Assembly (NCBI RefSeq): GCF_014202975.1
Contig: NZ_JACHHZ010000003.1
Span: 744,001-808,000 of the forward strand
Source of the DNA: Povalibacter uvarum
GTDB taxonomy: Bacteria; Pseudomonadota; Gammaproteobacteria; Steroidobacterales; Steroidobacteraceae
DNA: 64,000 nucleotides
Direction of reading: 5' to 3'
Below are positions 1 through 64,000 of this stretch, in pieces. The position numbers and the translations under genes are program-made. Positions within the stretch are counted from its first letter, which is position 1. Every line of letters starts with the position of its first letter. The notes beneath the pieces are model-generated. The model was not told where the DNA came from and searched no databases. It worked only from the letters and a program-made list of their open reading frames with translations.

Positions 1-1334
1 TGCAGGTCGCGCTGACCCAGCGTGGTGGGATAACCATTCAAAGGGATGAACGCGTTGAAGATCGGCGCTGCGGCTCCGGCCAGCGCGGAAATGTAAGTGC
101 GATACTGCGTACCGTACTGCAGCTGCTGCTTGGACGTGAGCTGCTCATCCGCGTAGAACGCGCCGACCAGCCAGTTCAGCCGATCCGTCTCGCCGGCGAG
201 GCGGAATTCCTGGCTCAGCTGATCGAACTCGGCAGAGTGGTTGCCATCCGATTCGCGATACCAGATGTCCGCTGCCGTGTAGTCGACGTCCTGGCCGTTG
301 ACGAATTCCCAGTTGCGCCAGCCCGTGACGGACGTCAGCGTTGCGCCGCCGAGCGCATTGAGGTCCCAGTTGATCTCCATCGACGCGCCAACGTCGGTCG
401 TGTCCTGATCGGTGCCGCGATTCAGGAACGCCGTGCGGTTGAAGGGATCGGGTGGATTCTGTGTTCCGGCGCCCCCGGCCAACGCGTTGATCGCGGCCAC
501 TGTCGGGCCGTTGAAGGTCGGTACGCCGCTGCAGCAATGCTCCTCGCGCTTCGTGTAGTCGCCCGTGAAACGGACTTCGAGCGCTTCGGAGGCCTGGAAC
601 AGCAGCTGGCCACGAGCCGTCTGCACCTTGCGATCGTTCTCCTCGTCCTCAGTCCGCGGGCCGGCGCCCGTATTCACATCGAGATAGCCATCGCGTTCGC
701 GTGCTGCGACGTAGAGACGGCCGGCGAGCTTGTCATTGAAGCCACCGTTGATCGATGCAGAGCCTTCCAGTGCGCCGTAGTTGCCGCCCGTGAGTTCGAC
801 ATCCGTGCCGAAGTCGAACGTCGGCTTCTTGGTGACGATATTGATGACGCCGGCAGAGGTGTTCTTGCCGAACAGCGTGCCCTGCGGGCCCTTCAGCACT
901 TCGATGCGCTCGAGCTCGCCGAGGTCGCCGAACGCGACGCCATTGCGTGGACGGTAGATGCCGTCGATGACGACACCGACGGAGGATTCGAGGCCGGGGT
1001 TGTCACCGACCGTACCGATACCGCGGATGCGGGCGGTCGTGCTGGCTTCACTCGACGTCGACGTCACCGTCAGGCCCGGAGCCACGATGGTGAGGTCCTT
1101 GATGTCCTTTACGCCGGTGTCCTGGAGCAGTTGTCCCGACACGGCGGTCACCACGATCGGCACGTCCTGCAGGTTCTGTTCGCGCTTCTGGGCAGTGACG
1201 ATGATGGTTTCGATGGAACGGCCGCCTTCGCCCTGTTGCTGCGCTTCCTGTGCAGAAACCGGCAATGCGACGGCGGTAGAGACAGCCAGCGCGGCGAAAA
1301 CCGCACGGCGCAGCGTAACGCTTCGATCGGTCAT
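1..1334 (-). CDS. TonB-dependent receptor, 3' end cut off by window edge
   Basis: Outer-membrane active transporter; only the first ~444 residues are present because the frame runs off the left edge without a stop. The reverse-strand reading begins with a signal peptide (MTDRSVTLRRAVFAALAVS..., cleavage near AQE), then the plug: TonB-box-like region IETIIVTAQKREQN, LQDVPIVVTAVSG, RIRGIGTVGDNP and the plug core RIEVLKGPQGTLFGKNTSAG-VINIVTKKP. Barrel strands follow. The ATG at 1334 is preceded on its strand by AAGGGGGATTC, a good ribosome site. This plug type is common in catabolic receptors of sphingomonads and Steroidobacter-like bacteria. The substrate cannot be told. A Cys pair (EEHCCSGVP, about residue 270) sits in an extracellular-loop-like stretch. 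Confidence 0.93.
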   Translation of the reverse strand, partial: MTDRSVTLRRAVFAALAVSTAVALPVSAQEAQQQGEGGRSIETIIVTAQKREQNLQDVPIVVTAVSGQLLQDTGVKDIKDLTIVAPGLTVTSTSSEASTTARIRGIGTVGDNPGLESSVGVVIDGIYRPRNGVAFGDLGELERIEVLKGPQGTLFGKNTSAGVINIVTKKPTFDFGTDVELTGGNYGALEGSASINGGFNDKLAGRLYVAARERDGYLDVNTGAGPRTEDEENDRKVQTARGQLLFQASEALEVRFTGDYTKREEHCCSGVPTFNGPTVAAINALAGGAGTQNPPDPFNRTAFLNRGTDQDTTDVGASMEINWDLNALGGATLTSVTGWRNWEFVNGQDVDYTAADIWYRESDGNHSAEFDQLSQEFRLAGETDRLNWLVGAFYADEQLTSKQQLQYGTQYRTYISALAGAAAPIFNAFIPLNGYPTTLGQRDL

Positions 1335-1658
1335 GAATCCCCCTTGGTAGTCCTCGACATGAACTTCGACCCACGCGCCCGTGCGATTTACAACTCGGTG
1401 CCTTTACGTGGTGGCGCGAAGGTTACTGATTTCGGTGAGCGAACGAAAGCGTTTTTGTATAAAAGCAACGCAAGCTGAGAACAAGCGTAATGACCGCAAA
1501 CGGTGCACTGGATCTTTTTGCAGATGCAGAAAAAATCGAGCTTGTTTCCTTGGTATCTTTGCGTCGCGCGTATCGGATTTTGCGACGCGATAAGAACACG
1601 CGCATCATTCACTTAACGGCTCTTTCTCACCGCCTGTAGACAATTCAAAAGACGCCCC
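1335..1658. other. AT-richer divergent intergenic region between the TonB receptor and sthA
   Basis: A 324-bp region with no credible gene; it must hold the promoters of both flanking divergent genes. It is visibly more AT-rich than its surroundings. It contains a possible -10 (TATAAA near 1458) and two weak inverted repeats: TTTTTGCA/TGCAGAAAAA near 1515-1535 and GCGTCGC/GCGACGC near 1561-1588. None is strong enough to name an RNA or operator. Confidence 0.5.
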
Positions 1659-3047
1659 ATGGAACAGTTCGATGTCCTCGTCATAGGCAGCGGTCCCGCG
1701 GGTGAGGGAGCCGCCATGATGGCGGCCAAAAATCACAAGAGCGTTGCGCTGATCGAACGACATTTCGAAGTCGGCGGTGGTTGCACTCACTGGGGCACGA
1801 TTCCGAGCAAGGCCCTTCGCCACGCGGTGAAGATTCTTCACGACCTGCGCCGCAATCCGTTGCTGCGCGAGTTCCGCGGGGCGAACCAGCTGACCTATCC
1901 GCAGCTGCTGGCGAGCGCGACGAAGGTTGTCGAATCCCAGGTCGCAAGCCGCCGGCGCTTCTACGAGCGCAATCGCGTCCCGATCTTTGCAGGCGAGGCT
2001 TCCTTCGTGGACGCGCATACGGTCGAAGTGCAGCCGTCCATGGGCAAGTCGCAGCGGATCAGCGCCGGCCATGTCGTCATCGCGTCGGGCTCGCGGCCGT
2101 ACCATCCGCCGGGGATCGACTTCTCGCACGAACACATTCGCGACAGCGATTCGATCCTGCGCTATCCCGAGCATCCGTTTGCGGTGACGATCTACGGCGC
2201 AGGCGTCATCGGTTGCGAGTACGCATCGATCTTCATCAACCTCGGCGCCAAGGTCACGCTGGTCAACACGCAGGATCGATTGCTGTCGTTCCTCGACGAT
2301 GAGATCGCCGAGGCACTGTCGTATCACCTCCGCGAGCAGGGCTGCGTGATCCGTCACAACGAACAGTTCAAGGCGCTCGAGGCACGCGAACGCGATGTCG
2401 TGCTGCACCTGGAATCAGGCCGGAAGATCAAATCGGATCTGCTGCTCTGGGCGAACGGCCGCACTGGCAACTCCCAGCAGCTGCAGCTCGATCGCGTGGG
2501 CCTGACCAGCAACACACGCGGCCAGATCGCCGTCAACGGTCACTATCAGACGGCCGTCGGAAACATTTATGCGGTCGGTGACATCGCGGGACCGCCGGCG
2601 CTGGCGAGCGCTGCGTACGTGCAGGGCTCGCATGCCGTGCAGCACATCCTGAATCCTTCGATCGAGCCGCATCGGCTCGAGATGGTCCCGAGCGGCATCT
2701 ACACGATTCCGGAGATCTCCTCGATCGGCAAGAGCGAGCGCGAACTGCAGGAAGAAAAAGTCCCGTACGAAGTCGGGCACTGCGCCTTCAAGAACCTGGC
2801 TCGCGCGCAGATGACCGATGAACGTGTCGGCATGCTCAAGATCATCTTCCACGCGGAAACGCTTGCAGTCCTCGGCGTCCACTGCTTCGGCGACGGCGCC
2901 TCCGAGATCGTTCACATCGGCCAGACCGTGATGGCCAGCCGCGACCTCAACAACATCCGCTACTTCACGAATACGACGTTCAACTATCCGACGATGGCGG
3001 AGGCGTATCGGGTGGCGGCATATAACGGGCTGAACAGGTTGACGTGA
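1659..3047 (+). CDS. sthA: Soluble pyridine nucleotide transhydrogenase
   Basis: Cytoplasmic FAD flavoprotein that moves hydride between NADPH and NAD+, usually draining excess NADPH. The 462-aa length fits SthA/UdhA. The N-terminal FAD site [15 protein letters not shown] is followed by [17 protein letters not shown]. In the related disulfide reductases this stretch carries a CxxxxC redox pair; here the second Cys is Thr, which is the SthA signature. A second Rossmann motif ([14 protein letters not shown], about residues 178-191) binds NAD(P). [15 protein letters not shown] closes the FAD domain, and a C-terminal dimerisation domain follows. The start is ATG at 1659 with only a weak ribosome site. 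It stands alone, divergent from the TonB receptor. Confidence 0.97.
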
Positions 3048-3230
3048 GGAAGAAGGCTGCGAGCTGGTGAGCCGCGAGCCAGAGCCGAAGACGCCTGGTG
3101 ACGCATTTCGTCTTCTCCTCTCTAGTGGCTTTCCACGCGCCGCTAGCCATGGACGCTTACATCCGACAGACTCGACGCCGAAATCTTGTTCTGGCTCGCA
3201 GCTCGTCGCTCGCAGCTACCAGCTTCTTCA
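3048..3230. repeat. Inverted heptamer-phased stem element between sthA and mscL
   Basis: The left arm (3050-3084, GAGC-rich) is largely complementary to the right arm (3189-3228). In the right arm GCTCGCA, GCTCGTC, GCTCGCA and GCTACCA follow one another with an exact 7-bp period; the left arm keeps the period only roughly. About 100 bp of non-repeated sequence forms the loop. The right arm ends just before the mscL ribosome site. It belongs to the family described for 11945, 31573 and 45771. Confidence 0.7.
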
Positions 3231-3246
3231 TCGGGAGTCCTCGCTC

Positions 3247-3651
3247 ATGAGCATCGTAAAAGAATTCCGCGAGTTCGCCGTCAAGGGCAACGTCGTCGAC
3301 ATGGCGGTCGGTATCATCATCGGCGCTGCGTTCGGCAAGATCGTCAGTTCGCTGGTGAGCGACGTGGTGACTCCGCCGCTGGGGTATCTGATCGGTGGTG
3401 TCGATTTCACCAAGCTGGCGATTACGTTGCCCGCGATGACGGAAGGGGCCGAAGCGGTGACGATCCGTTACGGTGTGTTCCTGCAGACCCTGTTCGATTT
3501 CATGATCGTCGCCTTCGCGATCTTCATGATCGTCAAGCTCATCAATCGGGTGCGACGCAAGGAAGAAGCTGCGCCGGCTGCTCCGCCAGCGCCGCCGCGG
3601 CAGGAAGTGCTGCTTGAAGAGATTCGGGATCTGTTGAAAGAGAAGAGATAA
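3247..3651 (+). CDS. mscL: Large-conductance mechanosensitive channel MscL
   Basis: Inner-membrane homopentameric channel that opens under membrane tension to release solutes during hypo-osmotic shock. It has 134 residues, the usual size. It shows the N-terminal amphipathic segment ([22 protein letters not shown]), the TM1 pore helix with the small-residue pattern ([21 protein letters not shown]), [12 protein letters not shown] at the TM1-loop junction, TM2 ([21 protein letters not shown]) and the charged C-terminal helix ([11 protein letters not shown]) after a Pro/Ala linker. The ATG at 3247 is used because it matches the family N terminus and has GGGAG upstream; an in-frame upstream opening from 3067 is only read through the repeat element. 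Confidence 0.97.
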
Positions 3652-3659
3652 GCCCGTCT

Positions 3660-3685
3660 GTCATGCCCGCGTACGCGGGCATGAC
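3660..3685. repeat. REP-like palindrome downstream of mscL
   Basis: A perfect 26-bp palindrome, GTCATGCCCGCG next to its own complement, between mscL and the convergent pepQ. It is a variant of the TCATTCCCGC palindromes at 24151, 28509, 37035 and 60663. It probably acts as a bidirectional transcription end or mRNA-stabilising hairpin, but it lacks a clear T run. Confidence 0.75.
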
Positions 3686-3709
3686 GACGAGCCGCTGGTC
3701 AAGCCAAGC

Positions 3710-5032
3710 TCAGGACAGTTTCGCGAACGCGTCGCGGGTGAGGTTCTCCGGCACGCCGGTCGTGCAGGCGACGTTGTCTTCGATGCGGATGCCGCCGTAG
3801 GGTTTGAAGCGCTCAACCTGCTTCCAGTTGATCTCGCGCGCGAACGCAGCGCTGCGCGCTGACTCCAGCAATGAGTCGATGAAGTAGAGGCCGGGCTCGA
3901 TCGTCACTACGAAGCCGGGCTCGAGCGTGCGCGTCAGCCGCAGATAAGGATGCCCGGGTGGCCGCGCCTTCTGCTTGCCGTCGATGTTGATCGTGAAGCC
4001 GGAGACGTCGTGAACCTGCAATCCCAGCAGGTGACCGATGCCGTGCGGGAAAAAGATGCCGGAGAGACCGGACGCGACTGCATCGTCAGGCGCGGTGGCG
4101 ATGATGTCGCTGTCTCGCAGCAGCTGCGCAATCTTTCTGTGGGCGCTCAGGTGAACGTTGGCGTAGTCGACACCGGGGCGAACTTCGTCGCACACCTCGA
4201 GCTGCAGCTTGTGCATGCCGTCGATCAGTGTCTGGAACTCGTCGTTGACCGTTGAGTACGTGCGCGTGATGTCGCTCGAATAGCCCGCGACCTCGCCGCC
4301 GGCATCGATGAGAAACGAGCGCGACTGCAAGGGCGCCACGATCTCCTGGTGCTGGTAGTGAAGCACCGCAGTGTTCTCGTTCAGCGCGATGATGTTCGGA
4401 TACGGCAGGCCGGCTTCGGTGTGCTGGCTCGCCCTCATGAACTCGATATGGATTTCATACTCCGAGGCACCGGAGCGGAAAGCGCGCTCCGCGGCTTTGT
4501 GGCCGCGCGCGCCGCGCAGTGACGCTTGCCTCTGGCACTCGAGCTCATATTCAGTCTTGCGTGCCCGTGGGTAATGCAGTCGATCCAGCAGCGTATTCGG
4601 GTTGCCGGCGGCGAAACCCCACTCCGAATACTCCGCCTGCCATTCGCCGATCAGCGCGCAATTCGGCAGCCGCGTGATGGGGCGACGTGCTTCGGACGCT
4701 TCCCGGATCACTTCGATGGAGAAGTGCTGCGCCCAGTAGTCGGTGGGCAGGGCGGGCGGCTTGTGCCAGTAGTCGTTCGGCTGCAGGAACAGCAGGCGGA
4801 TCGGCTTGGCCGGCTGATACAGAATCCAGCAATCGGGAGCATCGGTCAGCGGCGCCCACGCCTTGAAGTGCGGATTGACCTTGAAAGGGTAGGGCTGGTC
4901 GTCGAGGAACTGCATCCACAGGCGGCCGGAGTGAATCGCCAGCGAATCGAAACCGCAGGCCGCCATGGCCTCATCGGTTCGCGAACGCAGGGTCTGCAGA
5001 TGCGCCGGAAAAAGGGAGTCGAGGGTTGGCAT
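3710..5032 (-). CDS. pepQ: Xaa-Pro dipeptidase (M24B) PepQ
   Basis: Cytoplasmic dimetal dipeptidase that splits Xaa-Pro dipeptides. It has 440 residues from ATG 5032, like PepQ of enterobacteria. The pita-bread fold ligands are all visible: DAGGEVAGYSSDITRTY (two Asp), HGIGHLLGLQVHD (His), TIEPGLYF (Glu) and GIRIEDN (Glu). The N-terminal domain begins MPTLDSLFPAHLQTL. A TTG 30 nt upstream (5062) could add ten residues, but the ATG fits family N termini better; neither has a strong ribosome site. It lies 36 bp downstream of the hydratase-like gene and is probably co-transcribed with it. Confidence 0.95.
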   Translation of the reverse strand: MPTLDSLFPAHLQTLRSRTDEAMAACGFDSLAIHSGRLWMQFLDDQPYPFKVNPHFKAWAPLTDAPDCWILYQPAKPIRLLFLQPNDYWHKPPALPTDYWAQHFSIEVIREASEARRPITRLPNCALIGEWQAEYSEWGFAAGNPNTLLDRLHYPRARKTEYELECQRQASLRGARGHKAAERAFRSGASEYEIHIEFMRASQHTEAGLPYPNIIALNENTAVLHYQHQEIVAPLQSRSFLIDAGGEVAGYSSDITRTYSTVNDEFQTLIDGMHKLQLEVCDEVRPGVDYANVHLSAHRKIAQLLRDSDIIATAPDDAVASGLSGIFFPHGIGHLLGLQVHDVSGFTINIDGKQKARPPGHPYLRLTRTLEPGFVVTIEPGLYFIDSLLESARSAAFAREINWKQVERFKPYGGIRIEDNVACTTGVPENLTRDAFAKLS

Positions 5033-5068
5033 GGCGTTATCTCGAAGGAGTGCCGCCGGCAAAATGCG

Positions 5069-5938
5069 TCACGGCACGATATGGAGCGCAATTGTGCCCC
5101 AAGTTCCGTAGTCCGCGCTGCAGTGGCCGGGCGTTGCGGGAATCATCCGGCCCAGCGCGCCCGTCAGCAGAATCTGGCCGCTCTCGATGGGCCATCCCTG
5201 CTCGATCATCGTGTTCACGAGCCACAGGGCAGCCTGCCATTGATCGCCCAGCGCATCCCGCGCCTGCCCGCGATTGAGCTCCTTGTCGTCGCAGATCAGC
5301 CTGGGGCTCGCCTCGTTCGGATCGCGCAGATCGGGTGAAACGAAATTGCCGACGATGTAGGTCGCGGATCCGACGTTCGACGCGATGATGTCGATCGCCG
5401 TCAGCTCGGCCGGCGACTCGTAGTGCAGGTTCGGAAGCTCGATGGCGGGTGCGACGCCGTCGATGTGAGATCGCAGCTCCGCGATGTCATTCAGTCGTTG
5501 GCGAATCGGCGTGCCGACGCGCAGCGCGACTTCCGTTTCGATGTTGAGTCCGGGCCAGTCGGCGACGCGGATCGTCGCATCCGGATCCCTTTGGCCTTCG
5601 CTGAACAATACTCCCGCGACGGGCTGCGACGCGCGGAAGCGCGCTTGCGCCGCTGCGGAAGTCAGTCCTGCTTTGAACCCAGCCGGCTGCGCACGATTCA
5701 GTTCTCCAGTGAGCTCATGATTCACGACGCGCGTCTGAACGCGATACGCGCTCGCAATTGTCAATGTTTCGTCAATGCGATGAGGCAGCGGCACAGCGTC
5801 GTTGAGGCGGTGCGCTTGCGTGACCGCCGCCGCAACGCGCTGTTGCGGCGATGTGCACGCACAGAGCGCCATACAGACGCAGGCGAGCATCGCGATGCTG
5901 CATTCGAGGCTGGAATTCCGCACGTTTTCGCACTCCAT
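5069..5938 (-). CDS. 2-keto-4-pentenoate hydratase (MhpD)-family protein with lipoprotein-like signal
   Basis: 289 residues. From about residue 40 it follows the fumarylacetoacetase-fold hydratase/decarboxylase family: GFKAGLTS (Lys), GVLF, ETEVALRVG (metal-ligand Glu pair), APAIELP (third Glu), DIIASNVGSATYIVG and a C-terminal TG.LG segment. The active-site acids are therefore retained. Unusually for a normally cytosolic enzyme, the N terminus has a hydrophobic run ending in MALCAC-TSPQQ, which reads as a lipobox. It may thus be a membrane-anchored periplasmic relative acting on an unknown acid. Start ATG 5938 has a weak ribosome site; pepQ follows in the same direction. Confidence 0.8.
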   Translation of the reverse strand: MECENVRNSSLECSIAMLACVCMALCACTSPQQRVAAAVTQAHRLNDAVPLPHRIDETLTIASAYRVQTRVVNHELTGELNRAQPAGFKAGLTSAAAQARFRASQPVAGVLFSEGQRDPDATIRVADWPGLNIETEVALRVGTPIRQRLNDIAELRSHIDGVAPAIELPNLHYESPAELTAIDIIASNVGSATYIVGNFVSPDLRDPNEASPRLICDDKELNRGQARDALGDQWQAALWLVNTMIEQGWPIESGQILLTGALGRMIPATPGHCSADYGTWGTIALHIVP

Positions 5939-6108
5939 GGGGTTGTCTTCGCTTCGCGACGCCGGCCATCGATAGCGTTTTCAAACGTGAATGAAACGCT
6001 CTAGAATCCTCCGCCGCAATCGATGAGATTTTTTCGCTCGATTGCTGTTCGAAGTTTTCAACTCGCAATCGCATCTACGCAATCACATTCACTGGGGTAA
6101 TAGATCAC

Positions 6109-6417
6109 ATGAACACAAAGATGATTCTTGCTGCTCTCGCGCTGTCGCTCTCGCTGGCTGCTTGCGCGAAGAAGGAAGAAGCGGCTGACGCCGCCGCTGC
6201 CGCTGGTGACGCTGCCCAGGCTGCTGGCGAAGCCGCTGGCGACGCTGCTGCTGCTGCTGGTGATGCCGCTGCTGCTGCTGGCACCGCCGCTGGCGACGCC
6301 GCTGCAACTGCTGCTAGCGATGCCGCTGCTGCTGCCGGCGATGCCGCTGCTGCTGCTGGTGACGCTGCTCAGGCTGCTGGCGAAGCTGCCAAGGAAGCAA
6401 CGACTCCTGCTCAGTAA
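6109..6417 (+). CDS. Ala/Gly/Asp repeat lipoprotein
   Basis: 102 residues. The signal peptide MNTKMILAALALSLSLAAC ends in a clear LAAC lipobox, then KKEEA. The mature part is almost entirely AAGDAAA-type units of 7 and 11 residues (GDAAQAA, GEAAGDAAAAA, GDAAAAA, GTAAGDAAATAA...). This is expected to form a long Ala-rich helix with acidic residues at intervals. The pattern resembles small Ala-rich surface lipoproteins and LEA-like helical proteins, but no family is recognised. GGGG lies about 11 nt before the ATG. A strong terminator follows, so it is monocistronic. The repeats are written mostly with GCT/GCC codons, which makes the gene prone to slippage. Confidence 0.85.
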   Translation: MNTKMILAALALSLSLAACAKKEEAADAAAAAGDAAQAAGEAAGDAAAAAGDAAAAAGTAAGDAAATAASDAAAAAGDAAAAAGDAAQAAGEAAKEATTPAQ

Positions 6418-6448
6418 TGAGTCTGCTGCCTGAACCGGCAGCGATGGG

Positions 6449-6480
6449 ACGGGCAGGCGCAAGCCTGCCCGTTTCGTTTT
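6449..6480 (+). terminator. Rho-independent terminator of the repeat lipoprotein
   Basis: Perfect 10-bp GC stem ACGGGCAGGC / GCCTGCCCGT with a GCAA tetraloop, followed by TTTCGTTTT. It lies 32 bp after the lipoprotein stop codon. Confidence 0.9.
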
Positions 6481-6613
6481 GGGCGCTCGCAACAGGCCCC
6501 GTTTCGGAAAGCCCCGATCAATGTCCCGCTGGATACGCACGGTCGGTGAGGCCACAATAGCGCCTTCATCGAAAATGCGGCGGAGGCGGCGCAGGACGAG
6601 CCGTTAGACCCAA

Positions 6614-7135
6614 GTGCCAGTCACGATTCGCGACGCTCAGAACAACACGACCGATCGCACCTGGATCCAGAGACAGTATCCGGAGTACCTGGACGACCTG
6701 TCGCAGCTGAGCATGAACACCGGTGTCTTTCCGGCCGGCGGCGAGTACGGCGAACGCGAACAGGAGCTGCTCGCGCGCTGGTTCGCCGACGACAGCTCGC
6801 ATCCCCTCATTCTCCAGAAGAACGACAAGCCGATCGGCTTTGCGCTCGTGAGTCGTCCGCCCCGTAACCAGCGCGACACGATCGACTATCGGATGGCGGA
6901 ATTCTTCATCGTGCCGGCTCAGCGCCGGACCGGTGCGGGCCGCGACGCTGCAGCGCTGATCTTCAGTCGCTTCGCCGGCGCGTGGGAGATCACCGAGTTC
7001 CTCTACAACAAACCCGCGGTCGCTTTCTGGCGCTCCGTGGTGGGACAGTTCACCGGCGGTCGCTTCAAGGAACAGACGGTGCACGGCGAAGTCAGACAAA
7101 CCTTCACCACGAAGCACGCGTCCGCGCGGCGCTAG
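6614..7135 (+). CDS. GNAT-family N-acetyltransferase
   Basis: 173-residue putative acetyltransferase; the acceptor is unknown. The acetyl-CoA site is seen as AEFFIVPAQRRTGAGRDAAALIFSRF (GNAT motif A, Q/RxxGxG/A form QRRTGAG), preceded by strand KPIGFALVSR and followed by the NKPAVAFWRSV motif-B segment typical of GNATs. The start is GTG at 6614 (MPVTIRDAQ). It ends almost at the stop of the convergent ATP-pyrophosphatase gene (1-bp gap), so the two probably share a termination zone. Confidence 0.85.
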   Translation: MPVTIRDAQNNTTDRTWIQRQYPEYLDDLSQLSMNTGVFPAGGEYGEREQELLARWFADDSSHPLILQKNDKPIGFALVSRPPRNQRDTIDYRMAEFFIVPAQRRTGAGRDAAALIFSRFAGAWEITEFLYNKPAVAFWRSVVGQFTGGRFKEQTVHGEVRQTFTTKHASARR

Positions 7136-7136
7136 T

Positions 7137-7829
7137 TCACGCAGCCACGTTAGCCAGCTTGGCGAATCGATAGCGGACGCTGCCGTACTGCGGCGGCGCG
7201 ACGTAACTCTCGAAGCCCTCGATCCGATGCGCGACCGGATGGTCGAAGCACGGGCCGTCATAGACGAACGTGTGAAACTCGCCATTCTCGCCGCAGGCGT
7301 CGACACCTTCCGGCAGGTCAGCGATGAAGCGTGCGTTGTAGTCCCGGCCGCAGAACTCATCGCCCAGATAGCGTGAATCCGTGCAGACGACGGTCGCACG
7401 GAAACCAAGCCCCAGGACTTCGTCCGCGAGCTGCAGTCGATCGTTTTGCCAGAGCGGCAGCACGCACTTCATTTGCGCCGCGGAGCAGACGTGCTCTTCC
7501 CAGTCGCGGTGTTCCTGCAGATCGATGTCGCCGAAGATCGCGGTCCGGTGGCCGCTGGCATGCAGTTCCTTCAGCGCGTCGATGAACTGGGCCTCGTAGG
7601 TCTTCCAACTCGTGTTGCGCGTAACGAGCGCGCATCCGAGCGCTTCGGCCTGCCTGCGCATCAAGGCCATCGGAATCGCATGCGACCGGCTGCGCTCGCC
7701 CTGTTCGTCGAACATGACGAGCAGTGTGCGTACGTCATAGCCCTGGCGGATGGCGAGCCACAAGGCGAGGCACGAATCCTTGCCGCCGCTGAATGAGCAA
7801 ACTGCGGGATGGGAGACGTCGTGAAACAT
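7137..7829 (-). CDS. Adenine nucleotide alpha-hydrolase / diphthine-ammonia-ligase-like ATP-pyrophosphatase
   Basis: 230 residues. The N-terminal PP-loop SFSGGKDSCLALWLA binds ATP. GVDACGENGEFHTFVYDGPCF is the signature of the DPH6/MJ0570 family, and WKTYEAQFIDALKEL and IFGDIDLQEHRDWEE lie between. Archaeal and eukaryotic members amidate diphthine; bacteria lack diphthamide, so the bacterial substrate is unknown. The ATG at 7829 overlaps the 5' region of the divergent gene at 7872, so the two share a compact promoter region. Confidence 0.88.
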   Translation of the reverse strand: MFHDVSHPAVCSFSGGKDSCLALWLAIRQGYDVRTLLVMFDEQGERSRSHAIPMALMRRQAEALGCALVTRNTSWKTYEAQFIDALKELHASGHRTAIFGDIDLQEHRDWEEHVCSAAQMKCVLPLWQNDRLQLADEVLGLGFRATVVCTDSRYLGDEFCGRDYNARFIADLPEGVDACGENGEFHTFVYDGPCFDHPVAHRIEGFESYVAPPQYGSVRYRFAKLANVAA

Positions 7830-7871
7830 GTTTATGATCCTTCAGAGCTTCAGGTGACCGGTGCAATCCCG

Positions 7872-8324
7872 ATGAATCGCTACTGCGGCATCTTGCTGCT
7901 GTTGTTCGTTTTCGCTGAGACCGTGGCAGCGTCCGATCCGCGGGCTTGCGTGGCCATCGAGGACGCTGCGGCGCGGCTCGCATGTTACGACGCCGCGTTC
8001 GAACGTGCTCCAGTCGCTGCGGCGGGTGCGGCAACTACGGAGTTCGGCATGAACGACCGGTTGCGTCGTGAGAAGGACGGCGGCAGTCCCAAGGACACGG
8101 AGCCCGCGGAGATTTCGGCCAGTGTTGCGACGGCGAGCCGCAATCCGCAGGGGTACTACACGCTCGAGCTCGACAACGGTCAGCGCTGGTACGTAAGCGA
8201 ATCGGCGCCTGCCCAGGCGTTCAGGCAAGGCGATGTCGTGACGATCCGGCGGGCTGCCCTCGGGTCGTACCTGCTGACTCGCTCGCGCGGCGGCGAGTCG
8301 CTGCGGGCCAAGCGGATCGGGTAG
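7872..8324 (+). CDS. Small exported protein of unknown function
   Basis: 150 residues from ATG 7872. A signal peptide (MNRYCGILLLLFVFAETVAAS) is followed by DPRACVAIEDAAARLACYDAAF. This CxxIxDxxxRLxCYDxxF pattern is seen in many short periplasmic proteins, including some type VI secretion accessories. The C-terminal half (YYTLELDNGQRWYV...FRQGDVVTIRRAALGSYLL) looks like a small beta-barrel. An in-frame upstream opening from 7809 would put 21 residues before the signal, so the internal ATG is preferred. No neighbouring secretion genes exist, so no role is assigned. Confidence 0.75.
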   Translation: MNRYCGILLLLFVFAETVAASDPRACVAIEDAAARLACYDAAFERAPVAAAGAATTEFGMNDRLRREKDGGSPKDTEPAEISASVATASRNPQGYYTLELDNGQRWYVSESAPAQAFRQGDVVTIRRAALGSYLLTRSRGGESLRAKRIG

Positions 8325-8352
8325 CCCGGATCGGATGACCCGGATCGGATGA
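8325..8352. repeat. 14-bp tandem duplication between convergent genes
   Basis: CCCGGATCGGATGA occurs twice in perfect tandem immediately after the stop codon of the exported protein and just before the uvrA stop. A third, partial copy (GCGGATCGGG) forms the end of the coding sequence. It looks like a recent slippage duplication. Confidence 0.8.
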
Positions 8353-8354
8353 AC

Positions 8355-11213
<2,859 letters not shown>

Positions 11214-11474
11214 TGAAGCGTGGCGGCTCGCGGGTGCGGGATCGATCACTATAAGGGGATGTCGGAGTTGGGGGCAAAGGAGGGGTAATGAAAGGTCCAT
11301 CCCTTCAGATTCAGGGGAAACGATGTCAGTTCCTGTCCGGTTTTCGCGCGCGAGCTGATCGGAGGTCGCCCGGCGGCCATTCCTCAGCAAACCCGCCTCT
11401 AATTAGCCCTGTGCTCGTTTCGGTTGCCCGTCTAGAATGTGCGCCTTCGTCAATCCCGGATCAGGACTTCCCTC

Positions 11475-11939
11475 ATGGCGCGTGGCATCAACAAGGTCAT
11501 TCTCGTCGGCAACCTCGGCAAGGATCCGGATGTCCGTTACATGCCGAGCGGGAAGGCCGTGACGAACTTCAGCATCGCGACCTCCGAGTCCTGGACCGAC
11601 AAGCAGTCCGGCGACAAGCAGGAGCGCACCGAGTGGCACAACATCGTGCTGTTCGACAAGCTCGGTGAAATTGCGGCCGAGTACCTCCGCAAGGGCTCAC
11701 AGGTCTATATCGAAGGCAGCCTGCGGACGCGCAAATGGCAGGACAAGGAAGGCAAGGACCGCTATACGACCGAGATCGTCGGCAGGGACATGCAGATGCT
11801 GGGTGGCCGCGGCGGCGCTGCTGGGCCCTCAGGCGGCGGCGGTGGTGGCGAATCCCGCCAGAGCCGACCCGCGCCGGCTGAGGATCGTGGCCCGCCAGCC
11901 GGAGATGAGGGCGGGTTTGACGACGATATTCCGTTCTGA
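11475..11939 (+). CDS. ssb: Single-stranded DNA-binding protein
   Basis: 154 residues. The OB fold spans about residues 1-110 ([40 protein letters not shown]...[50 protein letters not shown]). A Gly-rich linker (SGGGGGGES) and the acidic tip DDDIPF follow; the tip recruits repair and replication partners. The ATG at 11475 gives the canonical N terminus. TAGAAT about 40 bp upstream is a plausible -10. The stop codon touches a heptamer stem element. Confidence 0.98.
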
Positions 11940-11944
11940 AGAAG

Positions 11945-12047
11945 CGTTAGCGGTTGGCGGTTGGCGGTTAGTTCAGAAGGGAGCCGGGGCGCTCTCTGCG
12001 TAACTCTTTGTTTTCTCTGACTAACCGCTAACCGCTAACCGCTGATC
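11945..12047. repeat. Inverted heptamer-phased stem element between ssb and miaB
   Basis: Left arm 11946-11973 is four units in exact 7-bp register (GTTAGCG, GTTGGCG, GTTGGCG, GTTAGTT). Right arm 12021-12041 is CTAACCG three times, then CTGATCA, also period 7 and complementary to the left arm. The ~47-bp loop ends in a TTTGTTTTCTCTG run. The unit differs from that of the other heptamer elements but the architecture is the same. Confidence 0.85.
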
Positions 12048-12092
12048 ACTTCCTCCGCTGTATCCTACCGCCCCCGCTTTTCCGCCCGTCCC

Positions 12093-13478
12093 ATGCCCTT
12101 TCTCTATATCCGCACCAACGGCTGCCAGATGAACGAGTACGACTCCACCAAGATGGTGGACGTGCTGCGGGAATCGGGCGGTTACGAGCTGACGGAGGAT
12201 CCGGCGCAGGCGGACGTGATTCTCCTGAACACGTGCTCGATCCGCGAAAAGGCCCAGGAGAAGGTCTTTTCCCAGCTCGGCACCTGGAAGCAGCTGAAGC
12301 ACGCGAAGCCAGACCTGATCATCGGAGTCGGTGGATGTGTGGCGAGCCAGGAAGGCGAGGGCATCACGCGCCGCGCGCCGTATGTCGACCTGGTTTTCGG
12401 GCCGCAGACGCTGCATCGCCTGCCGGACATGATCCAGGAGCGCAGGTCGAGAGGCCGCGCCGTCGTCGACATCAGTTTCCCTGAGATCGAGAAGTTCGAT
12501 CATCTGCCGCAGCCGCGCGCCGAGGGGGCCACTGCGTTCGTGTCGATCATGGAAGGCTGCAGCAAGTACTGCTCCTTCTGTGTCGTGCCGTACACGCGCG
12601 GTGAAGAAGTCAGCCGCCCGTTCGAGCCGGTCATGCAGGAAATCCGTCAGCTAGCCGACCAGGGCGTGCGGGAGATCCATCTGCTCGGCCAGAACGTAAA
12701 CGCATATCGCGGTCCGATGGAAGACGGCACCCAGTGCGATCTCGCGACGCTCATCTACTGCATCGCCGAGATCGAGGGCATCGAGCGCATCCGCTTCACG
12801 ACGTCTCATCCCGTCGAGTTCAGTGACGCGCTCATCGAGGCCTATCGCGACGTGCCGAAGCTCGCGAACTATCTGCACCTGCCGGTGCAGGCGGGCTCCG
12901 ACCGGATACTGATGGCGATGAAGCGCGGCTACACGGCGCTCGAGTACAAGCAGAAGATCCGCAAGCTCCGCGCGGTGCGACCCGACATCAGCATTTCATC
13001 GGACTTCATCGTCGGGTTTCCGGGAGAAACCGAGCGCGATTTCGCGGCAACGATGAACCTGATCGCCGATGTCGGCTTCGATCAGTCCTTCAGCTTCGTC
13101 TACAGCCGCCGGCCCGGAACGCCTGCCGCGTCGTTGCCCGACGACGTTACGCAGGAAGAGAAACACAAGCGATTGCAGATCCTGCAGTCGCGCATCAATG
13201 AGCGCTCGCTCGAGATCAGCCAGTCGATGATCGGCACCGTGCAGCGCGTGCTCGTCGAACGTCCTTCGAAGAAGGATTCGCACCAGCTGGCGGGCCGCAC
13301 CGAGAACATGCGCTGGGTGAACTTTGATGCGCCCCGGACGTTGATCGGTCAGTTCGCGGACGTCGTGATCACCGAGGCCCTGAGCAACTCGCTGCGCGGC
13401 CGGCTCATCACAGAAGACCGGATCTCCACGGGGCACACGGGGGCCACGGGGGACGGAACGAAAACGCAGGCTGCATAG
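12093..13478 (+). CDS. miaB: tRNA-2-methylthio-N6-dimethylallyladenosine synthase MiaB
   Basis: Radical-SAM enzyme that methylthiolates i6A37 of tRNAs reading UNN codons. 461 residues. The UPF0004 domain has the auxiliary-cluster cysteines ([32 protein letters not shown]). The radical-SAM CxxxCxxC is [19 protein letters not shown]-terminal TRAM domain ends near LRGRLI. The last ~17 residues ([17 protein letters not shown]) are not a normal MiaB end: they are encoded by the left arm of a 9-bp-repeat element. First of a same-strand run with phoH, ybeY, corC and lnt. Confidence 0.98.
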
Positions 13479-13556
13479 CCCGGTTGAGGCACACCATGGC
13501 TATTGATTCGATCTGATCCGACCCGGTGTTCCCCGTGCTCCCCGTGGAAATCTTCT
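13422..13556. repeat. Inverted nonamer-phased stem element at the miaB-phoH junction
   Basis: The left arm contains CACGGGGCA, CACGGGGGC and CACGGGGGA in exact 9-bp register (13427-13453), inside the 3' end of miaB. The right arm has GTGTTCCCC and GTGCTCCCC, then GTGGAAATC (13526-13552). It is complementary to the left arm and ends two codons before the TTG start of phoH. Loop about 70 bp. Same architecture as the element at 15989. Confidence 0.85.
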
Positions 13557-13557
13557 C

Positions 13558-14547
13558 TTGAGTACTCCCGTCGAAACCCGCGATCTTGCTCTGGAGCCCG
13601 TCGACAACGCGCGGCTCGCGAACTTCGTGGGACCCATGGATGAAAACCTGCGTCATGTCGAGCAGCGGCTCGGCGTGCAAGTGCGTCGTCGCGGCGGACA
13701 GGTTGAAGTCTCGGGTCCGGCCGAAGCAGCCGACGCTGCGCAAACCGTGCTGCGCAAGCTGTTCGATCTGTCGGCGCGCGAGTCGTTGACGCCGGATCGG
13801 GTGCACCTCGCGCTCCAGGAAGCCGGGATGGAGGCCGCGCCCGCTGCCGCTCCCCAGCGTGCCGATGATCTGGCGATCCACACACAACGCGGCGGCATTC
13901 GCGGTCGTGGCCCGAACCAGCGCCAGTATCTGCACAACATTCATTCGTCCGATCTCACCTTCGGCATTGGTCCCGCGGGAACGGGCAAGACGTTTCTTGC
14001 TGTCGCGTGCGCCGTCGAAGCGCTGCAGTCGGAACGCGTTCGCCGGATCGTGCTCGTGCGGCCGGCTGTGGAGGCGGGCGAGAGGCTTGGCTTCCTGCCG
14101 GGCGACCTTGCTCAGAAGGTCGATCCGTATCTGCGTCCGATGTATGACGCGCTGTACGAAATGATGGGGTTCGATCGCGTCGCGCGAGCCGTGGAGCGCC
14201 AGGTCATCGAGATCGCGCCGCTTGCCTTCATGCGCGGTCGTTCGCTGAACGATTCCTTCATCATTCTGGATGAAGCGCAGAACACGACCGTCGAACAGAT
14301 GAAGATGTTCCTGACGCGTCTCGGCTTCGGCTCGAAGGCCGTCGTGACCGGCGACATCACTCAGACCGACCTGCCGAAGCAGCAGGTGTCGGGGCTCAGG
14401 AACGCGATGAAGATCCTGCCAGGCGTTCAGGGCGTGTCGTTCACGCACTTCACGTCTCGCGACGTCGTGCGCCATCCGCTGGTCCAGCGCATCGTCGAGG
14501 CGTACGAGCGCAAGCCGCCCGATTCCAGCCCTGGTGAGGAGTCGTAG
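13558..14547 (+). CDS. ybeZ: PhoH-like ATPase (YbeZ)
   Basis: Cytoplasmic P-loop ATPase that works with the YbeY endoribonuclease in ribosome quality control and rRNA maturation. 329 residues from TTG 13558. An N-terminal KH-like region (LRHVEQRLGVQVRRRGGQVEVSG) precedes the PhoH domain: Walker A GIGPAGTGKTFLAVA, RIVLVRPAVEAGERLGFLPGDL, Walker B SFIILDEAQNTT and VTGDITQTDLP. The TTG start gives the usual N-terminal length; a later ATG (13636) is less likely. The ribosome site overlaps the right arm of the nonamer element. Confidence 0.95.
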   Translation: MSTPVETRDLALEPVDNARLANFVGPMDENLRHVEQRLGVQVRRRGGQVEVSGPAEAADAAQTVLRKLFDLSARESLTPDRVHLALQEAGMEAAPAAAPQRADDLAIHTQRGGIRGRGPNQRQYLHNIHSSDLTFGIGPAGTGKTFLAVACAVEALQSERVRRIVLVRPAVEAGERLGFLPGDLAQKVDPYLRPMYDALYEMMGFDRVARAVERQVIEIAPLAFMRGRSLNDSFIILDEAQNTTVEQMKMFLTRLGFGSKAVVTGDITQTDLPKQQVSGLRNAMKILPGVQGVSFTHFTSRDVVRHPLVQRIVEAYERKPPDSSPGEES

Positions 14548-14583
14548 ACGGCGCGGCCCGGATAAGGCCACCGTCCAGCACCA

Positions 14584-15132
14584 ATGCAGCGACCCTCCGT
14601 CTCGTTCGCCGACACTTCCGCAGCCCGCAAGGCAGTTCGCGCGAACGCTCCTCGTGAAATCTCAATCCAGTTCGCCGCTTCCAGGAAGGGAGTGCCGCAT
14701 TCGCGTTCCCTGCGCGAGTGGGCGCAGGCGGCTCTGGGTGAAATTCCAGTTACAGCAGCCCTGCGCAAGCCGCTGCGTGAGGGGTTGAGCCTGTCCATCC
14801 GGGTCGTCGGCGGCGCCGAGAGCCGGCGCCTGAACTCCGCCTGGCGCGGCAAGGACAAGCCCACCAACGTGCTGTCGTTCCCTTCGGGCGTGGCTGGCGC
14901 AACCGCCGGCGAGCTGTATCCGCTGGGCGATCTGATCATCTGTGCACCGGTTGTTGCGCGCGAAGCACGCGAACAGGGCAAGACAGCGCAGGCTCACTGG
15001 GCCCACATGGTCGTCCATGGCGTCCTCCACCTGTTGGGGTACGATCACGAGATCGACCGCGATGCCCGGGTGATGGAAGCGCGCGAAATGAATCTTTTGG
15101 CGAAGTTCGGGTACCCAAATCCATATGCCTGA
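14584..15132 (+). CDS. ybeY: Endoribonuclease YbeY
   Basis: Zinc endoribonuclease for 16S rRNA 3'-end maturation and 70S quality control. The three metal His are in HMVVHGVLHLLGYDHEIDRDA (HGxLHLxGYDH), preceded by the conserved NxxWRGKDKPTNVLSFP segment. At 182 residues it is ~25 longer than typical, with an extra N-terminal stretch of low conservation (MQRPSVSFADTSAARKAVR). A start further inside is possible. It overlaps corC by 8 bp, so translation is probably coupled. Confidence 0.95.
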   Translation: MQRPSVSFADTSAARKAVRANAPREISIQFAASRKGVPHSRSLREWAQAALGEIPVTAALRKPLREGLSLSIRVVGGAESRRLNSAWRGKDKPTNVLSFPSGVAGATAGELYPLGDLIICAPVVAREAREQGKTAQAHWAHMVVHGVLHLLGYDHEIDRDARVMEAREMNLLAKFGYPNPYA

Positions 15133-15976
15133 GGAACACGGTCCGACAGGCCGCTGGCTGCGGCGGATCACGGATAGTTTCAGCAGCGAGCCGCGCGATC
15201 GCGAAGACCTGACCGGCTTGCTGTCGAACGCGAAGACGCGTGGCGTCATCAGCGCCGACGCGTTCGAGATGCTCGAGGGCGTGCTCGAGGTCGTCGAGAT
15301 GCAGGTGCGCGACATCATGGTGCCGCGCTCGCAGATGGTGATCGTCAATCGCGACGAAGCGCCCGAAGACATCATTCCCGCGGTGATCGAAGCGGGGCAT
15401 TCTCGTTATCCCGTCATCGGCGAGGATCGCGACCAGGTCGTCGGCATCCTGCTGGCAAAAGACCTGCTGCGCTATTTCGCGGATGGCGGACGGCAGAATT
15501 TCGACATCAAGGAATGCCTGCGGCCCGTCGCGTTCATCCCCGAGAGCAAGCGGCTGAGCGAGCTGCTCAAGGAATTCCGCGCGAGCCATCATCACATGGC
15601 AATAGTCGTCGACGAATATGGCGGCGTGTCCGGTCTCGTCACGATCGAAGACGTGCTGGAGCAGATCGTGGGCGACATCGGCGATGAGTATGACGTCGAC
15701 GACGATCTCGACATCCGTCGCGAGGCCGAGCGTCAGTTCAGCGTCAAGGGCACCACGCGCATCGAGGAATTCAATCAGTTCTTCGATACCAGCTTCAGCG
15801 ACGAGGACTTCGACACCATCGGCGGCCTCGTCATCAACTTCCTGAGCCGCCTGCCGCGCCGCGGTGAGACGTTCGTGCTGAATGGTCTCGAGTTCAGAGT
15901 GGTGCGCGCCGACCGCCGTCGCATCGATCTGCTCCGGGTGACGACGCCGAAGGATATCGTGCCGAAGGAAGAGTGA
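15125..15976 (+). CDS. corC: CorC/YbeX transporter-associated protein
   Basis: 283-residue cytosolic CBS-pair protein, classically linked to Mg/Co efflux and, by its conserved position next to ybeY, to ribosome function. Two CBS repeats (VRDIMVPRSQMVIV...GHSRYPVIGEDRDQVVGILLAKDLLRYF and LRPVAFIPESKRLSELLKEFRASHHHMAIVVDEYGGVSGLVTIEDVLEQIVGDI) precede a CorC_HlyC domain (TIGGLVINFLSRLPRRGETF). It lacks the DUF21 membrane domain of larger relatives. Starts inside the ybeY end. Confidence 0.95.
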   Translation: MPEEHGPTGRWLRRITDSFSSEPRDREDLTGLLSNAKTRGVISADAFEMLEGVLEVVEMQVRDIMVPRSQMVIVNRDEAPEDIIPAVIEAGHSRYPVIGEDRDQVVGILLAKDLLRYFADGGRQNFDIKECLRPVAFIPESKRLSELLKEFRASHHHMAIVVDEYGGVSGLVTIEDVLEQIVGDIGDEYDVDDDLDIRREAERQFSVKGTTRIEEFNQFFDTSFSDEDFDTIGGLVINFLSRLPRRGETFVLNGLEFRVVRADRRRIDLLRVTTPKDIVPKEE

Positions 15977-15988
15977 GAGTCAGATTCA

Positions 15989-16126
15989 GATTTCATACGG
16001 AGAGCACGGAGACAAATGATTTCAAAGTTCCGAAGAGCATCACGTCGTCGTTGGTTCTCCGCTCCGGCACTCGAATAACAATTGCGATCATGAACTCCGT
16101 GATCTCCGTGAACTCCGTGTGAAACC
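15989..16126. repeat. Inverted nonamer-phased stem element at the corC-lnt junction
   Basis: The right arm 16091-16118 carries GAACTCCGT, GATCTCCGT and GAACTCCGT in 9-bp register. The left arm (about 15992-16012) reads ACGGAGAGC, ACGGAGAC and is complementary, with flanks GATTTCA/TGAAACC extending the stem. The lnt GTG start codon is part of the right arm. Unit sequence (CACGGAGNN) is related to that of the miaB-phoH element (CACGGGGNN). Confidence 0.8.
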
Positions 16127-17666
16127 TCTTCTCTCTCCTGACTTCTTCGACACGCGACTCGCGCACTGGCTGGCGCTGCCGGCGGGCGCGCTGCTGTCGC
16201 TCGCGTTCGCGCCGGTCGGCTGGTGGCCGCTCGCGATTCTCTGTCCCGCCTGGCTGTTTCTCACATGGCTGAACACGACGCCGCGGCTTGCAGCGAAGTC
16301 GGGGTTCCTGTTCACCGTGGGATTGTTTCTCGCGGGCACGTACTGGCTGTACAACACGATCCATGAAGTGGGGCACGCGCCGGCGTGGATCGCCATCTTC
16401 CTCATGTTCGGCATGGTCGCGATTCTGGGCAGCTACACCGCCGGCCTGGGCTATGCGCTGGCGCGCTGGCTGCCGGCCCGCAAGGCCGATGGAACGTTCG
16501 TGGCGAGCCTTCTGCATCTGCTGCTGGTTTTTCCCGCTGCCTACACGGTACTCGAATGGTTTCGCGGCTGGTTTCTCAGCGGCTTTCCGTGGTTCGCGCT
16601 CGGCTACTCGCAGACCGATTCGCCTCTTGCAGGCTTCGCGCCGATCGCCGGTGTTTACGGGATCAGTCTGTTCGTGGCGATCTCGGCCGGTGCGCTGGTG
16701 GCGATCGTCTTCGCAGACAATCGCGCACGCATAGTCTCCGCCGCCGTGCTCGTTGCGGTCTGGGTCGTGGGAGGGCTGCTCTGGCATCGCGAATGGACGG
16801 CGCCCATCGGTCGGCCCATCACTGTCGCCATCGTCCAGGGCGCGGTGCCGCAGGATGTGAAATGGAGCGTCGAGTATCGCGATTCGACCCTCGCGCTTTA
16901 CCGTGATCTCAGTTGGCCGCATCTCGGCAAGGACATCATCCTCTGGCCCGAGTCCGCGTTGCCGGATATGCCCGACCAGTTGCGGAGCTACGTTTCGTAC
17001 ATGTGGTCGGCGGCACGTGCGCGTGGATCCGCGCTCATCACCGGCATGCTTCGCTACGGCGACGACGAGAACGACATCCGCAACGGCCTGCTCGCGCTCG
17101 ATAAGGACGCGCAGTGGTACGACAAGAGGCGCCTCGTTCCTTTCGGCGAGGTTTTCCCGGTGCCATCGTTCATCCGGTCGTGGATGCGATTGCAGAATCT
17201 TCCTTACACCGACCTCACGCCGGGCGCGCGGCATCAGCCTGCTCTCGATGCAGCGGGCAACAAGATCGGTGCCACGATCTGCTACGAAGATGCCTACGGC
17301 GCCGAGCAGCTCGAAGTGCTGAAGGAAGCGACATTGCTGGTCAACGTCACCAACGATGCGTGGTTCGGCGACACGACCGCCGCCCCGCAGCATCTGCAGA
17401 TCAGCCGCATGCGTGTCATGGAAGCGCAGCGGCCGCTGCTGCGTGCGGCGAATGACGGGATCTCGGCGTTGATTCTCGCGAATGGGACGGTCGAGAAGAC
17501 GCTCCCGCGATTCAAGCCCGACGTTCTGACGGGCGTCGTGCAGCCTCGAACCGGCCTCACTCCCTATGCGCGCGTCGGCAACTGGCCAGTCATCGGCACT
17601 TCCGCGCTGATTCTCGCGGTCGTCGGTTTCTTCGCGTTCCGCTCGCGCCGCAATCGCGGCGCGTAA
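16119..17666 (+). CDS. lnt: Apolipoprotein N-acyltransferase
   Basis: Inner-membrane enzyme that adds the third acyl chain to lipoproteins before Lol sorting. 515 residues: N-terminal membrane helices (LALPAGALLSLAFAPVGWWPLAI, FTVGLFLAGTYWLYNTI...) and a periplasmic nitrilase domain with the Glu-Lys-Cys triad (ILWPESALP, YDKRRLVPFGEVFP, ATICYEDAYG), plus the VNVTNDAWFGDT motif and a final TM helix. Start GTG 16119 lies in the nonamer repeat. The stop codon directly abuts the stop of the convergent mannonate dehydratase. Confidence 0.97.
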   Translation: MKPLLSPDFFDTRLAHWLALPAGALLSLAFAPVGWWPLAILCPAWLFLTWLNTTPRLAAKSGFLFTVGLFLAGTYWLYNTIHEVGHAPAWIAIFLMFGMVAILGSYTAGLGYALARWLPARKADGTFVASLLHLLLVFPAAYTVLEWFRGWFLSGFPWFALGYSQTDSPLAGFAPIAGVYGISLFVAISAGALVAIVFADNRARIVSAAVLVAVWVVGGLLWHREWTAPIGRPITVAIVQGAVPQDVKWSVEYRDSTLALYRDLSWPHLGKDIILWPESALPDMPDQLRSYVSYMWSAARARGSALITGMLRYGDDENDIRNGLLALDKDAQWYDKRRLVPFGEVFPVPSFIRSWMRLQNLPYTDLTPGARHQPALDAAGNKIGATICYEDAYGAEQLEVLKEATLLVNVTNDAWFGDTTAAPQHLQISRMRVMEAQRPLLRAANDGISALILANGTVEKTLPRFKPDVLTGVVQPRTGLTPYARVGNWPVIGTSALILAVVGFFAFRSRRNRGA

Positions 17667-18911
17667 TCACCAGTCGGACATCGTGCCGTCTTCGAGGCGG
17701 CTGATCGGCAGGCTGGCCGCTCGGTACGGGAACGTCGCCGCGAGTTTCTCGTCGATGTCGACGCCGTGTCCCGGCGCATCGCCCGGATGCAGCTCGCCCT
17801 GATCGAACGTGTAGGCGTGCGGAAAGACCGCATCGGTCTCGGCCGTATGGCGCATGTATTCCTGAATGCCGAAGTTCGGCACCCACAGATCGAAGTGCAA
17901 CGCGGCTCCCATGCACGCGGGAGACAGATCCGTTGCGCCGTGGAAGCCGGTACGAACGTTGTTCAGCTCCGCGAGATGAGCGATGCGTCGCACGTGACTG
18001 ATGCCGCCGGCATGCACGAGGGTCGTGCGGATGTAGTCGATCAGCTGCTCGTCGATGAGCTGCTTCGCGTCCCACACGGAGTTGAAGACTTCGCCCACGG
18101 CGAGCGGCGTCGTCGTGTGCTGGCGGATCAGCCGGAAGGATTCCTGGTTCTCGGCCGGCGTGCAGTCTTCCAGCCAGAAGGGGCGGAAGGGCTCGAGGTC
18201 CTTGCCGAGTCTTCCGGCTTCGATGGGCGTGAGTCGATGGTGCACGTCGTGCAGCAGGTGTACTTCCCAGCCGAGCGCCTCGCGGGCCGCTTCGAACAGC
18301 TTCGGCACGGTCGGCAGATACTTCGCGGTCGACCACACTTGCTCGGTCGGCCGGGCGCTGTCGGCCGGTTCGTAGAAGAGCTTGTCTCTCGAGACGCCGT
18401 AAGTCGCTGCGAGGCCGGGAACGCCGCTCTGCAAGCGGATCGCTTTATACCCCATCGCTCTGTAGTGCCGCGCCTGCTCGATCGTTTCATCGATCGTGCC
18501 TCCGTTGGCGTGGCCATAAACCATCACGCCGCGGCGGCTCGCGCCGCCAAGCAAGTCGTAGAGCGGCATGCCCGCGGTCTTGGCCTTGATGTCCCAGAGC
18601 GCGACGTCCACCGCGGCGATTGCCGTCATCGTGACGGGGCCGCGGCGCCAATACGCGCCGCGATAGAAGAACTGCCAGATGTCCTCGATCTGTCGTGCGT
18701 CGCGACCGATGAGGCACGGGAGTACATGGTCGGTGAGGTAGCTGGCGACGGCGAGCTCGCGACCGTTCAACGTCGCATCCCCGATGCCGTGAACGCCGCC
18801 GCGGGTCTCGATACGCACGGTGACGAAATTGCGCCCGGGACAGGTCACGATCACGCGTGCGTCTACGATGGCGTGCTTGTTCGGCGCGCTACCGGCTCGA
18901 TCCAAGGTCAT
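17667..18911 (-). CDS. D-mannonate dehydratase-like enolase-superfamily enzyme (ManD/RspA type)
   Basis: 414 residues. Dehydrates D-mannonate (or D-gluconate in some members) to a 2-keto-3-deoxy acid in hexuronate catabolism. The family signature [33 protein letters not shown] is clear. Metal ligands and base are seen in LLHDVHHRL (Asp), PFWLEDCTP (Glu) and AVGEVFN (Glu), with [10 protein letters not shown] (catalytic His) near the C terminus. Subfamily members differ in efficiency, so the substrate is inferred from the neighbouring beta-glucuronidase and UxuR-like regulator. A 17-bp palindrome sits just upstream of the ATG. Confidence 0.9.
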
Positions 18912-18922
18912 GCTGGGTCCTC

Positions 18923-18939
18923 AAGTGGTCATGCCACTT
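18923..18939. promoter_or_regulatory. Candidate GntR/FadR-type operator upstream of manD
   Basis: Perfect inverted repeat AAGTGGTCATGCCACTT (6-bp arms, 5-bp centre), starting 12 bp before the mannonate dehydratase ATG. On the gene's strand its core is TGGCATGACCA. This matches the TGGnnnnnCCA form of FadR-group GntR operators and the site at 19783. Confidence 0.55.
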
Positions 18940-18972
18940 TGGACTGGCCAAGGACGGGTGTCAACAAGACGG

Positions 18973-19719
18973 TCAGCCCGGCCGGGCGTACCGTTTGCGC
19001 TGCTCCGCGATCTGGGCGCGGGCTCGCTCCATCTCTTCGACTTCGGTTGCCTTCAACAGGGCATCGATGACGCGGGTGAGGTGATCGCGCATGGCGTTTC
19101 GCGCCGCATCAGGGTCGCGCTTGCGCAGCGCTTTGAGGATCGCCGTGTGCTCGTCGATGCGGGGCTTCACGCCTGAGGCCCGGACCTTGGTGCTCAGCGA
19201 GCGATTCTGCGGCGAGCGCATGCGCGCATCCCAGAGAGTGCTGACCGCGGAAATCATTGCGCTGTTCTGTGTCGCCTGCGCGATCAGTTCGTGGAAGCGG
19301 CGGTCGGCATCTTCGCTGCGTACGACGTCGTGCTCGTTCTCTACACGCATTTCCGCGACCAGCCGCGCCAGTTCCTCGATCTGTTCATCCGTAATTCGAG
19401 CGGCGGCGAGCGCACAAGCCTCGCCCTCGATCGCGCGCCGTGCTTCGAGCAGCTCGAACGGCCCTATGTCGGCGGCAACGGTTTCGCCGGCAGGCGGCGT
19501 GACGTTGACGACGTAGACGCCGGAGCCCAGGCGCACTTCGACGAGCCCATCGAGCTCGAGCGCGATCATGGCTTCACGAATGGTGGGTCGGGAGACCTTG
19601 AAGGCCTGCGCCAGGTCGCGCTCCGACGGAAGCCGCTGCCCCACTTCGTACTTGCCGGACGCGATGCTGATCGCAAGTTGCTGGGCAATCTGTTCGTAAA
19701 GGCGCTGCGTTTCTGGCAT
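18973..19719 (-). CDS. GntR-family (FadR subgroup) regulator, UxuR/ExuR-like
   Basis: 248 residues from ATG 19719. The winged helix-turn-helix is at residues ~8-75 (RLYEQIAQQLAISIASGKYEVGQRLPSERDLAQAFKVSRPTIREAMIALELDGLVEVRLGSGVYVV). An all-helical FCD ligand-binding domain follows (FELLEARRAIEGEACALAAARIT...DRRFHELIAQATQN...DEHTAILKALRKRDPDAARNAMRDHL) with the metal/ligand His and Asp residues. FadR-group members near mannonate dehydratases usually sense hexuronate intermediates. A TTG 12 codons upstream (19755) is an alternative start. Same strand as manD (61-bp gap), divergent from the TonB receptor. Confidence 0.92.
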   Translation of the reverse strand: MPETQRLYEQIAQQLAISIASGKYEVGQRLPSERDLAQAFKVSRPTIREAMIALELDGLVEVRLGSGVYVVNVTPPAGETVAADIGPFELLEARRAIEGEACALAAARITDEQIEELARLVAEMRVENEHDVVRSEDADRRFHELIAQATQNSAMISAVSTLWDARMRSPQNRSLSTKVRASGVKPRIDEHTAILKALRKRDPDAARNAMRDHLTRVIDALLKATEVEEMERARAQIAEQRKRYARPG

Positions 19720-19782
19720 GGGTTGATTATTGCCGTCGTCCGGCGCGGTGGACAAGTCAATTTCCGGCCCGATTGTCTCTGA

Positions 19783-19793
19783 TGGCCAGACCA
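19783..19793. promoter_or_regulatory. Candidate GntR-type operator in the regulator/TonB-receptor divergent region
   Basis: TGGCCAGACCA, sharing the TGGCnnnACCA core with the palindrome in front of manD. It lies between the two divergent genes. Two further TTGGTAAG/CTGGTAAG half-site-like words follow at 19804-19824. Confidence 0.45.
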
Positions 19794-19886
19794 GATATTG
19801 AAACTGGTAAGGCCGATTGGTAAGGTGCGCCCCGAAAGATCAATGCCGGGCCGCGCCCGGTTCACCAAGAATCAGGGGGCAGTTCC

Positions 19887-22115
19887 ATGCGGAAACTCAT
19901 TCGCGGCGTTTCGGTGGTCACGTGTGTTGCGGTTGCCGGCTCTGCCGCATACGCGCAGGAGCAGGGTGCTGAGGGCGGTCCTCGACTCGAGGAAGTCGTC
20001 GTGACCGCACAGAAGCGCGAGCAGAACATCCAGGACGTGCCGCTGGCCGTCTCCGTCGTCTCATCGGTGCAGTTGGAGAACGCAGGCGTTCGCGAGTTCG
20101 CCGACATGGCCAAAGTGTCTCCGTCGCTGCAGATCCGCGGCGCCGATCAGCCCGTCAACGCGTCCGTCGCCTTGCGCGGTATCGGGACGTTCGCATTCAG
20201 CATTGGCGTCGAACCGAGTGTCGCGGTACAGCTCGATGACGTGCCCGTAGCGTTCCAGGCGCGCGCATTCACGGATATGACGGATGTCGAACGTGTGGAA
20301 GTGCTGCGCGGTCCGCAAAGCACGCTCTATGGCAAAAGCGCGTCGGCGGGCCTGATCAATATCACCACGCGTGCGCCGACGGCGGAGCTCACATCGCTCA
20401 TCGATGTGCAGGCGACCACCGACGAGGAGTATCGCGCGGCACTCAGCATCTCCGGTCCCATCGGATCGACGCTGAGCTACCGGCTGACCGGCAGCCACAG
20501 CGACTTCGCCGGCAACATCGAGAACATCGCTACGGGCAAAACGTTGAATGGACGCGATGACACGACGTTCCGCGGCAAGTTGCTGTGGGAGCCTTCCGAA
20601 GCACTGGCGATCACGCTGGGTGCGAACTACTCGGAAGGCACTTCGACAGCGGTCTACGCGTTGTCGGCGCTGTCGCCGAACGCGCGGCTGCGCGGTAATC
20701 CGGCCCTTTCGCCGGATGTCGTCATGCCGGGCATCACCGCCGGTCCCGACAATCTCGAGATCAGCCACAACGTCGAACCGTTCGCGAAGTCCGATGGTTT
20801 CGGCCAGTCGCTCAAAGTGGCCTACGAGTTCGCGAACGACATCACGCTGATGTCGATCACGTCCCATGATGACTTCAGTCTCGACGACCGGCTCGACGTC
20901 GACCGGACTTCGTATCCCGATCTGAGCAACTGGCAGGGCGGCACCTTCGAAGCGAAAGTGGTGACGCAGGAATTCCGGCTGGTTTCACCGGCCAGCGACA
21001 CGCTGCAGTACACCGCCGGTCTCTACTACGGCGACAATGATCTTTCACGGCGATTCAGCCGCGGGCCGCTGTTCTCGCTCGCCAACTGGTACGCAACGTC
21101 GGACTCGACGGTCAAAGCCGTCTACGGTCAACTGGACTGGACGTTCCTGCCGGCGACGACGGCAACCCTGGGTGCGCGCTATCAGAACGAAGAGATCGCC
21201 TACACCTTCAACGACATCCAGAACGCCGCGAACTTCGCGGGGTCGAGCTCGGATGATGCGTCGACGTTCCGCGTCGGCGTCCGCCACGATTTCACGGATG
21301 AATTCATGGCGTTCATCGCCTTCGCGACGGGCCACAAGGGTCAGACCTACGACCTGACGACGGGATTCAATGCGACGCGCGCCGCGGCCGGCCCGGTGAA
21401 CCCGGAGACATCGGATTCCTACGAGATCGGTTTCAAGAGCCGGCTCTTCGACCAGCGGATGACGCTGAACGTCACGGCATTCGACGTGACGTACGACGAC
21501 TTCCAGCAGCAGGGTATCGAGACGATTGGCGGTGTTCAGAACTACCGCCTCACCAATGTCGGTACCGTGAAGACCCAGGGCGTGGAGATCGAGACCGACT
21601 TCCAGGCGACAACCGATCTGCGTCTGAACGCGGCCGTCGCCTATGTCGACGCGATGATCGACGAGTTTCCCGGGGCGAACTGCTATCCCGGTCAGACGGC
21701 AGCTCAAGGCTGCGCTGGCACGCCCGCCCGCCAGGATCTCGGCGGCAAGCGCCTGCCGAGTGCTCCTGAGTGGAAGGTAAACGCCGGCTGGGAATACGAG
21801 TTCGGCCTCGGCTCGCTGCCCTTCGACGGTACGTTCGCGGGCAGCTACGTCTGGCAGAGCGAACAGAACTTCTCGCTCAACCAGGATCCGGTCACCGTCC
21901 AGGATGCCTATGGCGTGCTGAATCTGTCGGTCGGCCTGAAGCAGCACAGCGGCCACTATCGAATCGTGCTGTTCGTGAACAACGTGCTCGATGAAGGCTA
22001 TGCGGTGAACGCCGGCAACCAGTACGGCAATTTCGGCAACCAGCTTGCGACAGAATTCCTGCCTGCGCGCGACTTCGAGCGCTACGCCGGCGCGAGGCTG
22101 TCGTTGTCCTTCTGA
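19887..22115 (+). CDS. TonB-dependent receptor, probably for a glucuronide
   Basis: Complete 742-residue outer-membrane receptor. Signal peptide MRKLIRGVSVVTCVAVAGSAAYAQ; plug with LEEVVVTAQKREQNIQDVPLAVSVV, the ALRGIGTF segment and RVEVLRGPQSTLYGKSASAGLINITTR; then a barrel ending in the aromatic C-terminal GARLSLSF. GGGGGC lies 6-11 nt before the ATG. Its substrate is inferred only from position: it is followed by a secreted beta-glucuronidase and is divergent from a UxuR-like regulator and mannonate dehydratase. Confidence 0.95.
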   Translation: MRKLIRGVSVVTCVAVAGSAAYAQEQGAEGGPRLEEVVVTAQKREQNIQDVPLAVSVVSSVQLENAGVREFADMAKVSPSLQIRGADQPVNASVALRGIGTFAFSIGVEPSVAVQLDDVPVAFQARAFTDMTDVERVEVLRGPQSTLYGKSASAGLINITTRAPTAELTSLIDVQATTDEEYRAALSISGPIGSTLSYRLTGSHSDFAGNIENIATGKTLNGRDDTTFRGKLLWEPSEALAITLGANYSEGTSTAVYALSALSPNARLRGNPALSPDVVMPGITAGPDNLEISHNVEPFAKSDGFGQSLKVAYEFANDITLMSITSHDDFSLDDRLDVDRTSYPDLSNWQGGTFEAKVVTQEFRLVSPASDTLQYTAGLYYGDNDLSRRFSRGPLFSLANWYATSDSTVKAVYGQLDWTFLPATTATLGARYQNEEIAYTFNDIQNAANFAGSSSDDASTFRVGVRHDFTDEFMAFIAFATGHKGQTYDLTTGFNATRAAAGPVNPETSDSYEIGFKSRLFDQRMTLNVTAFDVTYDDFQQQGIETIGGVQNYRLTNVGTVKTQGVEIETDFQATTDLRLNAAVAYVDAMIDEFPGANCYPGQTAAQGCAGTPARQDLGGKRLPSAPEWKVNAGWEYEFGLGSLPFDGTFAGSYVWQSEQNFSLNQDPVTVQDAYGVLNLSVGLKQHSGHYRIVLFVNNVLDEGYAVNAGNQYGNFGNQLATEFLPARDFERYAGARLSLSF

Positions 22116-22150
22116 TGATTTCTTCGCGCCGCCTCTCCCCCTGGGTGCGG

Positions 22151-22182
22151 GCGCAGCGGATGTTCTGGCAACATCGCTGCGC
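22151..22182 (+). terminator. Strong hairpin between the receptor and beta-glucuronidase genes
   Basis: GCGCAGCG(G)ATGTT pairs with AACATCGCTGCGC around a short CTGG loop (13 bp, one bulged G), followed by CTATTTTCTTG. It may be a partial terminator or processing site that lowers beta-glucuronidase expression relative to the receptor. The T run is interrupted, so its strength is uncertain. Confidence 0.6.
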
Positions 22183-22204
22183 CTATTTTCTTGCGAGACA
22201 TTCC

Positions 22205-24148
22205 ATGAGCAACGACTTCTCCATCGAGACGCAAGAGACATCCACAGCCGATGACGGTGTGACGCGCCGTACGTTCTTCGGCATGGCCGGCGGAGCGGTG
22301 CTCGTGGGAGCGCAAGCGACCGCCGCGGCGCAAACGGCGCAGCGTGTTCAGCCGTCGGCGAATCCGACGCTGCTGTATCCCCACTCCAGTTCGACTCGAG
22401 CCACTCGCGATCTGTCGGGCGTGTGGAAATTCAGAGCGGACCCGGACGGTGTCGGCGAGAAACAGGGATGGATGAAAGGCATCGGCGAGCATCGGGCGAT
22501 TCCAGTGCCTTGCAGCTGGAACGAAATATTCGATGACCTTCGCAACTACACCGGCGGTGCGTGGTACCAGTGCGATTTCGAAGTCGACTCGTGCTGGAAG
22601 GGCCGCCGCCTTCATCTTCGGTTCGGGTCGGTTGCCTACCGTGCGAAGGTCTGGCTCAACGGTGAACTGCTTGGCGAGCATGTCGGTGCGCACTTGCCGT
22701 TCGCCTTCGACGTCACTTCGCACGTCAGGCATGACGCCGAGAATGTGCTCGTCCTCTTCGTCGAGAACGAGCTGCGCCTCGATCGCGTGCCCGCGGTGCC
22801 TGACACAACACGCGTGTCGCTGCATACGCATCACTTTCCACAGACGACTTACGATTTCTTCCCGTACGCCGGCATCCATCGGCCCGTATGGCTGTTCACG
22901 ACACCGGACGTGCATGTGCATGACGTCACTGTGAAGACGGATATCGACGGCAAGGCCGGTGTAGTGAGCGTCGCGATCCGCGCTTCGCAAGGCTGGAGCG
23001 GCAACGCAAGCGTGCGGCTGTCCGGGCAGGGCAGGAACATGGAAGCGAAGGCGCGCATCGCGGACGGGGAGGGCATTGCGACGCTTCGTGTGCCGGACGC
23101 GCGGCTGTGGTCGACCGACGATCCGCACCTCTACAAGCTCACGGTCGTACTTCAGGATGGCGACGTGCGGGATGAGTACTCGATCAGGATCGGCATCCGC
23201 GAAGTCCGCGTCGATGGCGAGAAGCTCCTCGTCAACGGCAAACCGGTCTATCTGCGCGGCTTCGGCAAGCACGAGGACTTCGCGCTCAACGGGCGCGGCC
23301 TGAACGTTCCGTCGATCATCCGGGACTTCGAACTGTTGCGCTGGCTCGGCGCCAACAGTTTCCGAACGTCGCACTACCCGTACAGCGAAGAAGCAATGAT
23401 GCTTGCCGACGAGTACGGGTTGCTCGTGATCGACGAGACGTCGGCGGTGAGTCTCGTTTTCATGGACGGACCCGTGATCCAGGAAGCGCGGCAGCGACAG
23501 CTGCAGCAGGACATCGCGACGCTCGTCGCGCGCGACAAGAATCACCCGTGCGTCATCATGTGGTCAGTGGCGAATGAGCCGCTGCTGAAGCCGTTTCATA
23601 CCGTGGACCCGACACCGCAAGGCGCTGTCGCGGTCGGTACGAAGTTCTTTGCGCCGCTCTTCGATCTTTTCCGCAAGCTCGATCCCACGCGTCCGGTCAC
23701 GCTCGTGAGCGTGCAGGGCGGTCCATCGGAATGGATGGCGCTCGGCGATGTGATCTGCACCAACTCCTACAGCGGCTGGTATGGAATCTCGGGCCGCCTC
23801 GATGATGCCGCGAAAGCGGTCGAGCAGGAAGCACTCGGATTGCGCCAGCGACATCCCGGCAAGCCCATCATCTTCAGCGAGTTCGGCGCCGACGCGATGG
23901 CGGGAATGCATTCGCAGCCCGCTGACATGTGGACCGAGGAATATCAGGCCGAGATGGTGGCGATGTACATCGAGACACTCGCCAGGCATCCGTTCGTGAT
24001 CGGCACCCATCCCTGGGCCTTCGCCGATTTCCGCACTTCGCAGAGCATCATGCGCATCGGCGCGATGAATCTGAAAGGGGCATTCACGAGGGACCGCAAG
24101 CCGAAGCTCGTGGCGCATCGGTTGAGGCAGATGTGGAAAGGGAAGTGA
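22205..24148 (+). CDS. Beta-glucuronidase (GH2), Tat-exported
   Basis: 647 residues from ATG 22205. The N terminus has a twin-arginine signal (VTRRTFFGMAGGAVLVGAQATAAAQ), so the enzyme is likely periplasmic. GH2 layout: jelly-roll domain (LSGVWKFRADPDG...VPCSWNEIFDD...YQCDFEV), Ig-like domain, then a TIM barrel with acid/base Glu in WSVANEPLLK and nucleophile Glu in IIFSEFGADAMAGMHSQP. The latter is the glucuronidase form (T/S-E-Y/F-G-x-D-x-x-x-G-x-H). It would release glucuronate from glucuronides imported by the receptor upstream. An in-frame opening 30 codons further up spans the hairpin and is rejected. Confidence 0.92.
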   Translation: MSNDFSIETQETSTADDGVTRRTFFGMAGGAVLVGAQATAAAQTAQRVQPSANPTLLYPHSSSTRATRDLSGVWKFRADPDGVGEKQGWMKGIGEHRAIPVPCSWNEIFDDLRNYTGGAWYQCDFEVDSCWKGRRLHLRFGSVAYRAKVWLNGELLGEHVGAHLPFAFDVTSHVRHDAENVLVLFVENELRLDRVPAVPDTTRVSLHTHHFPQTTYDFFPYAGIHRPVWLFTTPDVHVHDVTVKTDIDGKAGVVSVAIRASQGWSGNASVRLSGQGRNMEAKARIADGEGIATLRVPDARLWSTDDPHLYKLTVVLQDGDVRDEYSIRIGIREVRVDGEKLLVNGKPVYLRGFGKHEDFALNGRGLNVPSIIRDFELLRWLGANSFRTSHYPYSEEAMMLADEYGLLVIDETSAVSLVFMDGPVIQEARQRQLQQDIATLVARDKNHPCVIMWSVANEPLLKPFHTVDPTPQGAVAVGTKFFAPLFDLFRKLDPTRPVTLVSVQGGPSEWMALGDVICTNSYSGWYGISGRLDDAAKAVEQEALGLRQRHPGKPIIFSEFGADAMAGMHSQPADMWTEEYQAEMVAMYIETLARHPFVIGTHPWAFADFRTSQSIMRIGAMNLKGAFTRDRKPKLVAHRLRQMWKGK

Positions 24149-24150
24149 TC

Positions 24151-24251
24151 CGTCATTCCCGCGAAGGCGGGAATCCATCCTGTTCCGGGTGATGTGACGG
24201 GGACGTAACGGCAGGAGGGCAGGATGGATTCCCGCGTGCGCGGGAATGACG
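24151..24251. repeat. Paired REP/BIME-like element
   Basis: Two TCATTCCCGC palindromes in opposite orientation (24151-24182 and 24220-24251). Each is a short hairpin followed by GGATTCCATCC-type tail sequence (GAATCCATCCTG / CAGGATGGATTC), so the whole 100 bp is one inverted repeat with ~31-bp arms. It lies between the convergent beta-glucuronidase and C13 peptidase genes. Confidence 0.85.
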
Positions 24252-24273
24252 AGGCTCGCGCCTCGTCACCTCG

Positions 24274-26217
24274 TCACCTCATCACTCCCCTGAGCTTCCT
24301 CTCCACGCCCACGCCGAAGAACGCCTGCGGATTCGACGCCTCGATCTGCTCCGCTTGCTCGCGCTGAGCGATCGCGTCGCGTGTGCGCTGGAAGGCGGTG
24401 CGCAGGTCGGGCGCTGAGGGCAGGGCATCGCGATAGAACGCTTCGCCGAAATAGGTGAGATCGCGATCGTCGGAGCAGCCGAAGGACGTCCTGTCCGCCG
24501 CCGCCGCGGTGATCACGATCGTATCGTCATTGCGCAGCGGCTCGATGAACGTGCCCGAGTAGCACGCCGAGACGATGATGACTCTCCAGCGAATGCCCGA
24601 TTCGTCGAGCGCATCCGCGAGTGTTTCAGCGTCGAGATTGTTCAGCGGGACGCCTGAGTTGCTCACGGACAGTTCGCCGCCAGCCGAACCATGCGACGAG
24701 AGAGAAAGGATCAGCACGTCTTCCTCGAGATTCATCCGCTCGGCGATTCCCGTGAGCGCGCGACGCAACGCAGTCGGGCTGGCAAACGGGTGGGAATCGA
24801 GATCGCGCCGATCGTTGACGAGCCGCAGCGATCGCGTGGCCGTGCCGAATTTCTCGTCGATGACCTTGTTCGCGAGCTCGATCTCGCCCGCGAATACGCG
24901 CTCCTCGCCCATGCCCGCAAAGCCGACGAAGAACGCGGCGGCGCGAAGGTCCGTCGGGCGCTCCATGGCGGCGACGGATTCGTCGACGAACTGCGCCTGG
25001 CCGAACAGCACCGGTTCGATCTGCTGCCAGCGCGCCAGATAGTCTTGTGCTTCGTCCGTGAGCTCGGCGCTCTCGTCTTCGGCCGGATACCAGAAGCCGG
25101 GCTCTACATACTGCGTCTGAGCGAACCAGGCCGCGAGCGACAGGAACAACAGGCTCGCGAACATTGCGCCTGCCTGATGACGTGCAGTCACCGACTTCAG
25201 TGCGGTGTGTCCGTAAGCGACAGCGTAGAACGCCAGAATGATCGACGCGCCGAGCGACACCGCCGAAGGCAGATAGCCGAGCAGCATCGCGAGAACGATG
25301 GCAATCGGAATGAAAGCCAGCGTCAGGGCAAGCGTCGCCCGCAGGGACACCGGAGGATCCGACAAGCGAGCCCAGATCGCTGCCAGCAGCATCGCGATGG
25401 AGCCGTACCAGCCGACACCGACGAAGCCATACGCGTAGAAAGTCGAGTCCGGCAGCGCGACCAGGAGATCGATCAGGATCCAGAGGGCGATCGAGAGGGC
25501 CGCGAGTGCAAGCAGCGCACGGTCGCTGAGATCGAGATCAGGGTTCGTGACGGGCCGCAGGGTGAGGAAACGTCCGATCGAGCGCAGGAACGGAACCTGC
25601 GTCGATGACGAAGGCATCACTGGAACCGAGCTGCTCGTGGCAGCCTCAGGCTCAGTCTCGGGCTGCGGTTCGATCTGCGTCTGCGCGGGCTGGGATCGCC
25701 CGGCTTCCGCCAGTTCCCGGATCAGATCCGCCGCCTGATGCGCGGACACCGATTCCGGCAGATCCCGGACCGGCACGATCAGGGCGGCGACGCGATCGAC
25801 CCAGATGAACAGATGGCCGGGTGCGATCGTGATTTCCTGATACACCGCCCAGTCATGACGAATGGTCGAATGGCTCTTCTCCAGCAACAGGCCAGAAGGG
25901 TCGATCGTCAGGCGGCTCGGACCGAGCACGACGCCCGATTCATCGGGTTGGGCGGCGGCGCGCATGCGGCGCATGTTGATCATGACACCGAGCACAGCGG
26001 CGGCGGCACCGATGACGACGGCGAGGAAGGGTACGGACTGACCGAGATAGACCGAGGCGCCGACCAGTGCAATGGCCATGGCGAGGGCGACGCCCAACGT
26101 AACGACGATGTTCCTTCGCGACAATCGCGAGCGGGCCTGTAGTCGAAGCGCCCAGGCAGCCTGGTAGGCCTGCCAGTCGGCGAGGGTCAGCGTCGAGCGG
26201 ATTTCGAGTGTGTTCAT
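24274..26217 (-). CDS. Membrane-anchored C13 (legumain-like) cysteine peptidase with YcxB-like N-terminal domain
   Basis: 647 residues. N-terminal part: two TM helices (~37-80) and a YcxB-like domain (SRLTIDPSGLLLEKSHSTIRHDWAVYQEITIAPGHLFIWVD). A Pro/Glu-rich linker follows, then five TM helices (~230-375). The C-terminal domain (~415-640) is a clan-CD protease with catalytic His in LSLSSHGSAGG and Cys in IIVSACYSGTFIEPL, followed by ADRTSFGCSDDRDLTYFGEAF. With seven predicted TM helices the protease would lie on the opposite side of the membrane from the N terminus, perhaps the periplasm. Substrate and role are unknown. It stands alone, ATG 26217. Confidence 0.85.
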   Translation of the reverse strand: MNTLEIRSTLTLADWQAYQAAWALRLQARSRLSRRNIVVTLGVALAMAIALVGASVYLGQSVPFLAVVIGAAAAVLGVMINMRRMRAAAQPDESGVVLGPSRLTIDPSGLLLEKSHSTIRHDWAVYQEITIAPGHLFIWVDRVAALIVPVRDLPESVSAHQAADLIRELAEAGRSQPAQTQIEPQPETEPEAATSSSVPVMPSSSTQVPFLRSIGRFLTLRPVTNPDLDLSDRALLALAALSIALWILIDLLVALPDSTFYAYGFVGVGWYGSIAMLLAAIWARLSDPPVSLRATLALTLAFIPIAIVLAMLLGYLPSAVSLGASIILAFYAVAYGHTALKSVTARHQAGAMFASLLFLSLAAWFAQTQYVEPGFWYPAEDESAELTDEAQDYLARWQQIEPVLFGQAQFVDESVAAMERPTDLRAAAFFVGFAGMGEERVFAGEIELANKVIDEKFGTATRSLRLVNDRRDLDSHPFASPTALRRALTGIAERMNLEEDVLILSLSSHGSAGGELSVSNSGVPLNNLDAETLADALDESGIRWRVIIVSACYSGTFIEPLRNDDTIVITAAAADRTSFGCSDDRDLTYFGEAFYRDALPSAPDLRTAFQRTRDAIAQREQAEQIEASNPQAFFGVGVERKLRGVMR

Positions 26218-26406
26218 TCGACAATGTCGGGGTGGGGCCGCCTGAAGTTTCCCATGCCCCGGCCGGCGCGGATTACATCGGCGTCACGATCCCGAGCAAT
26301 CGGAGGGAACCGGCGGCAGCCATGTCGTTCGGTCACCGACGGCCCGTGCGGCCATCCGATAGTGCCAGTATCATCCCCCGACCCGATCCAGAACAACGGA
26401 CACCGC

Positions 26407-27189
26407 GTGGAAAATCTGCTCCAGGTCATCCTGCTGGGAATCATCGAAGGCGTCACCGAGTTTCTTCCCATCTCCAGCACCGGGCATTTGCTCATCGCGC
26501 AACATTGGCTGGGGCGTCGTTCCGATCTGTTCACCGTCGCCATTCAGTCCGGGGCCATCCTGGCGGTGACGCTGGTTTACTGGAGGCGCCTGCTCGACAT
26601 GGCGCTGGGCTTCATGCGGCCCGAGAACCGCGATTATCTGTTGAAGCTCTTCGTCGCACTGATGATCACCGTGGTCGGCGGACTCGGTGCGCGCCTGGCC
26701 GGTGTCGAGCTGCCCGAATCGGTGTATCCGGTTGCGGCGGCGCTGATCATCGGCGGCTTCGTGATCTTCGCTGTGGAGTCCTATGTATCCAAGCGCGAGC
26801 CGAATACCGCGATCAGCTGGGGGGCGGCTGCATGGGTGGGCGTTGCCCAGGTGATCGCTGCCGTGTTCCCGGGAACGTCGCGATCGGCTGCCGCGCTGTT
26901 CGCGGCGATGCTCGCCGGAACGACTTCGCGCCCTGCGGCCGCGGAGTTTGCGTTCCTGCTGGCGATCCCGACGATGTTTGCCGCGACGGCCTACCAGTTC
27001 CTGGAGCTCTATCTCGAGGGCGGGCTGGCGACCGAGCACTGGGGAGATCTCGGGGTCGCCTTCGTTGTATCCACGATCGTCGGATTCATTGCAGTGAAGT
27101 GGCTGTTGCGTTACATCCAGTCCCACAGCTATGTACCCTTTGCGTGGTATCGCATCGCACTCGGTCTGCTGCTGATCGCATTCGTCTGA
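26407..27189 (+). CDS. uppP: Undecaprenyl-diphosphatase UppP (BacA)
   Basis: Inner-membrane phosphatase that recycles the cell-wall lipid carrier C55-PP to C55-P. 260 residues from GTG 26407 (MENLLQVILLG). Family motifs are EGVTEFLPISSTGHLLI near the N terminus and FPGTSRSAAALFAAMLAG in the middle, with about eight hydrophobic segments. The frame is open upstream to 26224, but the extra residues are polar and unrelated to UppP. Confidence 0.96.
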   Translation: MENLLQVILLGIIEGVTEFLPISSTGHLLIAQHWLGRRSDLFTVAIQSGAILAVTLVYWRRLLDMALGFMRPENRDYLLKLFVALMITVVGGLGARLAGVELPESVYPVAAALIIGGFVIFAVESYVSKREPNTAISWGAAAWVGVAQVIAAVFPGTSRSAAALFAAMLAGTTSRPAAAEFAFLLAIPTMFAATAYQFLELYLEGGLATEHWGDLGVAFVVSTIVGFIAVKWLLRYIQSHSYVPFAWYRIALGLLLIAFV

Positions 27190-27220
27190 TACTTGCACTC
27201 AAAGAACGGGAATACGCTCA

Positions 27221-28492
27221 ATGCCGTCCAGCCGTCTGACGACTTACATCATGGTGGGCCTCGTCCTCGGCCTGCTGAGCGGATACGTCTCCTACACGTA
27301 TTTCCCCGAGTCCGCGGCGGACTTCGCCGAGGCGGCGGGTCTGCTGCCCACGATGTTCCTGCGGCTCATCAAGATGATCATTGCGCCGCTGGTGTTCTCG
27401 ACGCTGGTGGTCGGCATCGCAAAGATGGGCGACATCGCCACCGTCGGCCGCATCGGCGGCAAGGCGCTGGGGTGGTTCATCTTCGCGTCGCTGATCTCGC
27501 TCACGCTGGGTCTCGTCCTCGTCGAGACCTTCGAGCCCGGCAAGGCCATGCAGCTGCCGATCCCGGATTCGCATGCGGCATCGGGCATCGAGGCCGGTGC
27601 GCTGTCGCTGCAGAGCTTCATTGCGCACACGATTCCCACCAGCATCCTCGATGCGATGGCCCGCAACGAGATCCTGCAGATCGTCGTGTTCTCGGTGTTC
27701 TTCGGTACGGCCATGGCGGCGCTCGGCGCGCGCAGCAAGCCGGTGATCGAAGTTGTGGACGTGCTCGCGCACATCATGCTGAAGGTGACGGGTTACGTGA
27801 TGCTCTTCGCGCCATTCGCCGTGTTCGGTGCCCTGGCTACGACGGTCGCGAAGCAGGGCCTGGGGATCCTCAAGGTCTACGGCATCTTCATGGGCGAGTT
27901 CTACTTCGGCCTGCTGCTGCTGTGGGCGATCCTGACCCTGCTCGGCGGACTCGTCATCGGGCCGCGCATCCTGCGATTGATCAAGCGCGTTCGCAGTCCC
28001 GTGATTCTCGCGTTCTCGACCGCCAGCTCGGAGGCCGCGTATCCGCGCACGCTCGAGGAGCTCGAGAAGTTCGGCTGCAGCAATCGCATCGCGAGCTTCG
28101 TGCTGCCGGTCGGCTATTCCTTCAATCTCGACGGCTCGATGATGTACTGCACGTTCGCGGTCATGTTCATCGCGCAGGTGTACGGCATCGATATTCCGAT
28201 CAGCCAGCAGATCGCGATGGTGGCCGTGCTGATGCTGACGTCCAAGGGTATCGCCGGCGTGCCTCGCGCTTCACTCGTCGTCATCGCGGCGACGCTGGCG
28301 CAGTTCGGTATCCCGGAAGCCGGCCTGGTCCTGCTGCTCGGCATCGATCACTTCCTCGACATGGGCCGCTCGGCCACCAACGTCATCGGCAACAGCATCG
28401 CGACAGCTGTGGTGTCGAAGTGGGAAGGGGAACTGACGGAAGAGGTGGCGGACGAGAAGGCGACGGCGACGGTTGTGAGCAAGGAGGCGTAG
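27221..28492 (+). CDS. Dicarboxylate/amino acid:cation symporter (DAACS/SLC1 family)
   Basis: 423-residue secondary transporter (GltP/DctA relatives), importing glutamate/aspartate or C4-dicarboxylates with Na+ or H+. Motifs: the hairpin-1 serine-rich segment AFSTASSEAAYPRTLEEL, SFNLDGSMMYCTFAVMFIAQ (NMDGT position), the hairpin-2 segment TSKGIAGVPRASLVVI, and DHFLDMGRSATNVIGNSIAT, the substrate-binding TM8. The ATG is 31 bp after uppP, so they may be co-transcribed. Which substrate is transported cannot be read from the sequence. Confidence 0.93.
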   Translation: MPSSRLTTYIMVGLVLGLLSGYVSYTYFPESAADFAEAAGLLPTMFLRLIKMIIAPLVFSTLVVGIAKMGDIATVGRIGGKALGWFIFASLISLTLGLVLVETFEPGKAMQLPIPDSHAASGIEAGALSLQSFIAHTIPTSILDAMARNEILQIVVFSVFFGTAMAALGARSKPVIEVVDVLAHIMLKVTGYVMLFAPFAVFGALATTVAKQGLGILKVYGIFMGEFYFGLLLLWAILTLLGGLVIGPRILRLIKRVRSPVILAFSTASSEAAYPRTLEELEKFGCSNRIASFVLPVGYSFNLDGSMMYCTFAVMFIAQVYGIDIPISQQIAMVAVLMLTSKGIAGVPRASLVVIAATLAQFGIPEAGLVLLLGIDHFLDMGRSATNVIGNSIATAVVSKWEGELTEEVADEKATATVVSKEA

Positions 28493-28508
28493 CGGCCGCC
28501 GGCGCATC

Positions 28509-28534
28509 CGTCATTCCCGCTTTCGCGGGTGACG
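28509..28534. repeat. REP-like palindrome between symporter and corA
   Basis: CGTCATTCCCGC / GCGGGTGACG around TTTC, with one mismatch pair. Lies in the 45-bp gap between the convergent symporter and corA genes; same family as 3660, 24151, 37035 and 60663. Confidence 0.7.
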
Positions 28535-28537
28535 AAT

Positions 28538-29503
28538 CTACAACCATTTCTCCTTCCGCAATTTCCAGAACAACAGCCCATCCAGCCCGACCATCAGCCC
28601 GATCGCCAGGAAGTAGCCGTACTTCCACTTCAGCTCGGGCATCAGTTCGAAATTCATGCCGTAGATGCCGGCGATCAAGGTCGGAACCGCCACCAGTGCG
28701 GCGTACGCGGCGAGACGTTTCATCACTTCGCCTTCCTGCAGCGAGATCATCGAAACGTTCACGGTCGTTGCGCTGATGAGCGTGTCGCGGGCTGATTCGA
28801 TCGACTGGTTGAGTCGCTGCAGATGGTCGGCGATATCGCGGAAGTACTCCTGCATGCCCGTGCACATCAGCGGCACGCGCGCTCCCGAAAGATTCCCGAT
28901 GGCTTCCAGGAGCGGCGTCACGGCGTGCTTGATGAGCATCAGCCGCTGCTTCAACGCGTATAGGGCCTCGATGTTGTCGCGCAGGGACATGCCCGCGAAG
29001 ATCCGTTCCTCCAGGGTCTCGAGTTCGTCTTCGAGGCGATCGAGAATCGGAAAGTAGCGGTCGACGACCGCGTCGATGAGTGCGTAGAGCACGTAACCCG
29101 GTCCGTAGCGCAGCAGCTCCGGCTCACGCTCGGAGCGCGCACGCACTTCCTGGAATCCGCGTTCCGCCCGGTTGCGCACGGAGAGCACATAGTTGCGGCC
29201 GACGAAGATGTCGGCTTCACCCACGATGAGTTCCCCGTCCTTCTCCTCGATCATGTGGACGACGGCGAACAGGCCGCCGCCGTACTCCTCGATCTTCGGT
29301 CGCTGATGGCCTTTCTGTGCGTCTTCCACCGCGAGTGGGTGCAGATGGAACTGCGCCCGCATGACGGCAAGCTCCTGCGGTCCGGGATCGACGAGCGCCA
29401 CCCAGACGAAGCAGTCCGGTTGCTCGAGATAGTGATGGATCTCCTCCACCGAGATCTCGGCGAGCTTCTGGCCGTTTCGATACGCGACGCAGGTCCTCAG
29501 CAT
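28538..29503 (-). CDS. corA: Magnesium/cobalt transporter CorA
   Basis: 321-residue pentameric inner-membrane channel. The large N-terminal cytoplasmic domain (WVALVDPGPQELAVMRAQFHLHPLAVEDAQKGHQRPKIEEYGGGLFAVVHMI) is followed by two C-terminal TM helices. The first ends in the selectivity motif IAGIYGMNFELMPEL (GMN); the second is GYFLAIGLMVGLDGLLFWKL, with a basic C-terminal tail. Divergent from the kdp operon, sharing the region that holds the KdpE-like site. Confidence 0.95.
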   Translation of the reverse strand: MLRTCVAYRNGQKLAEISVEEIHHYLEQPDCFVWVALVDPGPQELAVMRAQFHLHPLAVEDAQKGHQRPKIEEYGGGLFAVVHMIEEKDGELIVGEADIFVGRNYVLSVRNRAERGFQEVRARSEREPELLRYGPGYVLYALIDAVVDRYFPILDRLEDELETLEERIFAGMSLRDNIEALYALKQRLMLIKHAVTPLLEAIGNLSGARVPLMCTGMQEYFRDIADHLQRLNQSIESARDTLISATTVNVSMISLQEGEVMKRLAAYAALVAVPTLIAGIYGMNFELMPELKWKYGYFLAIGLMVGLDGLLFWKLRKEKWL

Positions 29504-29566
29504 GGCAACTCTCTCGTCAGTACGTGCACGGCCCGGATTGTGAATCCGCGGGCGGTAATTTGCATC

Positions 29567-29585
29567 CTTATGCTTTTTTTATGCC
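29567..29585 (+). promoter_or_regulatory. KdpE-type operator of the kdp operon
   Basis: CTTATGCTTTTTTTATGCC, a direct repeat TTATGC with an 11-bp offset across a T7 run, 73 bp before the first kdp-operon start codon. As I remember it, the E. coli kdpFABC site recognised by phospho-KdpE has the same shape and spacing (TTATAC-T7-ACACC). This supports induction by the KdpDE encoded downstream under potassium limitation. Confidence 0.7.
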
Positions 29586-29657
29586 GCGCGATGTTCTTCT
29601 GTCGGCAACTTTATGAGGGCATCGATAGATTGAGCCGCATCGGAAAGAGGTGCGGTC

Positions 29658-29753
29658 ATGCAGGATCTGCTGTTCATCGGGCTCATCGCAGCGCTGTACG
29701 CGCTGACGCACGGCCTCGTCGTCGCGCTCTCGCGACTGGGGAGGATCGAATGA
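29658..29753 (+). CDS. 31-aa small membrane protein leading the kdp operon
   Basis: MQDLLFIGLIAALYALTHGL-VVALSRLGRIE: a single TM helix with a basic C terminus. AAAGAGG lies 8-13 nt before the ATG. The stop overlaps the kdpF start as ATGA, so translation is coupled. Small proteins with an ALTxGLV...RL pattern recur in front of kdpF in many proteobacteria and are usually unannotated. A KdpFABC assembly or stability role is a guess from position. Confidence 0.8.
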   Translation: MQDLLFIGLIAALYALTHGLVVALSRLGRIE

Positions 29754-29836
29754 CCTTCATCCAGTTCGCGATGTGGGTCGCGGCCGCGCTCGCGGTCTAT
29801 CTGATCTACGCCTTGCTGAAGGCGGAAAAATTCTGA
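29750..29836 (+). CDS. kdpF: K+-transporting ATPase subunit KdpF
   Basis: 28-residue single-span peptide (MTFIQFAMWVAAALAVYLIY-ALLKAEKF) that stabilises the KdpFABC complex. The C-terminal YLIYALLKAEKF closely mirrors the YLVYALINAEAF of E. coli KdpF as I recall it. It overlaps the preceding small ORF by 4 bp (ATGA) and lies 13 bp before kdpA. Confidence 0.93.
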   Translation: MTFIQFAMWVAAALAVYLIYALLKAEKF

Positions 29837-29849
29837 CGCGGAGAAACTG

Positions 29850-31574
29850 ATGACGATTGCAGCGATCGTGCTGGGGCTCGCAGTGCTAGCCCTGGCGACA
29901 GTGTGCGGCCGGCCCCTGGGGTACTACATTGCCGATGTCCTCGATGGCAAGGCAACGCCCCGGAGTCGCTTCCGTTTCAACATCGAGCGCTGGATCTACC
30001 GTGTCGCCGGAGTCGATGCGGAACGCGAGACCGGTTGGAAGCAATATGCTGTCGGTGTCCTGCTTTTCAGTGTCGTCGGAACGCTGTTCGTCTATGCCTT
30101 GCAGCGGTTGCAGGCGGTGTTGCCGCTCAATCCACAGGCTTTCGGCGCGGTGACGCCGGATTCGTCCTTCAATACCGCGGTCAGCTTCGTGACCAACACG
30201 AACTGGCAGGGGTACGCGGGCGAATCGACGATGAGTCACCTCACGCAGATGGCAGGGCTCGCGGTTCAGAATTTTGTTTCGGCAGCGACGGGCATCGCTG
30301 TGGCGGCGGCGTTGATCCGCGGCTTCGCGCGCCACACTTCCACGACGATCGGCAATTTCTGGGTCGACCTGACCCGCGTCACGCTGTACGTGCTGTTGCC
30401 GCTCGCAGCGGTCATGGCACTCGTGCTCGTCTCACAGGGCGTGATCCAGAACTTTGACGCGTACAAGGAAGTGACAGCAGTTGCACAGGGCAGCACCCAG
30501 ACGCTGCCGATGGGACCCGTCGCTTCGCAGGAGGCCATCAAGGAGCTGGGCACCAACGGCGGCGGATTCTTCAACGCGAACTCCGCGCATCCCTACGAGA
30601 ACCCGAACACGCTGACCAATTTCATTCAGCTGTTCGCGATCCTCCTGATTCCGATCGCGCTGACATTCACGTTCGGCCGGATGGTCGGCGACGCGAGGCA
30701 GGGGTGGGCCGTGCTCGCGGGCATGGCGATCCTGTTCGTCGCACTCTGGCTCGTCGCTGTTCACTTCGAGCAGCAGGGCAACCCGGTCTTCACGCAGGTC
30801 GGTGCCGACGTGGCTCGTTCCGATACCCAGCCGGGCGGCAATATGGAGGGGAAGGAAGCGCGCTTCGGCGTAGGTGCGTCGGCATTGTTCGTTGCCGTCA
30901 CGACGGCGACGTCCACCGGTGCCGTGAACACGATGCACGATTCGATGACGCCGATGGGAGGGCTCGTGCCGATGTTCCTCATGCAGCTCGGCGAAGTCGC
31001 CTTCGGCGGTGTCGGCTCCGGCCTCTACGGCATGCTGATCTACGCACTGCTCGGCGTTTTCATTGCCGGCCTCATGATCGGTCGCACGCCGGAGTATCTC
31101 GGCAAGAAGATCGAAGCGTTCGACATGAAGATGACGTCGATCGCGATCCTGGCCACGCCCTTCGTCGTGCTCATCGGCACTGCTGTCGCCGTGTCCGTGG
31201 AAGCAGGAAAAATCGGTGTGGCCAATCCCGGTGCTCACGGCTTCTCAGAGATCCTGTACGCATTCAGCTCCGCCGGCAACAACAACGGCAGCGCCTTCGC
31301 CGGCCTCTCGGCGAACACCCCGTTCTACAACACGGCGCTCGGTATCGCGATGTGGCTCGGCCGCTTCTGGGTGCTGATCCCTGTGCTTGCGATCGCCGGC
31401 TCTCTCGCCGCAAAGAAGCGCGCACCCGTAACCGCCGGCACGCTACCGACTCACGGCCCGCTGTTCGTCGTGCTGCTCATCGGCTCGGTACTGCTGATCG
31501 GCGCACTGACGTACGTGCCCGCGCTGGCCTTGGGACCGGTGGTGGAGCAGCTGATGATGAGCGGCGAGAAATGA
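29850..31574 (+). CDS. kdpA: K+-transporting ATPase subunit KdpA
   Basis: 574-residue channel-like, K+-selective membrane subunit. The four selectivity-filter loops are visible: TNTNWQGYAGE, LGTNGGGFFNANS, TSTGAVNTMHDS and SSAGNNNGSAF. About ten TM helices. The stop codon TGA is the first part of a heptamer-repeat element that separates kdpA from kdpB. Confidence 0.97.
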   Translation: MTIAAIVLGLAVLALATVCGRPLGYYIADVLDGKATPRSRFRFNIERWIYRVAGVDAERETGWKQYAVGVLLFSVVGTLFVYALQRLQAVLPLNPQAFGAVTPDSSFNTAVSFVTNTNWQGYAGESTMSHLTQMAGLAVQNFVSAATGIAVAAALIRGFARHTSTTIGNFWVDLTRVTLYVLLPLAAVMALVLVSQGVIQNFDAYKEVTAVAQGSTQTLPMGPVASQEAIKELGTNGGGFFNANSAHPYENPNTLTNFIQLFAILLIPIALTFTFGRMVGDARQGWAVLAGMAILFVALWLVAVHFEQQGNPVFTQVGADVARSDTQPGGNMEGKEARFGVGASALFVAVTTATSTGAVNTMHDSMTPMGGLVPMFLMQLGEVAFGGVGSGLYGMLIYALLGVFIAGLMIGRTPEYLGKKIEAFDMKMTSIAILATPFVVLIGTAVAVSVEAGKIGVANPGAHGFSEILYAFSSAGNNNGSAFAGLSANTPFYNTALGIAMWLGRFWVLIPVLAIAGSLAAKKRAPVTAGTLPTHGPLFVVLLIGSVLLIGALTYVPALALGPVVEQLMMSGEK

Positions 31575-31658
31575 GCGGTAAGCAACGAGCAACGAGCGGT
31601 GAGCAACGAGCCAGAGGGCTCTGATCCTCTTCTGGCTCACAGCCCATAGCCTCTCCTG
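31573..31658. repeat. Inverted heptamer-phased stem element between kdpA and kdpB
   Basis: Left arm: six units in exact 7-bp register (GAGCGGT, AAGCAAC, GAGCAAC, GAGCGGT, GAGCAAC, GAGCCAG; 31573-31614). Right arm: GGCTCAC, AGCCCAT, AGCCTCT (31634-31654), complementary in outline. The loop edge TTCTGGCTC is shared with the elements at 3048 and 45771. It sits inside the kdp operon and begins in the kdpA stop codon. Confidence 0.88.
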
Positions 31659-31669
31659 GAGTTCCTCCC

Positions 31670-33724
31670 ATGTCCCGTTCCCCGAGACCCTTGTTCGAAC
31701 CTGCTCTCATCCGGTCCGCGCTGGCGGGTTCGCTCCGCAAGCTCGACCCTCGCGCCCAGTGGCGCAATCCCGTGATGTTCGTCGTCTACGTCGGCGCGAT
31801 TCTCACGAGCTTGCTGTGGGTGCAGTCGCTCGACGGCCAGGGCGATGCGCCGTCCGGTTTCATCCTGGGCGTGTCGGCCTGGCTGTGGATCACTGTGCTG
31901 TTCGCGAACTTCGCCGAAGCGCTCGCTGAAGGCCGGAGCAAGGCGCAGGCGGCCTCGCTGAAGGGATTGAAGCAAGCGGTGCAGGCGAAGGTGCTCACGC
32001 ACCCGAAGCAGCGGCACACGCACCGCAATGTGCCGGCGACGGAGTTGCGGATCGACGATATCGTGGTGGCCGAGGCGGGCGATATCATTCCCGCGGACGG
32101 AATCGTCATCGACGGCGCGGCTTCGGTGGATGAAAGCGCGATCACCGGAGAGTCAGCGCCCGTGATCCGTGAGTCGGGGGGAGATTTCTCCTCGGTCACC
32201 GGCGGGACGAGAGTGTTGTCGGACTGGATCGTCGTGAAGATCACCGTCAATCCCGGCCAGACGTTCATCGACCGGATGATCGCAATGGTCGAAGGCGCGC
32301 GCCGGCAGAAGACCCCGAACGAGGTTGCGCTGACGATCCTGCTCGTGGCGCTGACCCTGGTCTTCCTGCTCGCGACCGTGACGCTGTTCCCGTTCTCCGT
32401 ATATGGCGTCGAGGTGACGAAGCTCGGTCAGCCGGTGACGATCACGGCGCTGATTGCCTTGCTGGTGTGCCTCATTCCCACGACCATCGGCGGATTGCTC
32501 TCGGCGATCGGTATCGCGGGCATGAATCGCATGATGCAGGCGAACGTCATCGCGACGTCCGGTCGTGCGGTCGAAGCAGCAGGCGATGTGGATGTGTTGC
32601 TGCTCGACAAGACCGGCACGATCACGCTGGGCAACCGGCAGGCGGCGGCGTTCCTGCCGGCGAGCGGAGTGACGGAGCACGAGCTGGCGGATGCGGCACA
32701 GCTCGCATCGCTGGCCGATGAAACGCCCGAGGGGCGGAGCATCGTCGTGCTGGCCAAGCGCTTCGATATCAGGGAGCGCTCATCGCAGGATCTCACCTTC
32801 GTTCCGTTCTCCGCGCACACGCGGATGAGCGGCGTCGATGCGGGCACCCGGCAGGTCCGCAAGGGTGCGCCCGATGCGATTCGCAAGCATGTCGAGGCTC
32901 TGGGGCAGCGTGTGCCGCCGGATGTCACGCAGGTGATCGAGACCGTCGCGCGTCGTGGCAGCACGCCGCTCGTCGTGTCGGACGACGCAAAGGTGCTCGG
33001 CGTCATCGAGCTGAAAGACATCGTCAAGGGCGGCATCAAGGAGCGCTTCGCCGAGTTGCGGCGCATGGGCATCAAGACGGTGATGATCACCGGCGACAAC
33101 GCCCTGACGGCGGCAGCTATCGCAGCGGAAGCGGGCGTCGATGATTTCCTCGCTGAAGCGACGCCCGAGATGAAGCTCAAGCTCATTCGCGAGCATCAGG
33201 CGCAAGGACGCCTCGTCGCGATGACCGGCGACGGCACCAACGACGCGCCGGCACTGGCCCAGGCCGATGTGGCTGTCGCAATGAACTCGGGCACGCAGGC
33301 CGCGAAGGAAGCCGGGAACATGGTCGATCTGGATTCCAACCCGACCAAGCTCATCGAGGTCGTGGAGACCGGCAAGCAAATGCTCATGACCCGCGGGTCG
33401 CTGACGACGTTCAGCATCGCGAACGACCTGGCGAAGTACTTCGCGATCATTCCGGCTGCCTTCGCCACCACCTATCCGCAACTCAACGCGCTGAACATCA
33501 TGCAGCTCGAGAATCCTTCGTCAGCGATTCTGTCGGCCGTGATCTTCAATGCGCTGATCATCGTCTTCCTGGTGCCGCTGGCGCTGAAGGGCGTGAAGTA
33601 CCGGCCACTCGGCGCTGCCACGCTGCTTCGACGCAATCTCCTTGTCTATGGTCTCGGCGGCATCGTCGTTCCTTTTCTCGGCATCAAGCTGATCGATCTG
33701 CTGCTGACGGGCATCGCGGGGTAA
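31670..33724 (+). CDS. kdpB: K+-transporting P-type ATPase subunit KdpB
   Basis: 684-residue catalytic subunit. Actuator motif ITGESAPV, phosphorylation site [14 protein letters not shown], nucleotide-binding [10 protein letters not shown] and hinge [32 protein letters not shown] ([12 protein letters not shown]), with membrane helices [13 protein letters not shown] and others. It couples ATP hydrolysis to K+ movement through KdpA. Ribosome site GGAGTTCCTCCC precedes the ATG, just outside the heptamer element. Confidence 0.98.
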
Positions 33725-33729
33725 GCATC

Positions 33730-34317
33730 ATGACTTCACAGATCCGACCGGTACTCGTCCTCTTCGCATTCCTCACGCTGATGACCGGAGTGGTGTATCC
33801 CTTCGTCGTCACTGGCATCGGGACGGCGCTCTTTCCGGATGCGGCGAGAGGCAGCCTGATCGTGAGAGACGGTCAGCCGATCGGCTCGCGCCTCATCGGC
33901 CGGAGCTTCACGGAGCCGAAGTATTTCTGGGGACGCCCGTCGGCAACGGCGACCGCGCCCTACAACGCGCTCGCGTCGGGCGGTTCCAATCAGGGACCGC
34001 TGAATCCAGCGCTGGAGGAGGCTGTGAGAGGTCGCATCGAAGCACTGCGTACGGCGGATCCGGGCAACGGTGCGCTCATTCCGGTGGATCTGATTACCGC
34101 GTCCGCGAGTGGTCTCGACCCTCACATCAGCGTTGCAGCGGCGCAGTACCAGGTGGCGCGAGTCGCCAACGCACGAGGATTGCCTGCGACGCAGGTCGGC
34201 GAGCTCGTCGTCGGGCATACGAGCGAACGATGGCTGGGACTGTTCGGCGAACCGACGGTCAACGTGCTCGCATTGAATCTGGCTCTGGACGACATCGCGG
34301 GACGGGTAGGCGAGTGA
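33730..34317 (+). CDS. kdpC: K+-transporting ATPase subunit KdpC
   Basis: 195-residue single-TM periplasmic subunit (N-terminal helix VLVLFAFLTLMTGVVYPFVVTGIG). Family motifs: GSRLIGRSFTEPKYFWGRPSAT, YNALASGGSNQGPLNPAL, PVDLITASASGLDPHISVAAAQYQVARVA and LGLFGEPTVNVLALNLAL. Five bp after kdpB, so coupled. Confidence 0.97.
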   Translation: MTSQIRPVLVLFAFLTLMTGVVYPFVVTGIGTALFPDAARGSLIVRDGQPIGSRLIGRSFTEPKYFWGRPSATATAPYNALASGGSNQGPLNPALEEAVRGRIEALRTADPGNGALIPVDLITASASGLDPHISVAAAQYQVARVANARGLPATQVGELVVGHTSERWLGLFGEPTVNVLALNLALDDIAGRVGE

Positions 34318-34354
34318 TCGCGACGATCGCACGATCCAGCGCATAATCCAGCGC

Positions 34355-37027
34355 ATGGCCGAGTCCGACACCGTTCGACCTTCTCCGGAAGCGTTGCTGG
34401 CCGAGGCGCAGCGTCATGAGCGCGGCCGCCTGAAAATATTCCTCGGCGCCGCGCCGGGTGTCGGCAAGACGTACGAAATGCTCAGCGTTGCCCGCCGCAA
34501 ACTCGCGGAGGGCGTCGATGTCGCTGTCGGTATCGTCGAGACGCATGGACGGCAGGAGACGGAAGCGCTGTTGCACGGCCTGCCGCGGATTCCCCGCCGG
34601 CGGCTGACACATCGCGAACGCGAGCTGGAAGAGCTCGATCTCGACGCGCTGCTCGAACACAAGCCGAGGCTGGCGCTGGTCGATGAGCTGGCGCACACGA
34701 ATGTCCCCGGCTCGCGGCACGCGAAGCGGTATCAGGACGTCCAGGAACTGCTGGACGCCGGTATCGATGTCTACACGACGCTGAACGTCCAGCACCTCGA
34801 AAGCTTCAATGACATCGTCGGTCGGATCACGGGTGTCGAGGTTCGCGAGACGGTGCCCGATGCGATCATCGAGCAGGCACATGACGTCGAGCTGATCGAC
34901 CTGCCGCCGGACGACCTGATCGAACGCCTGCGACAGGGGAAGGTTTACGTTCCCGACGCTGCTCGTCGAGCCCTCGATCACTATTTCTCCCGCGGCAATC
35001 TGCTGGCGCTGCGGGAACTTGCACTGCGCGCGGCATCCGAGCGGGTTGACGACGACATGTCGGTGTTCATGCGCGCGCATGCGATTGCAGGTCCGTGGCC
35101 CGCACGCGGACGCTTGATCGTCTGCGTCGATGCGACTGCTGCCAGCGAGCACGTCATCCGCACGGCAAAGCGGCTGGCCGATCAGCGGCATCTGCCCTGG
35201 ACGGCGATCTACGTTCAGACGCTGGGGTCGGCGACCTCGGCGCGTGCCCGGCTCGATGCGAATCTCGCGCTCGCATCACAGCTCGGAGCCGACACGGCGA
35301 TTCTCACGGGCGATCGGGTCGGTGAAGTCATTGTCGAGTATTCGCGGACCCACAACGCGGCTCAGATCGTGGTCGGTCGATCCATGGACGTGCGTCATCG
35401 CTTCTGGCCGAGACGTCGTCTCGCTCAGTGGCTGCTCGATCATGCGACGGATTTCGAGATCACGATCGTTGCGGCGCCGATCAACGGATCGGGTGACGGT
35501 CGGCCAGTGCAATCGGATCGTGCGCGCAAGTGGCTCACGTCCCGCGATGTAGCGCTCGCGATCGGATTCTCCGCGGGCGCTGCAGTGATCGGAAAGCTGC
35601 TCGAGCCGTACACTGACAGTGCGAGCCTGGCTTTGATATTCCTGCTGGCTGCGACGTTCGCTGGCGCGACCGGCGGGCTCGTGGCTTCCGTGCTGTGCAG
35701 CGTGATCGCGTTCACGGCGTACAACTATTTGTTCACCGAGCCGCGGTACTCGCTGAGTGTCGACAATCCTCAGGATGTCACGACGCTCGTGGTGTTTCTC
35801 GCAGTGTCGTTCGTCGTGGGCCAGCTTGCTGCGCGCCTGCGCCGGCAGGCACATGACGCATGGTTGAGCACGAGGCGCGTCGAGACGCTGTTCGATTTCT
35901 CACGACGGCTCGCAACTGCCGTCGATGATCGCGATCTGCTCACCGCCGCAGCCACAGGCCTGTCCGAGTTGCTCGGCAAACGCTGCGTGGTTCTGCGGGC
36001 GAATGCACAGCACCGCGCGGATCCGCCGGTGGAACTCGAACGGGCAGGGGAGTTTCGCGATACCGATCAGGCGGCCGCCGACTGGGCCATCGGTCATCGC
36101 GAGACCGCGGGTCGCGGCACAGGAACGCTGCCGGCTGCCGCGTGGTACTTCGTGCCCATCCAACAGTCCGGCGAGGTGTTCGGTGTGATTGGCGTTCATC
36201 TGCCCGCGACGTCCGATGGAGTCGACGCTGAGCAGAATCGTCTGTTGTTCACGTTGCAAACGCAGCTGGCGGCGGCATGCGAGCGCTTTCGTCTTCGCGA
36301 GGCTGCACAGAGCGCTCAGATTCAGAAAGCAGCCGAGTCGTTGCGCGCGGCATTGCTGGCATCCGTCTCGCACGATTTGCGTACGCCGCTGGTATCGATC
36401 ACTGGTGCACTCACCGCGCTGCGCGAACTATCCCATCGCATTCCGGAGGAAGACCAGGATCGGCTTCTCGGCAGTGCCATCGGGGAAGCGCAGCGACTCA
36501 ATCGCCTGATTCAGAATCTTCTCGACATGACGCGGCTGTCGCACGGCGCGCTCGCGCTGCGTGCAAGCGCGGTTGACGTTCGCGATGCAGTGAGCCAGGC
36601 AATCTCACAGCTCGACGGTGTGCTTGCAGGTCACCAGGTCGATGTCCTCATTCCTGCAACCCTCCCACCGGTGCATGCGGACGCGACGCTGCTCGGACAG
36701 GTGCTGGCGAATCTTCTGGAGAACGCGGGCAAGTTCGCGCCGTCCGGGACGACCGTGCGAGTCGATGCGCATGCGACGGCAGACGCGATCTATGTGACTG
36801 TGGCTGATCGAGGCCCGGGAATCCCCGCGGCGGAGCGAGGCAGGGTCTTCGATCTGTTCTATCGCGCCGGACAGCGCGACAACGGAACGGCAGGTGCAGG
36901 CATGGGGCTCGCGATCTCGAAAGGGTTCGTCGAAGCCATGGGCGGGAAGATCGGGATAGCGGATAGCGCGGAAGGCACGGCGGTGGAGATTCAATTGCCG
37001 CGCGCTCCCGCGGTCATCCCCGCGTAA
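34355..37027 (+). CDS. kdpD: Sensor histidine kinase KdpD
   Basis: 890 residues. The N-terminal KdpD domain has Walker A GAAPGVGKTYEML and Walker B ALVDELAHTNVPGS. A USP-like domain follows (RLIVCVDATAASEHVIRTAKRL, ~250-370), then four short-loop TM helices (DUF4118, ~400-500), GAF (~530-650), HisKA with phospho-His in SVSHDLRTPLVSITGAL, and HATPase (LLENAGKFAPSG, DRGPGIPAAERGRVFDLFYR, GAGMGLAISKGFVEAMGG). It senses K+ limitation and phosphorylates KdpE. It lies 37 bp after kdpC. Confidence 0.97.
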   Translation: MAESDTVRPSPEALLAEAQRHERGRLKIFLGAAPGVGKTYEMLSVARRKLAEGVDVAVGIVETHGRQETEALLHGLPRIPRRRLTHRERELEELDLDALLEHKPRLALVDELAHTNVPGSRHAKRYQDVQELLDAGIDVYTTLNVQHLESFNDIVGRITGVEVRETVPDAIIEQAHDVELIDLPPDDLIERLRQGKVYVPDAARRALDHYFSRGNLLALRELALRAASERVDDDMSVFMRAHAIAGPWPARGRLIVCVDATAASEHVIRTAKRLADQRHLPWTAIYVQTLGSATSARARLDANLALASQLGADTAILTGDRVGEVIVEYSRTHNAAQIVVGRSMDVRHRFWPRRRLAQWLLDHATDFEITIVAAPINGSGDGRPVQSDRARKWLTSRDVALAIGFSAGAAVIGKLLEPYTDSASLALIFLLAATFAGATGGLVASVLCSVIAFTAYNYLFTEPRYSLSVDNPQDVTTLVVFLAVSFVVGQLAARLRRQAHDAWLSTRRVETLFDFSRRLATAVDDRDLLTAAATGLSELLGKRCVVLRANAQHRADPPVELERAGEFRDTDQAAADWAIGHRETAGRGTGTLPAAAWYFVPIQQSGEVFGVIGVHLPATSDGVDAEQNRLLFTLQTQLAAACERFRLREAAQSAQIQKAAESLRAALLASVSHDLRTPLVSITGALTALRELSHRIPEEDQDRLLGSAIGEAQRLNRLIQNLLDMTRLSHGALALRASAVDVRDAVSQAISQLDGVLAGHQVDVLIPATLPPVHADATLLGQVLANLLENAGKFAPSGTTVRVDAHATADAIYVTVADRGPGIPAAERGRVFDLFYRAGQRDNGTAGAGMGLAISKGFVEAMGGKIGIADSAEGTAVEIQLPRAPAVIPA

Positions 37028-37034
37028 GCGGTTC

Positions 37035-37060
37035 GTCATTCCCGCTTTCGCGGGAATGAC
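37035..37060. repeat. REP-like palindrome between kdpD and kdpE
   Basis: A perfect 26-bp palindrome with arms GTCATTCCCGCTT inside the 93-bp kdpD-kdpE gap. Such hairpins within operons often mark mRNA processing or 3'-end protection. It may lower kdpE expression relative to kdpD or merely be an insertion. Confidence 0.8.
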
Positions 37061-37120
37061 AGCCACAAGGCGTAAAGCTACTCTGCGCTGGCACACAACC
37101 CAATCCCTCACACTCAGCCC

Positions 37121-37804
37121 ATGCAAGCCCGACCCCGCCTCCTGATCGTCGATGACGAAGAACAGATCCGCCTGTTCCTGCGCATCACGCTCAATGCAGC
37201 GGGCTACGATCCGATCGAAGCATCGACAGGCCGCGAGGCGATCGAGGCGTGCACGGGAAAGAAGCCCGATCTCGTCCTGCTCGATCTGGGCCTGCCGGAC
37301 ATCTCCGGGATCGACGTGATCCGCGCCGTCAGGGTCTGGACGCAGTTGCCCATCATCGTGCTTTCCGTGCGTTCCGATGAGTCGGACAAGGTAGCGGCGC
37401 TCGACGCGGGCGCCAACGACTATGTTCAGAAGCCCTTCGGTACCGCCGAACTGCTTGCACGCATCCGCGCATCGTTGCGTGCGCATTCGGGAGAGACCGC
37501 CGACCCGGTGATCGAAGCGGGTGGCCTGAGAATCGACATTCCCGCTCATGAAGTCCGGCGCGATGGGCAGCTGGTCAAGCTGTCGCCCAAGGAATTCGAT
37601 CTGCTGCTCGTGCTTGCCCGTGCGGCCGGGCGCGTCTGCACTCATCGCCACCTGCTCGAAAGCGTCTGGGGGAAATTGCATCGGGACGACGTGCAATACC
37701 TGCGCGTCTACGTCGGGCAGTTGCGGGAAAAGCTCGGCGACAACGAAGGCGTGCCGAAACACATCGTGAACGAGCCGGGGATCGGCTATCGACTGGTGGT
37801 CTGA
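37121..37804 (+). CDS. kdpE: Response regulator KdpE
   Basis: 227-residue OmpR-type regulator. Receiver: acidic pair LIVDDEEQIR, phospho-Asp in LVLLDLGLPDISG, Thr/Ser switch VLSVRSDE and Lys in VQKPFGTAELLARIRASLR. Winged helix: VRRDGQLVKLSPKEFDLLLVLARAAGRVCTHRHLLESVWG...YLRVYVGQLREKLGD...EPGIGYRLV. The probable target is the direct repeat at 29567. Confidence 0.97.
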   Translation: MQARPRLLIVDDEEQIRLFLRITLNAAGYDPIEASTGREAIEACTGKKPDLVLLDLGLPDISGIDVIRAVRVWTQLPIIVLSVRSDESDKVAALDAGANDYVQKPFGTAELLARIRASLRAHSGETADPVIEAGGLRIDIPAHEVRRDGQLVKLSPKEFDLLLVLARAAGRVCTHRHLLESVWGKLHRDDVQYLRVYVGQLREKLGDNEGVPKHIVNEPGIGYRLVV

Positions 37805-37855
37805 CCGGAGCGCCGGCGGTGTAAGAAAGCCGCTGCTGCCCGCACTACCGGATAC

Positions 37856-38431
37856 ATGACGACTCTGGACGCTTCGCCGACGGTTCCTGAGATGCTTTCG
37901 CCGGGCGGCGATGCCGAGCGCGTTCAGGATGAGCGATATACCGAATCGATCGCGCTCCATGGCGACGCGCTCGGGCGGCTGGTGCGCGGCTACGAATCGA
38001 GACCGGACCGCCGCCAGGATCTGCTCCAGGACATCCACATCGCCCTTTGGCGGAGCTTTGCGACGTTCGACCAGCGATGTTCGCTGCGGACCTGGGTTTA
38101 TCGAGTCGCTCACATCGCTGCAACCCGCCACATCGTCGCGGACCGCCGGCTGCGACTGCGCGAGTTGTACACGCTCGATGACGTGCCGGAGCCGGAAGAT
38201 CCGCACAATCCGGCCGAGGACGTGGATCGAAGCGATTCCCTGCAGCGGCTGCTGTCGCTGATCGACCGGCTGAAACCGCCGGACCGGCAGGTGATCCTGC
38301 TCTATCTCGAAGACTTCAGCGCGGATGCGATCAGCGAGGTCATCGGCCTGTCCCCGCAGAACGTCGCGACCAAGATCCACCGGATCAAGCGCCTGCTTGC
38401 CACCCTGTTTCACGCGGAGGAGCGCTCATGA
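37856..38431 (+). CDS. ECF-type RNA polymerase sigma factor
   Basis: 191 residues. Region 2 (RQDLLQDIHIALWRSFATFDQRCSLRTWVYRVAHIAATRHI) and region 4 (LIDRLKPPDRQVILLYLEDFSADAISEVIGLSPQNVATKIHRIKRLLATLF), linked by an acidic Pro-rich spacer. Its stop overlaps the start of a multi-pass membrane protein (ATGA). Sigma and anti-sigma genes are often paired this way. It lies 51 bp after kdpE but is probably a separate regulatory unit. Confidence 0.9.
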   Translation: MTTLDASPTVPEMLSPGGDAERVQDERYTESIALHGDALGRLVRGYESRPDRRQDLLQDIHIALWRSFATFDQRCSLRTWVYRVAHIAATRHIVADRRLRLRELYTLDDVPEPEDPHNPAEDVDRSDSLQRLLSLIDRLKPPDRQVILLYLEDFSADAISEVIGLSPQNVATKIHRIKRLLATLFHAEERS

Positions 38432-39042
38432 CGACCAACGAGGAGAACCGGATGGAGAAATCGGCATGGCAGTCGCAGCCGCTCGACGCGCCGGTCGTTT
38501 CGCTGGCGTTCGTCCATCACCAGGCCAGCCGGCTCAACAAGGATTTCCGGCAGCAGAAGGGGCTCATGTACTGGGCGCTCGGCATCATGGTCGCGGCGGG
38601 TCTGGTGACCGTGTTCAGGGATCCGCCCTCCGATATCGGTCCGATGCTCTACGTGATGCGGGTCGGCATCCTTCTGGCGCTCGCGGGAGCTGTCTGCGTG
38701 GTGCTCGAGATGCGCAGCCGCGCGCGCATGCTGCAAAGCCGTGACGACGTGACCGTGACGCAGAGCCTCGATGCTTACCGGTCCGAGCTCGAGCGCCGAA
38801 GGGACTACTACCTGCATTCCTGGCGATGGTCGCTGCTTCCGATGCTCCCTGCGGCGCTGGTGCTGATCGTCGGCGGAATGATCTATGACCCTCACCCGGA
38901 AATGCTGTCTCACTACGGGCTGATCGTTGTGTTTGCGGTGGCATTCACGGCGGCAGGGGTGTGGGACCACAGGCGTAAGGGGCACGCGTATCAAGGCGAG
39001 CTCGACGCTCTCGGAACACTGGAGCACCGCCCGCGGCCGTAA
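38428..39042 (+). CDS. Membrane protein overlapping the ECF sigma gene (possible anti-sigma partner)
   Basis: 204 residues with about four TM helices: GLMYWALGIMVAAGLVTVF, MLYVMRVGILLALAGAVCVVLEM, WRWSLLPMLPAALVLIVGGMIY and YGLIVVFAVAFTAAGVWDH. The ~40-residue cytoplasmic N-terminal part (MEKSAWQSQPLDAPVVSLAFVHHQASRLNKDFRQQKG) could be the sigma-binding part. No zinc-binding anti-sigma HxxxCxxC motif is present. The anti-sigma role is inferred only from the 4-bp overlap. Confidence 0.75.
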   Translation: MTTNEENRMEKSAWQSQPLDAPVVSLAFVHHQASRLNKDFRQQKGLMYWALGIMVAAGLVTVFRDPPSDIGPMLYVMRVGILLALAGAVCVVLEMRSRARMLQSRDDVTVTQSLDAYRSELERRRDYYLHSWRWSLLPMLPAALVLIVGGMIYDPHPEMLSHYGLIVVFAVAFTAAGVWDHRRKGHAYQGELDALGTLEHRPRP

Positions 39043-39139
39043 AAGGCGTCGCTGACATTTCCTTGATCTTTTCCGGACGAAAGTTGGTGGTCGGTAGAGC
39101 GGGCGTGAACCTATACTTCGCTCGAGTCGACCTACCGCC

Positions 39140-39568
39140 ATGAACCGCCGAATCTTCAAGTCGCTGACGCTCTGGATGGTGCCGCTGCTGCTCGCGCGCG
39201 CACTGATCCCGGCCGGCTACATGTTGATGACGGGCGCGGATGGCCTGCAGCTCATGTTCTGCCCGGGCGTGGTCCAGATGGCGATGCCCGCCGTCGATGA
39301 GCATGCCCATCACGCCGGGCATCACGCAGCAGCCGATCAGGCGCAACAGGCGGGCAGTTCCTCCGACGGCTCGTCCGGACATCGCGCCCAGGACAGCATG
39401 CCGTGTCCGTTCGCGCTCGCTGCGGTGGCGGCGCTGGGACACGCAATCGGCGGCGCCACGTTCTCCGATTCGACCGCGGAAGAGTTCCCCGATTTCCATT
39501 CGGCACCGGATATCCATTCCGGTCCGCTGCGCGCCGACCGCATCCGCGGTCCGCCGCTCTTTTCCTGA
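39140..39568 (+). CDS. DUF2946-like protein, likely metal-related
   Basis: 142 residues. The N-terminal hydrophobic segment TLWMVPLLLARALIPAGYMLMTG carries the RALIPAGYM signature of DUF2946, followed by LQLMFCPG, a His-rich stretch (DEHAHHAGHHAAAD) and SMPCPFALAAVAALGHAI. His and Cys content suggests copper or another soft metal. DUF2946 genes often sit beside copper-type TonB receptors, as here (94 bp upstream of one). Confidence 0.8.
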   Translation: MNRRIFKSLTLWMVPLLLARALIPAGYMLMTGADGLQLMFCPGVVQMAMPAVDEHAHHAGHHAAADQAQQAGSSSDGSSGHRAQDSMPCPFALAAVAALGHAIGGATFSDSTAEEFPDFHSAPDIHSGPLRADRIRGPPLFS

Positions 39569-39661
39569 AAGGCACGTTGTCGATCGACCGTTGACGGATT
39601 GCCATCCGGCAGGCCGTCGCTGCTTTTCGCCGAAGCGCTGCTTCGGTTCAGGAGAATTGGA

Positions 39662-41944
39662 ATGAAGACCCGGCATTCGGCGCCGGCTGCGCTCGCATTC
39701 GCAGTCAGTGCGCTTTCGCCCGTCGTTCACGCAGATCCCGATGTGGAGCCTGTGCGGACACTGGGGACGGTGACCGTGATCGGCACGCGACCAACGTCGC
39801 TGCCGACGCAGATCCCGACGACGATCGAGGGCATCACGGCGCAGGAGATCGCAGTGGCGATCAACGCCACGGATGCGGAAGACGCCCTCAAATATCTTCC
39901 TAGCCTGCTCGTCCGCAAGCGCTATATCGGCGACTACGACCATGCAGTGCTGGCGAGCCGCGCTTCGGGCACGGGCAACAGCGCCCGCTCGCTCGTGTAC
40001 GCCGACGGGATACTGCTCTCGAATCTGCTCGGCAACGGCGCAACGTTCACACCGCGCTGGGGCATGGTGACGCCCGGCGAGATCGAACGGGTGGACGTGC
40101 TCTATGGTCCGTTCTCGGCCGCCTATCCCGGCAACTCGGTCGGTGCCGTCGTCGAGTACCTCACGAGGATGCCGGACCAGTTCGAGGCGCACGTGCGCGC
40201 GACGAGCTTAGGCCAGAAGTTCGATGTCTACAGCACTGACGAAACGTACGATGGCTATCAGGGCAGCGTTTCGATCGGCGATCGTTTCGGCGACCTGTCC
40301 GGCTGGCTGAGCTACACGCGGTTGGACAACGACAGCCAACCGCTCGTGTACGCGAACAAGCTCGTCAGCTCCGGAACGCCGGGTAGCGCAGGTACTGCGG
40401 TGACCGGCGCGATTCCCGGCAAGAATCCGCGCAATCAGGACTGGCTCCTGCTGGGCACGACCAGCCAGGCTCACACGGTCCAGGACCAGGCGAAGCTCAA
40501 GCTCGCTTACGACTTCACGCCGAATCTGCGTGCGAGCTACACACTGGGCTGGTGGCGCAATGAAGCCGAGCGAGCGTCGGAGAGCTGGCTTCGCGATGCG
40601 AATGGCAATCCGTTCTACGCGGGGACGATCAACGTCGATGGGCGCTCCTACACGGTTGCGGCTACGGACTTCGCGCCCAGCCGCGGGGATCTGCAGCACT
40701 TCATGCACGGGTTTTCGTTGAAGCATGCCAGCGGCGGGGCGTTCGACTGGGAAGTCGCGGCGAGCCTGTACGACTACGACCGCGATGAAGTGCGGTCGCC
40801 GACTGTCGCACTGCCGGCAGCCGAAACAGGAGGGGCGGGGCGCCTCACTGATCTGTCGGGCACGGGCTGGAACTCCGTATCGCTGAAGGGAGCGTGGCGG
40901 CCCGAGGGCGTCGATCACATCGTCGATTTCGGGTACCAGCGCGACGACTACGAGCTGCGCACGCTCGTATCGAATACCGCCGACTGGCTGAGCGGCGCGC
41001 CCGCATCACGCTTCTCTGCATTTCGAGGCAACACGATGCTGCAGAGTCTGTATGCGCAGGACACTTGGGGATTCGCGGCGGACTGGCGTGCAACACTGGG
41101 ATTGCGTGCGGAGCGATGGGAAGCATCCGATGGTGCGATCTCGAATGCGACCTCGACGTTGTCGTTCGGCGAGCGATCGGCAACGTACTATTCGCCGAAG
41201 GCCGCGATCGCCTACCAGCTTGCGCCGGATTGGTCGCTCAAGGCGTCCGTCGGTCGCGCTGTCCGCATGCCGACTGTCGCCGAGCTGTACCAGGGATCGA
41301 TCTCGACCACCGTCATCGTCAACAATGATCCGGATCTGAAGCCTGAGCGGTCGTGGACCGGTGAGCTCACCGCCCGGTACGACCACGATCGCGGCTCGTT
41401 GCGGGCGACGGTGTTCCACGAGGACACTCGCGATGCGCTGTATTCACAGACGAACGTCACCGTGACGCCGAACGTGACGAACATCCAGAACGTCGATCAC
41501 ATCCGTACGACCGGACTGGAGCTGGCCGGGGACTTCGCCGATGCGTTCGTCGAAAACCTGGATCTGCAGGCCAGCGTCACGTATGCGCACTCACGCATCG
41601 TGGAGAACGACAACTTCCCCGCAAGCGAAGGCAAGTGGCAGCCGCGTGTGCCGGACTGGCGTGCGAATCTTCTTGCGACCTACCGGATGGGCGAAAAGTG
41701 GACCACGACGCTGGGCTTGCGCTACAGCGGCAAGCAGTACAACACGCTGGACAACAGCGATCCGAACGGCTTCGCGTATACGGGCGTCAGCGAGTTCTTC
41801 ACGGTCGATGCACGCGTGCGTTACGCGCTGACACAGCAGATCACGCTGGCGATCAGTGCCGACAATCTCAACGGCGACAACTACTGGAATTTCCACCACT
41901 ACCCGCAGCGCACGATTGCCGCGGAGTTGAGCATGGATTTCTAG
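39662..41944 (+). CDS. TonB-dependent receptor, probably metal/copper type
   Basis: 760 residues from ATG 39662, with AGGAG 8 nt upstream. Signal peptide MKTRHSAPAALAFAVSALSPVVHADP; plug with LGTVTVIGTRPTSLPTQIPTTIEGITAQEI, DALKYLPSLLVRKRY and GEIERVDVLYGPFSAAYPGNSVGAVVEYLTR; barrel ending AAELSMDF. The plug differs from the two VTAQKREQN-type receptors in this window. Together with the DUF2946 gene this suggests metal uptake; the metal is not certain. Confidence 0.9.
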   Translation: MKTRHSAPAALAFAVSALSPVVHADPDVEPVRTLGTVTVIGTRPTSLPTQIPTTIEGITAQEIAVAINATDAEDALKYLPSLLVRKRYIGDYDHAVLASRASGTGNSARSLVYADGILLSNLLGNGATFTPRWGMVTPGEIERVDVLYGPFSAAYPGNSVGAVVEYLTRMPDQFEAHVRATSLGQKFDVYSTDETYDGYQGSVSIGDRFGDLSGWLSYTRLDNDSQPLVYANKLVSSGTPGSAGTAVTGAIPGKNPRNQDWLLLGTTSQAHTVQDQAKLKLAYDFTPNLRASYTLGWWRNEAERASESWLRDANGNPFYAGTINVDGRSYTVAATDFAPSRGDLQHFMHGFSLKHASGGAFDWEVAASLYDYDRDEVRSPTVALPAAETGGAGRLTDLSGTGWNSVSLKGAWRPEGVDHIVDFGYQRDDYELRTLVSNTADWLSGAPASRFSAFRGNTMLQSLYAQDTWGFAADWRATLGLRAERWEASDGAISNATSTLSFGERSATYYSPKAAIAYQLAPDWSLKASVGRAVRMPTVAELYQGSISTTVIVNNDPDLKPERSWTGELTARYDHDRGSLRATVFHEDTRDALYSQTNVTVTPNVTNIQNVDHIRTTGLELAGDFADAFVENLDLQASVTYAHSRIVENDNFPASEGKWQPRVPDWRANLLATYRMGEKWTTTLGLRYSGKQYNTLDNSDPNGFAYTGVSEFFTVDARVRYALTQQITLAISADNLNGDNYWNFHHYPQRTIAAELSMDF

Positions 41945-42058
41945 TTTTCTCGTCCGCTCTGCAGTAGGGGTGTCGCCGTTTGCGTGGACGGCGACGCGTC
42001 TGATATGAAGCATCCACCAACAAATGGCATGCCGAAGCAGTGTGCCGGGGGAGGATGC

Positions 42059-44221
42059 ATGGGTGCGATTCGATTCACTTTCCTGCTCGGATTGTTCGGG
42101 CTCGTGGCCGGGTGCGGAGGAGGCGGCAGCGGTGGCGGCGGTGACGACACCAGCCTGACGCTCAGTGCCTCGACGGTCACATTCGAGGCCTTTGTCGCCG
42201 AGCCTGCGGCGGAAACGAAGACCTTGCAGGTATCGTGGACCGGTTCGAAGGTTGCCGGCTTCATCGTCGGTACATTGCCAGGCCAGACCCTGCCGAGCTG
42301 GCTCGACGTTACGGCCGTCGGTACGAGCAACCCGACGACACTACAGATAACGCGGCGGCCCGTTGCCTTGCCCACCGGACGACAATCGATCACCTTGCGG
42401 GTCGTGACCGGTGATGCCAACCAGAACATCTTCGACACGCGGGATTTCACAGTCACGCTCGATGTAGTCGCCGTTCCCACCGCGGCGCCGACCGCGCTCT
42501 CGTGGGTGGAGACGGAGCAGCCAGCGAACCGGGCGATCGCGATCACCCGCGATAGTCGTGTTCAGATCGCGAGCGTCACGCCCACTGTCGACTGGATCAG
42601 CGCCGCAGTTTCCGGCGATTCGATCAATCTCTCCGGCACGGCGGCTTCTGCCGCGCTGGCGCCGGGGGCAGTGACAGGTGCGGTCCGGGCGACGTTCTCG
42701 CTGGGAGGGCGGCAGCGCATTGTCGATATCCCAGTGACGGGAATGATCTCGCCCGCACTCTCGGGCACGGCGTCGCTCGCGTACGAAGTGAACGCATCGA
42801 CGCAAGCGGCGAATCTGTCGAATCTGGCCGTAACGGTTACGGCTGCGACCCAGTCCGCGATCGGGTTCAACGTGCAGAGCAGTGCGGCCTGGCTGATCGC
42901 AACAGGGACGACCACCGGCGCCCCGGGCAATGTCTCGGTTTCGTTGAGTCCGAGCGAGCTGCAGCAGATGGGGTACGGGATCCACAACGCAACGCTGACC
43001 ATAGCGCCCACTGGCAGCTCGGCACGCCCACTGCAGATTCCTGTCTCGCTCAATCTGCGGCTGCCGGAAGTGCATTTCGTCGCGCCGGTTGCCTTCACGG
43101 ATTCCGTCGCGAACGACTACGTCATCGCTCGCGGCGCGGGCTTCTCGGATCCCGCAGCGGTGCCCTCGCTGGACGGGCAGGTGATGGGAGGCGTCACCGT
43201 CATGAGCGATACGGAACTGCGATTCGTTCCTGGTGCCCGGGCCGCAGGCGACTATGAGGTGCGGGTATCGAACAATCTCGGCTTCACGCGCGACAGCGCC
43301 AATCTGCGCGTCGCCGAGCCGCCGTCGTACGGCAATTTCACGATGGCCGCTGCGGTCGAGTTGCAGGAACGCGTGGTTTCCAGCCCGATCAATGGCGTCG
43401 TGCTGAGCAGCAACTGTTATTTCTGCTGGGATGGCGACTCCAAATCGACTTTGCAGCGGTTTTCCTACGACGCCGGCACGCAGACCTGGACTCGCACCCA
43501 GCATGCCTATCCGGGGTTGTACGATTTTGCTTTCAGTCCGGATGAATCCCAGCTCATCGTGATGACGTCGACCGACGTGCTGCTGGTCGATCCCCTGACG
43601 ATGGCGACGATCCAGTCGTACCCGTTGCCCTTCCAGATAGGCGGCAGCTCGCGACAACTTGCGGTACTGAACAGCGGCGTGGTCATCATCGACGACTTGC
43701 GGCGCGGGTTCTCGCTGCGCTCGCGTCAGTTCGTGGAAGTCCCGAACTACCTCGCGGGCGGAGGCCTGGCGGTCAGCATCGACGGAAGTCGCGCGATGTT
43801 CGGCTCGCCCACCAACTCGGGTGATGTTCCGTACGGCTATCTCGATGCGTCCAACGGCGCCATCTACACGTCGCCGACGCGCCAGCACTACGCCCGCGGC
43901 ATCTACTCGCGACACGCCGAAGCCGGCTTCACCAACAACTACGTGTTGAATGCGGATCTGGAGCTGCGCGGGACACTGCCGGTCGCAAGTCACGCCGGCG
44001 ATCTGTCGCCCGACGGCACGCGAGCTTATGGATTGGACTACGCCGCCGGCGCATTGCGCGTCTTCGATATCACCGGATCGGAGCCCTTCGCGGAGATTCT
44101 TCCCGCGTATGCGGCGCCAGGGGTCGACGCCTATAGCGGCGGGCGTGTGGCGATCGACCCGAGCGGTCGCGCCATCTTCGTCATCTCGGAAACCGACTTC
44201 ACCGTAATTGCACTGCCCTGA
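42059..44221 (+). CDS. Large lipoprotein with BACON/Ig-like repeats and a beta-propeller-like C terminus
   Basis: 720 residues from ATG 42059, preceded by GGGGGAGGA. Signal ends in the lipobox LVAGC, then poly-Gly GGGGSGGGGDD. Three BACON-like ~100-residue modules follow (LTLSASTVTFEAFVAEPAAETKTLQVSW...; LSWVETEQPANRAIAITRDSRVQIAS...; ASLAYEVNASTQAANLSNLAVTVTA...), then an IPT-like segment (FVAPVAFTDSVANDYVIARGAGF). From ~450 come WD40/YVTN-like strands (YDFAFSPDESQLIVMTSTDVLLVDPLTMATI; GDLSPDGTRAYGLDYAAGALRVFDITG). Probably surface-exposed, possibly glycan- or protein-binding. It follows the TonB receptor by 114 bp. Confidence 0.82.
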   Translation: MGAIRFTFLLGLFGLVAGCGGGGSGGGGDDTSLTLSASTVTFEAFVAEPAAETKTLQVSWTGSKVAGFIVGTLPGQTLPSWLDVTAVGTSNPTTLQITRRPVALPTGRQSITLRVVTGDANQNIFDTRDFTVTLDVVAVPTAAPTALSWVETEQPANRAIAITRDSRVQIASVTPTVDWISAAVSGDSINLSGTAASAALAPGAVTGAVRATFSLGGRQRIVDIPVTGMISPALSGTASLAYEVNASTQAANLSNLAVTVTAATQSAIGFNVQSSAAWLIATGTTTGAPGNVSVSLSPSELQQMGYGIHNATLTIAPTGSSARPLQIPVSLNLRLPEVHFVAPVAFTDSVANDYVIARGAGFSDPAAVPSLDGQVMGGVTVMSDTELRFVPGARAAGDYEVRVSNNLGFTRDSANLRVAEPPSYGNFTMAAAVELQERVVSSPINGVVLSSNCYFCWDGDSKSTLQRFSYDAGTQTWTRTQHAYPGLYDFAFSPDESQLIVMTSTDVLLVDPLTMATIQSYPLPFQIGGSSRQLAVLNSGVVIIDDLRRGFSLRSRQFVEVPNYLAGGGLAVSIDGSRAMFGSPTNSGDVPYGYLDASNGAIYTSPTRQHYARGIYSRHAEAGFTNNYVLNADLELRGTLPVASHAGDLSPDGTRAYGLDYAAGALRVFDITGSEPFAEILPAYAAPGVDAYSGGRVAIDPSGRAIFVISETDFTVIALP

Positions 44222-44233
44222 GGGCAGCTGCGC

Positions 44234-45538
44234 CTACGACGCGGACAGCACCCGTTCCATCAGCGAAGGCTGCATCCGCTTCAGAAAGCGATCGGCCGTC
44301 TGCGGCCGCTCGCGCCGGTCGAACGACAGGCAGCGATCGATCAATTTCTTCAGGCGGCTGTTGAGGCCAGGCACCGGCGCGAATGTCATTCCCTTCTGGC
44401 GCGCAATGGCCATGCTGCTGCGCTGGAAGGGATGGACGCCCGTCAGCATCTCGTACGCGATGACGCCGAGCGGATAGAGATCATCCGCGGGATGCGGCTG
44501 CGAGTGCTGCGCCCAGGGATCGGTTGCATACGCCTCGGTGTAAGCACGCAGCGTCAGCGTGTCGAGCACGTCGAGCGACTCGTTGCTGACCGGGACGGCG
44601 TTGACCAGGCCGAACGCCATGATCTTTGCCGTGCCATCGTCGCACAGGAAGACAGCGTGCGGGCTCAGGTCGGAATGCACGATGCCGTGACGATGCGCGA
44701 ACGCGAGACCGTTGGCGATTCCTGAAATGATGGGCCACGCGAGCTCATGCGACGTGCCGCATCCGCGTACCTCGCGGATGAGACTGCTCAGCCATCGGCC
44801 GCGCAGCGGCTCCATGACGATGAACACCCGATCGCCCTGTTGCTCGAGGCTGCGGACGCCGACGATATTCGGATGAATCAGATGCTGGGTGCGACGGATC
44901 GCCGCATCGAGCGCTGCGTATGCGGCCGGCTGATGCCGCAGGTTCACTGCGACGACCTTTACCGTGACTTTCTCGCGCCCGCCGAGACTGAGGAGATCGA
45001 CGGCCTCGAAAACCTGGCCGACACCGCCGGCGCCGAGGTGGCTCACGATCCGATACCGGTCCTTGAGTACGCTGCCGGGAACGATGTTCTCCGGATCCGC
45101 CGGATGACACGTGGCCGCGACGATGGCCGCCGAGTCGAACCATTCGATCGGGCCGGTCAGGGGCGTGGCAGGGGCGAGGTCATGCGCAGTCTCGACGCGC
45201 TTGTGAGTCGTGCGTTCGATGAGCGCATTGAGCAGCCGGTCGGTTTCTCGCATGCGATCGGCTGTCGTGGGCGCCGGCCTCGATGATTCGGGCGGCAGCA
45301 TTCCGGAATCGATCCAGACGGTGCGATCGGTCTGAAAGCCTTCGAGCGCATCGAGCAGCGAGCGGGCCACGCTGCGCGTAATGCGTTTGTCTTTCATCGC
45401 GGCTTCGACGCGCAGGTTCCAGAAACGCGTACCGGCAGGATCGGCTTGCGCCGATGCAAGCAACGACTGGCAGGCGGCGTCGAGTGTTATCGACTGCCCG
45501 CGCAGATCCTCGATGATCTGGTCGACGTGCTTCCCCAT
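44234..45538 (-). CDS. Serine/threonine kinase-fold protein, probable pseudokinase
   Basis: 434 residues from ATG 45538 (AAGGA upstream). An N-terminal ~165 residues of unknown type precede a kinase fold: YRIVSHLGAGGVGQVFEAVD (Gly loop), VTVKVVAV (Lys), HPNIVGVRSL and a C-lobe ending DDLYPLGVIAYEMLTGVHPF. Key residues are changed: catalytic loop HSDLSPHAVF instead of HRDLKPxNxx (Lys and Asn lost), AFG instead of DFG, and Ala at the alpha-C Glu position. It should bind poorly or not at all to Mg-ATP and may act as a scaffold or sensor. No transmembrane segment. Confidence 0.88.
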   Translation of the reverse strand: MGKHVDQIIEDLRGQSITLDAACQSLLASAQADPAGTRFWNLRVEAAMKDKRITRSVARSLLDALEGFQTDRTVWIDSGMLPPESSRPAPTTADRMRETDRLLNALIERTTHKRVETAHDLAPATPLTGPIEWFDSAAIVAATCHPADPENIVPGSVLKDRYRIVSHLGAGGVGQVFEAVDLLSLGGREKVTVKVVAVNLRHQPAAYAALDAAIRRTQHLIHPNIVGVRSLEQQGDRVFIVMEPLRGRWLSSLIREVRGCGTSHELAWPIISGIANGLAFAHRHGIVHSDLSPHAVFLCDDGTAKIMAFGLVNAVPVSNESLDVLDTLTLRAYTEAYATDPWAQHSQPHPADDLYPLGVIAYEMLTGVHPFQRSSMAIARQKGMTFAPVPGLNSRLKKLIDRCLSFDRRERPQTADRFLKRMQPSLMERVLSAS

Positions 45539-45770
45539 GGCCTGTTTCCTTGTGCGTTCCGGAAAATCCGGGATCCATTCGGCGGCCCGGCTTGCAAACC
45601 GGTACATCGCGCATGGTTTGAAGAATATTCACCGCCTGTGCACCCAGGATGTGACCGCCGGCTCATTTTTCCCGGCCGTTCGGCGGATTGCATGCAATTG
45701 TTCGCGGGTGTCCGCTGATCGGAACGGGGGGCGTCCCGCTTATGTATAGCGGCCTGCCGGACTTGGCGAT

Positions 45771-45840
45771 GAGCGGCGAGCTATGAGCGATGAGTCAGAA
45801 GCCTGCTGAGGTTCTGGCTCATTGCTCGTCGCTCGCAGCG
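45771..45840. repeat. Inverted heptamer-phased stem element between the pseudokinase and the 123-aa gene
   Basis: Left arm GAGCGGC, GAGCTAT, GAGCGAT, GAGTCAG (45771-45798) and right arm GCTCATT, GCTCGTC, GCTCGCA (45817-45837), both in exact 7-bp register and mutually complementary. Short loop (about 18 bp) with the TTCTGGCTC edge. It ends a few bases from the stop codon of the gene at 45845. The rest of the gap (45539-45770) holds no gene that I can support. Confidence 0.88.
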
Positions 45841-45844
45841 ACCC

Positions 45845-46216
45845 TCAGGCGATCGCTGCCCGCTCGACCGGCAGCGGAATGACTTCCGCCTTCGGTAGTT
45901 CGGCAACAGCAGCCCTGCGTGTGCGGACGCGGGGGATCGGATCGTCGCCGTGCAATTGCTGGTCGGTGTTGGCGAGCCAGCGTTCGATGTGACGACGGAA
46001 GCGTTCGATGGAGCGGACGCGAAGGACGACGAGGCCCGTGCCGTCGTACATCTGCTCCTGCACGGCCGACACGTGATACCACCACTGCAGGCGTTCGAGC
46101 CGCTCGCCGTTGAAGTACGGCAATGAAATCGAAAAGCGGCGTCCTCGCCGGGTGGGTTCCGTTTCGGCGAAAGCGAAGTAGTCTTCGAGTGCACGCGGCA
46201 GTTCGATGAGCGTCAT
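45845..46216 (-). CDS. Conserved-looking small protein of unknown function
   Basis: 123 residues from ATG 46216. MTLIELPRALEDYFAFAETE, RRGRRFSISLPYFNGERLERLQWWYHVSAVQEQMYDGTGLVVLRVRSIERF and an Arg/Pro-rich tail. Soluble, basic, no signal peptide, no recognised domain. The balanced codon use and an ATG with AGAG upstream make it look real. Same strand as the pseudokinase and upstream of it, so they might be co-transcribed through the heptamer element. Confidence 0.6.
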   Translation of the reverse strand: MTLIELPRALEDYFAFAETEPTRRGRRFSISLPYFNGERLERLQWWYHVSAVQEQMYDGTGLVVLRVRSIERFRRHIERWLANTDQQLHGDDPIPRVRTRRAAVAELPKAEVIPLPVERAAIA

Positions 46217-46438
46217 CCGATCTCTTGTGGGAAGGATTAACGACGCGAGGATCATAGCGAGTCGCTGTGATGCGTTCCAAGAGGGCGGAGCGCTTCGCAT
46301 CGAACTTTTCTTCCGGCAGCCGCGTTCGCAACGATGCGTCGCACCGATTTCAGGCAGACGGGCTGGCAAATGCGGACGCGACGTGATAACCCGGTGCACG
46401 ATTTGCGGCGGCCGAAGCGATTGACTGGAGCAACTTCG

Positions 46439-48091
46439 ATGTCACGGGTTTGCACGATTCTTCTTGCAGCGGCGATGGCGGGGCCAGCGATCGCTGCCGA
46501 TCCCGGCGTCATCGATCCTCAGCGCCTGTCCGATGCGGTGCGCGTGCTGGCCTCGGATGAGTTCGAAGGCCGCGCGCCCGGTACGGCGGGCGAGACGAAG
46601 ACTGTCGAATGGCTTTCCACTCGCTTTCGCGAGCTGGGCCTCGAACCCGGCGGTGAACGCGGGAGCTGGACGCAAACGGTTCCGCTGGTTCGTACGCAGA
46701 TCGGTGCTCCGGCCGCGCTGAGCGTGGCCATCCAGGGGAAAGAACGCGCATTCACGCAGGCCAGCGACATTTACGTCAGCACGGTGCGCAAAGTCGACCG
46801 CGTATCGATCAAGGCAGCACCGATGGTGTTCGTGGGTTACGGCGTTACCGCGCCTGAGCGGCAATGGGATGACTACAAGCAGGTCGACCTGCGCGGCAAG
46901 GTCGCCGTGTATCTCATCAACGATCCGGATTTCTATGCGAAGGCGGGCGAGCCGGTGGCGGGGAAGTTCGGCAACCGTCGCATGACGTATTACGGTCGTT
47001 GGACATACAAGTTCGAAGAAGCCGCGCGGCGCGGCGCCATCGCGGCATTGATCGTTCACGACACCGATGGTGTCGGTTACGGCTGGTCGACGGTGACCGC
47101 GCCCGCGGGAGAGAACTACGACATCGTGCGGGAGAACCCTGAAGAACGAATTCTGATGCAGGGCTGGCTCGCGGGCGCCGCGGCGAACGAGCTGTTCAAG
47201 TCAGCTGGACTCGACCTCGCTGCATTGAGCGAGCAGGCCCGCCGCGCCGACTTCAAACCGGTGGAGCTGAAGAACGCCCGCCTCACCGCCAATCTGCCGG
47301 TGACGGCGACGCTGGCGGAGAGCCGGAACGTGCTGGCCAGGATCCCGGGCAGCAAGCGGCCCGATGAAACGGTCATGTTCGCGGCGCATTGGGACGCCTA
47401 CGGCATCGGTCCTGCCGATGCGCAGGGCCGCAAGATCCGTCCCGGCGCCAATGACGATGCGCTGGGCGTCGCCGGCGTGCTCGAGCTTGCGCGAGTCTTC
47501 AAAGCGGGGCCACAGCCGGAACGCACTCTGGTCTTCGCAGCATGGACGGCGGAGGAGCGCGGGCTGCTGGGCTCGCAGGCCTACGCGGCGAAGCCGCTGT
47601 ATCCGCTCGAGAAGACTGTCGCCAACCTGACGCTCGATATCCTGCAGACCGCGGGCCTGGCGAAAGACGTCGTCCTCGTCGGTGCGGGCCAGAGTGAGCT
47701 CGAAGACGATCTCGCCCGCGCCGCCGCCAGGCAGGACCGCATCGTCACGCCGGAATCATTGCCGGAGCGCGGTTTGTTCTATCGCGCCGACCATTTCCCG
47801 CTGGCCCGCAACGGCGTTCCCGTGCTGCTGCTCATGGCGATCAGCGGACCAGCGGATATGCGCGAGGGCGGCCGGGAGGCTGGCCAACGCTGGCTCGAGG
47901 GCTACATGCGCTGTTATCACCAAGCGTGCGATGCCTGGGATGCGAGCTGGGACTTCCGCGGCGCCGCGCAGGATGTCGAGCTCTTCCACACGATGGGCAA
48001 GGAGCTCGCGAATTCGACCCGCTGGCCGCAATGGCGCAAGGAGTCGGAGTTCAATGCGGTCCGCGAGGCGAGCAAGTCTCAGCGACGCTGA
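46439..48091 (+). CDS. Secreted M28-family zinc aminopeptidase
   Basis: 550 residues from ATG 46439 (GGAG upstream), signal peptide MSRVCTILLAAAMAGPAIA. An inserted PA domain (~110-270: APMVFVGYGVTAPERQWDDYKQVDLRGKVAVYLINDP...) precedes the co-catalytic two-zinc centre: AAHWDAYG (His), GANDDALGVAG (Asp), AWTAEERGLLG (Glu pair), NLTLDILQTAG (Asp) and FYRADHFPLARNGVPVLLL (His). Probably a periplasmic or secreted aminopeptidase. Convergent with the M48 gene, 6-bp gap. Confidence 0.93.
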   Translation: MSRVCTILLAAAMAGPAIAADPGVIDPQRLSDAVRVLASDEFEGRAPGTAGETKTVEWLSTRFRELGLEPGGERGSWTQTVPLVRTQIGAPAALSVAIQGKERAFTQASDIYVSTVRKVDRVSIKAAPMVFVGYGVTAPERQWDDYKQVDLRGKVAVYLINDPDFYAKAGEPVAGKFGNRRMTYYGRWTYKFEEAARRGAIAALIVHDTDGVGYGWSTVTAPAGENYDIVRENPEERILMQGWLAGAAANELFKSAGLDLAALSEQARRADFKPVELKNARLTANLPVTATLAESRNVLARIPGSKRPDETVMFAAHWDAYGIGPADAQGRKIRPGANDDALGVAGVLELARVFKAGPQPERTLVFAAWTAEERGLLGSQAYAAKPLYPLEKTVANLTLDILQTAGLAKDVVLVGAGQSELEDDLARAAARQDRIVTPESLPERGLFYRADHFPLARNGVPVLLLMAISGPADMREGGREAGQRWLEGYMRCYHQACDAWDASWDFRGAAQDVELFHTMGKELANSTRWPQWRKESEFNAVREASKSQRR

Positions 48092-48097
48092 GCGGCG

Positions 48098-49969
48098 TCA
48101 GGCGAAGTAGATCTCTCCGCCAGGCACCTTCTTGAACTTCGACCGGAACTGCTTGTTGTCTCCGTCGACGCAGAAGACGATCGCGTCGCCCGGAATCTTC
48201 ACGGCGGCGCACAGCGCATCCACGAGGTGCTGCGACGCCTGGGAGGACTCGAGTTTCCACCAGCGATTCTTGCGGCGCACCGCAAGGACGTAGAACGGAA
48301 GGTGGGCATAGTGCTGTGTCTTCTTGCGGACCAGCCAGGCGTTCCGCACCTCCGGGAACGTTCGCAACTTCTCGACGATCTCCTGCACGGTCGCCGTCGG
48401 CAATTCGTGCGGAAGCAGCGTGTCCGAGGTCAGGAGCTGCCCGCGTTCGCGGCGTGCGAGCTCATCGCGCTGACCTGCCTCGCTGAGATCATCGAGATGC
48501 GAGCGGGCTTCGGTATCGCGGCCATGGCGCCGCAGGTACTCCACGATCTGGAATCCACCGACCTGTGCAAGCGTCTGATCCAGTCGGCCTGCCTGCCGCA
48601 GCAGTTCAATGCCCGCATCGTCGTCATTGTCGAGTTTCAGGCGGCCGACCGCGAACAATGCCGCGGCGTTTTCGGGTGCACGCTGCAATACGGCTTCGTA
48701 CAGTGGCCGGGCGGTCGCGGAATCCATGAGCTCTTCCGTCAACGACGCGCGATTGAGCGCATCGTCGATGGAGAGCTCTCCCGTTGCCGCCGCCGCTTCG
48801 AGCTCTGCGAGACGCGAGCGCGATTCCGTCGCGTACTGATGCCGCTCGCGCCACCAGTCGCGCACGTTCTCATGCCACAGGCGATCGAACTCGGCTTCCA
48901 GCGTCGCGCCGAACGTGCCAAGGAGTGTCTCAGCGGCCGTGACGGTGATCGTGCCCGGCAGCGCCGCGCTTGCACCCAGCGCGTTGAGGCGATCGGCGAG
49001 GCAGGGGTGCGTATCGTCGAAGCCCGTCCGGCGCTTGAGCGCGGATTCGAGCGTGACGCTGGCATCGCCGTGCGGCCTCGGTTGAGTGAACGCATGGCGC
49101 AGCATCGAGAAGGGCTGCGCCTGCGGCTGCTCGCGCTCGTCCGCTTCCCTGAAGATGTTCTTCCAGTATTCGGATTGAAGGAACTGCGCCTGCAGTTCGA
49201 CGCGCACGAGTGCAGCGCCGGCGACACCCGCACCCGCGGTGGCGGCGGCCATGCGATCGGCTTCGTACTCCTGACGCCGCGCCTGCACGAACGAATAGGC
49301 ACCGAACGTCGGCGCGTACCATTTGAAGAAAGGAACGAACAGGAACTGACCCCAGTGATCGCTTTCTTCGAGCGCATGGGAAAGCCGCGCCCAGCCGGCC
49401 CGCAGCCGGTAGATCCACGCGCCGAATTTTCCGTGCTGACCGGAGAGATGGCCGAACTCGTGGGCGACGACGGTCCGGAATTCCTCGACGCTGAGCGCCT
49501 GCATGAGCGGCAATCCGAGCACGAGATAGTTGCGGGGCCAGCCGAAGACGCCGAGGCGCGGATGCTGGACGACGGCGGCGTTGAAATCGTGCGTGACGAG
49601 GACGGTGTCGGCTCGCGGCGCGCTCGTCTTGCGTCGCACGTCGTCGACGAGGGCGAACAGCGCAGGCGCTTCTTCGCGTGTTATGACCCGCCCTACGGGA
49701 GGGGCGACGCGGACGAACATTGCCGTGAGCACGGCCCATACCAATGGGATCACGAAGATGCCCAGCTTCGCGGCGATTACTGCGCCGGAGCCATGGAGGA
49801 TCATCCATCCGAAGCCGCCCAGCACGAGCAGCAACATCGCAAGGATGGCCGCGACATAGGCGTAACCGAGAACGGCAAGTCCTCCAAGCTTGAGGCGGTA
49901 GAGCGAGGGATGTTCCCGGGCGTGAGCCTCGATGCGCGCGACGAAATTCTCGTAGGCTTCCTGGTTCAT
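48098..49969 (-). CDS. M48-family membrane metalloprotease with C-terminal tail
   Basis: 623 residues from ATG 49969. Two N-terminal TM helices (LGGLAVLGYAYVAAILAMLLLVLGGFGWMIL, IAAKLGIFVIPLVWAVLTAMFV), zinc site VVAHEFGHLSGQHG with third ligand in RRQEYEADRMAA, then a TPR-like helical stretch (ATARPLYEAVLQRAPENAAALFAVGRL) and a ~100-residue C-terminal domain (LPFYVLAVRRKNRWWKLESSQASQHLVDAL). HtpX/Ste24-like cores are usually shorter; the tail may select substrates. An opening extending to 50110 has no good start. Confidence 0.9.
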   Translation of the reverse strand: MNQEAYENFVARIEAHAREHPSLYRLKLGGLAVLGYAYVAAILAMLLLVLGGFGWMILHGSGAVIAAKLGIFVIPLVWAVLTAMFVRVAPPVGRVITREEAPALFALVDDVRRKTSAPRADTVLVTHDFNAAVVQHPRLGVFGWPRNYLVLGLPLMQALSVEEFRTVVAHEFGHLSGQHGKFGAWIYRLRAGWARLSHALEESDHWGQFLFVPFFKWYAPTFGAYSFVQARRQEYEADRMAAATAGAGVAGAALVRVELQAQFLQSEYWKNIFREADEREQPQAQPFSMLRHAFTQPRPHGDASVTLESALKRRTGFDDTHPCLADRLNALGASAALPGTITVTAAETLLGTFGATLEAEFDRLWHENVRDWWRERHQYATESRSRLAELEAAAATGELSIDDALNRASLTEELMDSATARPLYEAVLQRAPENAAALFAVGRLKLDNDDDAGIELLRQAGRLDQTLAQVGGFQIVEYLRRHGRDTEARSHLDDLSEAGQRDELARRERGQLLTSDTLLPHELPTATVQEIVEKLRTFPEVRNAWLVRKKTQHYAHLPFYVLAVRRKNRWWKLESSQASQHLVDALCAAVKIPGDAIVFCVDGDNKQFRSKFKKVPGGEIYFA

Positions 49970-50065
49970 TGTTCTGTCTTCCGGCCCCGATTTTCGAATC
50001 ATAGGATGGTCGATCCGCGCCGGCCCGGTCATTCGACAGAAGGATGAAAGTTTTTTCGCCGGCCG

Positions 50066-50094
50066 TGTCGATCCGGGCATTTCCCGTTCGACGT
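50066..50094 (+). promoter_or_regulatory. Candidate ECF42 promoter of the DGPF genes
   Basis: TGTCGA (50066-50071), 17-bp spacer, then CGAC (50089-50092), about 60 bp before the first DGPF/YCII start codon. As I recall, ECF42 sigma factors recognise TGTCGA and CGA/TC elements with a 16-17-bp spacer upstream of DGPF genes. The ECF42-type sigma gene is two genes downstream. Confidence 0.6.
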
Positions 50095-50153
50095 ACTCAT
50101 GAAAGGGCACGAAGGGCTGCCCTCCGGCGTTGAACGATCAGGAGACAAAAGCC

Positions 50154-50561
50154 ATGCGATTCATGATGTTGATGATTCCCAAGGGGTACGAGAGCGCTCC
50201 GGCCGGCACGATGCCGGACGCGAAAGCCGTCGAAGCGATGATGAAGTACAACGAGTCCCTGCAAAGGGCGGGCGTCCTGCTCGCGCTTGACGGATTGCAT
50301 CCGCCTTCGATGGGTGCCCGCGTGTCATTCGCGGGCGGCAAACCCAAAGTGACCGATGGTCCCTTCGCCGAGGCGAAGGAAGTGCTCGGCGGCTACTGGA
50401 TGATCCAGGTGAAGTCGCGCGAGGAAGCGATCCAGTGGGCGTCGCGCTGCCCGGGCGGCCCGAACGAAGTCATCGAGATCCGCCAGGTGCAGGAACTCAG
50501 CGACTTTCCCGAGGACGTGCAGAGGGCCGCCGCGGGCCTGCCCGAGCTCGGCAGCCGCTGA
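50154..50561 (+). CDS. DGPF/YCII-domain protein 1
   Basis: 135-residue single-domain protein with the family signature KVTDGPFAEAKEVLGGYWMIQVKSREEAIQWASRCPG; N-terminal MRFMMLMIPKGYESAP. Biochemical role unknown; these ferredoxin-like-fold proteins are partners of ECF42 sigma factors. Start ATG 50154 with AGGAGAC upstream. Paralogue of the next gene. Confidence 0.9.
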   Translation: MRFMMLMIPKGYESAPAGTMPDAKAVEAMMKYNESLQRAGVLLALDGLHPPSMGARVSFAGGKPKVTDGPFAEAKEVLGGYWMIQVKSREEAIQWASRCPGGPNEVIEIRQVQELSDFPEDVQRAAAGLPELGSR

Positions 50562-50602
50562 TCCCGTCACCCGTTTTCGTTTTTCTATCGAGGAATAGTG
50601 CA

Positions 50603-51034
50603 ATGCGAGTCATGGTCATCATCAAAGCAACGAAGGATTCCGAAGCCGGCGTGATGCCGAGCGAAGAGCTGCTGACGCAGATGGGTCAGTACAACGAGCA
50701 ACTCGTGCAGGCAGGCATCATGCTGGCCGGCGATGGATTGCATCCGAGCTCCAAGGGTGCCCGCGTACGGTTCTCGGGCGACAAGCGCACGGTGATCGAC
50801 GGACCCTTCGCCGAAACGAAGGAGCTGATCGCAGGCTACTGGCTGTGGAAAGTGGACTCGCTGCAGCACGCGATCGACTGGCTGAAGCGCTGCCCGAACC
50901 CGATGCGCGAAGAATCCGAAGTCGAAATCCGGCCGCTGTTCGAGATGGAAGACTTCGGCGAGGAGTTCACGCCGGAGCTGCGGGCGCAGGAACAGAGCCA
51001 GGCGGAGCGGATCAAGGCGAATCAGGCGAAGTAG
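50603..51034 (+). CDS. DGPF/YCII-domain protein 2
   Basis: 143 residues, related to the preceding gene: MRVMVIIKATKDSEAGVMPSEELLTQMGQYNEQLVQAGIMLAGDGLHPSSKGARV, signature TVIDGPFAETKELIAGYWLWKVDSL, and an extra basic/Gln-rich tail (EQSQAERIKANQAK). GAGGAA precedes the ATG. 41 bp after paralogue 1, so an operon is likely. Confidence 0.9.
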   Translation: MRVMVIIKATKDSEAGVMPSEELLTQMGQYNEQLVQAGIMLAGDGLHPSSKGARVRFSGDKRTVIDGPFAETKELIAGYWLWKVDSLQHAIDWLKRCPNPMREESEVEIRPLFEMEDFGEEFTPELRAQEQSQAERIKANQAK

Positions 51035-51066
51035 GGGAAGCTGGAGATCGATGCGGTCCTTCTTCC

Positions 51067-51163
51067 TGTGGGTCCGGCTTCAGCCGGACGTGATCGCCGT
51101 CAGGCGACGGCTTTCCCTCCGGATGCCTTCGGCATGACGTCCGGCTAAAGCCGGACCCACAGG
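51067..51163. repeat. 97-bp multi-hairpin inverted-repeat element
   Basis: Outer arms CTGTGGGTCCGGCT(TC)AGCC... and its complement ...GGCT(AAA)GCCGGACCCACAG enclose two inner hairpins (CGCCGTC/GGCGACGG and GATGCC/GGCATGA). Each outer arm is itself a hairpin (GTCCGGCT/AGCCGGAC), so the whole can fold into a four-armed structure. It lies between DGPF gene 2 and the ECF42 gene. No coding content; a mobile REP/MITE-like element is the likeliest reading. Confidence 0.8.
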
Positions 51164-51230
51164 AGATGACGCATGCAGACGTCGCGCGTGGCGTTTGCGC
51201 TTGCATCTTTGCGGTGGTCTGATTCGCCTC

Positions 51231-52499
51231 GTGACCACCGAGATCCATCGAACGATCGAAGCTGTTTTCCGCATTGAATCGCCGCGGCTCATTGCCGGTC
51301 TTGCGCGGATGCTGCGCGATGTCGGTGCCGCCGAGGAGCTGGCGCAGGATGCGTTGATTGCCGCGATGGAGCAGTGGCCGCAGTCCGGGGTGCCGCAGAA
51401 TCCGGGTGCGTGGTTGATGGCGAGCGCGAAGCATCGCGGGATCGATCAGCTGCGGCGTCGCAAGATGCTGGATCGCAAGCATGAGCAACTGGCGTATGAG
51501 ATCGATACCGATCAGGAAGACGCAGTCGCTGCGGTCGAGGACAGTCTCGACGACGACATCGGCGATGACCTGCTGCGCCTGATGTTTACGGCCTGCCACC
51601 CGGTGCTTTCGACCGAGGCCCGGGTTGCCTTGACTCTGCGGCTCCTGGGCGGGTTGACCACAGCGGAGATCGCGCGTGCGTTCCTTTCGCCGGAGACGAC
51701 CATCGCTCAGCGCATCGTTCGGGCGAAGAAGACGCTGGCCGACAAGCAGGTACCGTTCGAAATTCCGGCCGAAGCGCAACGGGCGGAGCGGCTCGCGTCC
51801 GTTCTCGAGGTGATCTACCTCATTTTCAACGAAGGCTACTCGGCGACTGCCGGCGACGATTGGACGCGGCCGGCGCTGTGCGAAGACGCATTGCGGCTCG
51901 GACGCGTGCTTGCCGGACTCGTGCCGGACGAACCGGAAGTGCATGGGCTCGTTGCGCTCATGGAGATCCAGGCATCGCGGCTCAAGACGCGGACGAATGC
52001 AGCCGGCGAACCCATCCTGCTGCTGGATCAGAATCGTGCGCTGTGGGACCACCTGCTCATTCGTCGCGGACTCGTTGCTCTCGCGCAGGCCGAGAAGCTC
52101 GGAGGGCAGGGGTCGTACGTTCTGCAGGCGGCCATCGCGGCCTGTCATGCCAGGGCCCTGACGGCGGACGCGACCGACTGGATACGAATCGCGACGCTTT
52201 ACGCGCAGCTCTCGGTGCTGCTCCAGTCACCCGTCGTCGAGCTCAACCGGGCAGTCGCAATGACGATGGCGTTCGGGCCGCAAGCCGGCCTCGACATCGT
52301 GGACGCGTTGATGGAGGAACCGTCGCTGCGTGGCTATCACTTGCTACCGAGCGTGCGGGGTGATCTTCTCGAGAAGCTCGGCAGGTTCGACGAAGCACGG
52401 ACGGAGTTCGAAAAGGCGGCTACCCTGACCAACAACGCGCGGGAGCAGCAATTTCTGCTCGGACGCGCGTCGGCATGTGCGGAGCGAAGCGCGACGTGA
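51231..52499 (+). CDS. ECF42-type sigma factor with C-terminal TPR-like extension
   Basis: 422 residues from GTG 51231. Sigma region 2 (RLIAGLARMLRDVGAAEELAQDALIAAMEQWPQSGVPQNPGAWLMASAKHRGIDQLRRR) and region 4 (LTLRLLGGLTTAEIARAFLSPETTIAQRIVRAKKTL) precede a ~200-residue helical extension (RLASVLEVIYLIFNEGYSATAGDDW...ARTEFEKAATLTNNAREQQFLLGRA). This layout and the DGPF genes beside it are typical of group ECF42. These sigmas lack an anti-sigma gene; the extension controls activity. A start at 51195 is possible. The stop abuts that of the convergent VOC gene. Confidence 0.92.
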   Translation: MTTEIHRTIEAVFRIESPRLIAGLARMLRDVGAAEELAQDALIAAMEQWPQSGVPQNPGAWLMASAKHRGIDQLRRRKMLDRKHEQLAYEIDTDQEDAVAAVEDSLDDDIGDDLLRLMFTACHPVLSTEARVALTLRLLGGLTTAEIARAFLSPETTIAQRIVRAKKTLADKQVPFEIPAEAQRAERLASVLEVIYLIFNEGYSATAGDDWTRPALCEDALRLGRVLAGLVPDEPEVHGLVALMEIQASRLKTRTNAAGEPILLLDQNRALWDHLLIRRGLVALAQAEKLGGQGSYVLQAAIAACHARALTADATDWIRIATLYAQLSVLLQSPVVELNRAVAMTMAFGPQAGLDIVDALMEEPSLRGYHLLPSVRGDLLEKLGRFDEARTEFEKAATLTNNAREQQFLLGRASACAERSAT

Positions 52500-53339
52500 C
52501 TATCGGCTGATCACTTCGACGGCGTTGCCGCTCGGATCCTGCGCCACGATGATCCGCATCGCCGGGTTGGACGTCTTCACGTTGCGAAACCCGAGCCCTT
52601 CCGCCTTCACGCGTTCGAGCACCTGGTCGAACTCGGGCGTATAGATCGCAACCACCGGGAAGCGGCTCTTAGGCAGAGGCGCCTCGCCCTTGGGCTCGAA
52701 CAGGGCGAGCCAGGCCTCGGAACCGAATCCCATCAGAACTTCGTCATAGGCCGGCGCCTTGTAGCGCTGGATCGGCTTCACGCCGAACACGCGGGCGTAG
52801 AAATCTTCGGCTTTCTGTCGATCGTTCACGATGAGCTTCGAACCGCCGACAGCGGCGGGCTGATTCGGTCGCGCGAGAATCTCCACTGCGTTGCCGCTGG
52901 GATCGCGGGCAATCGCAATCCGGAACGGGCCTGACTGTGCGGGCGGTAGATGCACGATCGGATGCTTTGCGTCCGCGATGCGTTTCGTCACGGCGTCGAA
53001 GTCAGGGACGTAGATGAGAACCACGGGGAACTGGCTCTTCTTGATCGGCGCTTCGGCTTTCGGCGAGAAGAGCGCAAGGCGTGCTCCCGCCTCGAAACCC
53101 ATGATCGGCTCGTCGTACACACCCTCGGCGCTGTAGTGCGCCACTTCCTTCATTCCGAGCATCTGTTCGTAGAACTGCTGGTTCTGTGCGACGTCGCCGA
53201 TGATCAGCTTGGCGGCGCCGATGGTGTGAGGCGATGCGGACGAGACTGCGGGTGCTTCGCCTTCAGCGGCTGTTGCGATCCCTGTTGCGAGAGCAGTTGC
53301 AGCGACGACTGCGGCTTTGAAAGACGACTGGATAGTCAT
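52500..53339 (-). CDS. Exported protein with two VOC (glyoxalase-fold) domains
   Basis: 279 residues with a signal peptide (MTIQSSFKAAVVAATALATGIATAAEG). Domain 1 (~38-155: GAAKLIIGDVAQNQQFYEQMLGMKEVAHY...IAIARDPSGNAVEILARP) and domain 2 (~165-279: GGSKLIVNDRQKAEDFYARVFGVKPIQRY...IIVAQDPSGNAVEVISR) are clear internal duplicates. Export of a VOC protein is uncommon. Metal-ligand positions are only partly conserved (final Glu in both), so the activity is unknown; binding of a small molecule is possible. Confidence 0.88.
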   Translation of the reverse strand: MTIQSSFKAAVVAATALATGIATAAEGEAPAVSSASPHTIGAAKLIIGDVAQNQQFYEQMLGMKEVAHYSAEGVYDEPIMGFEAGARLALFSPKAEAPIKKSQFPVVLIYVPDFDAVTKRIADAKHPIVHLPPAQSGPFRIAIARDPSGNAVEILARPNQPAAVGGSKLIVNDRQKAEDFYARVFGVKPIQRYKAPAYDEVLMGFGSEAWLALFEPKGEAPLPKSRFPVVAIYTPEFDQVLERVKAEGLGFRNVKTSNPAMRIIVAQDPSGNAVEVISR

Positions 53340-53730
53340 GCGACGGTTCCCTGTGAGTTCGTATCGTTATGGGCTCAACAGTAGCCGAGGGCTGTGGCCG
53401 CGTGAATGTTTTTTCCGCTCTGCGCGGTTTCGTGCTGGCATGCAGAACAAATCGGATCAGTGTCTTTGCACGAATCGCATTCATTGCCTCGCGTTTGACC
53501 CACGAGGTAATCGTCTCCATCGCGCCTTCTCTCGATACTTCGTGCTTGCACGCGTTCTCGAGGGTCACGATGTACTCGGTATTGATCGACGACTGCAGGA
53601 AGCTGCTGACGCCGTCTGAGACCGGGCACACGATCGCCGCATCGGCAATCGACATCGAGGTCTCGCGCGATACGACACTCGCGGCATGGATGCAGCGCCG
53701 CCGGGAGTCGTCCGCACGGACGACCGACGG

Positions 53731-53771
53731 CATGATCATCGATGGTCCCTTCGCGGAGACGAAGGGCTGAC
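53731..53771 (+). pseudogene. Remnant of a third DGPF/YCII gene
   Basis: The translated segment IDGPFAETK is identical to that of DGPF protein 2 at 50.8 kb, followed immediately by Gly-stop. Nothing YCII-like remains beyond the stop in any frame, and upstream only a short Arg/Ser-rich stretch aligns poorly. It is best read as the scar of a lost paralogue. Confidence 0.5.
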
Positions 53772-53785
53772 CTGACGAAAACTCA

Positions 53786-53805
53786 TATCGCCATATCCGT
53801 TGCAG
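53786..53805 (+). promoter_or_regulatory. Candidate operator/promoter word shared with the NIPSNAP promoter
   Basis: TATCGCCATATCCGTTGCAG, sharing 13 exact bases (ATATCCGTTGCAG), a preceding TATCG and a following GAG-rich stretch with 58994-59012. It lies ~250 bp upstream of the RND operon. It may be a site for the ArsR-type regulator encoded at 58276. Confidence 0.35.
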
Positions 53806-54056
53806 TGAGGGTGTGGTGCTCGGCACGACGTCGATCCGACGCCGCGGCAATGCAACTCCCGTCGACTCCATCGATCGTCTGCGCGATCTCGCGCCTGATC
53901 ACGGCGCGTGTCACCGATTCGTCATCGAAGGTTGCGTTCCGGTCATTGCTGCGTTGTCGGCAACATTGAGTTTCGTGGCCACGCATTTCTCAGCGCGGCG
54001 GATCTCTCTACCGTACGCCACTCGTTGATCGTGCAAAGGTAGGGAGAGAGATCGTG

Positions 54057-55166
54057 ATGAATCGTCGCAAGTGGATCGCGCCGCTGGTGCTCCTCGGTAT
54101 CGTGATCGGGACCGGTTCGGCGCTGGCCGCGTGGAAGAAGGCCAGCATTGATGAATCGGATGCGGCGGCTGCAAATCAGCCCGAGGCTGCGGAGAGCGTT
54201 GCTGTCGCTGTTGCTCAGGCGCGTGAGCATCACCGGGCAACGACGTCGATCGGAACGGTCGTCGCGCTGCGGTCGATCACGGTACGCAATGAGCTGTCGG
54301 GCACTGTGCGCGAAGTGTCGCTGGTACCCGGGCAGATCGTCGAAGCCGGGCAGGTGCTGGTCGCGCTCGATGTTTCAGTGGAGGAAGCAGAGCTGAAGGC
54401 GCTGGAAGCACAGGGGGAGCTGGCCCGCACGCAGTTCGGCCGGATGGAGCGCATGAGTGCGCAGCGCGCCGCATCGGAAATGGAAGTCGACAGCGCAAAG
54501 GCCGAGCGGGATGTCGCACTGGCGCAGATCGCCCGCACGAAGGCGGTCATCGCGCGCAAGACCATCCGTGCGCCGTTCCGGTCGCGCGTCGGCATCTCGG
54601 ATGTGCATCCGGGTCAGTACCTCAATGAAGGGACATTGCTCACGACGCTGCAGGGTGTCGACGAAAGTGCCTACGTCGACTTCTCGGTTGCGCAGCAGAT
54701 CGCGGCGGGGCTGCGGCCGGGCAGCAAGGTCAGTGTGATCGCGACCGATGAGTCACCCGTGCAGGCGCAGATCGTCGCAATCGATGCGCGCGTCGATCCT
54801 TTGACACGAAACGCGACGGTGCGGGCAAAGGTGGAAGGAAAGGACGGCGCCCCCGCGCCGGGCTCGTCGGTTCGCGTCCAGGTTCCGGTGGGCAAGCCGC
54901 AGCTGGCGGTCGCACTCCCGGCAAGCGCTCTGCGCAAGGGTCCTGAGGGCGATCACGTGTTCGTTCTCGTCGCCGACGAGAAAGGAGACACGCGTGCACA
55001 GGTGCGGCCGGTGCGCGTCGATGCAATGACCGGCAACGAAGTCGTCATCGGCGACGGCGTCAAGGTCGGCGAACGCGTCGCTGCTTCAGGCTCGTTCAAG
55101 TTGCGGGACGCAGCGTTGGTTTCGGCTCAGGAACCCGCGCAGACAGTGGCATTCAATAACAGGTAA
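54057..55166 (+). CDS. RND efflux periplasmic adaptor (membrane fusion protein)
   Basis: 369 residues. N-terminal membrane anchor (KWIAPLVLLGIVIGTGSALAAW), lipoyl/barrel-sandwich halves (GTVVALRSITVRNELSGTVREVSLVPGQIVEAGQVLVALD and ARKTIRAPFRSRVGISDVHPGQYLNEGTLLTTLQ) around a helical hairpin (EEAELKALEAQGELARTQFGRMERMSAQRAASEMEVDSAKAERDVALAQI), then beta-barrel and membrane-proximal domains. GTG 54054 or ATG 54057 could start it. Operon with the pump gene 28 bp downstream; no outer-membrane channel gene is nearby, so a shared TolC is likely. Confidence 0.93.
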   Translation: MNRRKWIAPLVLLGIVIGTGSALAAWKKASIDESDAAAANQPEAAESVAVAVAQAREHHRATTSIGTVVALRSITVRNELSGTVREVSLVPGQIVEAGQVLVALDVSVEEAELKALEAQGELARTQFGRMERMSAQRAASEMEVDSAKAERDVALAQIARTKAVIARKTIRAPFRSRVGISDVHPGQYLNEGTLLTTLQGVDESAYVDFSVAQQIAAGLRPGSKVSVIATDESPVQAQIVAIDARVDPLTRNATVRAKVEGKDGAPAPGSSVRVQVPVGKPQLAVALPASALRKGPEGDHVFVLVADEKGDTRAQVRPVRVDAMTGNEVVIGDGVKVGERVAASGSFKLRDAALVSAQEPAQTVAFNNR

Positions 55167-55194
55167 CGGAAGTACTCGGCGGCGGAGTCAGTTC

Positions 55195-58100
55195 ATGCGT
55201 TCATTCACGGACATATTCATACGGCACCCCGTTCTCGCGGTAGTCGTCAACCTGGTACTGGTACTCGTCGGCACGCGTGCGTTGCTGACGCTGCCCGTGC
55301 AGCAGTTTCCGAGCGTCGAGAGCTCGGCGGTCGTCATCACTACCGTCTACACGGGCGCGAGCGCGGAAACGATCCGGGGCTTCCTGACGACGCCGATCGA
55401 ACGGGCGGTGTCCGCAATCAGCGGCGTCGACTACATCGAATCGAACAGTCGTCCGGGCCTGAGCACCGTGACGATCCGCCTGAAGCTGAATCACGACAGC
55501 ACCGCGGCGCTGGCGGAAGTCACCGCGCGATTGCAGCAGGTGCGTTCGGAGTTGCCGGCGGAAGCTGAGCCGCCCGTGGTCGACGTGCAGCGAGCCGATC
55601 GACCCTACGCGACGTTCTATCTCGGATTCACATCGACGCAGCGCGATGTACCCGCGCTGACAGACTGGCTGTCCCGCACGTTGCAGCCACAGCTGTCCAC
55701 GCTCGAAGGCGTCCAGAAGGTGAGCTACGAAGGTGCGCGGCCGCTCGCGATGCGCGTCTGGATCGATGCGGACAGACTGGCAGCGCGCAATCTTGCTCCC
55801 GGAGATGTCCATGCCGCGCTTCAGCGAAACAACTATCTCGCCGCGGTCGGTCAGACGAAGGGCGACCTTGTGCAGGTCAATCTCCTCGCCAACACGGATC
55901 TGCGGGCAGTGGAGGAGTTCGAGAACCTGATCGTTGCGGATCGCGATGGCGCCATCGTGCGTCTCAGCGATGTCGCACGCATCGAGCTCGGCGCCGAGGA
56001 AGCCACGATGGTGGCGAAGTACAACGGCGAGCAGAGCGTGTACCTCGGTGTGTGGCCGTTGCCGGGATCGAACGAGATCGAAGTCGCTCAGCACCTGCGC
56101 GATGAGATGAAGCGAATCGAAGCCACGCTGCCGCCTGACGTGGAGATGCGGCTGGTGTGGGACGGCACCATGTTCATGCGCAGCGCACTCAAGGAAATCA
56201 CGAAGACGCTGGCGGAAACCGTGCTGATCGTCGCGCTCGTCGTCTTCCTGTTCATGGGCTCCATCCGCACCGCGCTCGTGCCGCTCGTCGCGATGCCGGT
56301 GTCGCTCGTCGGTGCCGCCATTGTCATGCTGGCGGCCGGTTTCAGTCTGAACCTGTTGACGATCCTGGCGATCGTGCTGTCGGTGGGTCTCGTCGTCGAC
56401 GATGCGATCGTCGTGGTGGAGAACGTCGAGCGACACGTCCGCGAAGGCAAATCGCGCATCGAGGCTGCCTTGCTGGGCGCCCGCGAACTGGCGGGGCCGA
56501 TCATCGCAATGACGATCACGCTGGCGACCGTGTACACGCCGATCGCTTTCCAGGGGGGACTGACGGGTTCGCTGTTCCTCGAGTTCGCGATCACGCTGGC
56601 TGCGGCCGTCGTGGTGTCGGGCATCGTGGCGCTGACGCTTTCGCCGGTGATGAGCTCGCGCTTCGTTCACGCGCACGGCAAGGAAGGGAAGCTGACGGCG
56701 ATCGTCAATCGTGGCTTCGACGCGGTGAGCCGGGCGTATGCGCGAGCTCTGGATGCCGCGCTCGGAATGCGTTGGGCGATCGTCGCGGTCGCAGTGCTGG
56801 TAACCGCGGCGGCGTGGCCTCTCTATATGTATTCCCGGGCCGAGCTGGCACCCGTCGAAGATCAGAGCCACATCAGCCTGTTCTTCGAAGCGGCTCCGGA
56901 TTCGACGCTCGAGGCGGCGGATCGCGATTCCCAGCAGGTCGTGAAGGCGATTACGTCGTTCCCGGAAACCGAGTTCATGTGGTCACTCACGGCGAACTGG
57001 GGCGGCTTCGGTGGTCTCGTCGCCAAGGACTGGCAGCAGCGCGAGCGGTCGACCGAGGAAATGTACGGCGAGGTCTACGGCGCGGTTTCCCAGGTGCCGG
57101 GTGTGCGCGTATTTCCGCGTCTCGATCCGCCGTTGCCGACACCGGGGCAGTACGACGTCGAGCTGATCGTGCAGAACGAATCGTCGCTCGAGGAGCTGAT
57201 GCGCATGACGCAGGCCGTGCTCGATGCGGGTTGGCAGAGCGGCAAGTTCCTCTACGTCGATACGGACCTCAAGTTCGACCTGCCGCAGGCTCGCGTCGTA
57301 CTCGATCGCGAGAAGCTGGCGGATCTCGGGCTCGATCTCGCGACGGTCGGGCGCGAGTTCGGAACGCTGCTCGGTGGAGCGTACGTCAACCGGTTCAACT
57401 ACTTCGACCGCAGCTACAAGGTGATCCCGCAGATCGGCGACAAGGATCGCGCCACGCTTGACCCGCTGCTGGATCTGAAGATCAAGACGCCCGATGGCAC
57501 GCTCGTGCCGGTCTCGACCTTCATGCACATCGAGTCGACGACGGGCCCGAGAACCTTGAACCGCTTCCAGCAGCGCAATTCGGCGCGAGTCTTCGGCGGC
57601 ATGCAGCCGGGTGTGACGAAGGAAGAGGGCCTGCGCGTTCTCGAGAACGCTGCGAAAGTGGCGGGAGGCGAGAGCACGCTCATCGACTACGCGGGCGAAT
57701 CGCGACAGATCCGCCAGGAAGGCGCGGCGCTCACGACGACATTGGCGTTCGCCGTCGTGCTGATCTACCTCGTGCTGGCCGCGCAGTTCCACAGCTTCCG
57801 CGATCCGCTGATCGTGTTGCTGGGGTCAGTGCCGCTCGCGATCTCGGGCGCTCTGGTATTCACGTTCCTGGACTTCACGACGATCAATATCTACTCGCAG
57901 GTCGGATTGATCACCCTCGTGGGCCTGATCGCGAAGAACGGAATTCTGATCGTCGAGTTCGCCAACACGTTGCAGGAGCGCGGAATCGAGAAGGTCGCGG
58001 CTCTGCGCGAAGCAACCTTGACCCGATTGCGCCCTGTGCTGATGACGTCGGCGGCGACCGTATTCGGTCACTTCCCGCTGGTCCTGGTCTCTGGGCCTGG

Positions 58101-58272
58101 CGCTGAAGCGCGCAACAGCATCGGCATCGTTCTCGTGACGGGCATGATCGTCGGCACGCTGTTCACGCTGTTTGTGGTGCCCGTGTTCTACACGCTCATC
58201 GCGTCCGATCATCGGGCGAAGGCAAGCGAGGAAGAATCGCCACTGGAGGCCGCACCGGCGACGGCGATATAG
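55195..58272 (+). CDS. RND multidrug efflux pump, inner-membrane subunit (HAE1 type)
   Basis: 1025 residues, the usual AcrB/MexB size. N-terminal FIRHPVLAVVVNLVLVLVG, large periplasmic loops, the TM4 proton-relay motif VLSVGLVVDDAIVVVENVERHVREGKS (two Asp), the second half starting near GMRWAIVAVAVLVTAAAWPLY, and YLVLAAQFHSFRDPLIVLL...ISGALVFTF, LVGLIAKNGILIVEFAN and LTRLRPVLMTSAATVFGHFPLV. It exports drugs or small hydrophobic molecules by proton antiport. Ends 3 bp from the convergent ArsR-type gene. Confidence 0.96.
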   Translation: MRSFTDIFIRHPVLAVVVNLVLVLVGTRALLTLPVQQFPSVESSAVVITTVYTGASAETIRGFLTTPIERAVSAISGVDYIESNSRPGLSTVTIRLKLNHDSTAALAEVTARLQQVRSELPAEAEPPVVDVQRADRPYATFYLGFTSTQRDVPALTDWLSRTLQPQLSTLEGVQKVSYEGARPLAMRVWIDADRLAARNLAPGDVHAALQRNNYLAAVGQTKGDLVQVNLLANTDLRAVEEFENLIVADRDGAIVRLSDVARIELGAEEATMVAKYNGEQSVYLGVWPLPGSNEIEVAQHLRDEMKRIEATLPPDVEMRLVWDGTMFMRSALKEITKTLAETVLIVALVVFLFMGSIRTALVPLVAMPVSLVGAAIVMLAAGFSLNLLTILAIVLSVGLVVDDAIVVVENVERHVREGKSRIEAALLGARELAGPIIAMTITLATVYTPIAFQGGLTGSLFLEFAITLAAAVVVSGIVALTLSPVMSSRFVHAHGKEGKLTAIVNRGFDAVSRAYARALDAALGMRWAIVAVAVLVTAAAWPLYMYSRAELAPVEDQSHISLFFEAAPDSTLEAADRDSQQVVKAITSFPETEFMWSLTANWGGFGGLVAKDWQQRERSTEEMYGEVYGAVSQVPGVRVFPRLDPPLPTPGQYDVELIVQNESSLEELMRMTQAVLDAGWQSGKFLYVDTDLKFDLPQARVVLDREKLADLGLDLATVGREFGTLLGGAYVNRFNYFDRSYKVIPQIGDKDRATLDPLLDLKIKTPDGTLVPVSTFMHIESTTGPRTLNRFQQRNSARVFGGMQPGVTKEEGLRVLENAAKVAGGESTLIDYAGESRQIRQEGAALTTTLAFAVVLIYLVLAAQFHSFRDPLIVLLGSVPLAISGALVFTFLDFTTINIYSQVGLITLVGLIAKNGILIVEFANTLQERGIEKVAALREATLTRLRPVLMTSAATVFGHFPLVLVSGPGAEARNSIGIVLVTGMIVGTLFTLFVVPVFYTLIASDHRAKASEEESPLEAAPATAI

Positions 58273-58275
58273 GGA

Positions 58276-58953
58276 TCACGCCGCGAAAAGTTCGCGCAGC
58301 TTCTTTTCACCGCTGGAGGAGAAGCGCACAACGCGCGAGTCGCGGATCGGACTTGCCCAGCCCAATTCGAATAGTCGATCGAGAAGAGCGGCGCCCAGCC
58401 CACCGGCAAGGTGATGGCGCCGCTCGCTCCAGTCGATGCACGCGCGACAGAGCGGTCGACGGGGGTTGGCAATCGCGTCGGCGGTGAGATTCAATTGGCC
58501 GAACAGCGTCCAGCCATTCTCAGCAAGTGCAACGCCTTCAGGCGTGACGCTCAACAGTTCTCTGCGAACCAGCCCGTCGTAGACGAGCACGCCCAGCGTT
58601 CCCGCCAGATGGTCGTAGCAGACGCGAGCCTTGCGCAGCTGAGGATCACGAGGACCGAACTGCCTGTCGTCCGCGATCGAGTTCGCGACGCCCATCATGT
58701 TTTCCAGGAGTTGCGCGACTTCGCTGCCGGCCAGCCGGAAGTAGCGATGGCGCCCCTGCTTTTCGGCGACGATCAGTCGGGCGCGTTCGAGTTTCCCGAG
58801 ATGAGTGCTGACTGTCGGGCGCGTGATTCCTGCCGCGTCTGCAAGTTCGGTTGCCGTCAATGCACGGCCGCCCATCAGCGCGCCGAGAATCTGCGAACGG
58901 CCACGTTCACCGATCAGATGGGCAATTCTGGCGATGGTCGGGCCGGCATCCAT
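58276..58953 (-). CDS. ArsR-type winged-helix regulator
   Basis: 225 residues. N-terminal wHTH ([80 protein letters not shown]) and a ~120-residue C-terminal domain longer than in metal-sensing ArsR proteins, with [21 protein letters not shown] and [24 protein letters not shown]. Its Cys residues could sense oxidants or metals. Convergent with the RND operon, divergent from the NIPSNAP gene; it may control one or both. Confidence 0.9.
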
Positions 58954-58993
58954 AGTTCGATCCCCGTCGAATCGTCGTGACAGCGTCTCGCGC

Positions 58994-59012
58994 TATCGTA
59001 TATCCGTTGCAG
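58994..59012 (+). promoter_or_regulatory. Candidate regulator site in front of the NIPSNAP gene
   Basis: TATCGTATATCCGTTGCAG immediately upstream of the AGGAG ribosome site, in the ArsR/NIPSNAP divergent region. It shares ATATCCGTTGCAG and the preceding TATCG with 53786-53805. Confidence 0.4.
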
Positions 59013-59023
59013 GAGAGGGCGAT

Positions 59024-59341
59024 ATGGCGATCACGTGCTTCATCCGCTATCAGATCGATCCGTTTCAACGGGATGCATTTCGGGGATATGCGCAGAACTG
59101 GGGCCGCATCATTCCGAGATGCGGCGGCAAGCTGCTCGGTTACTTCCTGCCGCACGAAGGAACGAACGATGTCGCGTGGGGATTGATCGGCTTCGAAAGC
59201 CTCGCTGCGTACGAAAGCTATCGCGTGCGGTTGAAGGCCGATCCGGAGGGACGTGCCAACTTCGAGCTTGCGCAACAGCGCCGCTTCATCCTGAGAGAGG
59301 AGCGGACATTCGTCGAAGACGTCGCGGGGACCGTTGCATGA
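59024..59341 (+). CDS. NIPSNAP-family protein
   Basis: 105 residues with the ferredoxin-like NIPSNAP pattern: [72 protein letters not shown]. Function in bacteria unknown; small stress-linked dimeric proteins. Excellent ribosome site AGGAGAGGG. Its stop overlaps the next start (ATGA), so the two products are co-translated. Confidence 0.9.
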
Positions 59342-59682
59342 TTGTCGTGATCTTCGAGGCGGTCCCTCTGCCGGGGCGGGCCGATGCGTACTTCGATGCG
59401 GCCGCAACGCTGCGGCCGTTGCTGACGCAGATCGATGGTTTCATCTCGATAGAGCGCTTCGAGAGCGTGTCGCAGCCTGGCCGCTTTCTCTCGCTTTCAT
59501 TCTGGCGTGATGAGGAGGCCGTCGCGATATGGCGAAATCTCGAAGCGCACCGCGCGATCCAGGCGGCTGGCCGCCGGTCGATCTTCGCGGACTATCGCTT
59601 GCGCGTCGCGCATGTCGTGCGTGACTACGGTCTCGACGATCGCAACGAGGCGCCGGACGATTCTCGCGGCGTCCACGCATAG
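59338..59682 (+). CDS. ABM-domain (antibiotic biosynthesis monooxygenase-like) protein
   Basis: 114 residues: [97 protein letters not shown]. It follows the ABM dimeric alpha+beta barrel pattern including the [10 protein letters not shown] and [14 protein letters not shown] segments. These proteins can be cofactor-free monooxygenases; the substrate is unknown. It overlaps the NIPSNAP gene by 4 bp. Confidence 0.88.
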
Positions 59683-59784
59683 CTTCATCGCAGATTGTCC
59701 TTTAGTGCTCTTGCGCTCCGAAAGGAGGCTGCGGCGTCATCGCGGTTGCGTATGATCGGGCAGTCGACGAAGCGGAGCCTGGCC

Positions 59785-60189
59785 ATGAGTGCGGTAGAAG
59801 GCGGATGCTTGTGCGGTGCGGTTCGCTATCGGGTCTCCGGGACACCGATCTCGAGCAGCCTTTGTCATTGCCGCAGCTGCCGATTGGCCAGCGGCGCCCC
59901 TGTAGTTGCCTGGTTCGTCGTGCTCAATGAACAGTTCGCGCTGCTCGGTGGCGAACTGCGCGCGTTTCGCTCGTCCGAATCCGTCGTTCGCGAGTTCTGC
60001 GCACGCTGCGGCAGCCAGATTTCCTATCAGCATGACGACGCGCCCGACCGCATCGAGCTGACGACGGTGACCCTCGACCACCCGGAAGTCTTTCCGCCCA
60101 CACGGGAGATCTGGTTCTCCCACAAACTTTCGTGGGTGGTCCCGAGTCCGACGATCGCCCACCATGCCGGGGAGAGTCAGGAAACCTGA
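59785..60189 (+). CDS. GFA-family zinc-binding protein 1
   Basis: 134 residues from ATG 59785. The glutathione-dependent-formaldehyde-activating (GFA/CENP-V) fold is marked by GGCLCGAVRYRVSG, SLCHCRSCRLASGAP and REFCARCGSQISYQ, which provide the two zinc sites. Most GFA proteins have no proven formaldehyde role. In tandem with a second GFA gene 13 bp downstream. Confidence 0.9.
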   Translation: MSAVEGGCLCGAVRYRVSGTPISSSLCHCRSCRLASGAPVVAWFVVLNEQFALLGGELRAFRSSESVVREFCARCGSQISYQHDDAPDRIELTTVTLDHPEVFPPTREIWFSHKLSWVVPSPTIAHHAGESQET

Positions 60190-60202
60190 TGGAGAGAAAA
60201 CC

Positions 60203-60637
60203 ATGGCAAATGAAGGTCTTTACAAGGGCAGCTGCTTTTGCGGCGAGGTCCAGTTCGAAGTGACGGGCGCGCCCGTGGCGATGGGCTACTGTCACTGCAG
60301 TTCGTGCAGGCACTGGTCCGCTGGTCCCGTGAATGCGTTTTCGTTGTGGCAGCCGCAGGCGCTGCGCGTCACGCGCGGTGCATCGAACATCGGTACGTTC
60401 AACAAGACGCCGATCAGCTACCGCAAATGGTGCACCAAGTGCGGCGGGCATCTCTTCACCGATCATCCGACACTGGGTGTCGTCGATGTCTACGCGGCGA
60501 TGCTGCCGGAATTGCAGTTCGAGCCGGGCGTGCACGTTCACTACCAGGAAACGGTGCTGCGCATTCACGACGGCAAGCCGAAGATGAAGGACATGCCGGC
60601 GCAGATGGGCGGCTCCGGAGTCACGCTGGCGGAGTGA
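60203..60637 (+). CDS. GFA-family zinc-binding protein 2
   Basis: 144 residues from ATG 60203 with GGAGAG upstream. Zinc motifs GSCFCGEVQFEVTG, GYCHCSSCRHWSAGP and KWCTKCGGHLFTDHP. Distantly related to its neighbour, so this is probably an older duplication or co-selected pair. Confidence 0.9.
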   Translation: MANEGLYKGSCFCGEVQFEVTGAPVAMGYCHCSSCRHWSAGPVNAFSLWQPQALRVTRGASNIGTFNKTPISYRKWCTKCGGHLFTDHPTLGVVDVYAAMLPELQFEPGVHVHYQETVLRIHDGKPKMKDMPAQMGGSGVTLAE

Positions 60638-60662
60638 GGGCGGAAGCCCGGCGATGAGAGGC

Positions 60663-60723
60663 CGTCACTCCCGCGAAAGCGGGAGTCCCTTGCGGTTGGA
60701 TTCCCGCTTTCGCGGGAATGACG
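60663..60723. repeat. Paired REP-like palindromes
   Basis: Two hairpins of the TCATTCCCGC family in tandem inverted order: GTCACTCCCGCGAAAGCGGG and the related TTCCCGCTTTCGCGGGAATG, separated by ~10 bp. They lie between the convergent GFA and serine-hydrolase genes. Confidence 0.85.
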
Positions 60724-60727
60724 TCTT

Positions 60728-61846
60728 CTAGCGCGCGGCCGGCAGAATATCGCCGGCGATGATCGACAGGATCTGTCCCGCGAATGCGGAGGGATTCGTT
60801 TCGGCGCTCATGCCGACCCAGTCGGTCGTGACGACGATGACCATGTCGAGCGACGGCGCCACATAGACGAACTGGCCGCCGTAGCCCCATGCGAAGGCCG
60901 CGGGTACCGCAGGGGCATCCGCAACCCACCAGAGATAGCCGTACGTCGTACTTCTCTGCTGGTTGTACGTGTTGCGCCAGTTGAACTTGGGTGTCGTCGC
61001 TTCGCGCACCCACTCTTCGGTCACGATCTGCGCGCGGCCCGAGTTGCCTTTCTGAAGAATCCACTGACCGAACCGCAACAGATCTTCCGCGGTCATTCTG
61101 ATGCCCGAGCCGCCGTTGACGTGCTCGGCATCCAGCACCTCCCACTCGACTGATGTGATGCCAAGGCGATCGAACAGCGCGTCCTGTGCGAATTGCGGCA
61201 GCTTCTGACCGGTGGCGTGCTCGAGCACGACGCCAAGCATGTGCACGAGCGCCGAGTTGTATTCGAAGTCGGCGGATGCAGTCTGGCTGCGGTCGAGCAG
61301 GTACTGGACGTGATCGTCCGTAACGATCCAGCGGTTGTAGTCGTCGCCGTTGCTTTCATTCCATTGATAGCGCGAAGTCATCGTCAGCATCTGGCGAACG
61401 GTCACTGCGCGATCGCCGGCATCCAGTACATACGGTGTGCCCAGGTGGTCGCCGACCGTCGCGTCGAGCCCGCTCAGGTCGCCCTGCGCTATGGCGATTG
61501 CAGTGAGCATGCTCACGACGCTCTTGGTGACCGAGCGCAGGTCGAAGCGTGTGGCCTGGGAAGTACCGCCGAGATAGTTTTGTGCGATCAGCTTGCCATG
61601 CCGTGCTACGAGCACACTGCGAACGCGGGACATCCCCGACAGATCGCTGATGCCTCGATTCAATCGCACTTCGTCCATCGAGACCGAAGCAGGCGTCGCC
61701 GTGACCCAGGGTTGGGAAACGTCGATGACAGTGATGGAGGCGGGTGGCGGTGGCGGTGCGGGATCCGGCGTCTCTGGCGAAGAAGATGATCCGCCGCCGC
61801 ACGCCGCGAGCAGCATCGCAATCGCGATTCCGGGGAGCCACCGCAT
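60728..61846 (-). CDS. Class C beta-lactamase-family serine hydrolase, lipoprotein
   Basis: 372 residues. Signal MRWLPGIAIAMLLAAC (lipobox) then GGGSSSS and a Pro-rich spacer. Catalytic SxxK in DLRSVTKSVVSML, tyrosine motif EYNSALVHMLG (YxN), and a C-terminal AFAWGYGGQFVYVAP near the third motif. It could be a penicillin-binding esterase or peptidase rather than a resistance enzyme. Outer-membrane periplasmic face expected. Confidence 0.92.
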   Translation of the reverse strand: MRWLPGIAIAMLLAACGGGSSSSPETPDPAPPPPPASITVIDVSQPWVTATPASVSMDEVRLNRGISDLSGMSRVRSVLVARHGKLIAQNYLGGTSQATRFDLRSVTKSVVSMLTAIAIAQGDLSGLDATVGDHLGTPYVLDAGDRAVTVRQMLTMTSRYQWNESNGDDYNRWIVTDDHVQYLLDRSQTASADFEYNSALVHMLGVVLEHATGQKLPQFAQDALFDRLGITSVEWEVLDAEHVNGGSGIRMTAEDLLRFGQWILQKGNSGRAQIVTEEWVREATTPKFNWRNTYNQQRSTTYGYLWWVADAPAVPAAFAWGYGGQFVYVAPSLDMVIVVTTDWVGMSAETNPSAFAGQILSIIAGDILPAAR

Positions 61847-61904
61847 GGCGGGAAGTTATCAGTTCACGACTGACAATTCACCATGGCGGGATTGCAAGCA
61901 GCCC

Positions 61905-61924
61905 CCTCCCGGGACCGGGAGAGG
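61905..61924. repeat. CCCTCCCGG hairpin repeat
   Basis: CCCTCCCGG-GAC-CCGGGAGAGGG-type hairpin followed by GCGAGTTCGGGGTAAGG, in the 110-bp gap between the serine-hydrolase start and the PspC stop. It resembles the widespread intergenic CCCTCxCC...GGGGAGAGGG repeat of proteobacteria. Confidence 0.5.
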
Positions 61925-61955
61925 GCGAGTTCGGGGTAAGGTGTGTGGCGCGTTG

Positions 61956-62186
61956 CTACTGCGTCGAGACGACCCGTGGATCGCTGTATTCCTCTTCCGG
62001 CGTCAGGATCCAGAAGAGCAGGTAGACCAGGATGCCGGGAAACGCAGCGGAGCAGATCGAGATCACGACATACAGAACGCGCGTCAGCGTGACATCCATG
62101 CCGAAATATTTCGCGAGTCCTGCGACCACGCCGCCGATCATGCGATTCGATCGCGAGCGCCGAAGCGGGGCTTGAAAACTACTCAT
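61956..62186 (-). CDS. PspC-domain small membrane protein
   Basis: 76 residues from ATG 62186. RRSRSNRMIGGVVAGLAKYFGMDVTLTRVLYVVISICSAAFPGILVYLLFWILTPEEE is a typical PspC domain: a basic leader, an amphipathic GGVxxGLAxYFxxDxTxxR segment and one TM helix. A GTG four codons upstream is an alternative start. Other psp genes are absent, so a general envelope-stress role is only suggested. Confidence 0.9.
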   Translation of the reverse strand: MSSFQAPLRRSRSNRMIGGVVAGLAKYFGMDVTLTRVLYVVISICSAAFPGILVYLLFWILTPEEEYSDPRVVSTQ

Positions 62187-62316
62187 TGTGCGAAACACCT
62201 CTCAAGGTATCCCGGGATCGACGATCCCGGACAGGACGCATGATGAGCCTGTCGATGCCCGGAGGGAATGCGCCGCCGGTCAATCGCGGCGCGGCACCGG
62301 CGGAGCGGCGATCCTA

Positions 62317-63363
62317 TCAGTCAGGATTCCGCAGCACGCCGGTCGAGGCACGACGAATGAGCTTGTGCAGCAGCCGCACGGGTTTCGGCGGTGTTCCGCT
62401 CAGGAGCGACTTGAGCAGCAGATCCGCCGCCGCATAAGAGAGTTGATAAGTCGGCTGGCTGATCGTCGTCAGAGGCGGCCACACGGTGCGGGAGATCGCC
62501 GCATCGTCGAATCCCGCGACGGACAATTGATCGGGTACTGCAACACCCATCTCGTGCGCCGCCATCAGCGTGCCCGCTGCCATGTCGTCGTTTGCGGCAA
62601 AGATCGCCGTCGGCCGGGTCGGCAACGCGAGGAGTTGGCGCGCGGCTTCGAGGCCGGAGTCGAAGAGGAAGTCGCCCTGCCGGACATAGTCGGCGTTGAA
62701 CGCGATCTTGTGTGACTTGAGCGCCGCCTTGTAGCCCTTGAGACGCTGGCCGCTCGCGTAGTGTCCGGGACGGCCGATGATGAATGCGATGCGCCGATGC
62801 CCGAGGCCGATCAGGTATTCCGTCATTTCGCGCGCGGCGCCTTCGTCGTCCATGTCCGAGTATGGCGAGCGATGCTTGAGGTCGTTCGGCGCGATGCGCG
62901 CGAAGGGCAAACCGTGCTCGTCGAGTGCCCGGATGATTTCTTCGGACTCGCTCAGCGGCGGCGCGAGGATCAGCCCGTCGATGTGCGTCTGGTTCGCGAA
63001 CGCCATGACATCCTGCGTGAGCTCTTCGCCTGCGCCCGTCACTTCGTGCAGCAGCAACAGGAATTTTCCCTCACGACAGCGGGCGAGGGCGCCGCGCTGC
63101 ACTTCGATGGTGTAGTTGCCGCTCGGGTTGTCGTAAACGAGACCGATCAGATACGAGCGGCGACTCGCCAGGCTGCGCGCCGAAGGACTCGGGTGGTAAT
63201 TCAACCGTTTGACCGCGACGAGCACGCGCTGCCGCGTTTCCTCGCGCACGTTCGGCTCGTTGTTCAGCACGCGCGAAACCGTCTTGATCGCGACGCCGGC
63301 CGCTTTGGCCACATCGTCGATGCTGGCCTTGCGGGTTCGGGTCTTGTCGTTGTCAGCAGTCAT
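62317..63363 (-). CDS. LacI-family transcriptional regulator
   Basis: 348 residues. HTH ASIDDVAKAAGVAIKTVSRVLNNEPNVREETRQRVLVAVKRLNYHPSPSARSLASRRS, then a periplasmic-binding-protein fold (YLIGLVYDNPSGNYTIEVQRGAL; DGLILAPPLSESEEII; RRIAFIIGRPGHYASGQRLKGYKAAL; AIFAANDDMAAGTLMAAHEMGVAVPDQLSVAGFDDAAISRTVWPPLTTISQP). Divergent from an MFS transporter gene, so it probably represses a sugar uptake system in that direction. Confidence 0.95.
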   Translation of the reverse strand: MTADNDKTRTRKASIDDVAKAAGVAIKTVSRVLNNEPNVREETRQRVLVAVKRLNYHPSPSARSLASRRSYLIGLVYDNPSGNYTIEVQRGALARCREGKFLLLLHEVTGAGEELTQDVMAFANQTHIDGLILAPPLSESEEIIRALDEHGLPFARIAPNDLKHRSPYSDMDDEGAAREMTEYLIGLGHRRIAFIIGRPGHYASGQRLKGYKAALKSHKIAFNADYVRQGDFLFDSGLEAARQLLALPTRPTAIFAANDDMAAGTLMAAHEMGVAVPDQLSVAGFDDAAISRTVWPPLTTISQPTYQLSYAAADLLLKSLLSGTPPKPVRLLHKLIRRASTGVLRNPD

Positions 63364-63447
63364 GAGCGTCGGGGACCGTCGGCAATGCAGGTTCGGGCAT
63401 CGCGGGTAAATCGCCCCGTCGGGGCTGCGTCCGCTTGTAGTGGAATG

Positions 63448-63464
63448 TTACACCGCATGGTGAA
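63448..63464. promoter_or_regulatory. Candidate LacI-type operator
   Basis: Near-palindrome TTACACCGCATGGTGAA (CACC-GCAT-GGTG core) in the divergent region between the lacI-type and MFS genes. The position suits an operator for both, but only one copy was found. Confidence 0.35.
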
Positions 63465-63593
63465 CCGCGCGACATCGCATTTCGGCCCCGGCCTTTCGTG
63501 GCCCGCCGATTCCCTGTAAAACGAACCGACCAGGTCGCGCGCGCCAGAAGAATGCTGCATCGGCCCGGGTGCTCAATCTGTGGGGGATCTTCG

Positions 63594-64000
63594 ATGTCCG
63601 AGTCCGTTCCTTCGGGAATAGACGCTTCTGCGTCCGCTGCGCCTGTGCGCCCGGACGCTGCCGATGCTGCGGGAACGAGTCGCGTCAGCCATTTCTTCGT
63701 CTTCGTCTACGCGCTCGCGTACACCGGTGTCTGGCTGGCTTTGCTGACGCCGATGCTGGTGACGATTGCGCTGCGCGTGCGGCAGATCGCGCCGGACAAC
63801 GCGGCGGGGCAGCTCGCGCTCGTGCTCGGCGTCGGGGCGATATTCGCGCTGATCGGCAATCCCGTTTTCGGGCGGATGAGCGACCGGACCACTTCGCGGC
63901 TGGGAATGCGTCGTCCATGGCTCGTTGGCGGAATGCTGTGCGGCACGGCTGCGCTGACGATCATTGCGCTGGCCCCGACCATTCCGATCCTGCTGCTCGG
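63594..64000 (+). CDS. MFS transporter, C-terminal part beyond window edge
   Basis: First ~135 residues. A cytoplasmic Ala/Ser-rich leader (MSESVPSGIDASASAAPVRPD), TM1 VSHFFVFVYALAYTGVWLALLTPMLVTIALRV, TM2 LALVLGVGAIFALIGNPVFG and the MFS loop motif GRMSDRTTSRLGMRRPWL, then TM3. GGGGGAT lies about 10 nt before the ATG. Given the divergent LacI regulator it is likely a sugar or glycoside importer; the substrate cannot be told from this fragment. Confidence 0.9.
   Translation, partial: MSESVPSGIDASASAAPVRPDAADAAGTSRVSHFFVFVYALAYTGVWLALLTPMLVTIALRVRQIAPDNAAGQLALVLGVGAIFALIGNPVFGRMSDRTTSRLGMRRPWLVGGMLCGTAALTIIALAPTIPILLL

What the first reader, a model, noticed from the sequence alone, without database searches (positions are those of the whole stretch)
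3048..45840. Heptamer-phased inverted stem elements at four intergenic sites
At 3048-3230, 11945-12047, 31573-31658 and 45771-45840 both arms of a hairpin are tandem repeats with a 7-bp period (e.g. GAGCAAC/GAGCGGT units at 31573, GTTAGCG/GTTGGCG at 11946). Unit sequences differ between sites, yet unit length, inverted layout, loop placement and position (touching a stop codon or a ribosome site) are conserved. Three share the loop-edge word TTCTGGCTC. Shared architecture with diverging units suggests a process that expands and corrects the arms, or selection on structure rather than sequence. They could be a mobile non-coding element, an mRNA-processing site or a protein-binding array.
Basis: seen in the sequence. 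Interest (0 to 1): 0.75.

Follow-up and report, generated by a model that had tools for sequence, protein, structure and literature searches.

The report
Paired seven-base repeats between genes
Short seven-letter repeats sit as mirror-image pairs in the gaps between genes of this bacterium, hard against stop and start signals; related species fill some of the same gaps with different seven-letter words, so the layout is kept while the words change.

Summary
Site 11945 is a near-perfect heptamer hairpin; 3048 and 45771 are good stems with looser phasing; 31573 (kdpA-kdpB) has heptamers on one side only and folds no better than shuffles. In 1.2 Mb of the 6.32-Mb genome there are 82 clusters of period-7 arrays. 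Where two unambiguous arms are seen, the purine-rich one is left and the pyrimidine-rich one right (18 RY, 0 YR). R-first clusters lie a median 1.5 nt after a + strand stop. The two arms share a unit family (TTRGCGG, ATRGCGG, GAGCNRY and others), but tested loops are unrelated, no target duplication was found, and arms are not matched to each other within a family. In relatives the same gap is usually empty of heptamers, or sometimes holds a pair built from another unit. The same position and polarity rule is published for quadruplex-forming GGGAATC heptamers in Xanthomonas (PMC4692102); the main units here lack GGG, so quadruplexes cannot be the general cause. Best reading: a REPIN-like, lineage-specific dispersed repeat class that fills gene gaps edge to edge. 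Copying mechanism unknown; function not shown. New variant of a known kind.

The parts
3048..3083 (+). site 1, purine-rich (R) arm, GAGC-type, directly after the transhydrogenase stop codon
   Evidence: sequence; fold; gene
3189..3229 (+). site 1, pyrimidine-rich (Y) arm with TTCTGGCTC; upstream of mscL (start 3247)
11942..11974 (+). site 2, R arm, TTRGCGG units, 2 nt after the ssb stop
12017..12051 (+). site 2, Y arm, CTAACCG units, upstream of miaB
   Evidence: fold z -9.03
31574..31615 (+). site 3, R arm, GAGC-type heptamers, overlapping the kdpA stop by one base
31630..31651 (+). site 3, degenerate Y side: only TTCTGGCTC and neighbours pair; upstream of kdpB
   Evidence: fold z +0.11
45770..45799 (+). 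site 4, R arm, GAGC-type
45812..45839 (+). site 4, Y arm with TTCTGGCTC, 5 nt from a minus-strand stop predicted at 45845
13414..13559 (+). related period-9 pair (CCACGGGGG / CCCCGTGCT) spanning the end of miaB
16089..16121 (+). related period-9 Y array (ACTCCGTGA units)

Best explanation
These are copies of a dispersed, lineage-specific class of intergenic repeats that work like REPINs. Two copies of a short arm (about 30-40 nt; in the TTRGCGG family an outer GAGAAGC, then usually 2-4 exact heptamers, then a looser inner edge) lie in inverted order, purine strand always pointing into the gap, around a loop that differs from site to site. Shown: dispersal, unit sharing by the two arms, fixed polarity, fit to gene edges, different unit families in different species, and presence/absence between relatives. 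Inferred: that a copying or transposition-like process puts in the pair and replaces the old gap, and that the pair persists because a stem between two genes, its base close to a stop and a start codon, is tolerated or mildly useful in the mRNA. The enzyme is not identified.
For: Layout of 82 clusters: R 27, Y 25, RY 18, nY 3, Rn 2, RR 1, n 6, YR 0; R arrays nearest the left gene 41 of 49, Y arrays nearest the right gene 41 of 46 (11 of 106 arrays ambiguous); arrays in 5 of 133 divergent gaps of 40 bp or more, against 66 of 393 tandem and 10 of 73 convergent. R-first clusters after a + strand stop: 33 of 38 within 12 nt (overlaps counted as 0); random placement in the same gaps gives 17.9 on average, 24 at most. 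The rule repeats in G002 (R-left 11 of 12, Y-right 9 of 10, 7 ambiguous) and G012/G013 (9 of 11, 6 of 7, 1 ambiguous). Same unit family on both arms in 24 two-array elements, 0 of 2000 permutations. Outer consensus GAGAAGC, each base in at least 70% of 37 TTRGCGG runs. Lineage-specific abundance: pattern RGCGGWTRGCGGWTRGCGG own 346 hits (reversed control 19), G012 233, G011 66, 0 of 46 genomes outside the genus. Presence/absence: pheS-pheT arrays in 3 of 12 genomes, the other nine with stretches of 11-65 nt that include up to 12 coding bases; kdpA-kdpB 22 and 30 nt in the two relatives resolved.
Against: Loops are unrelated (18 of 24 two-array loops were long enough to test; 0 of 306 comparisons above z 4, best 3.6 over 19 nt at the arm edge), and the one loop correctly searched has no second copy in 14 genomes; transposition of a whole element does not predict this. 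No target duplication (mean longest 4.00 against 3.97 permuted, n 24). 58 of 82 clusters show one array only, some with a weak partner. Y1 transposases (PF01797) do not track the elements: none in G011, G013 or G004, which carry some; two in G009, whose 80-kb sample has no period-7 array.
Confidence: 0.5

Rival explanations
1. Selection on RNA structure: the gap needs a stem (mRNA 3' end, processing or stability), and any hairpin-forming sequence, heptameric or not, may supply it.
For: At nusG-rplK several relatives without heptamers show some other hairpin-like sequence after the nusG stop, by eye. G002 gaps where our genome has arrays fold better than other gaps (median z -1.53 against -0.94, n 14 and 73, one-sided p 0.014; one of the 14 is an outlier at -9.8, a nested period-9 hairpin). 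Arrays are rare in divergent gaps. Loops of two own elements contain terminator-like stems, by eye.
Against: No covariation across the stem. The kdpA-kdpB site folds like its shuffles. Most clusters have one detected array. In pheS-pheT nine of 12 genomes have little or no room for a stem. No terminator-like site at the heptamer stems (that scan takes loops of 3-8 nt only). z below -2 in 36% of the 14 gaps against 26% of the 73.
Confidence: 0.2
2. Replication slippage of heptamers in place, as suggested in print for heptamer SSRs, with the inverted pairing by chance or by template switching.
For: Heptamer excess in bacteria, length variation and a polymerase-slippage idea are given in PMC4692102 (sections 3, 14, 16 read). 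Mixed arms exist, e.g. TTRGCGG next to ATRGCGG at C1:945223. At C1:268495 own and G002 share GAGC-type units by eye.
Against: The same unit and outer edge recur at dozens of gaps. Fixed RY polarity with 0 YR. No arm-to-arm matching within a family.
Confidence: 0.12
3. G-quadruplex repeats, the property stressed for GGGAATC heptamers in Xanthomonas.
For: Same unit length, inverted convergent pairs and position rule (PMC4692102 sections 10 and 13). A minor unit type here, GGGTGAC, does carry GGG.
Against: The main units here (TTRGCGG, ATRGCGG, GAGCNRY, CTGGCNR) have no GGG tract.
Confidence: 0.03
4. Protein-binding array (a DNA- or RNA-binding regulator reads the heptamers).
For: Phased units near start codons; a post-transcriptional binder was proposed for TAACTGA repeats (PMC4679880 abstract).
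Against: At least six unit types in one genome by eye, and a different unit in the same gap in relatives.
Confidence: 0.07

Closest known systems
GGGAATC / GGGGAYT heptamer repeats of Xanthomonas and Nostoc (Rehm et al. 2015, PMC4692102; abstract and sections 3, 10, 13, 14, 16 read)
   Same: Heptamer arrays, intergenic, dispersed; 70 (Xcc) and 75 (Xac) cases as convergent inverted pairs; most within 50 bp after a stop on the coding strand or before a start on the other strand; rare between divergent genes.
   Different: The main units here lack GGG; several unit families per genome; gaps shared with a relative carry different units; [quoted passage not shown]
REPINs / REP doublets (Bertels and Rainey 2011, PMC3116915; passages read)
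   Same: Inverted pair of a conserved short repeat around a less conserved spacer, hairpin-forming, dispersed between genes, singlets common.
   Different: Arms are tandem heptamers, not short palindromes; spacer about 0-163 nt between detected arrays and unrelated between copies; no clear link to a Y1 transposase.
TAACTGA repeats of Beggiatoaceae (MacGregor 2015, PMC4679880; abstract and section 7 read)
   Same: Intergenic heptamer arrays, most upstream of start codons, the largest category ending 1 nt before.
   Different: Almost all direct (one inverted case in 170 sets), a single unit.
GTAG/CGTC-tagged REPs (PMC3733652; passages read)
   Same: Close to coding regions; GTAG elements often supply a TAG stop, as predicted here at C1:243166 and C1:970962.
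   Different: The paper's main text does not contain the word heptamer; no phased arms described in the passages seen.

Membership tests
Rehm-type heptamer repeats | intergenic tandem heptamers, dispersed | tested here: met
   82 clusters in 1.2 Mb
Rehm-type heptamer repeats | inverted pairs in convergent orientation, purine strand pointing away from the gene | tested here: met
   18 RY, 0 YR; 41 of 49 and 41 of 46
Rehm-type heptamer repeats | GGG tract in each unit (G-quadruplex former) | tested here: not met
   main units TTRGCGG, ATRGCGG, GAGCNRY, CTGGCNR; minor GGGTGAC units are an exception
REPIN | two inverted conserved ends around a less conserved spacer | tested here: met
REPIN | each end a short palindrome with a GTAG or CGTC-type tag | tested here: not met
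   arms are tandem heptamers, outer GAGAAGC
REPIN | cognate RAYT / Y1 transposase in the genome | tested here: inconclusive
   PF01797 matches in own, G002, G012, G006, G009, G005; none in array-bearing G011, G013, G004 and G007 (75% complete)
MITE | target-site duplication | tested here: not met
   24 two-array elements, 4.00 against 3.97 permuted
MITE | conserved interior between copies | tested here: not met
   0 of 306 comparisons of 18 loops
intrinsic terminator | stem followed by a T run | tested here: not met
   none; one site at 45725-45738 outside the stem; the scan takes loops of 3-8 nt only, but no T run follows the Y arms on reading
known RNA family (Rfam 15) | gathering-score match in the window | tested here: not met
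   0 matches in the window
G-quadruplex repeat | forms a quadruplex in vitro | not testable with these tools
   -

The most novel reading that the evidence does not exclude
The pairs may be scars of broken gene gaps healed by a repeat-adding enzyme. A telomerase-like reverse transcriptase, or another templated end-adder, adds the same heptamer to both 3' ends of a break, and the ends are joined through filler DNA. That would give, in one step, fixed unit length with free unit sequence, one unit family on both arms, purine strand pointing inwards as in a head-to-head telomere fusion, unrelated loops, no target duplication, no arm-to-arm matching, and loss of the old gap up to the gene edges. 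Bacterial reverse transcriptases that make tandem-repeat DNA have been reported (DRT10, preprint PMC12632851, abstract and outline seen). No such enzyme was looked for here, and the conserved outer GAGAAGC is not explained by it.
Probability: 0.05. Interest if true: 0.92.

Novelty: new variant of a known kind. Interest (0 to 1): 0.56.

Why it matters
It separates the architecture (unit length, inverted pair, polarity, gene-edge fit) from the unit sequence. That removes G-quadruplexes as the general explanation of heptamer repeats and suggests, as inference, one process behind the repeats of Xanthomonas relatives and of this genus. It also gives a concrete open question: how can arms spread in family-matched pairs while the loop between them is new each time?

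Tried and rejected
Arms corrected against each other: not supported within the TTRGCGG family (small n). Target duplication: a 7-bp match at C1:492969 looked promising, but 24 elements give no excess. Homologous loops between own and G002 at the urea-transporter gap, which I first believed: not supported (local z 1.6, global z 0.4). Integron attC sites: considered from memory and dropped, no test made. Loss of Shine-Dalgarno sequences before Y arms: 4 of 31 against 191 of 706, p 0.096, not significant. Decay of coding sequence: dropped, since 106 of 122 period-7 arrays are intergenic at the looser threshold. The gene caller is home-made, trained on this genome and used on others; the start codons it picks may be biased towards array ends, stop codons are exact.

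In 80 MiaB-bearing loci from named genomes of other Gammaproteobacteria and one betaproteobacterium (1.43 Mb), 1 strict inverted period-7 pair and 13 period-7 arrays against 10 in a shuffle were found: no overall excess, though single loci of Xanthomonas and Thioalkalivibrio look clear by eye. The six loci used for the position rule were picked from these, five of them because they had shown arrays.

Full report
What was claimed and what is there. The four sites were read and folded. Site 11945-12047 is a near-perfect heptamer hairpin (z -9.03). Sites 3048 (z -3.97) and 45771 (z -5.33) are clear stems with one strictly periodic arm each. Site 31573 has a heptamer left arm but only an inner stem; as a whole it folds like its shuffles (z +0.11). 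TTCTGGCTC is present at three of the four.

Beyond chance. I took 1.2 Mb of the 6.32-Mb genome (C3:600001-880000 and C1:200001-1120000). Of 102 non-overlapping inverted repeats, 19 have period-7 arms on both sides; three shuffles of each stretch gave none. Of the other periods from 4 to 15, only 9 (11 cases) and 14 (16, the harmonic of 7) gave more than two. Period-7 arrays number 80, of them 75 intergenic, against 6 in one shuffle. With a looser threshold 106 of 122 arrays are intergenic and form 82 clusters, about 68 per Mb.

Anatomy. Arrays are purine-rich (R), pyrimidine-rich (Y) or ambiguous (n) on the + strand. Clusters: R 27, Y 25, RY 18, nY 3, Rn 2, RR 1, n 6, and no YR. R arrays lie nearer the left gene in 41 of 49 cases and Y arrays nearer the right gene in 41 of 46. 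Single arrays obey the same rule in 42 of 52 unambiguous cases. R-first clusters after a + strand stop lie a median 1.5 nt from it (overlaps counted as 0); 33 of 38 within 12 nt, where random placement gives 17.9 on average and 24 at most. Gaps of at least 40 bp with arrays: 66 of 393 tandem, 10 of 73 convergent, 5 of 133 divergent. The 37 TTRGCGG runs share an outer consensus GAGAAGC; GAGC runs (36) often go on as GAGCCAGA, each base in at least half (these runs were not limited to gaps). Period-9 intergenic arrays, nearly all of CACGGAG or CACGGGG type, follow the same rule in 24 of 26 unambiguous cases, and two of them lie in the window.

Units, arms and loops. Several unit types share this genome: TTRGCGG, ATRGCGG, GAGCNRY, GAGGCNY, CTGGCNR, GTGACGN (by eye). 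The two arms of an element share a family (24 elements, 0 of 2000 permutations), but within TTRGCGG the true partner is no closer than any other arm (n = 8), and the variable A/G position does not covary across the stem. Of 24 two-array elements, 18 loops were long enough to compare: no similarity above z 4 in 306 comparisons (best 3.6, 19 nt at the arm edge) and no second copy in the 1.2 Mb. One loop of 111 nt has no second copy in the own genome or 13 relatives (next matches E 0.08 or worse).

Relatives. G002 is the closest relative by protein identity in six of seven genus-wide protein searches and second to G006 in the seventh. Of 143 orthologous gaps compared with it, arrays are in both in 4, own only 17, G002 only 2, neither 120 (Fisher p 0.004). 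In all four shared gaps the detected units differ; in one of them (C3:712164, rplA-rplJ) the detected arrays sit at different places in a long gap. Against this, at C1:268495 G002 has, below the detector's threshold, the same GAGC-type units as own, by eye. Around a urea-type transporter substrate-binding gene the upstream gap has pairs of GAGC (own), CTGGC (G002) and GGCGGAC (G007) units, none in four other relatives, and is only partly covered in G004; the downstream gap has GAGC (own), ACAGGCG (G002) and GGGCGAC (G004), none in four others, and is not resolved in G007. Loops of own and G002 in the upstream gap are not demonstrably homologous, so I do not claim change in place. At pheS-pheT, own and G012 have TTRGCGG pairs and G013 a TACAGCC array, while nine others have short stretches. 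At nusG-rplK three of 12 genomes have flagged arrays (own, G011, G012), all with TTRGCGG-type units, G012 with an ATRGCGG-like left side by eye. At ssb-miaB own and G012 have arrays with different units, five resolved relatives have none and five gaps were not resolved; the Thioalkalivibrio MAG L084 has a heptamer array overlapping the predicted ssb stop. At sth-mscL, of 13 resolved gaps own has a period-7 array and G012 a period-9 array. At kdpA-kdpB, own alone of 3 resolved of 9.

Range. The pattern RGCGGWTRGCGGWTRGCGG occurs 346 times in this genome (reversed control 19), in 8 of 14 genomes of the genus (some with only 2-7 hits) and in 0 of 46 others. Samples of 80 kb from each of five relatives had no period-7 array, although one of them, G011, has 66 pattern hits genome-wide; 723 kb of G002 had 37 and 77 kb of G012/G013 had 18, the G012 stretches having been chosen near known arrays. 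The position rule holds in G002 and G012/G013; loci of Xanthomonas, Lysobacter, Luteimonas and Thioalkalivibrio gave R-left 5 of 6 and Y-right 3 of 5.

How it most likely works. The facts fit a dispersed inverted-pair repeat, like REPINs, that comes in lineage-specific bursts and fills gene gaps from stop to start. The enzyme is unknown; Y1 transposases do not track it. Ordinary transposition should copy the loop and often leave a target duplication; neither was seen. Structural selection has modest support (G002 gap folding, p 0.014; hairpins of other kinds at nusG-rplK by eye) and opposing facts (no covariation, single arms, the weak kdpA-kdpB site).

What is known. Rehm et al. (PMC4692102) described GGGAATC heptamers in Xanthomonas with the same inverted convergent pairs and the same gene-edge polarity; they showed quadruplex formation in vitro and left the function open. 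TAACTGA repeats in Beggiatoaceae lie mostly just before start codons (PMC4679880). REPINs have conserved ends and a less conserved spacer (PMC3116915). In the listings of searches (several capped) I saw no paper describing inverted heptamer pairs with several unit families in one genome or unit differences in the same gap; that covers the held library and those terms only.

Noticed in passing
window 13414-13559 and 16089-16121: Period-9 arrays (CACGGGG / CTCCGTGAA units) with the same inverted layout and gene-edge rule; across the 1.2-Mb sample 24 of 26 unambiguous period-9 arrays obey it.
   Followed up: partly
L251 (G002) about 3270-3750, gap orthologous to window site 45771: Nested period-9 hairpins, CACGGGG units inside CACGGAG units, where the window has a GAGC heptamer hairpin.
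   Followed up: no
window 24151-24251, 51064-51164, 60657-60729: Ordinary REP-like palindromes (ATTCCCGCGAAGGCGGGAAT and GTCCGGCTTCAGCCGGAC types).
   Followed up: no
L299 2744-2855 and L300 1224-1347: Guanidine-I riboswitch (RF00442) upstream of a urea-type ABC transporter gene, beside one of the heptamer gaps.
   Followed up: yes
G012, L297 about 17221-17317: Long run of GGGTGAC heptamers, about 13 copies.
   Followed up: no
C1:1092741-1092808 and C1:482390 region of the own genome: Terminator-like stems with T runs lie inside the loops of heptamer pairs, by eye.
   Followed up: no
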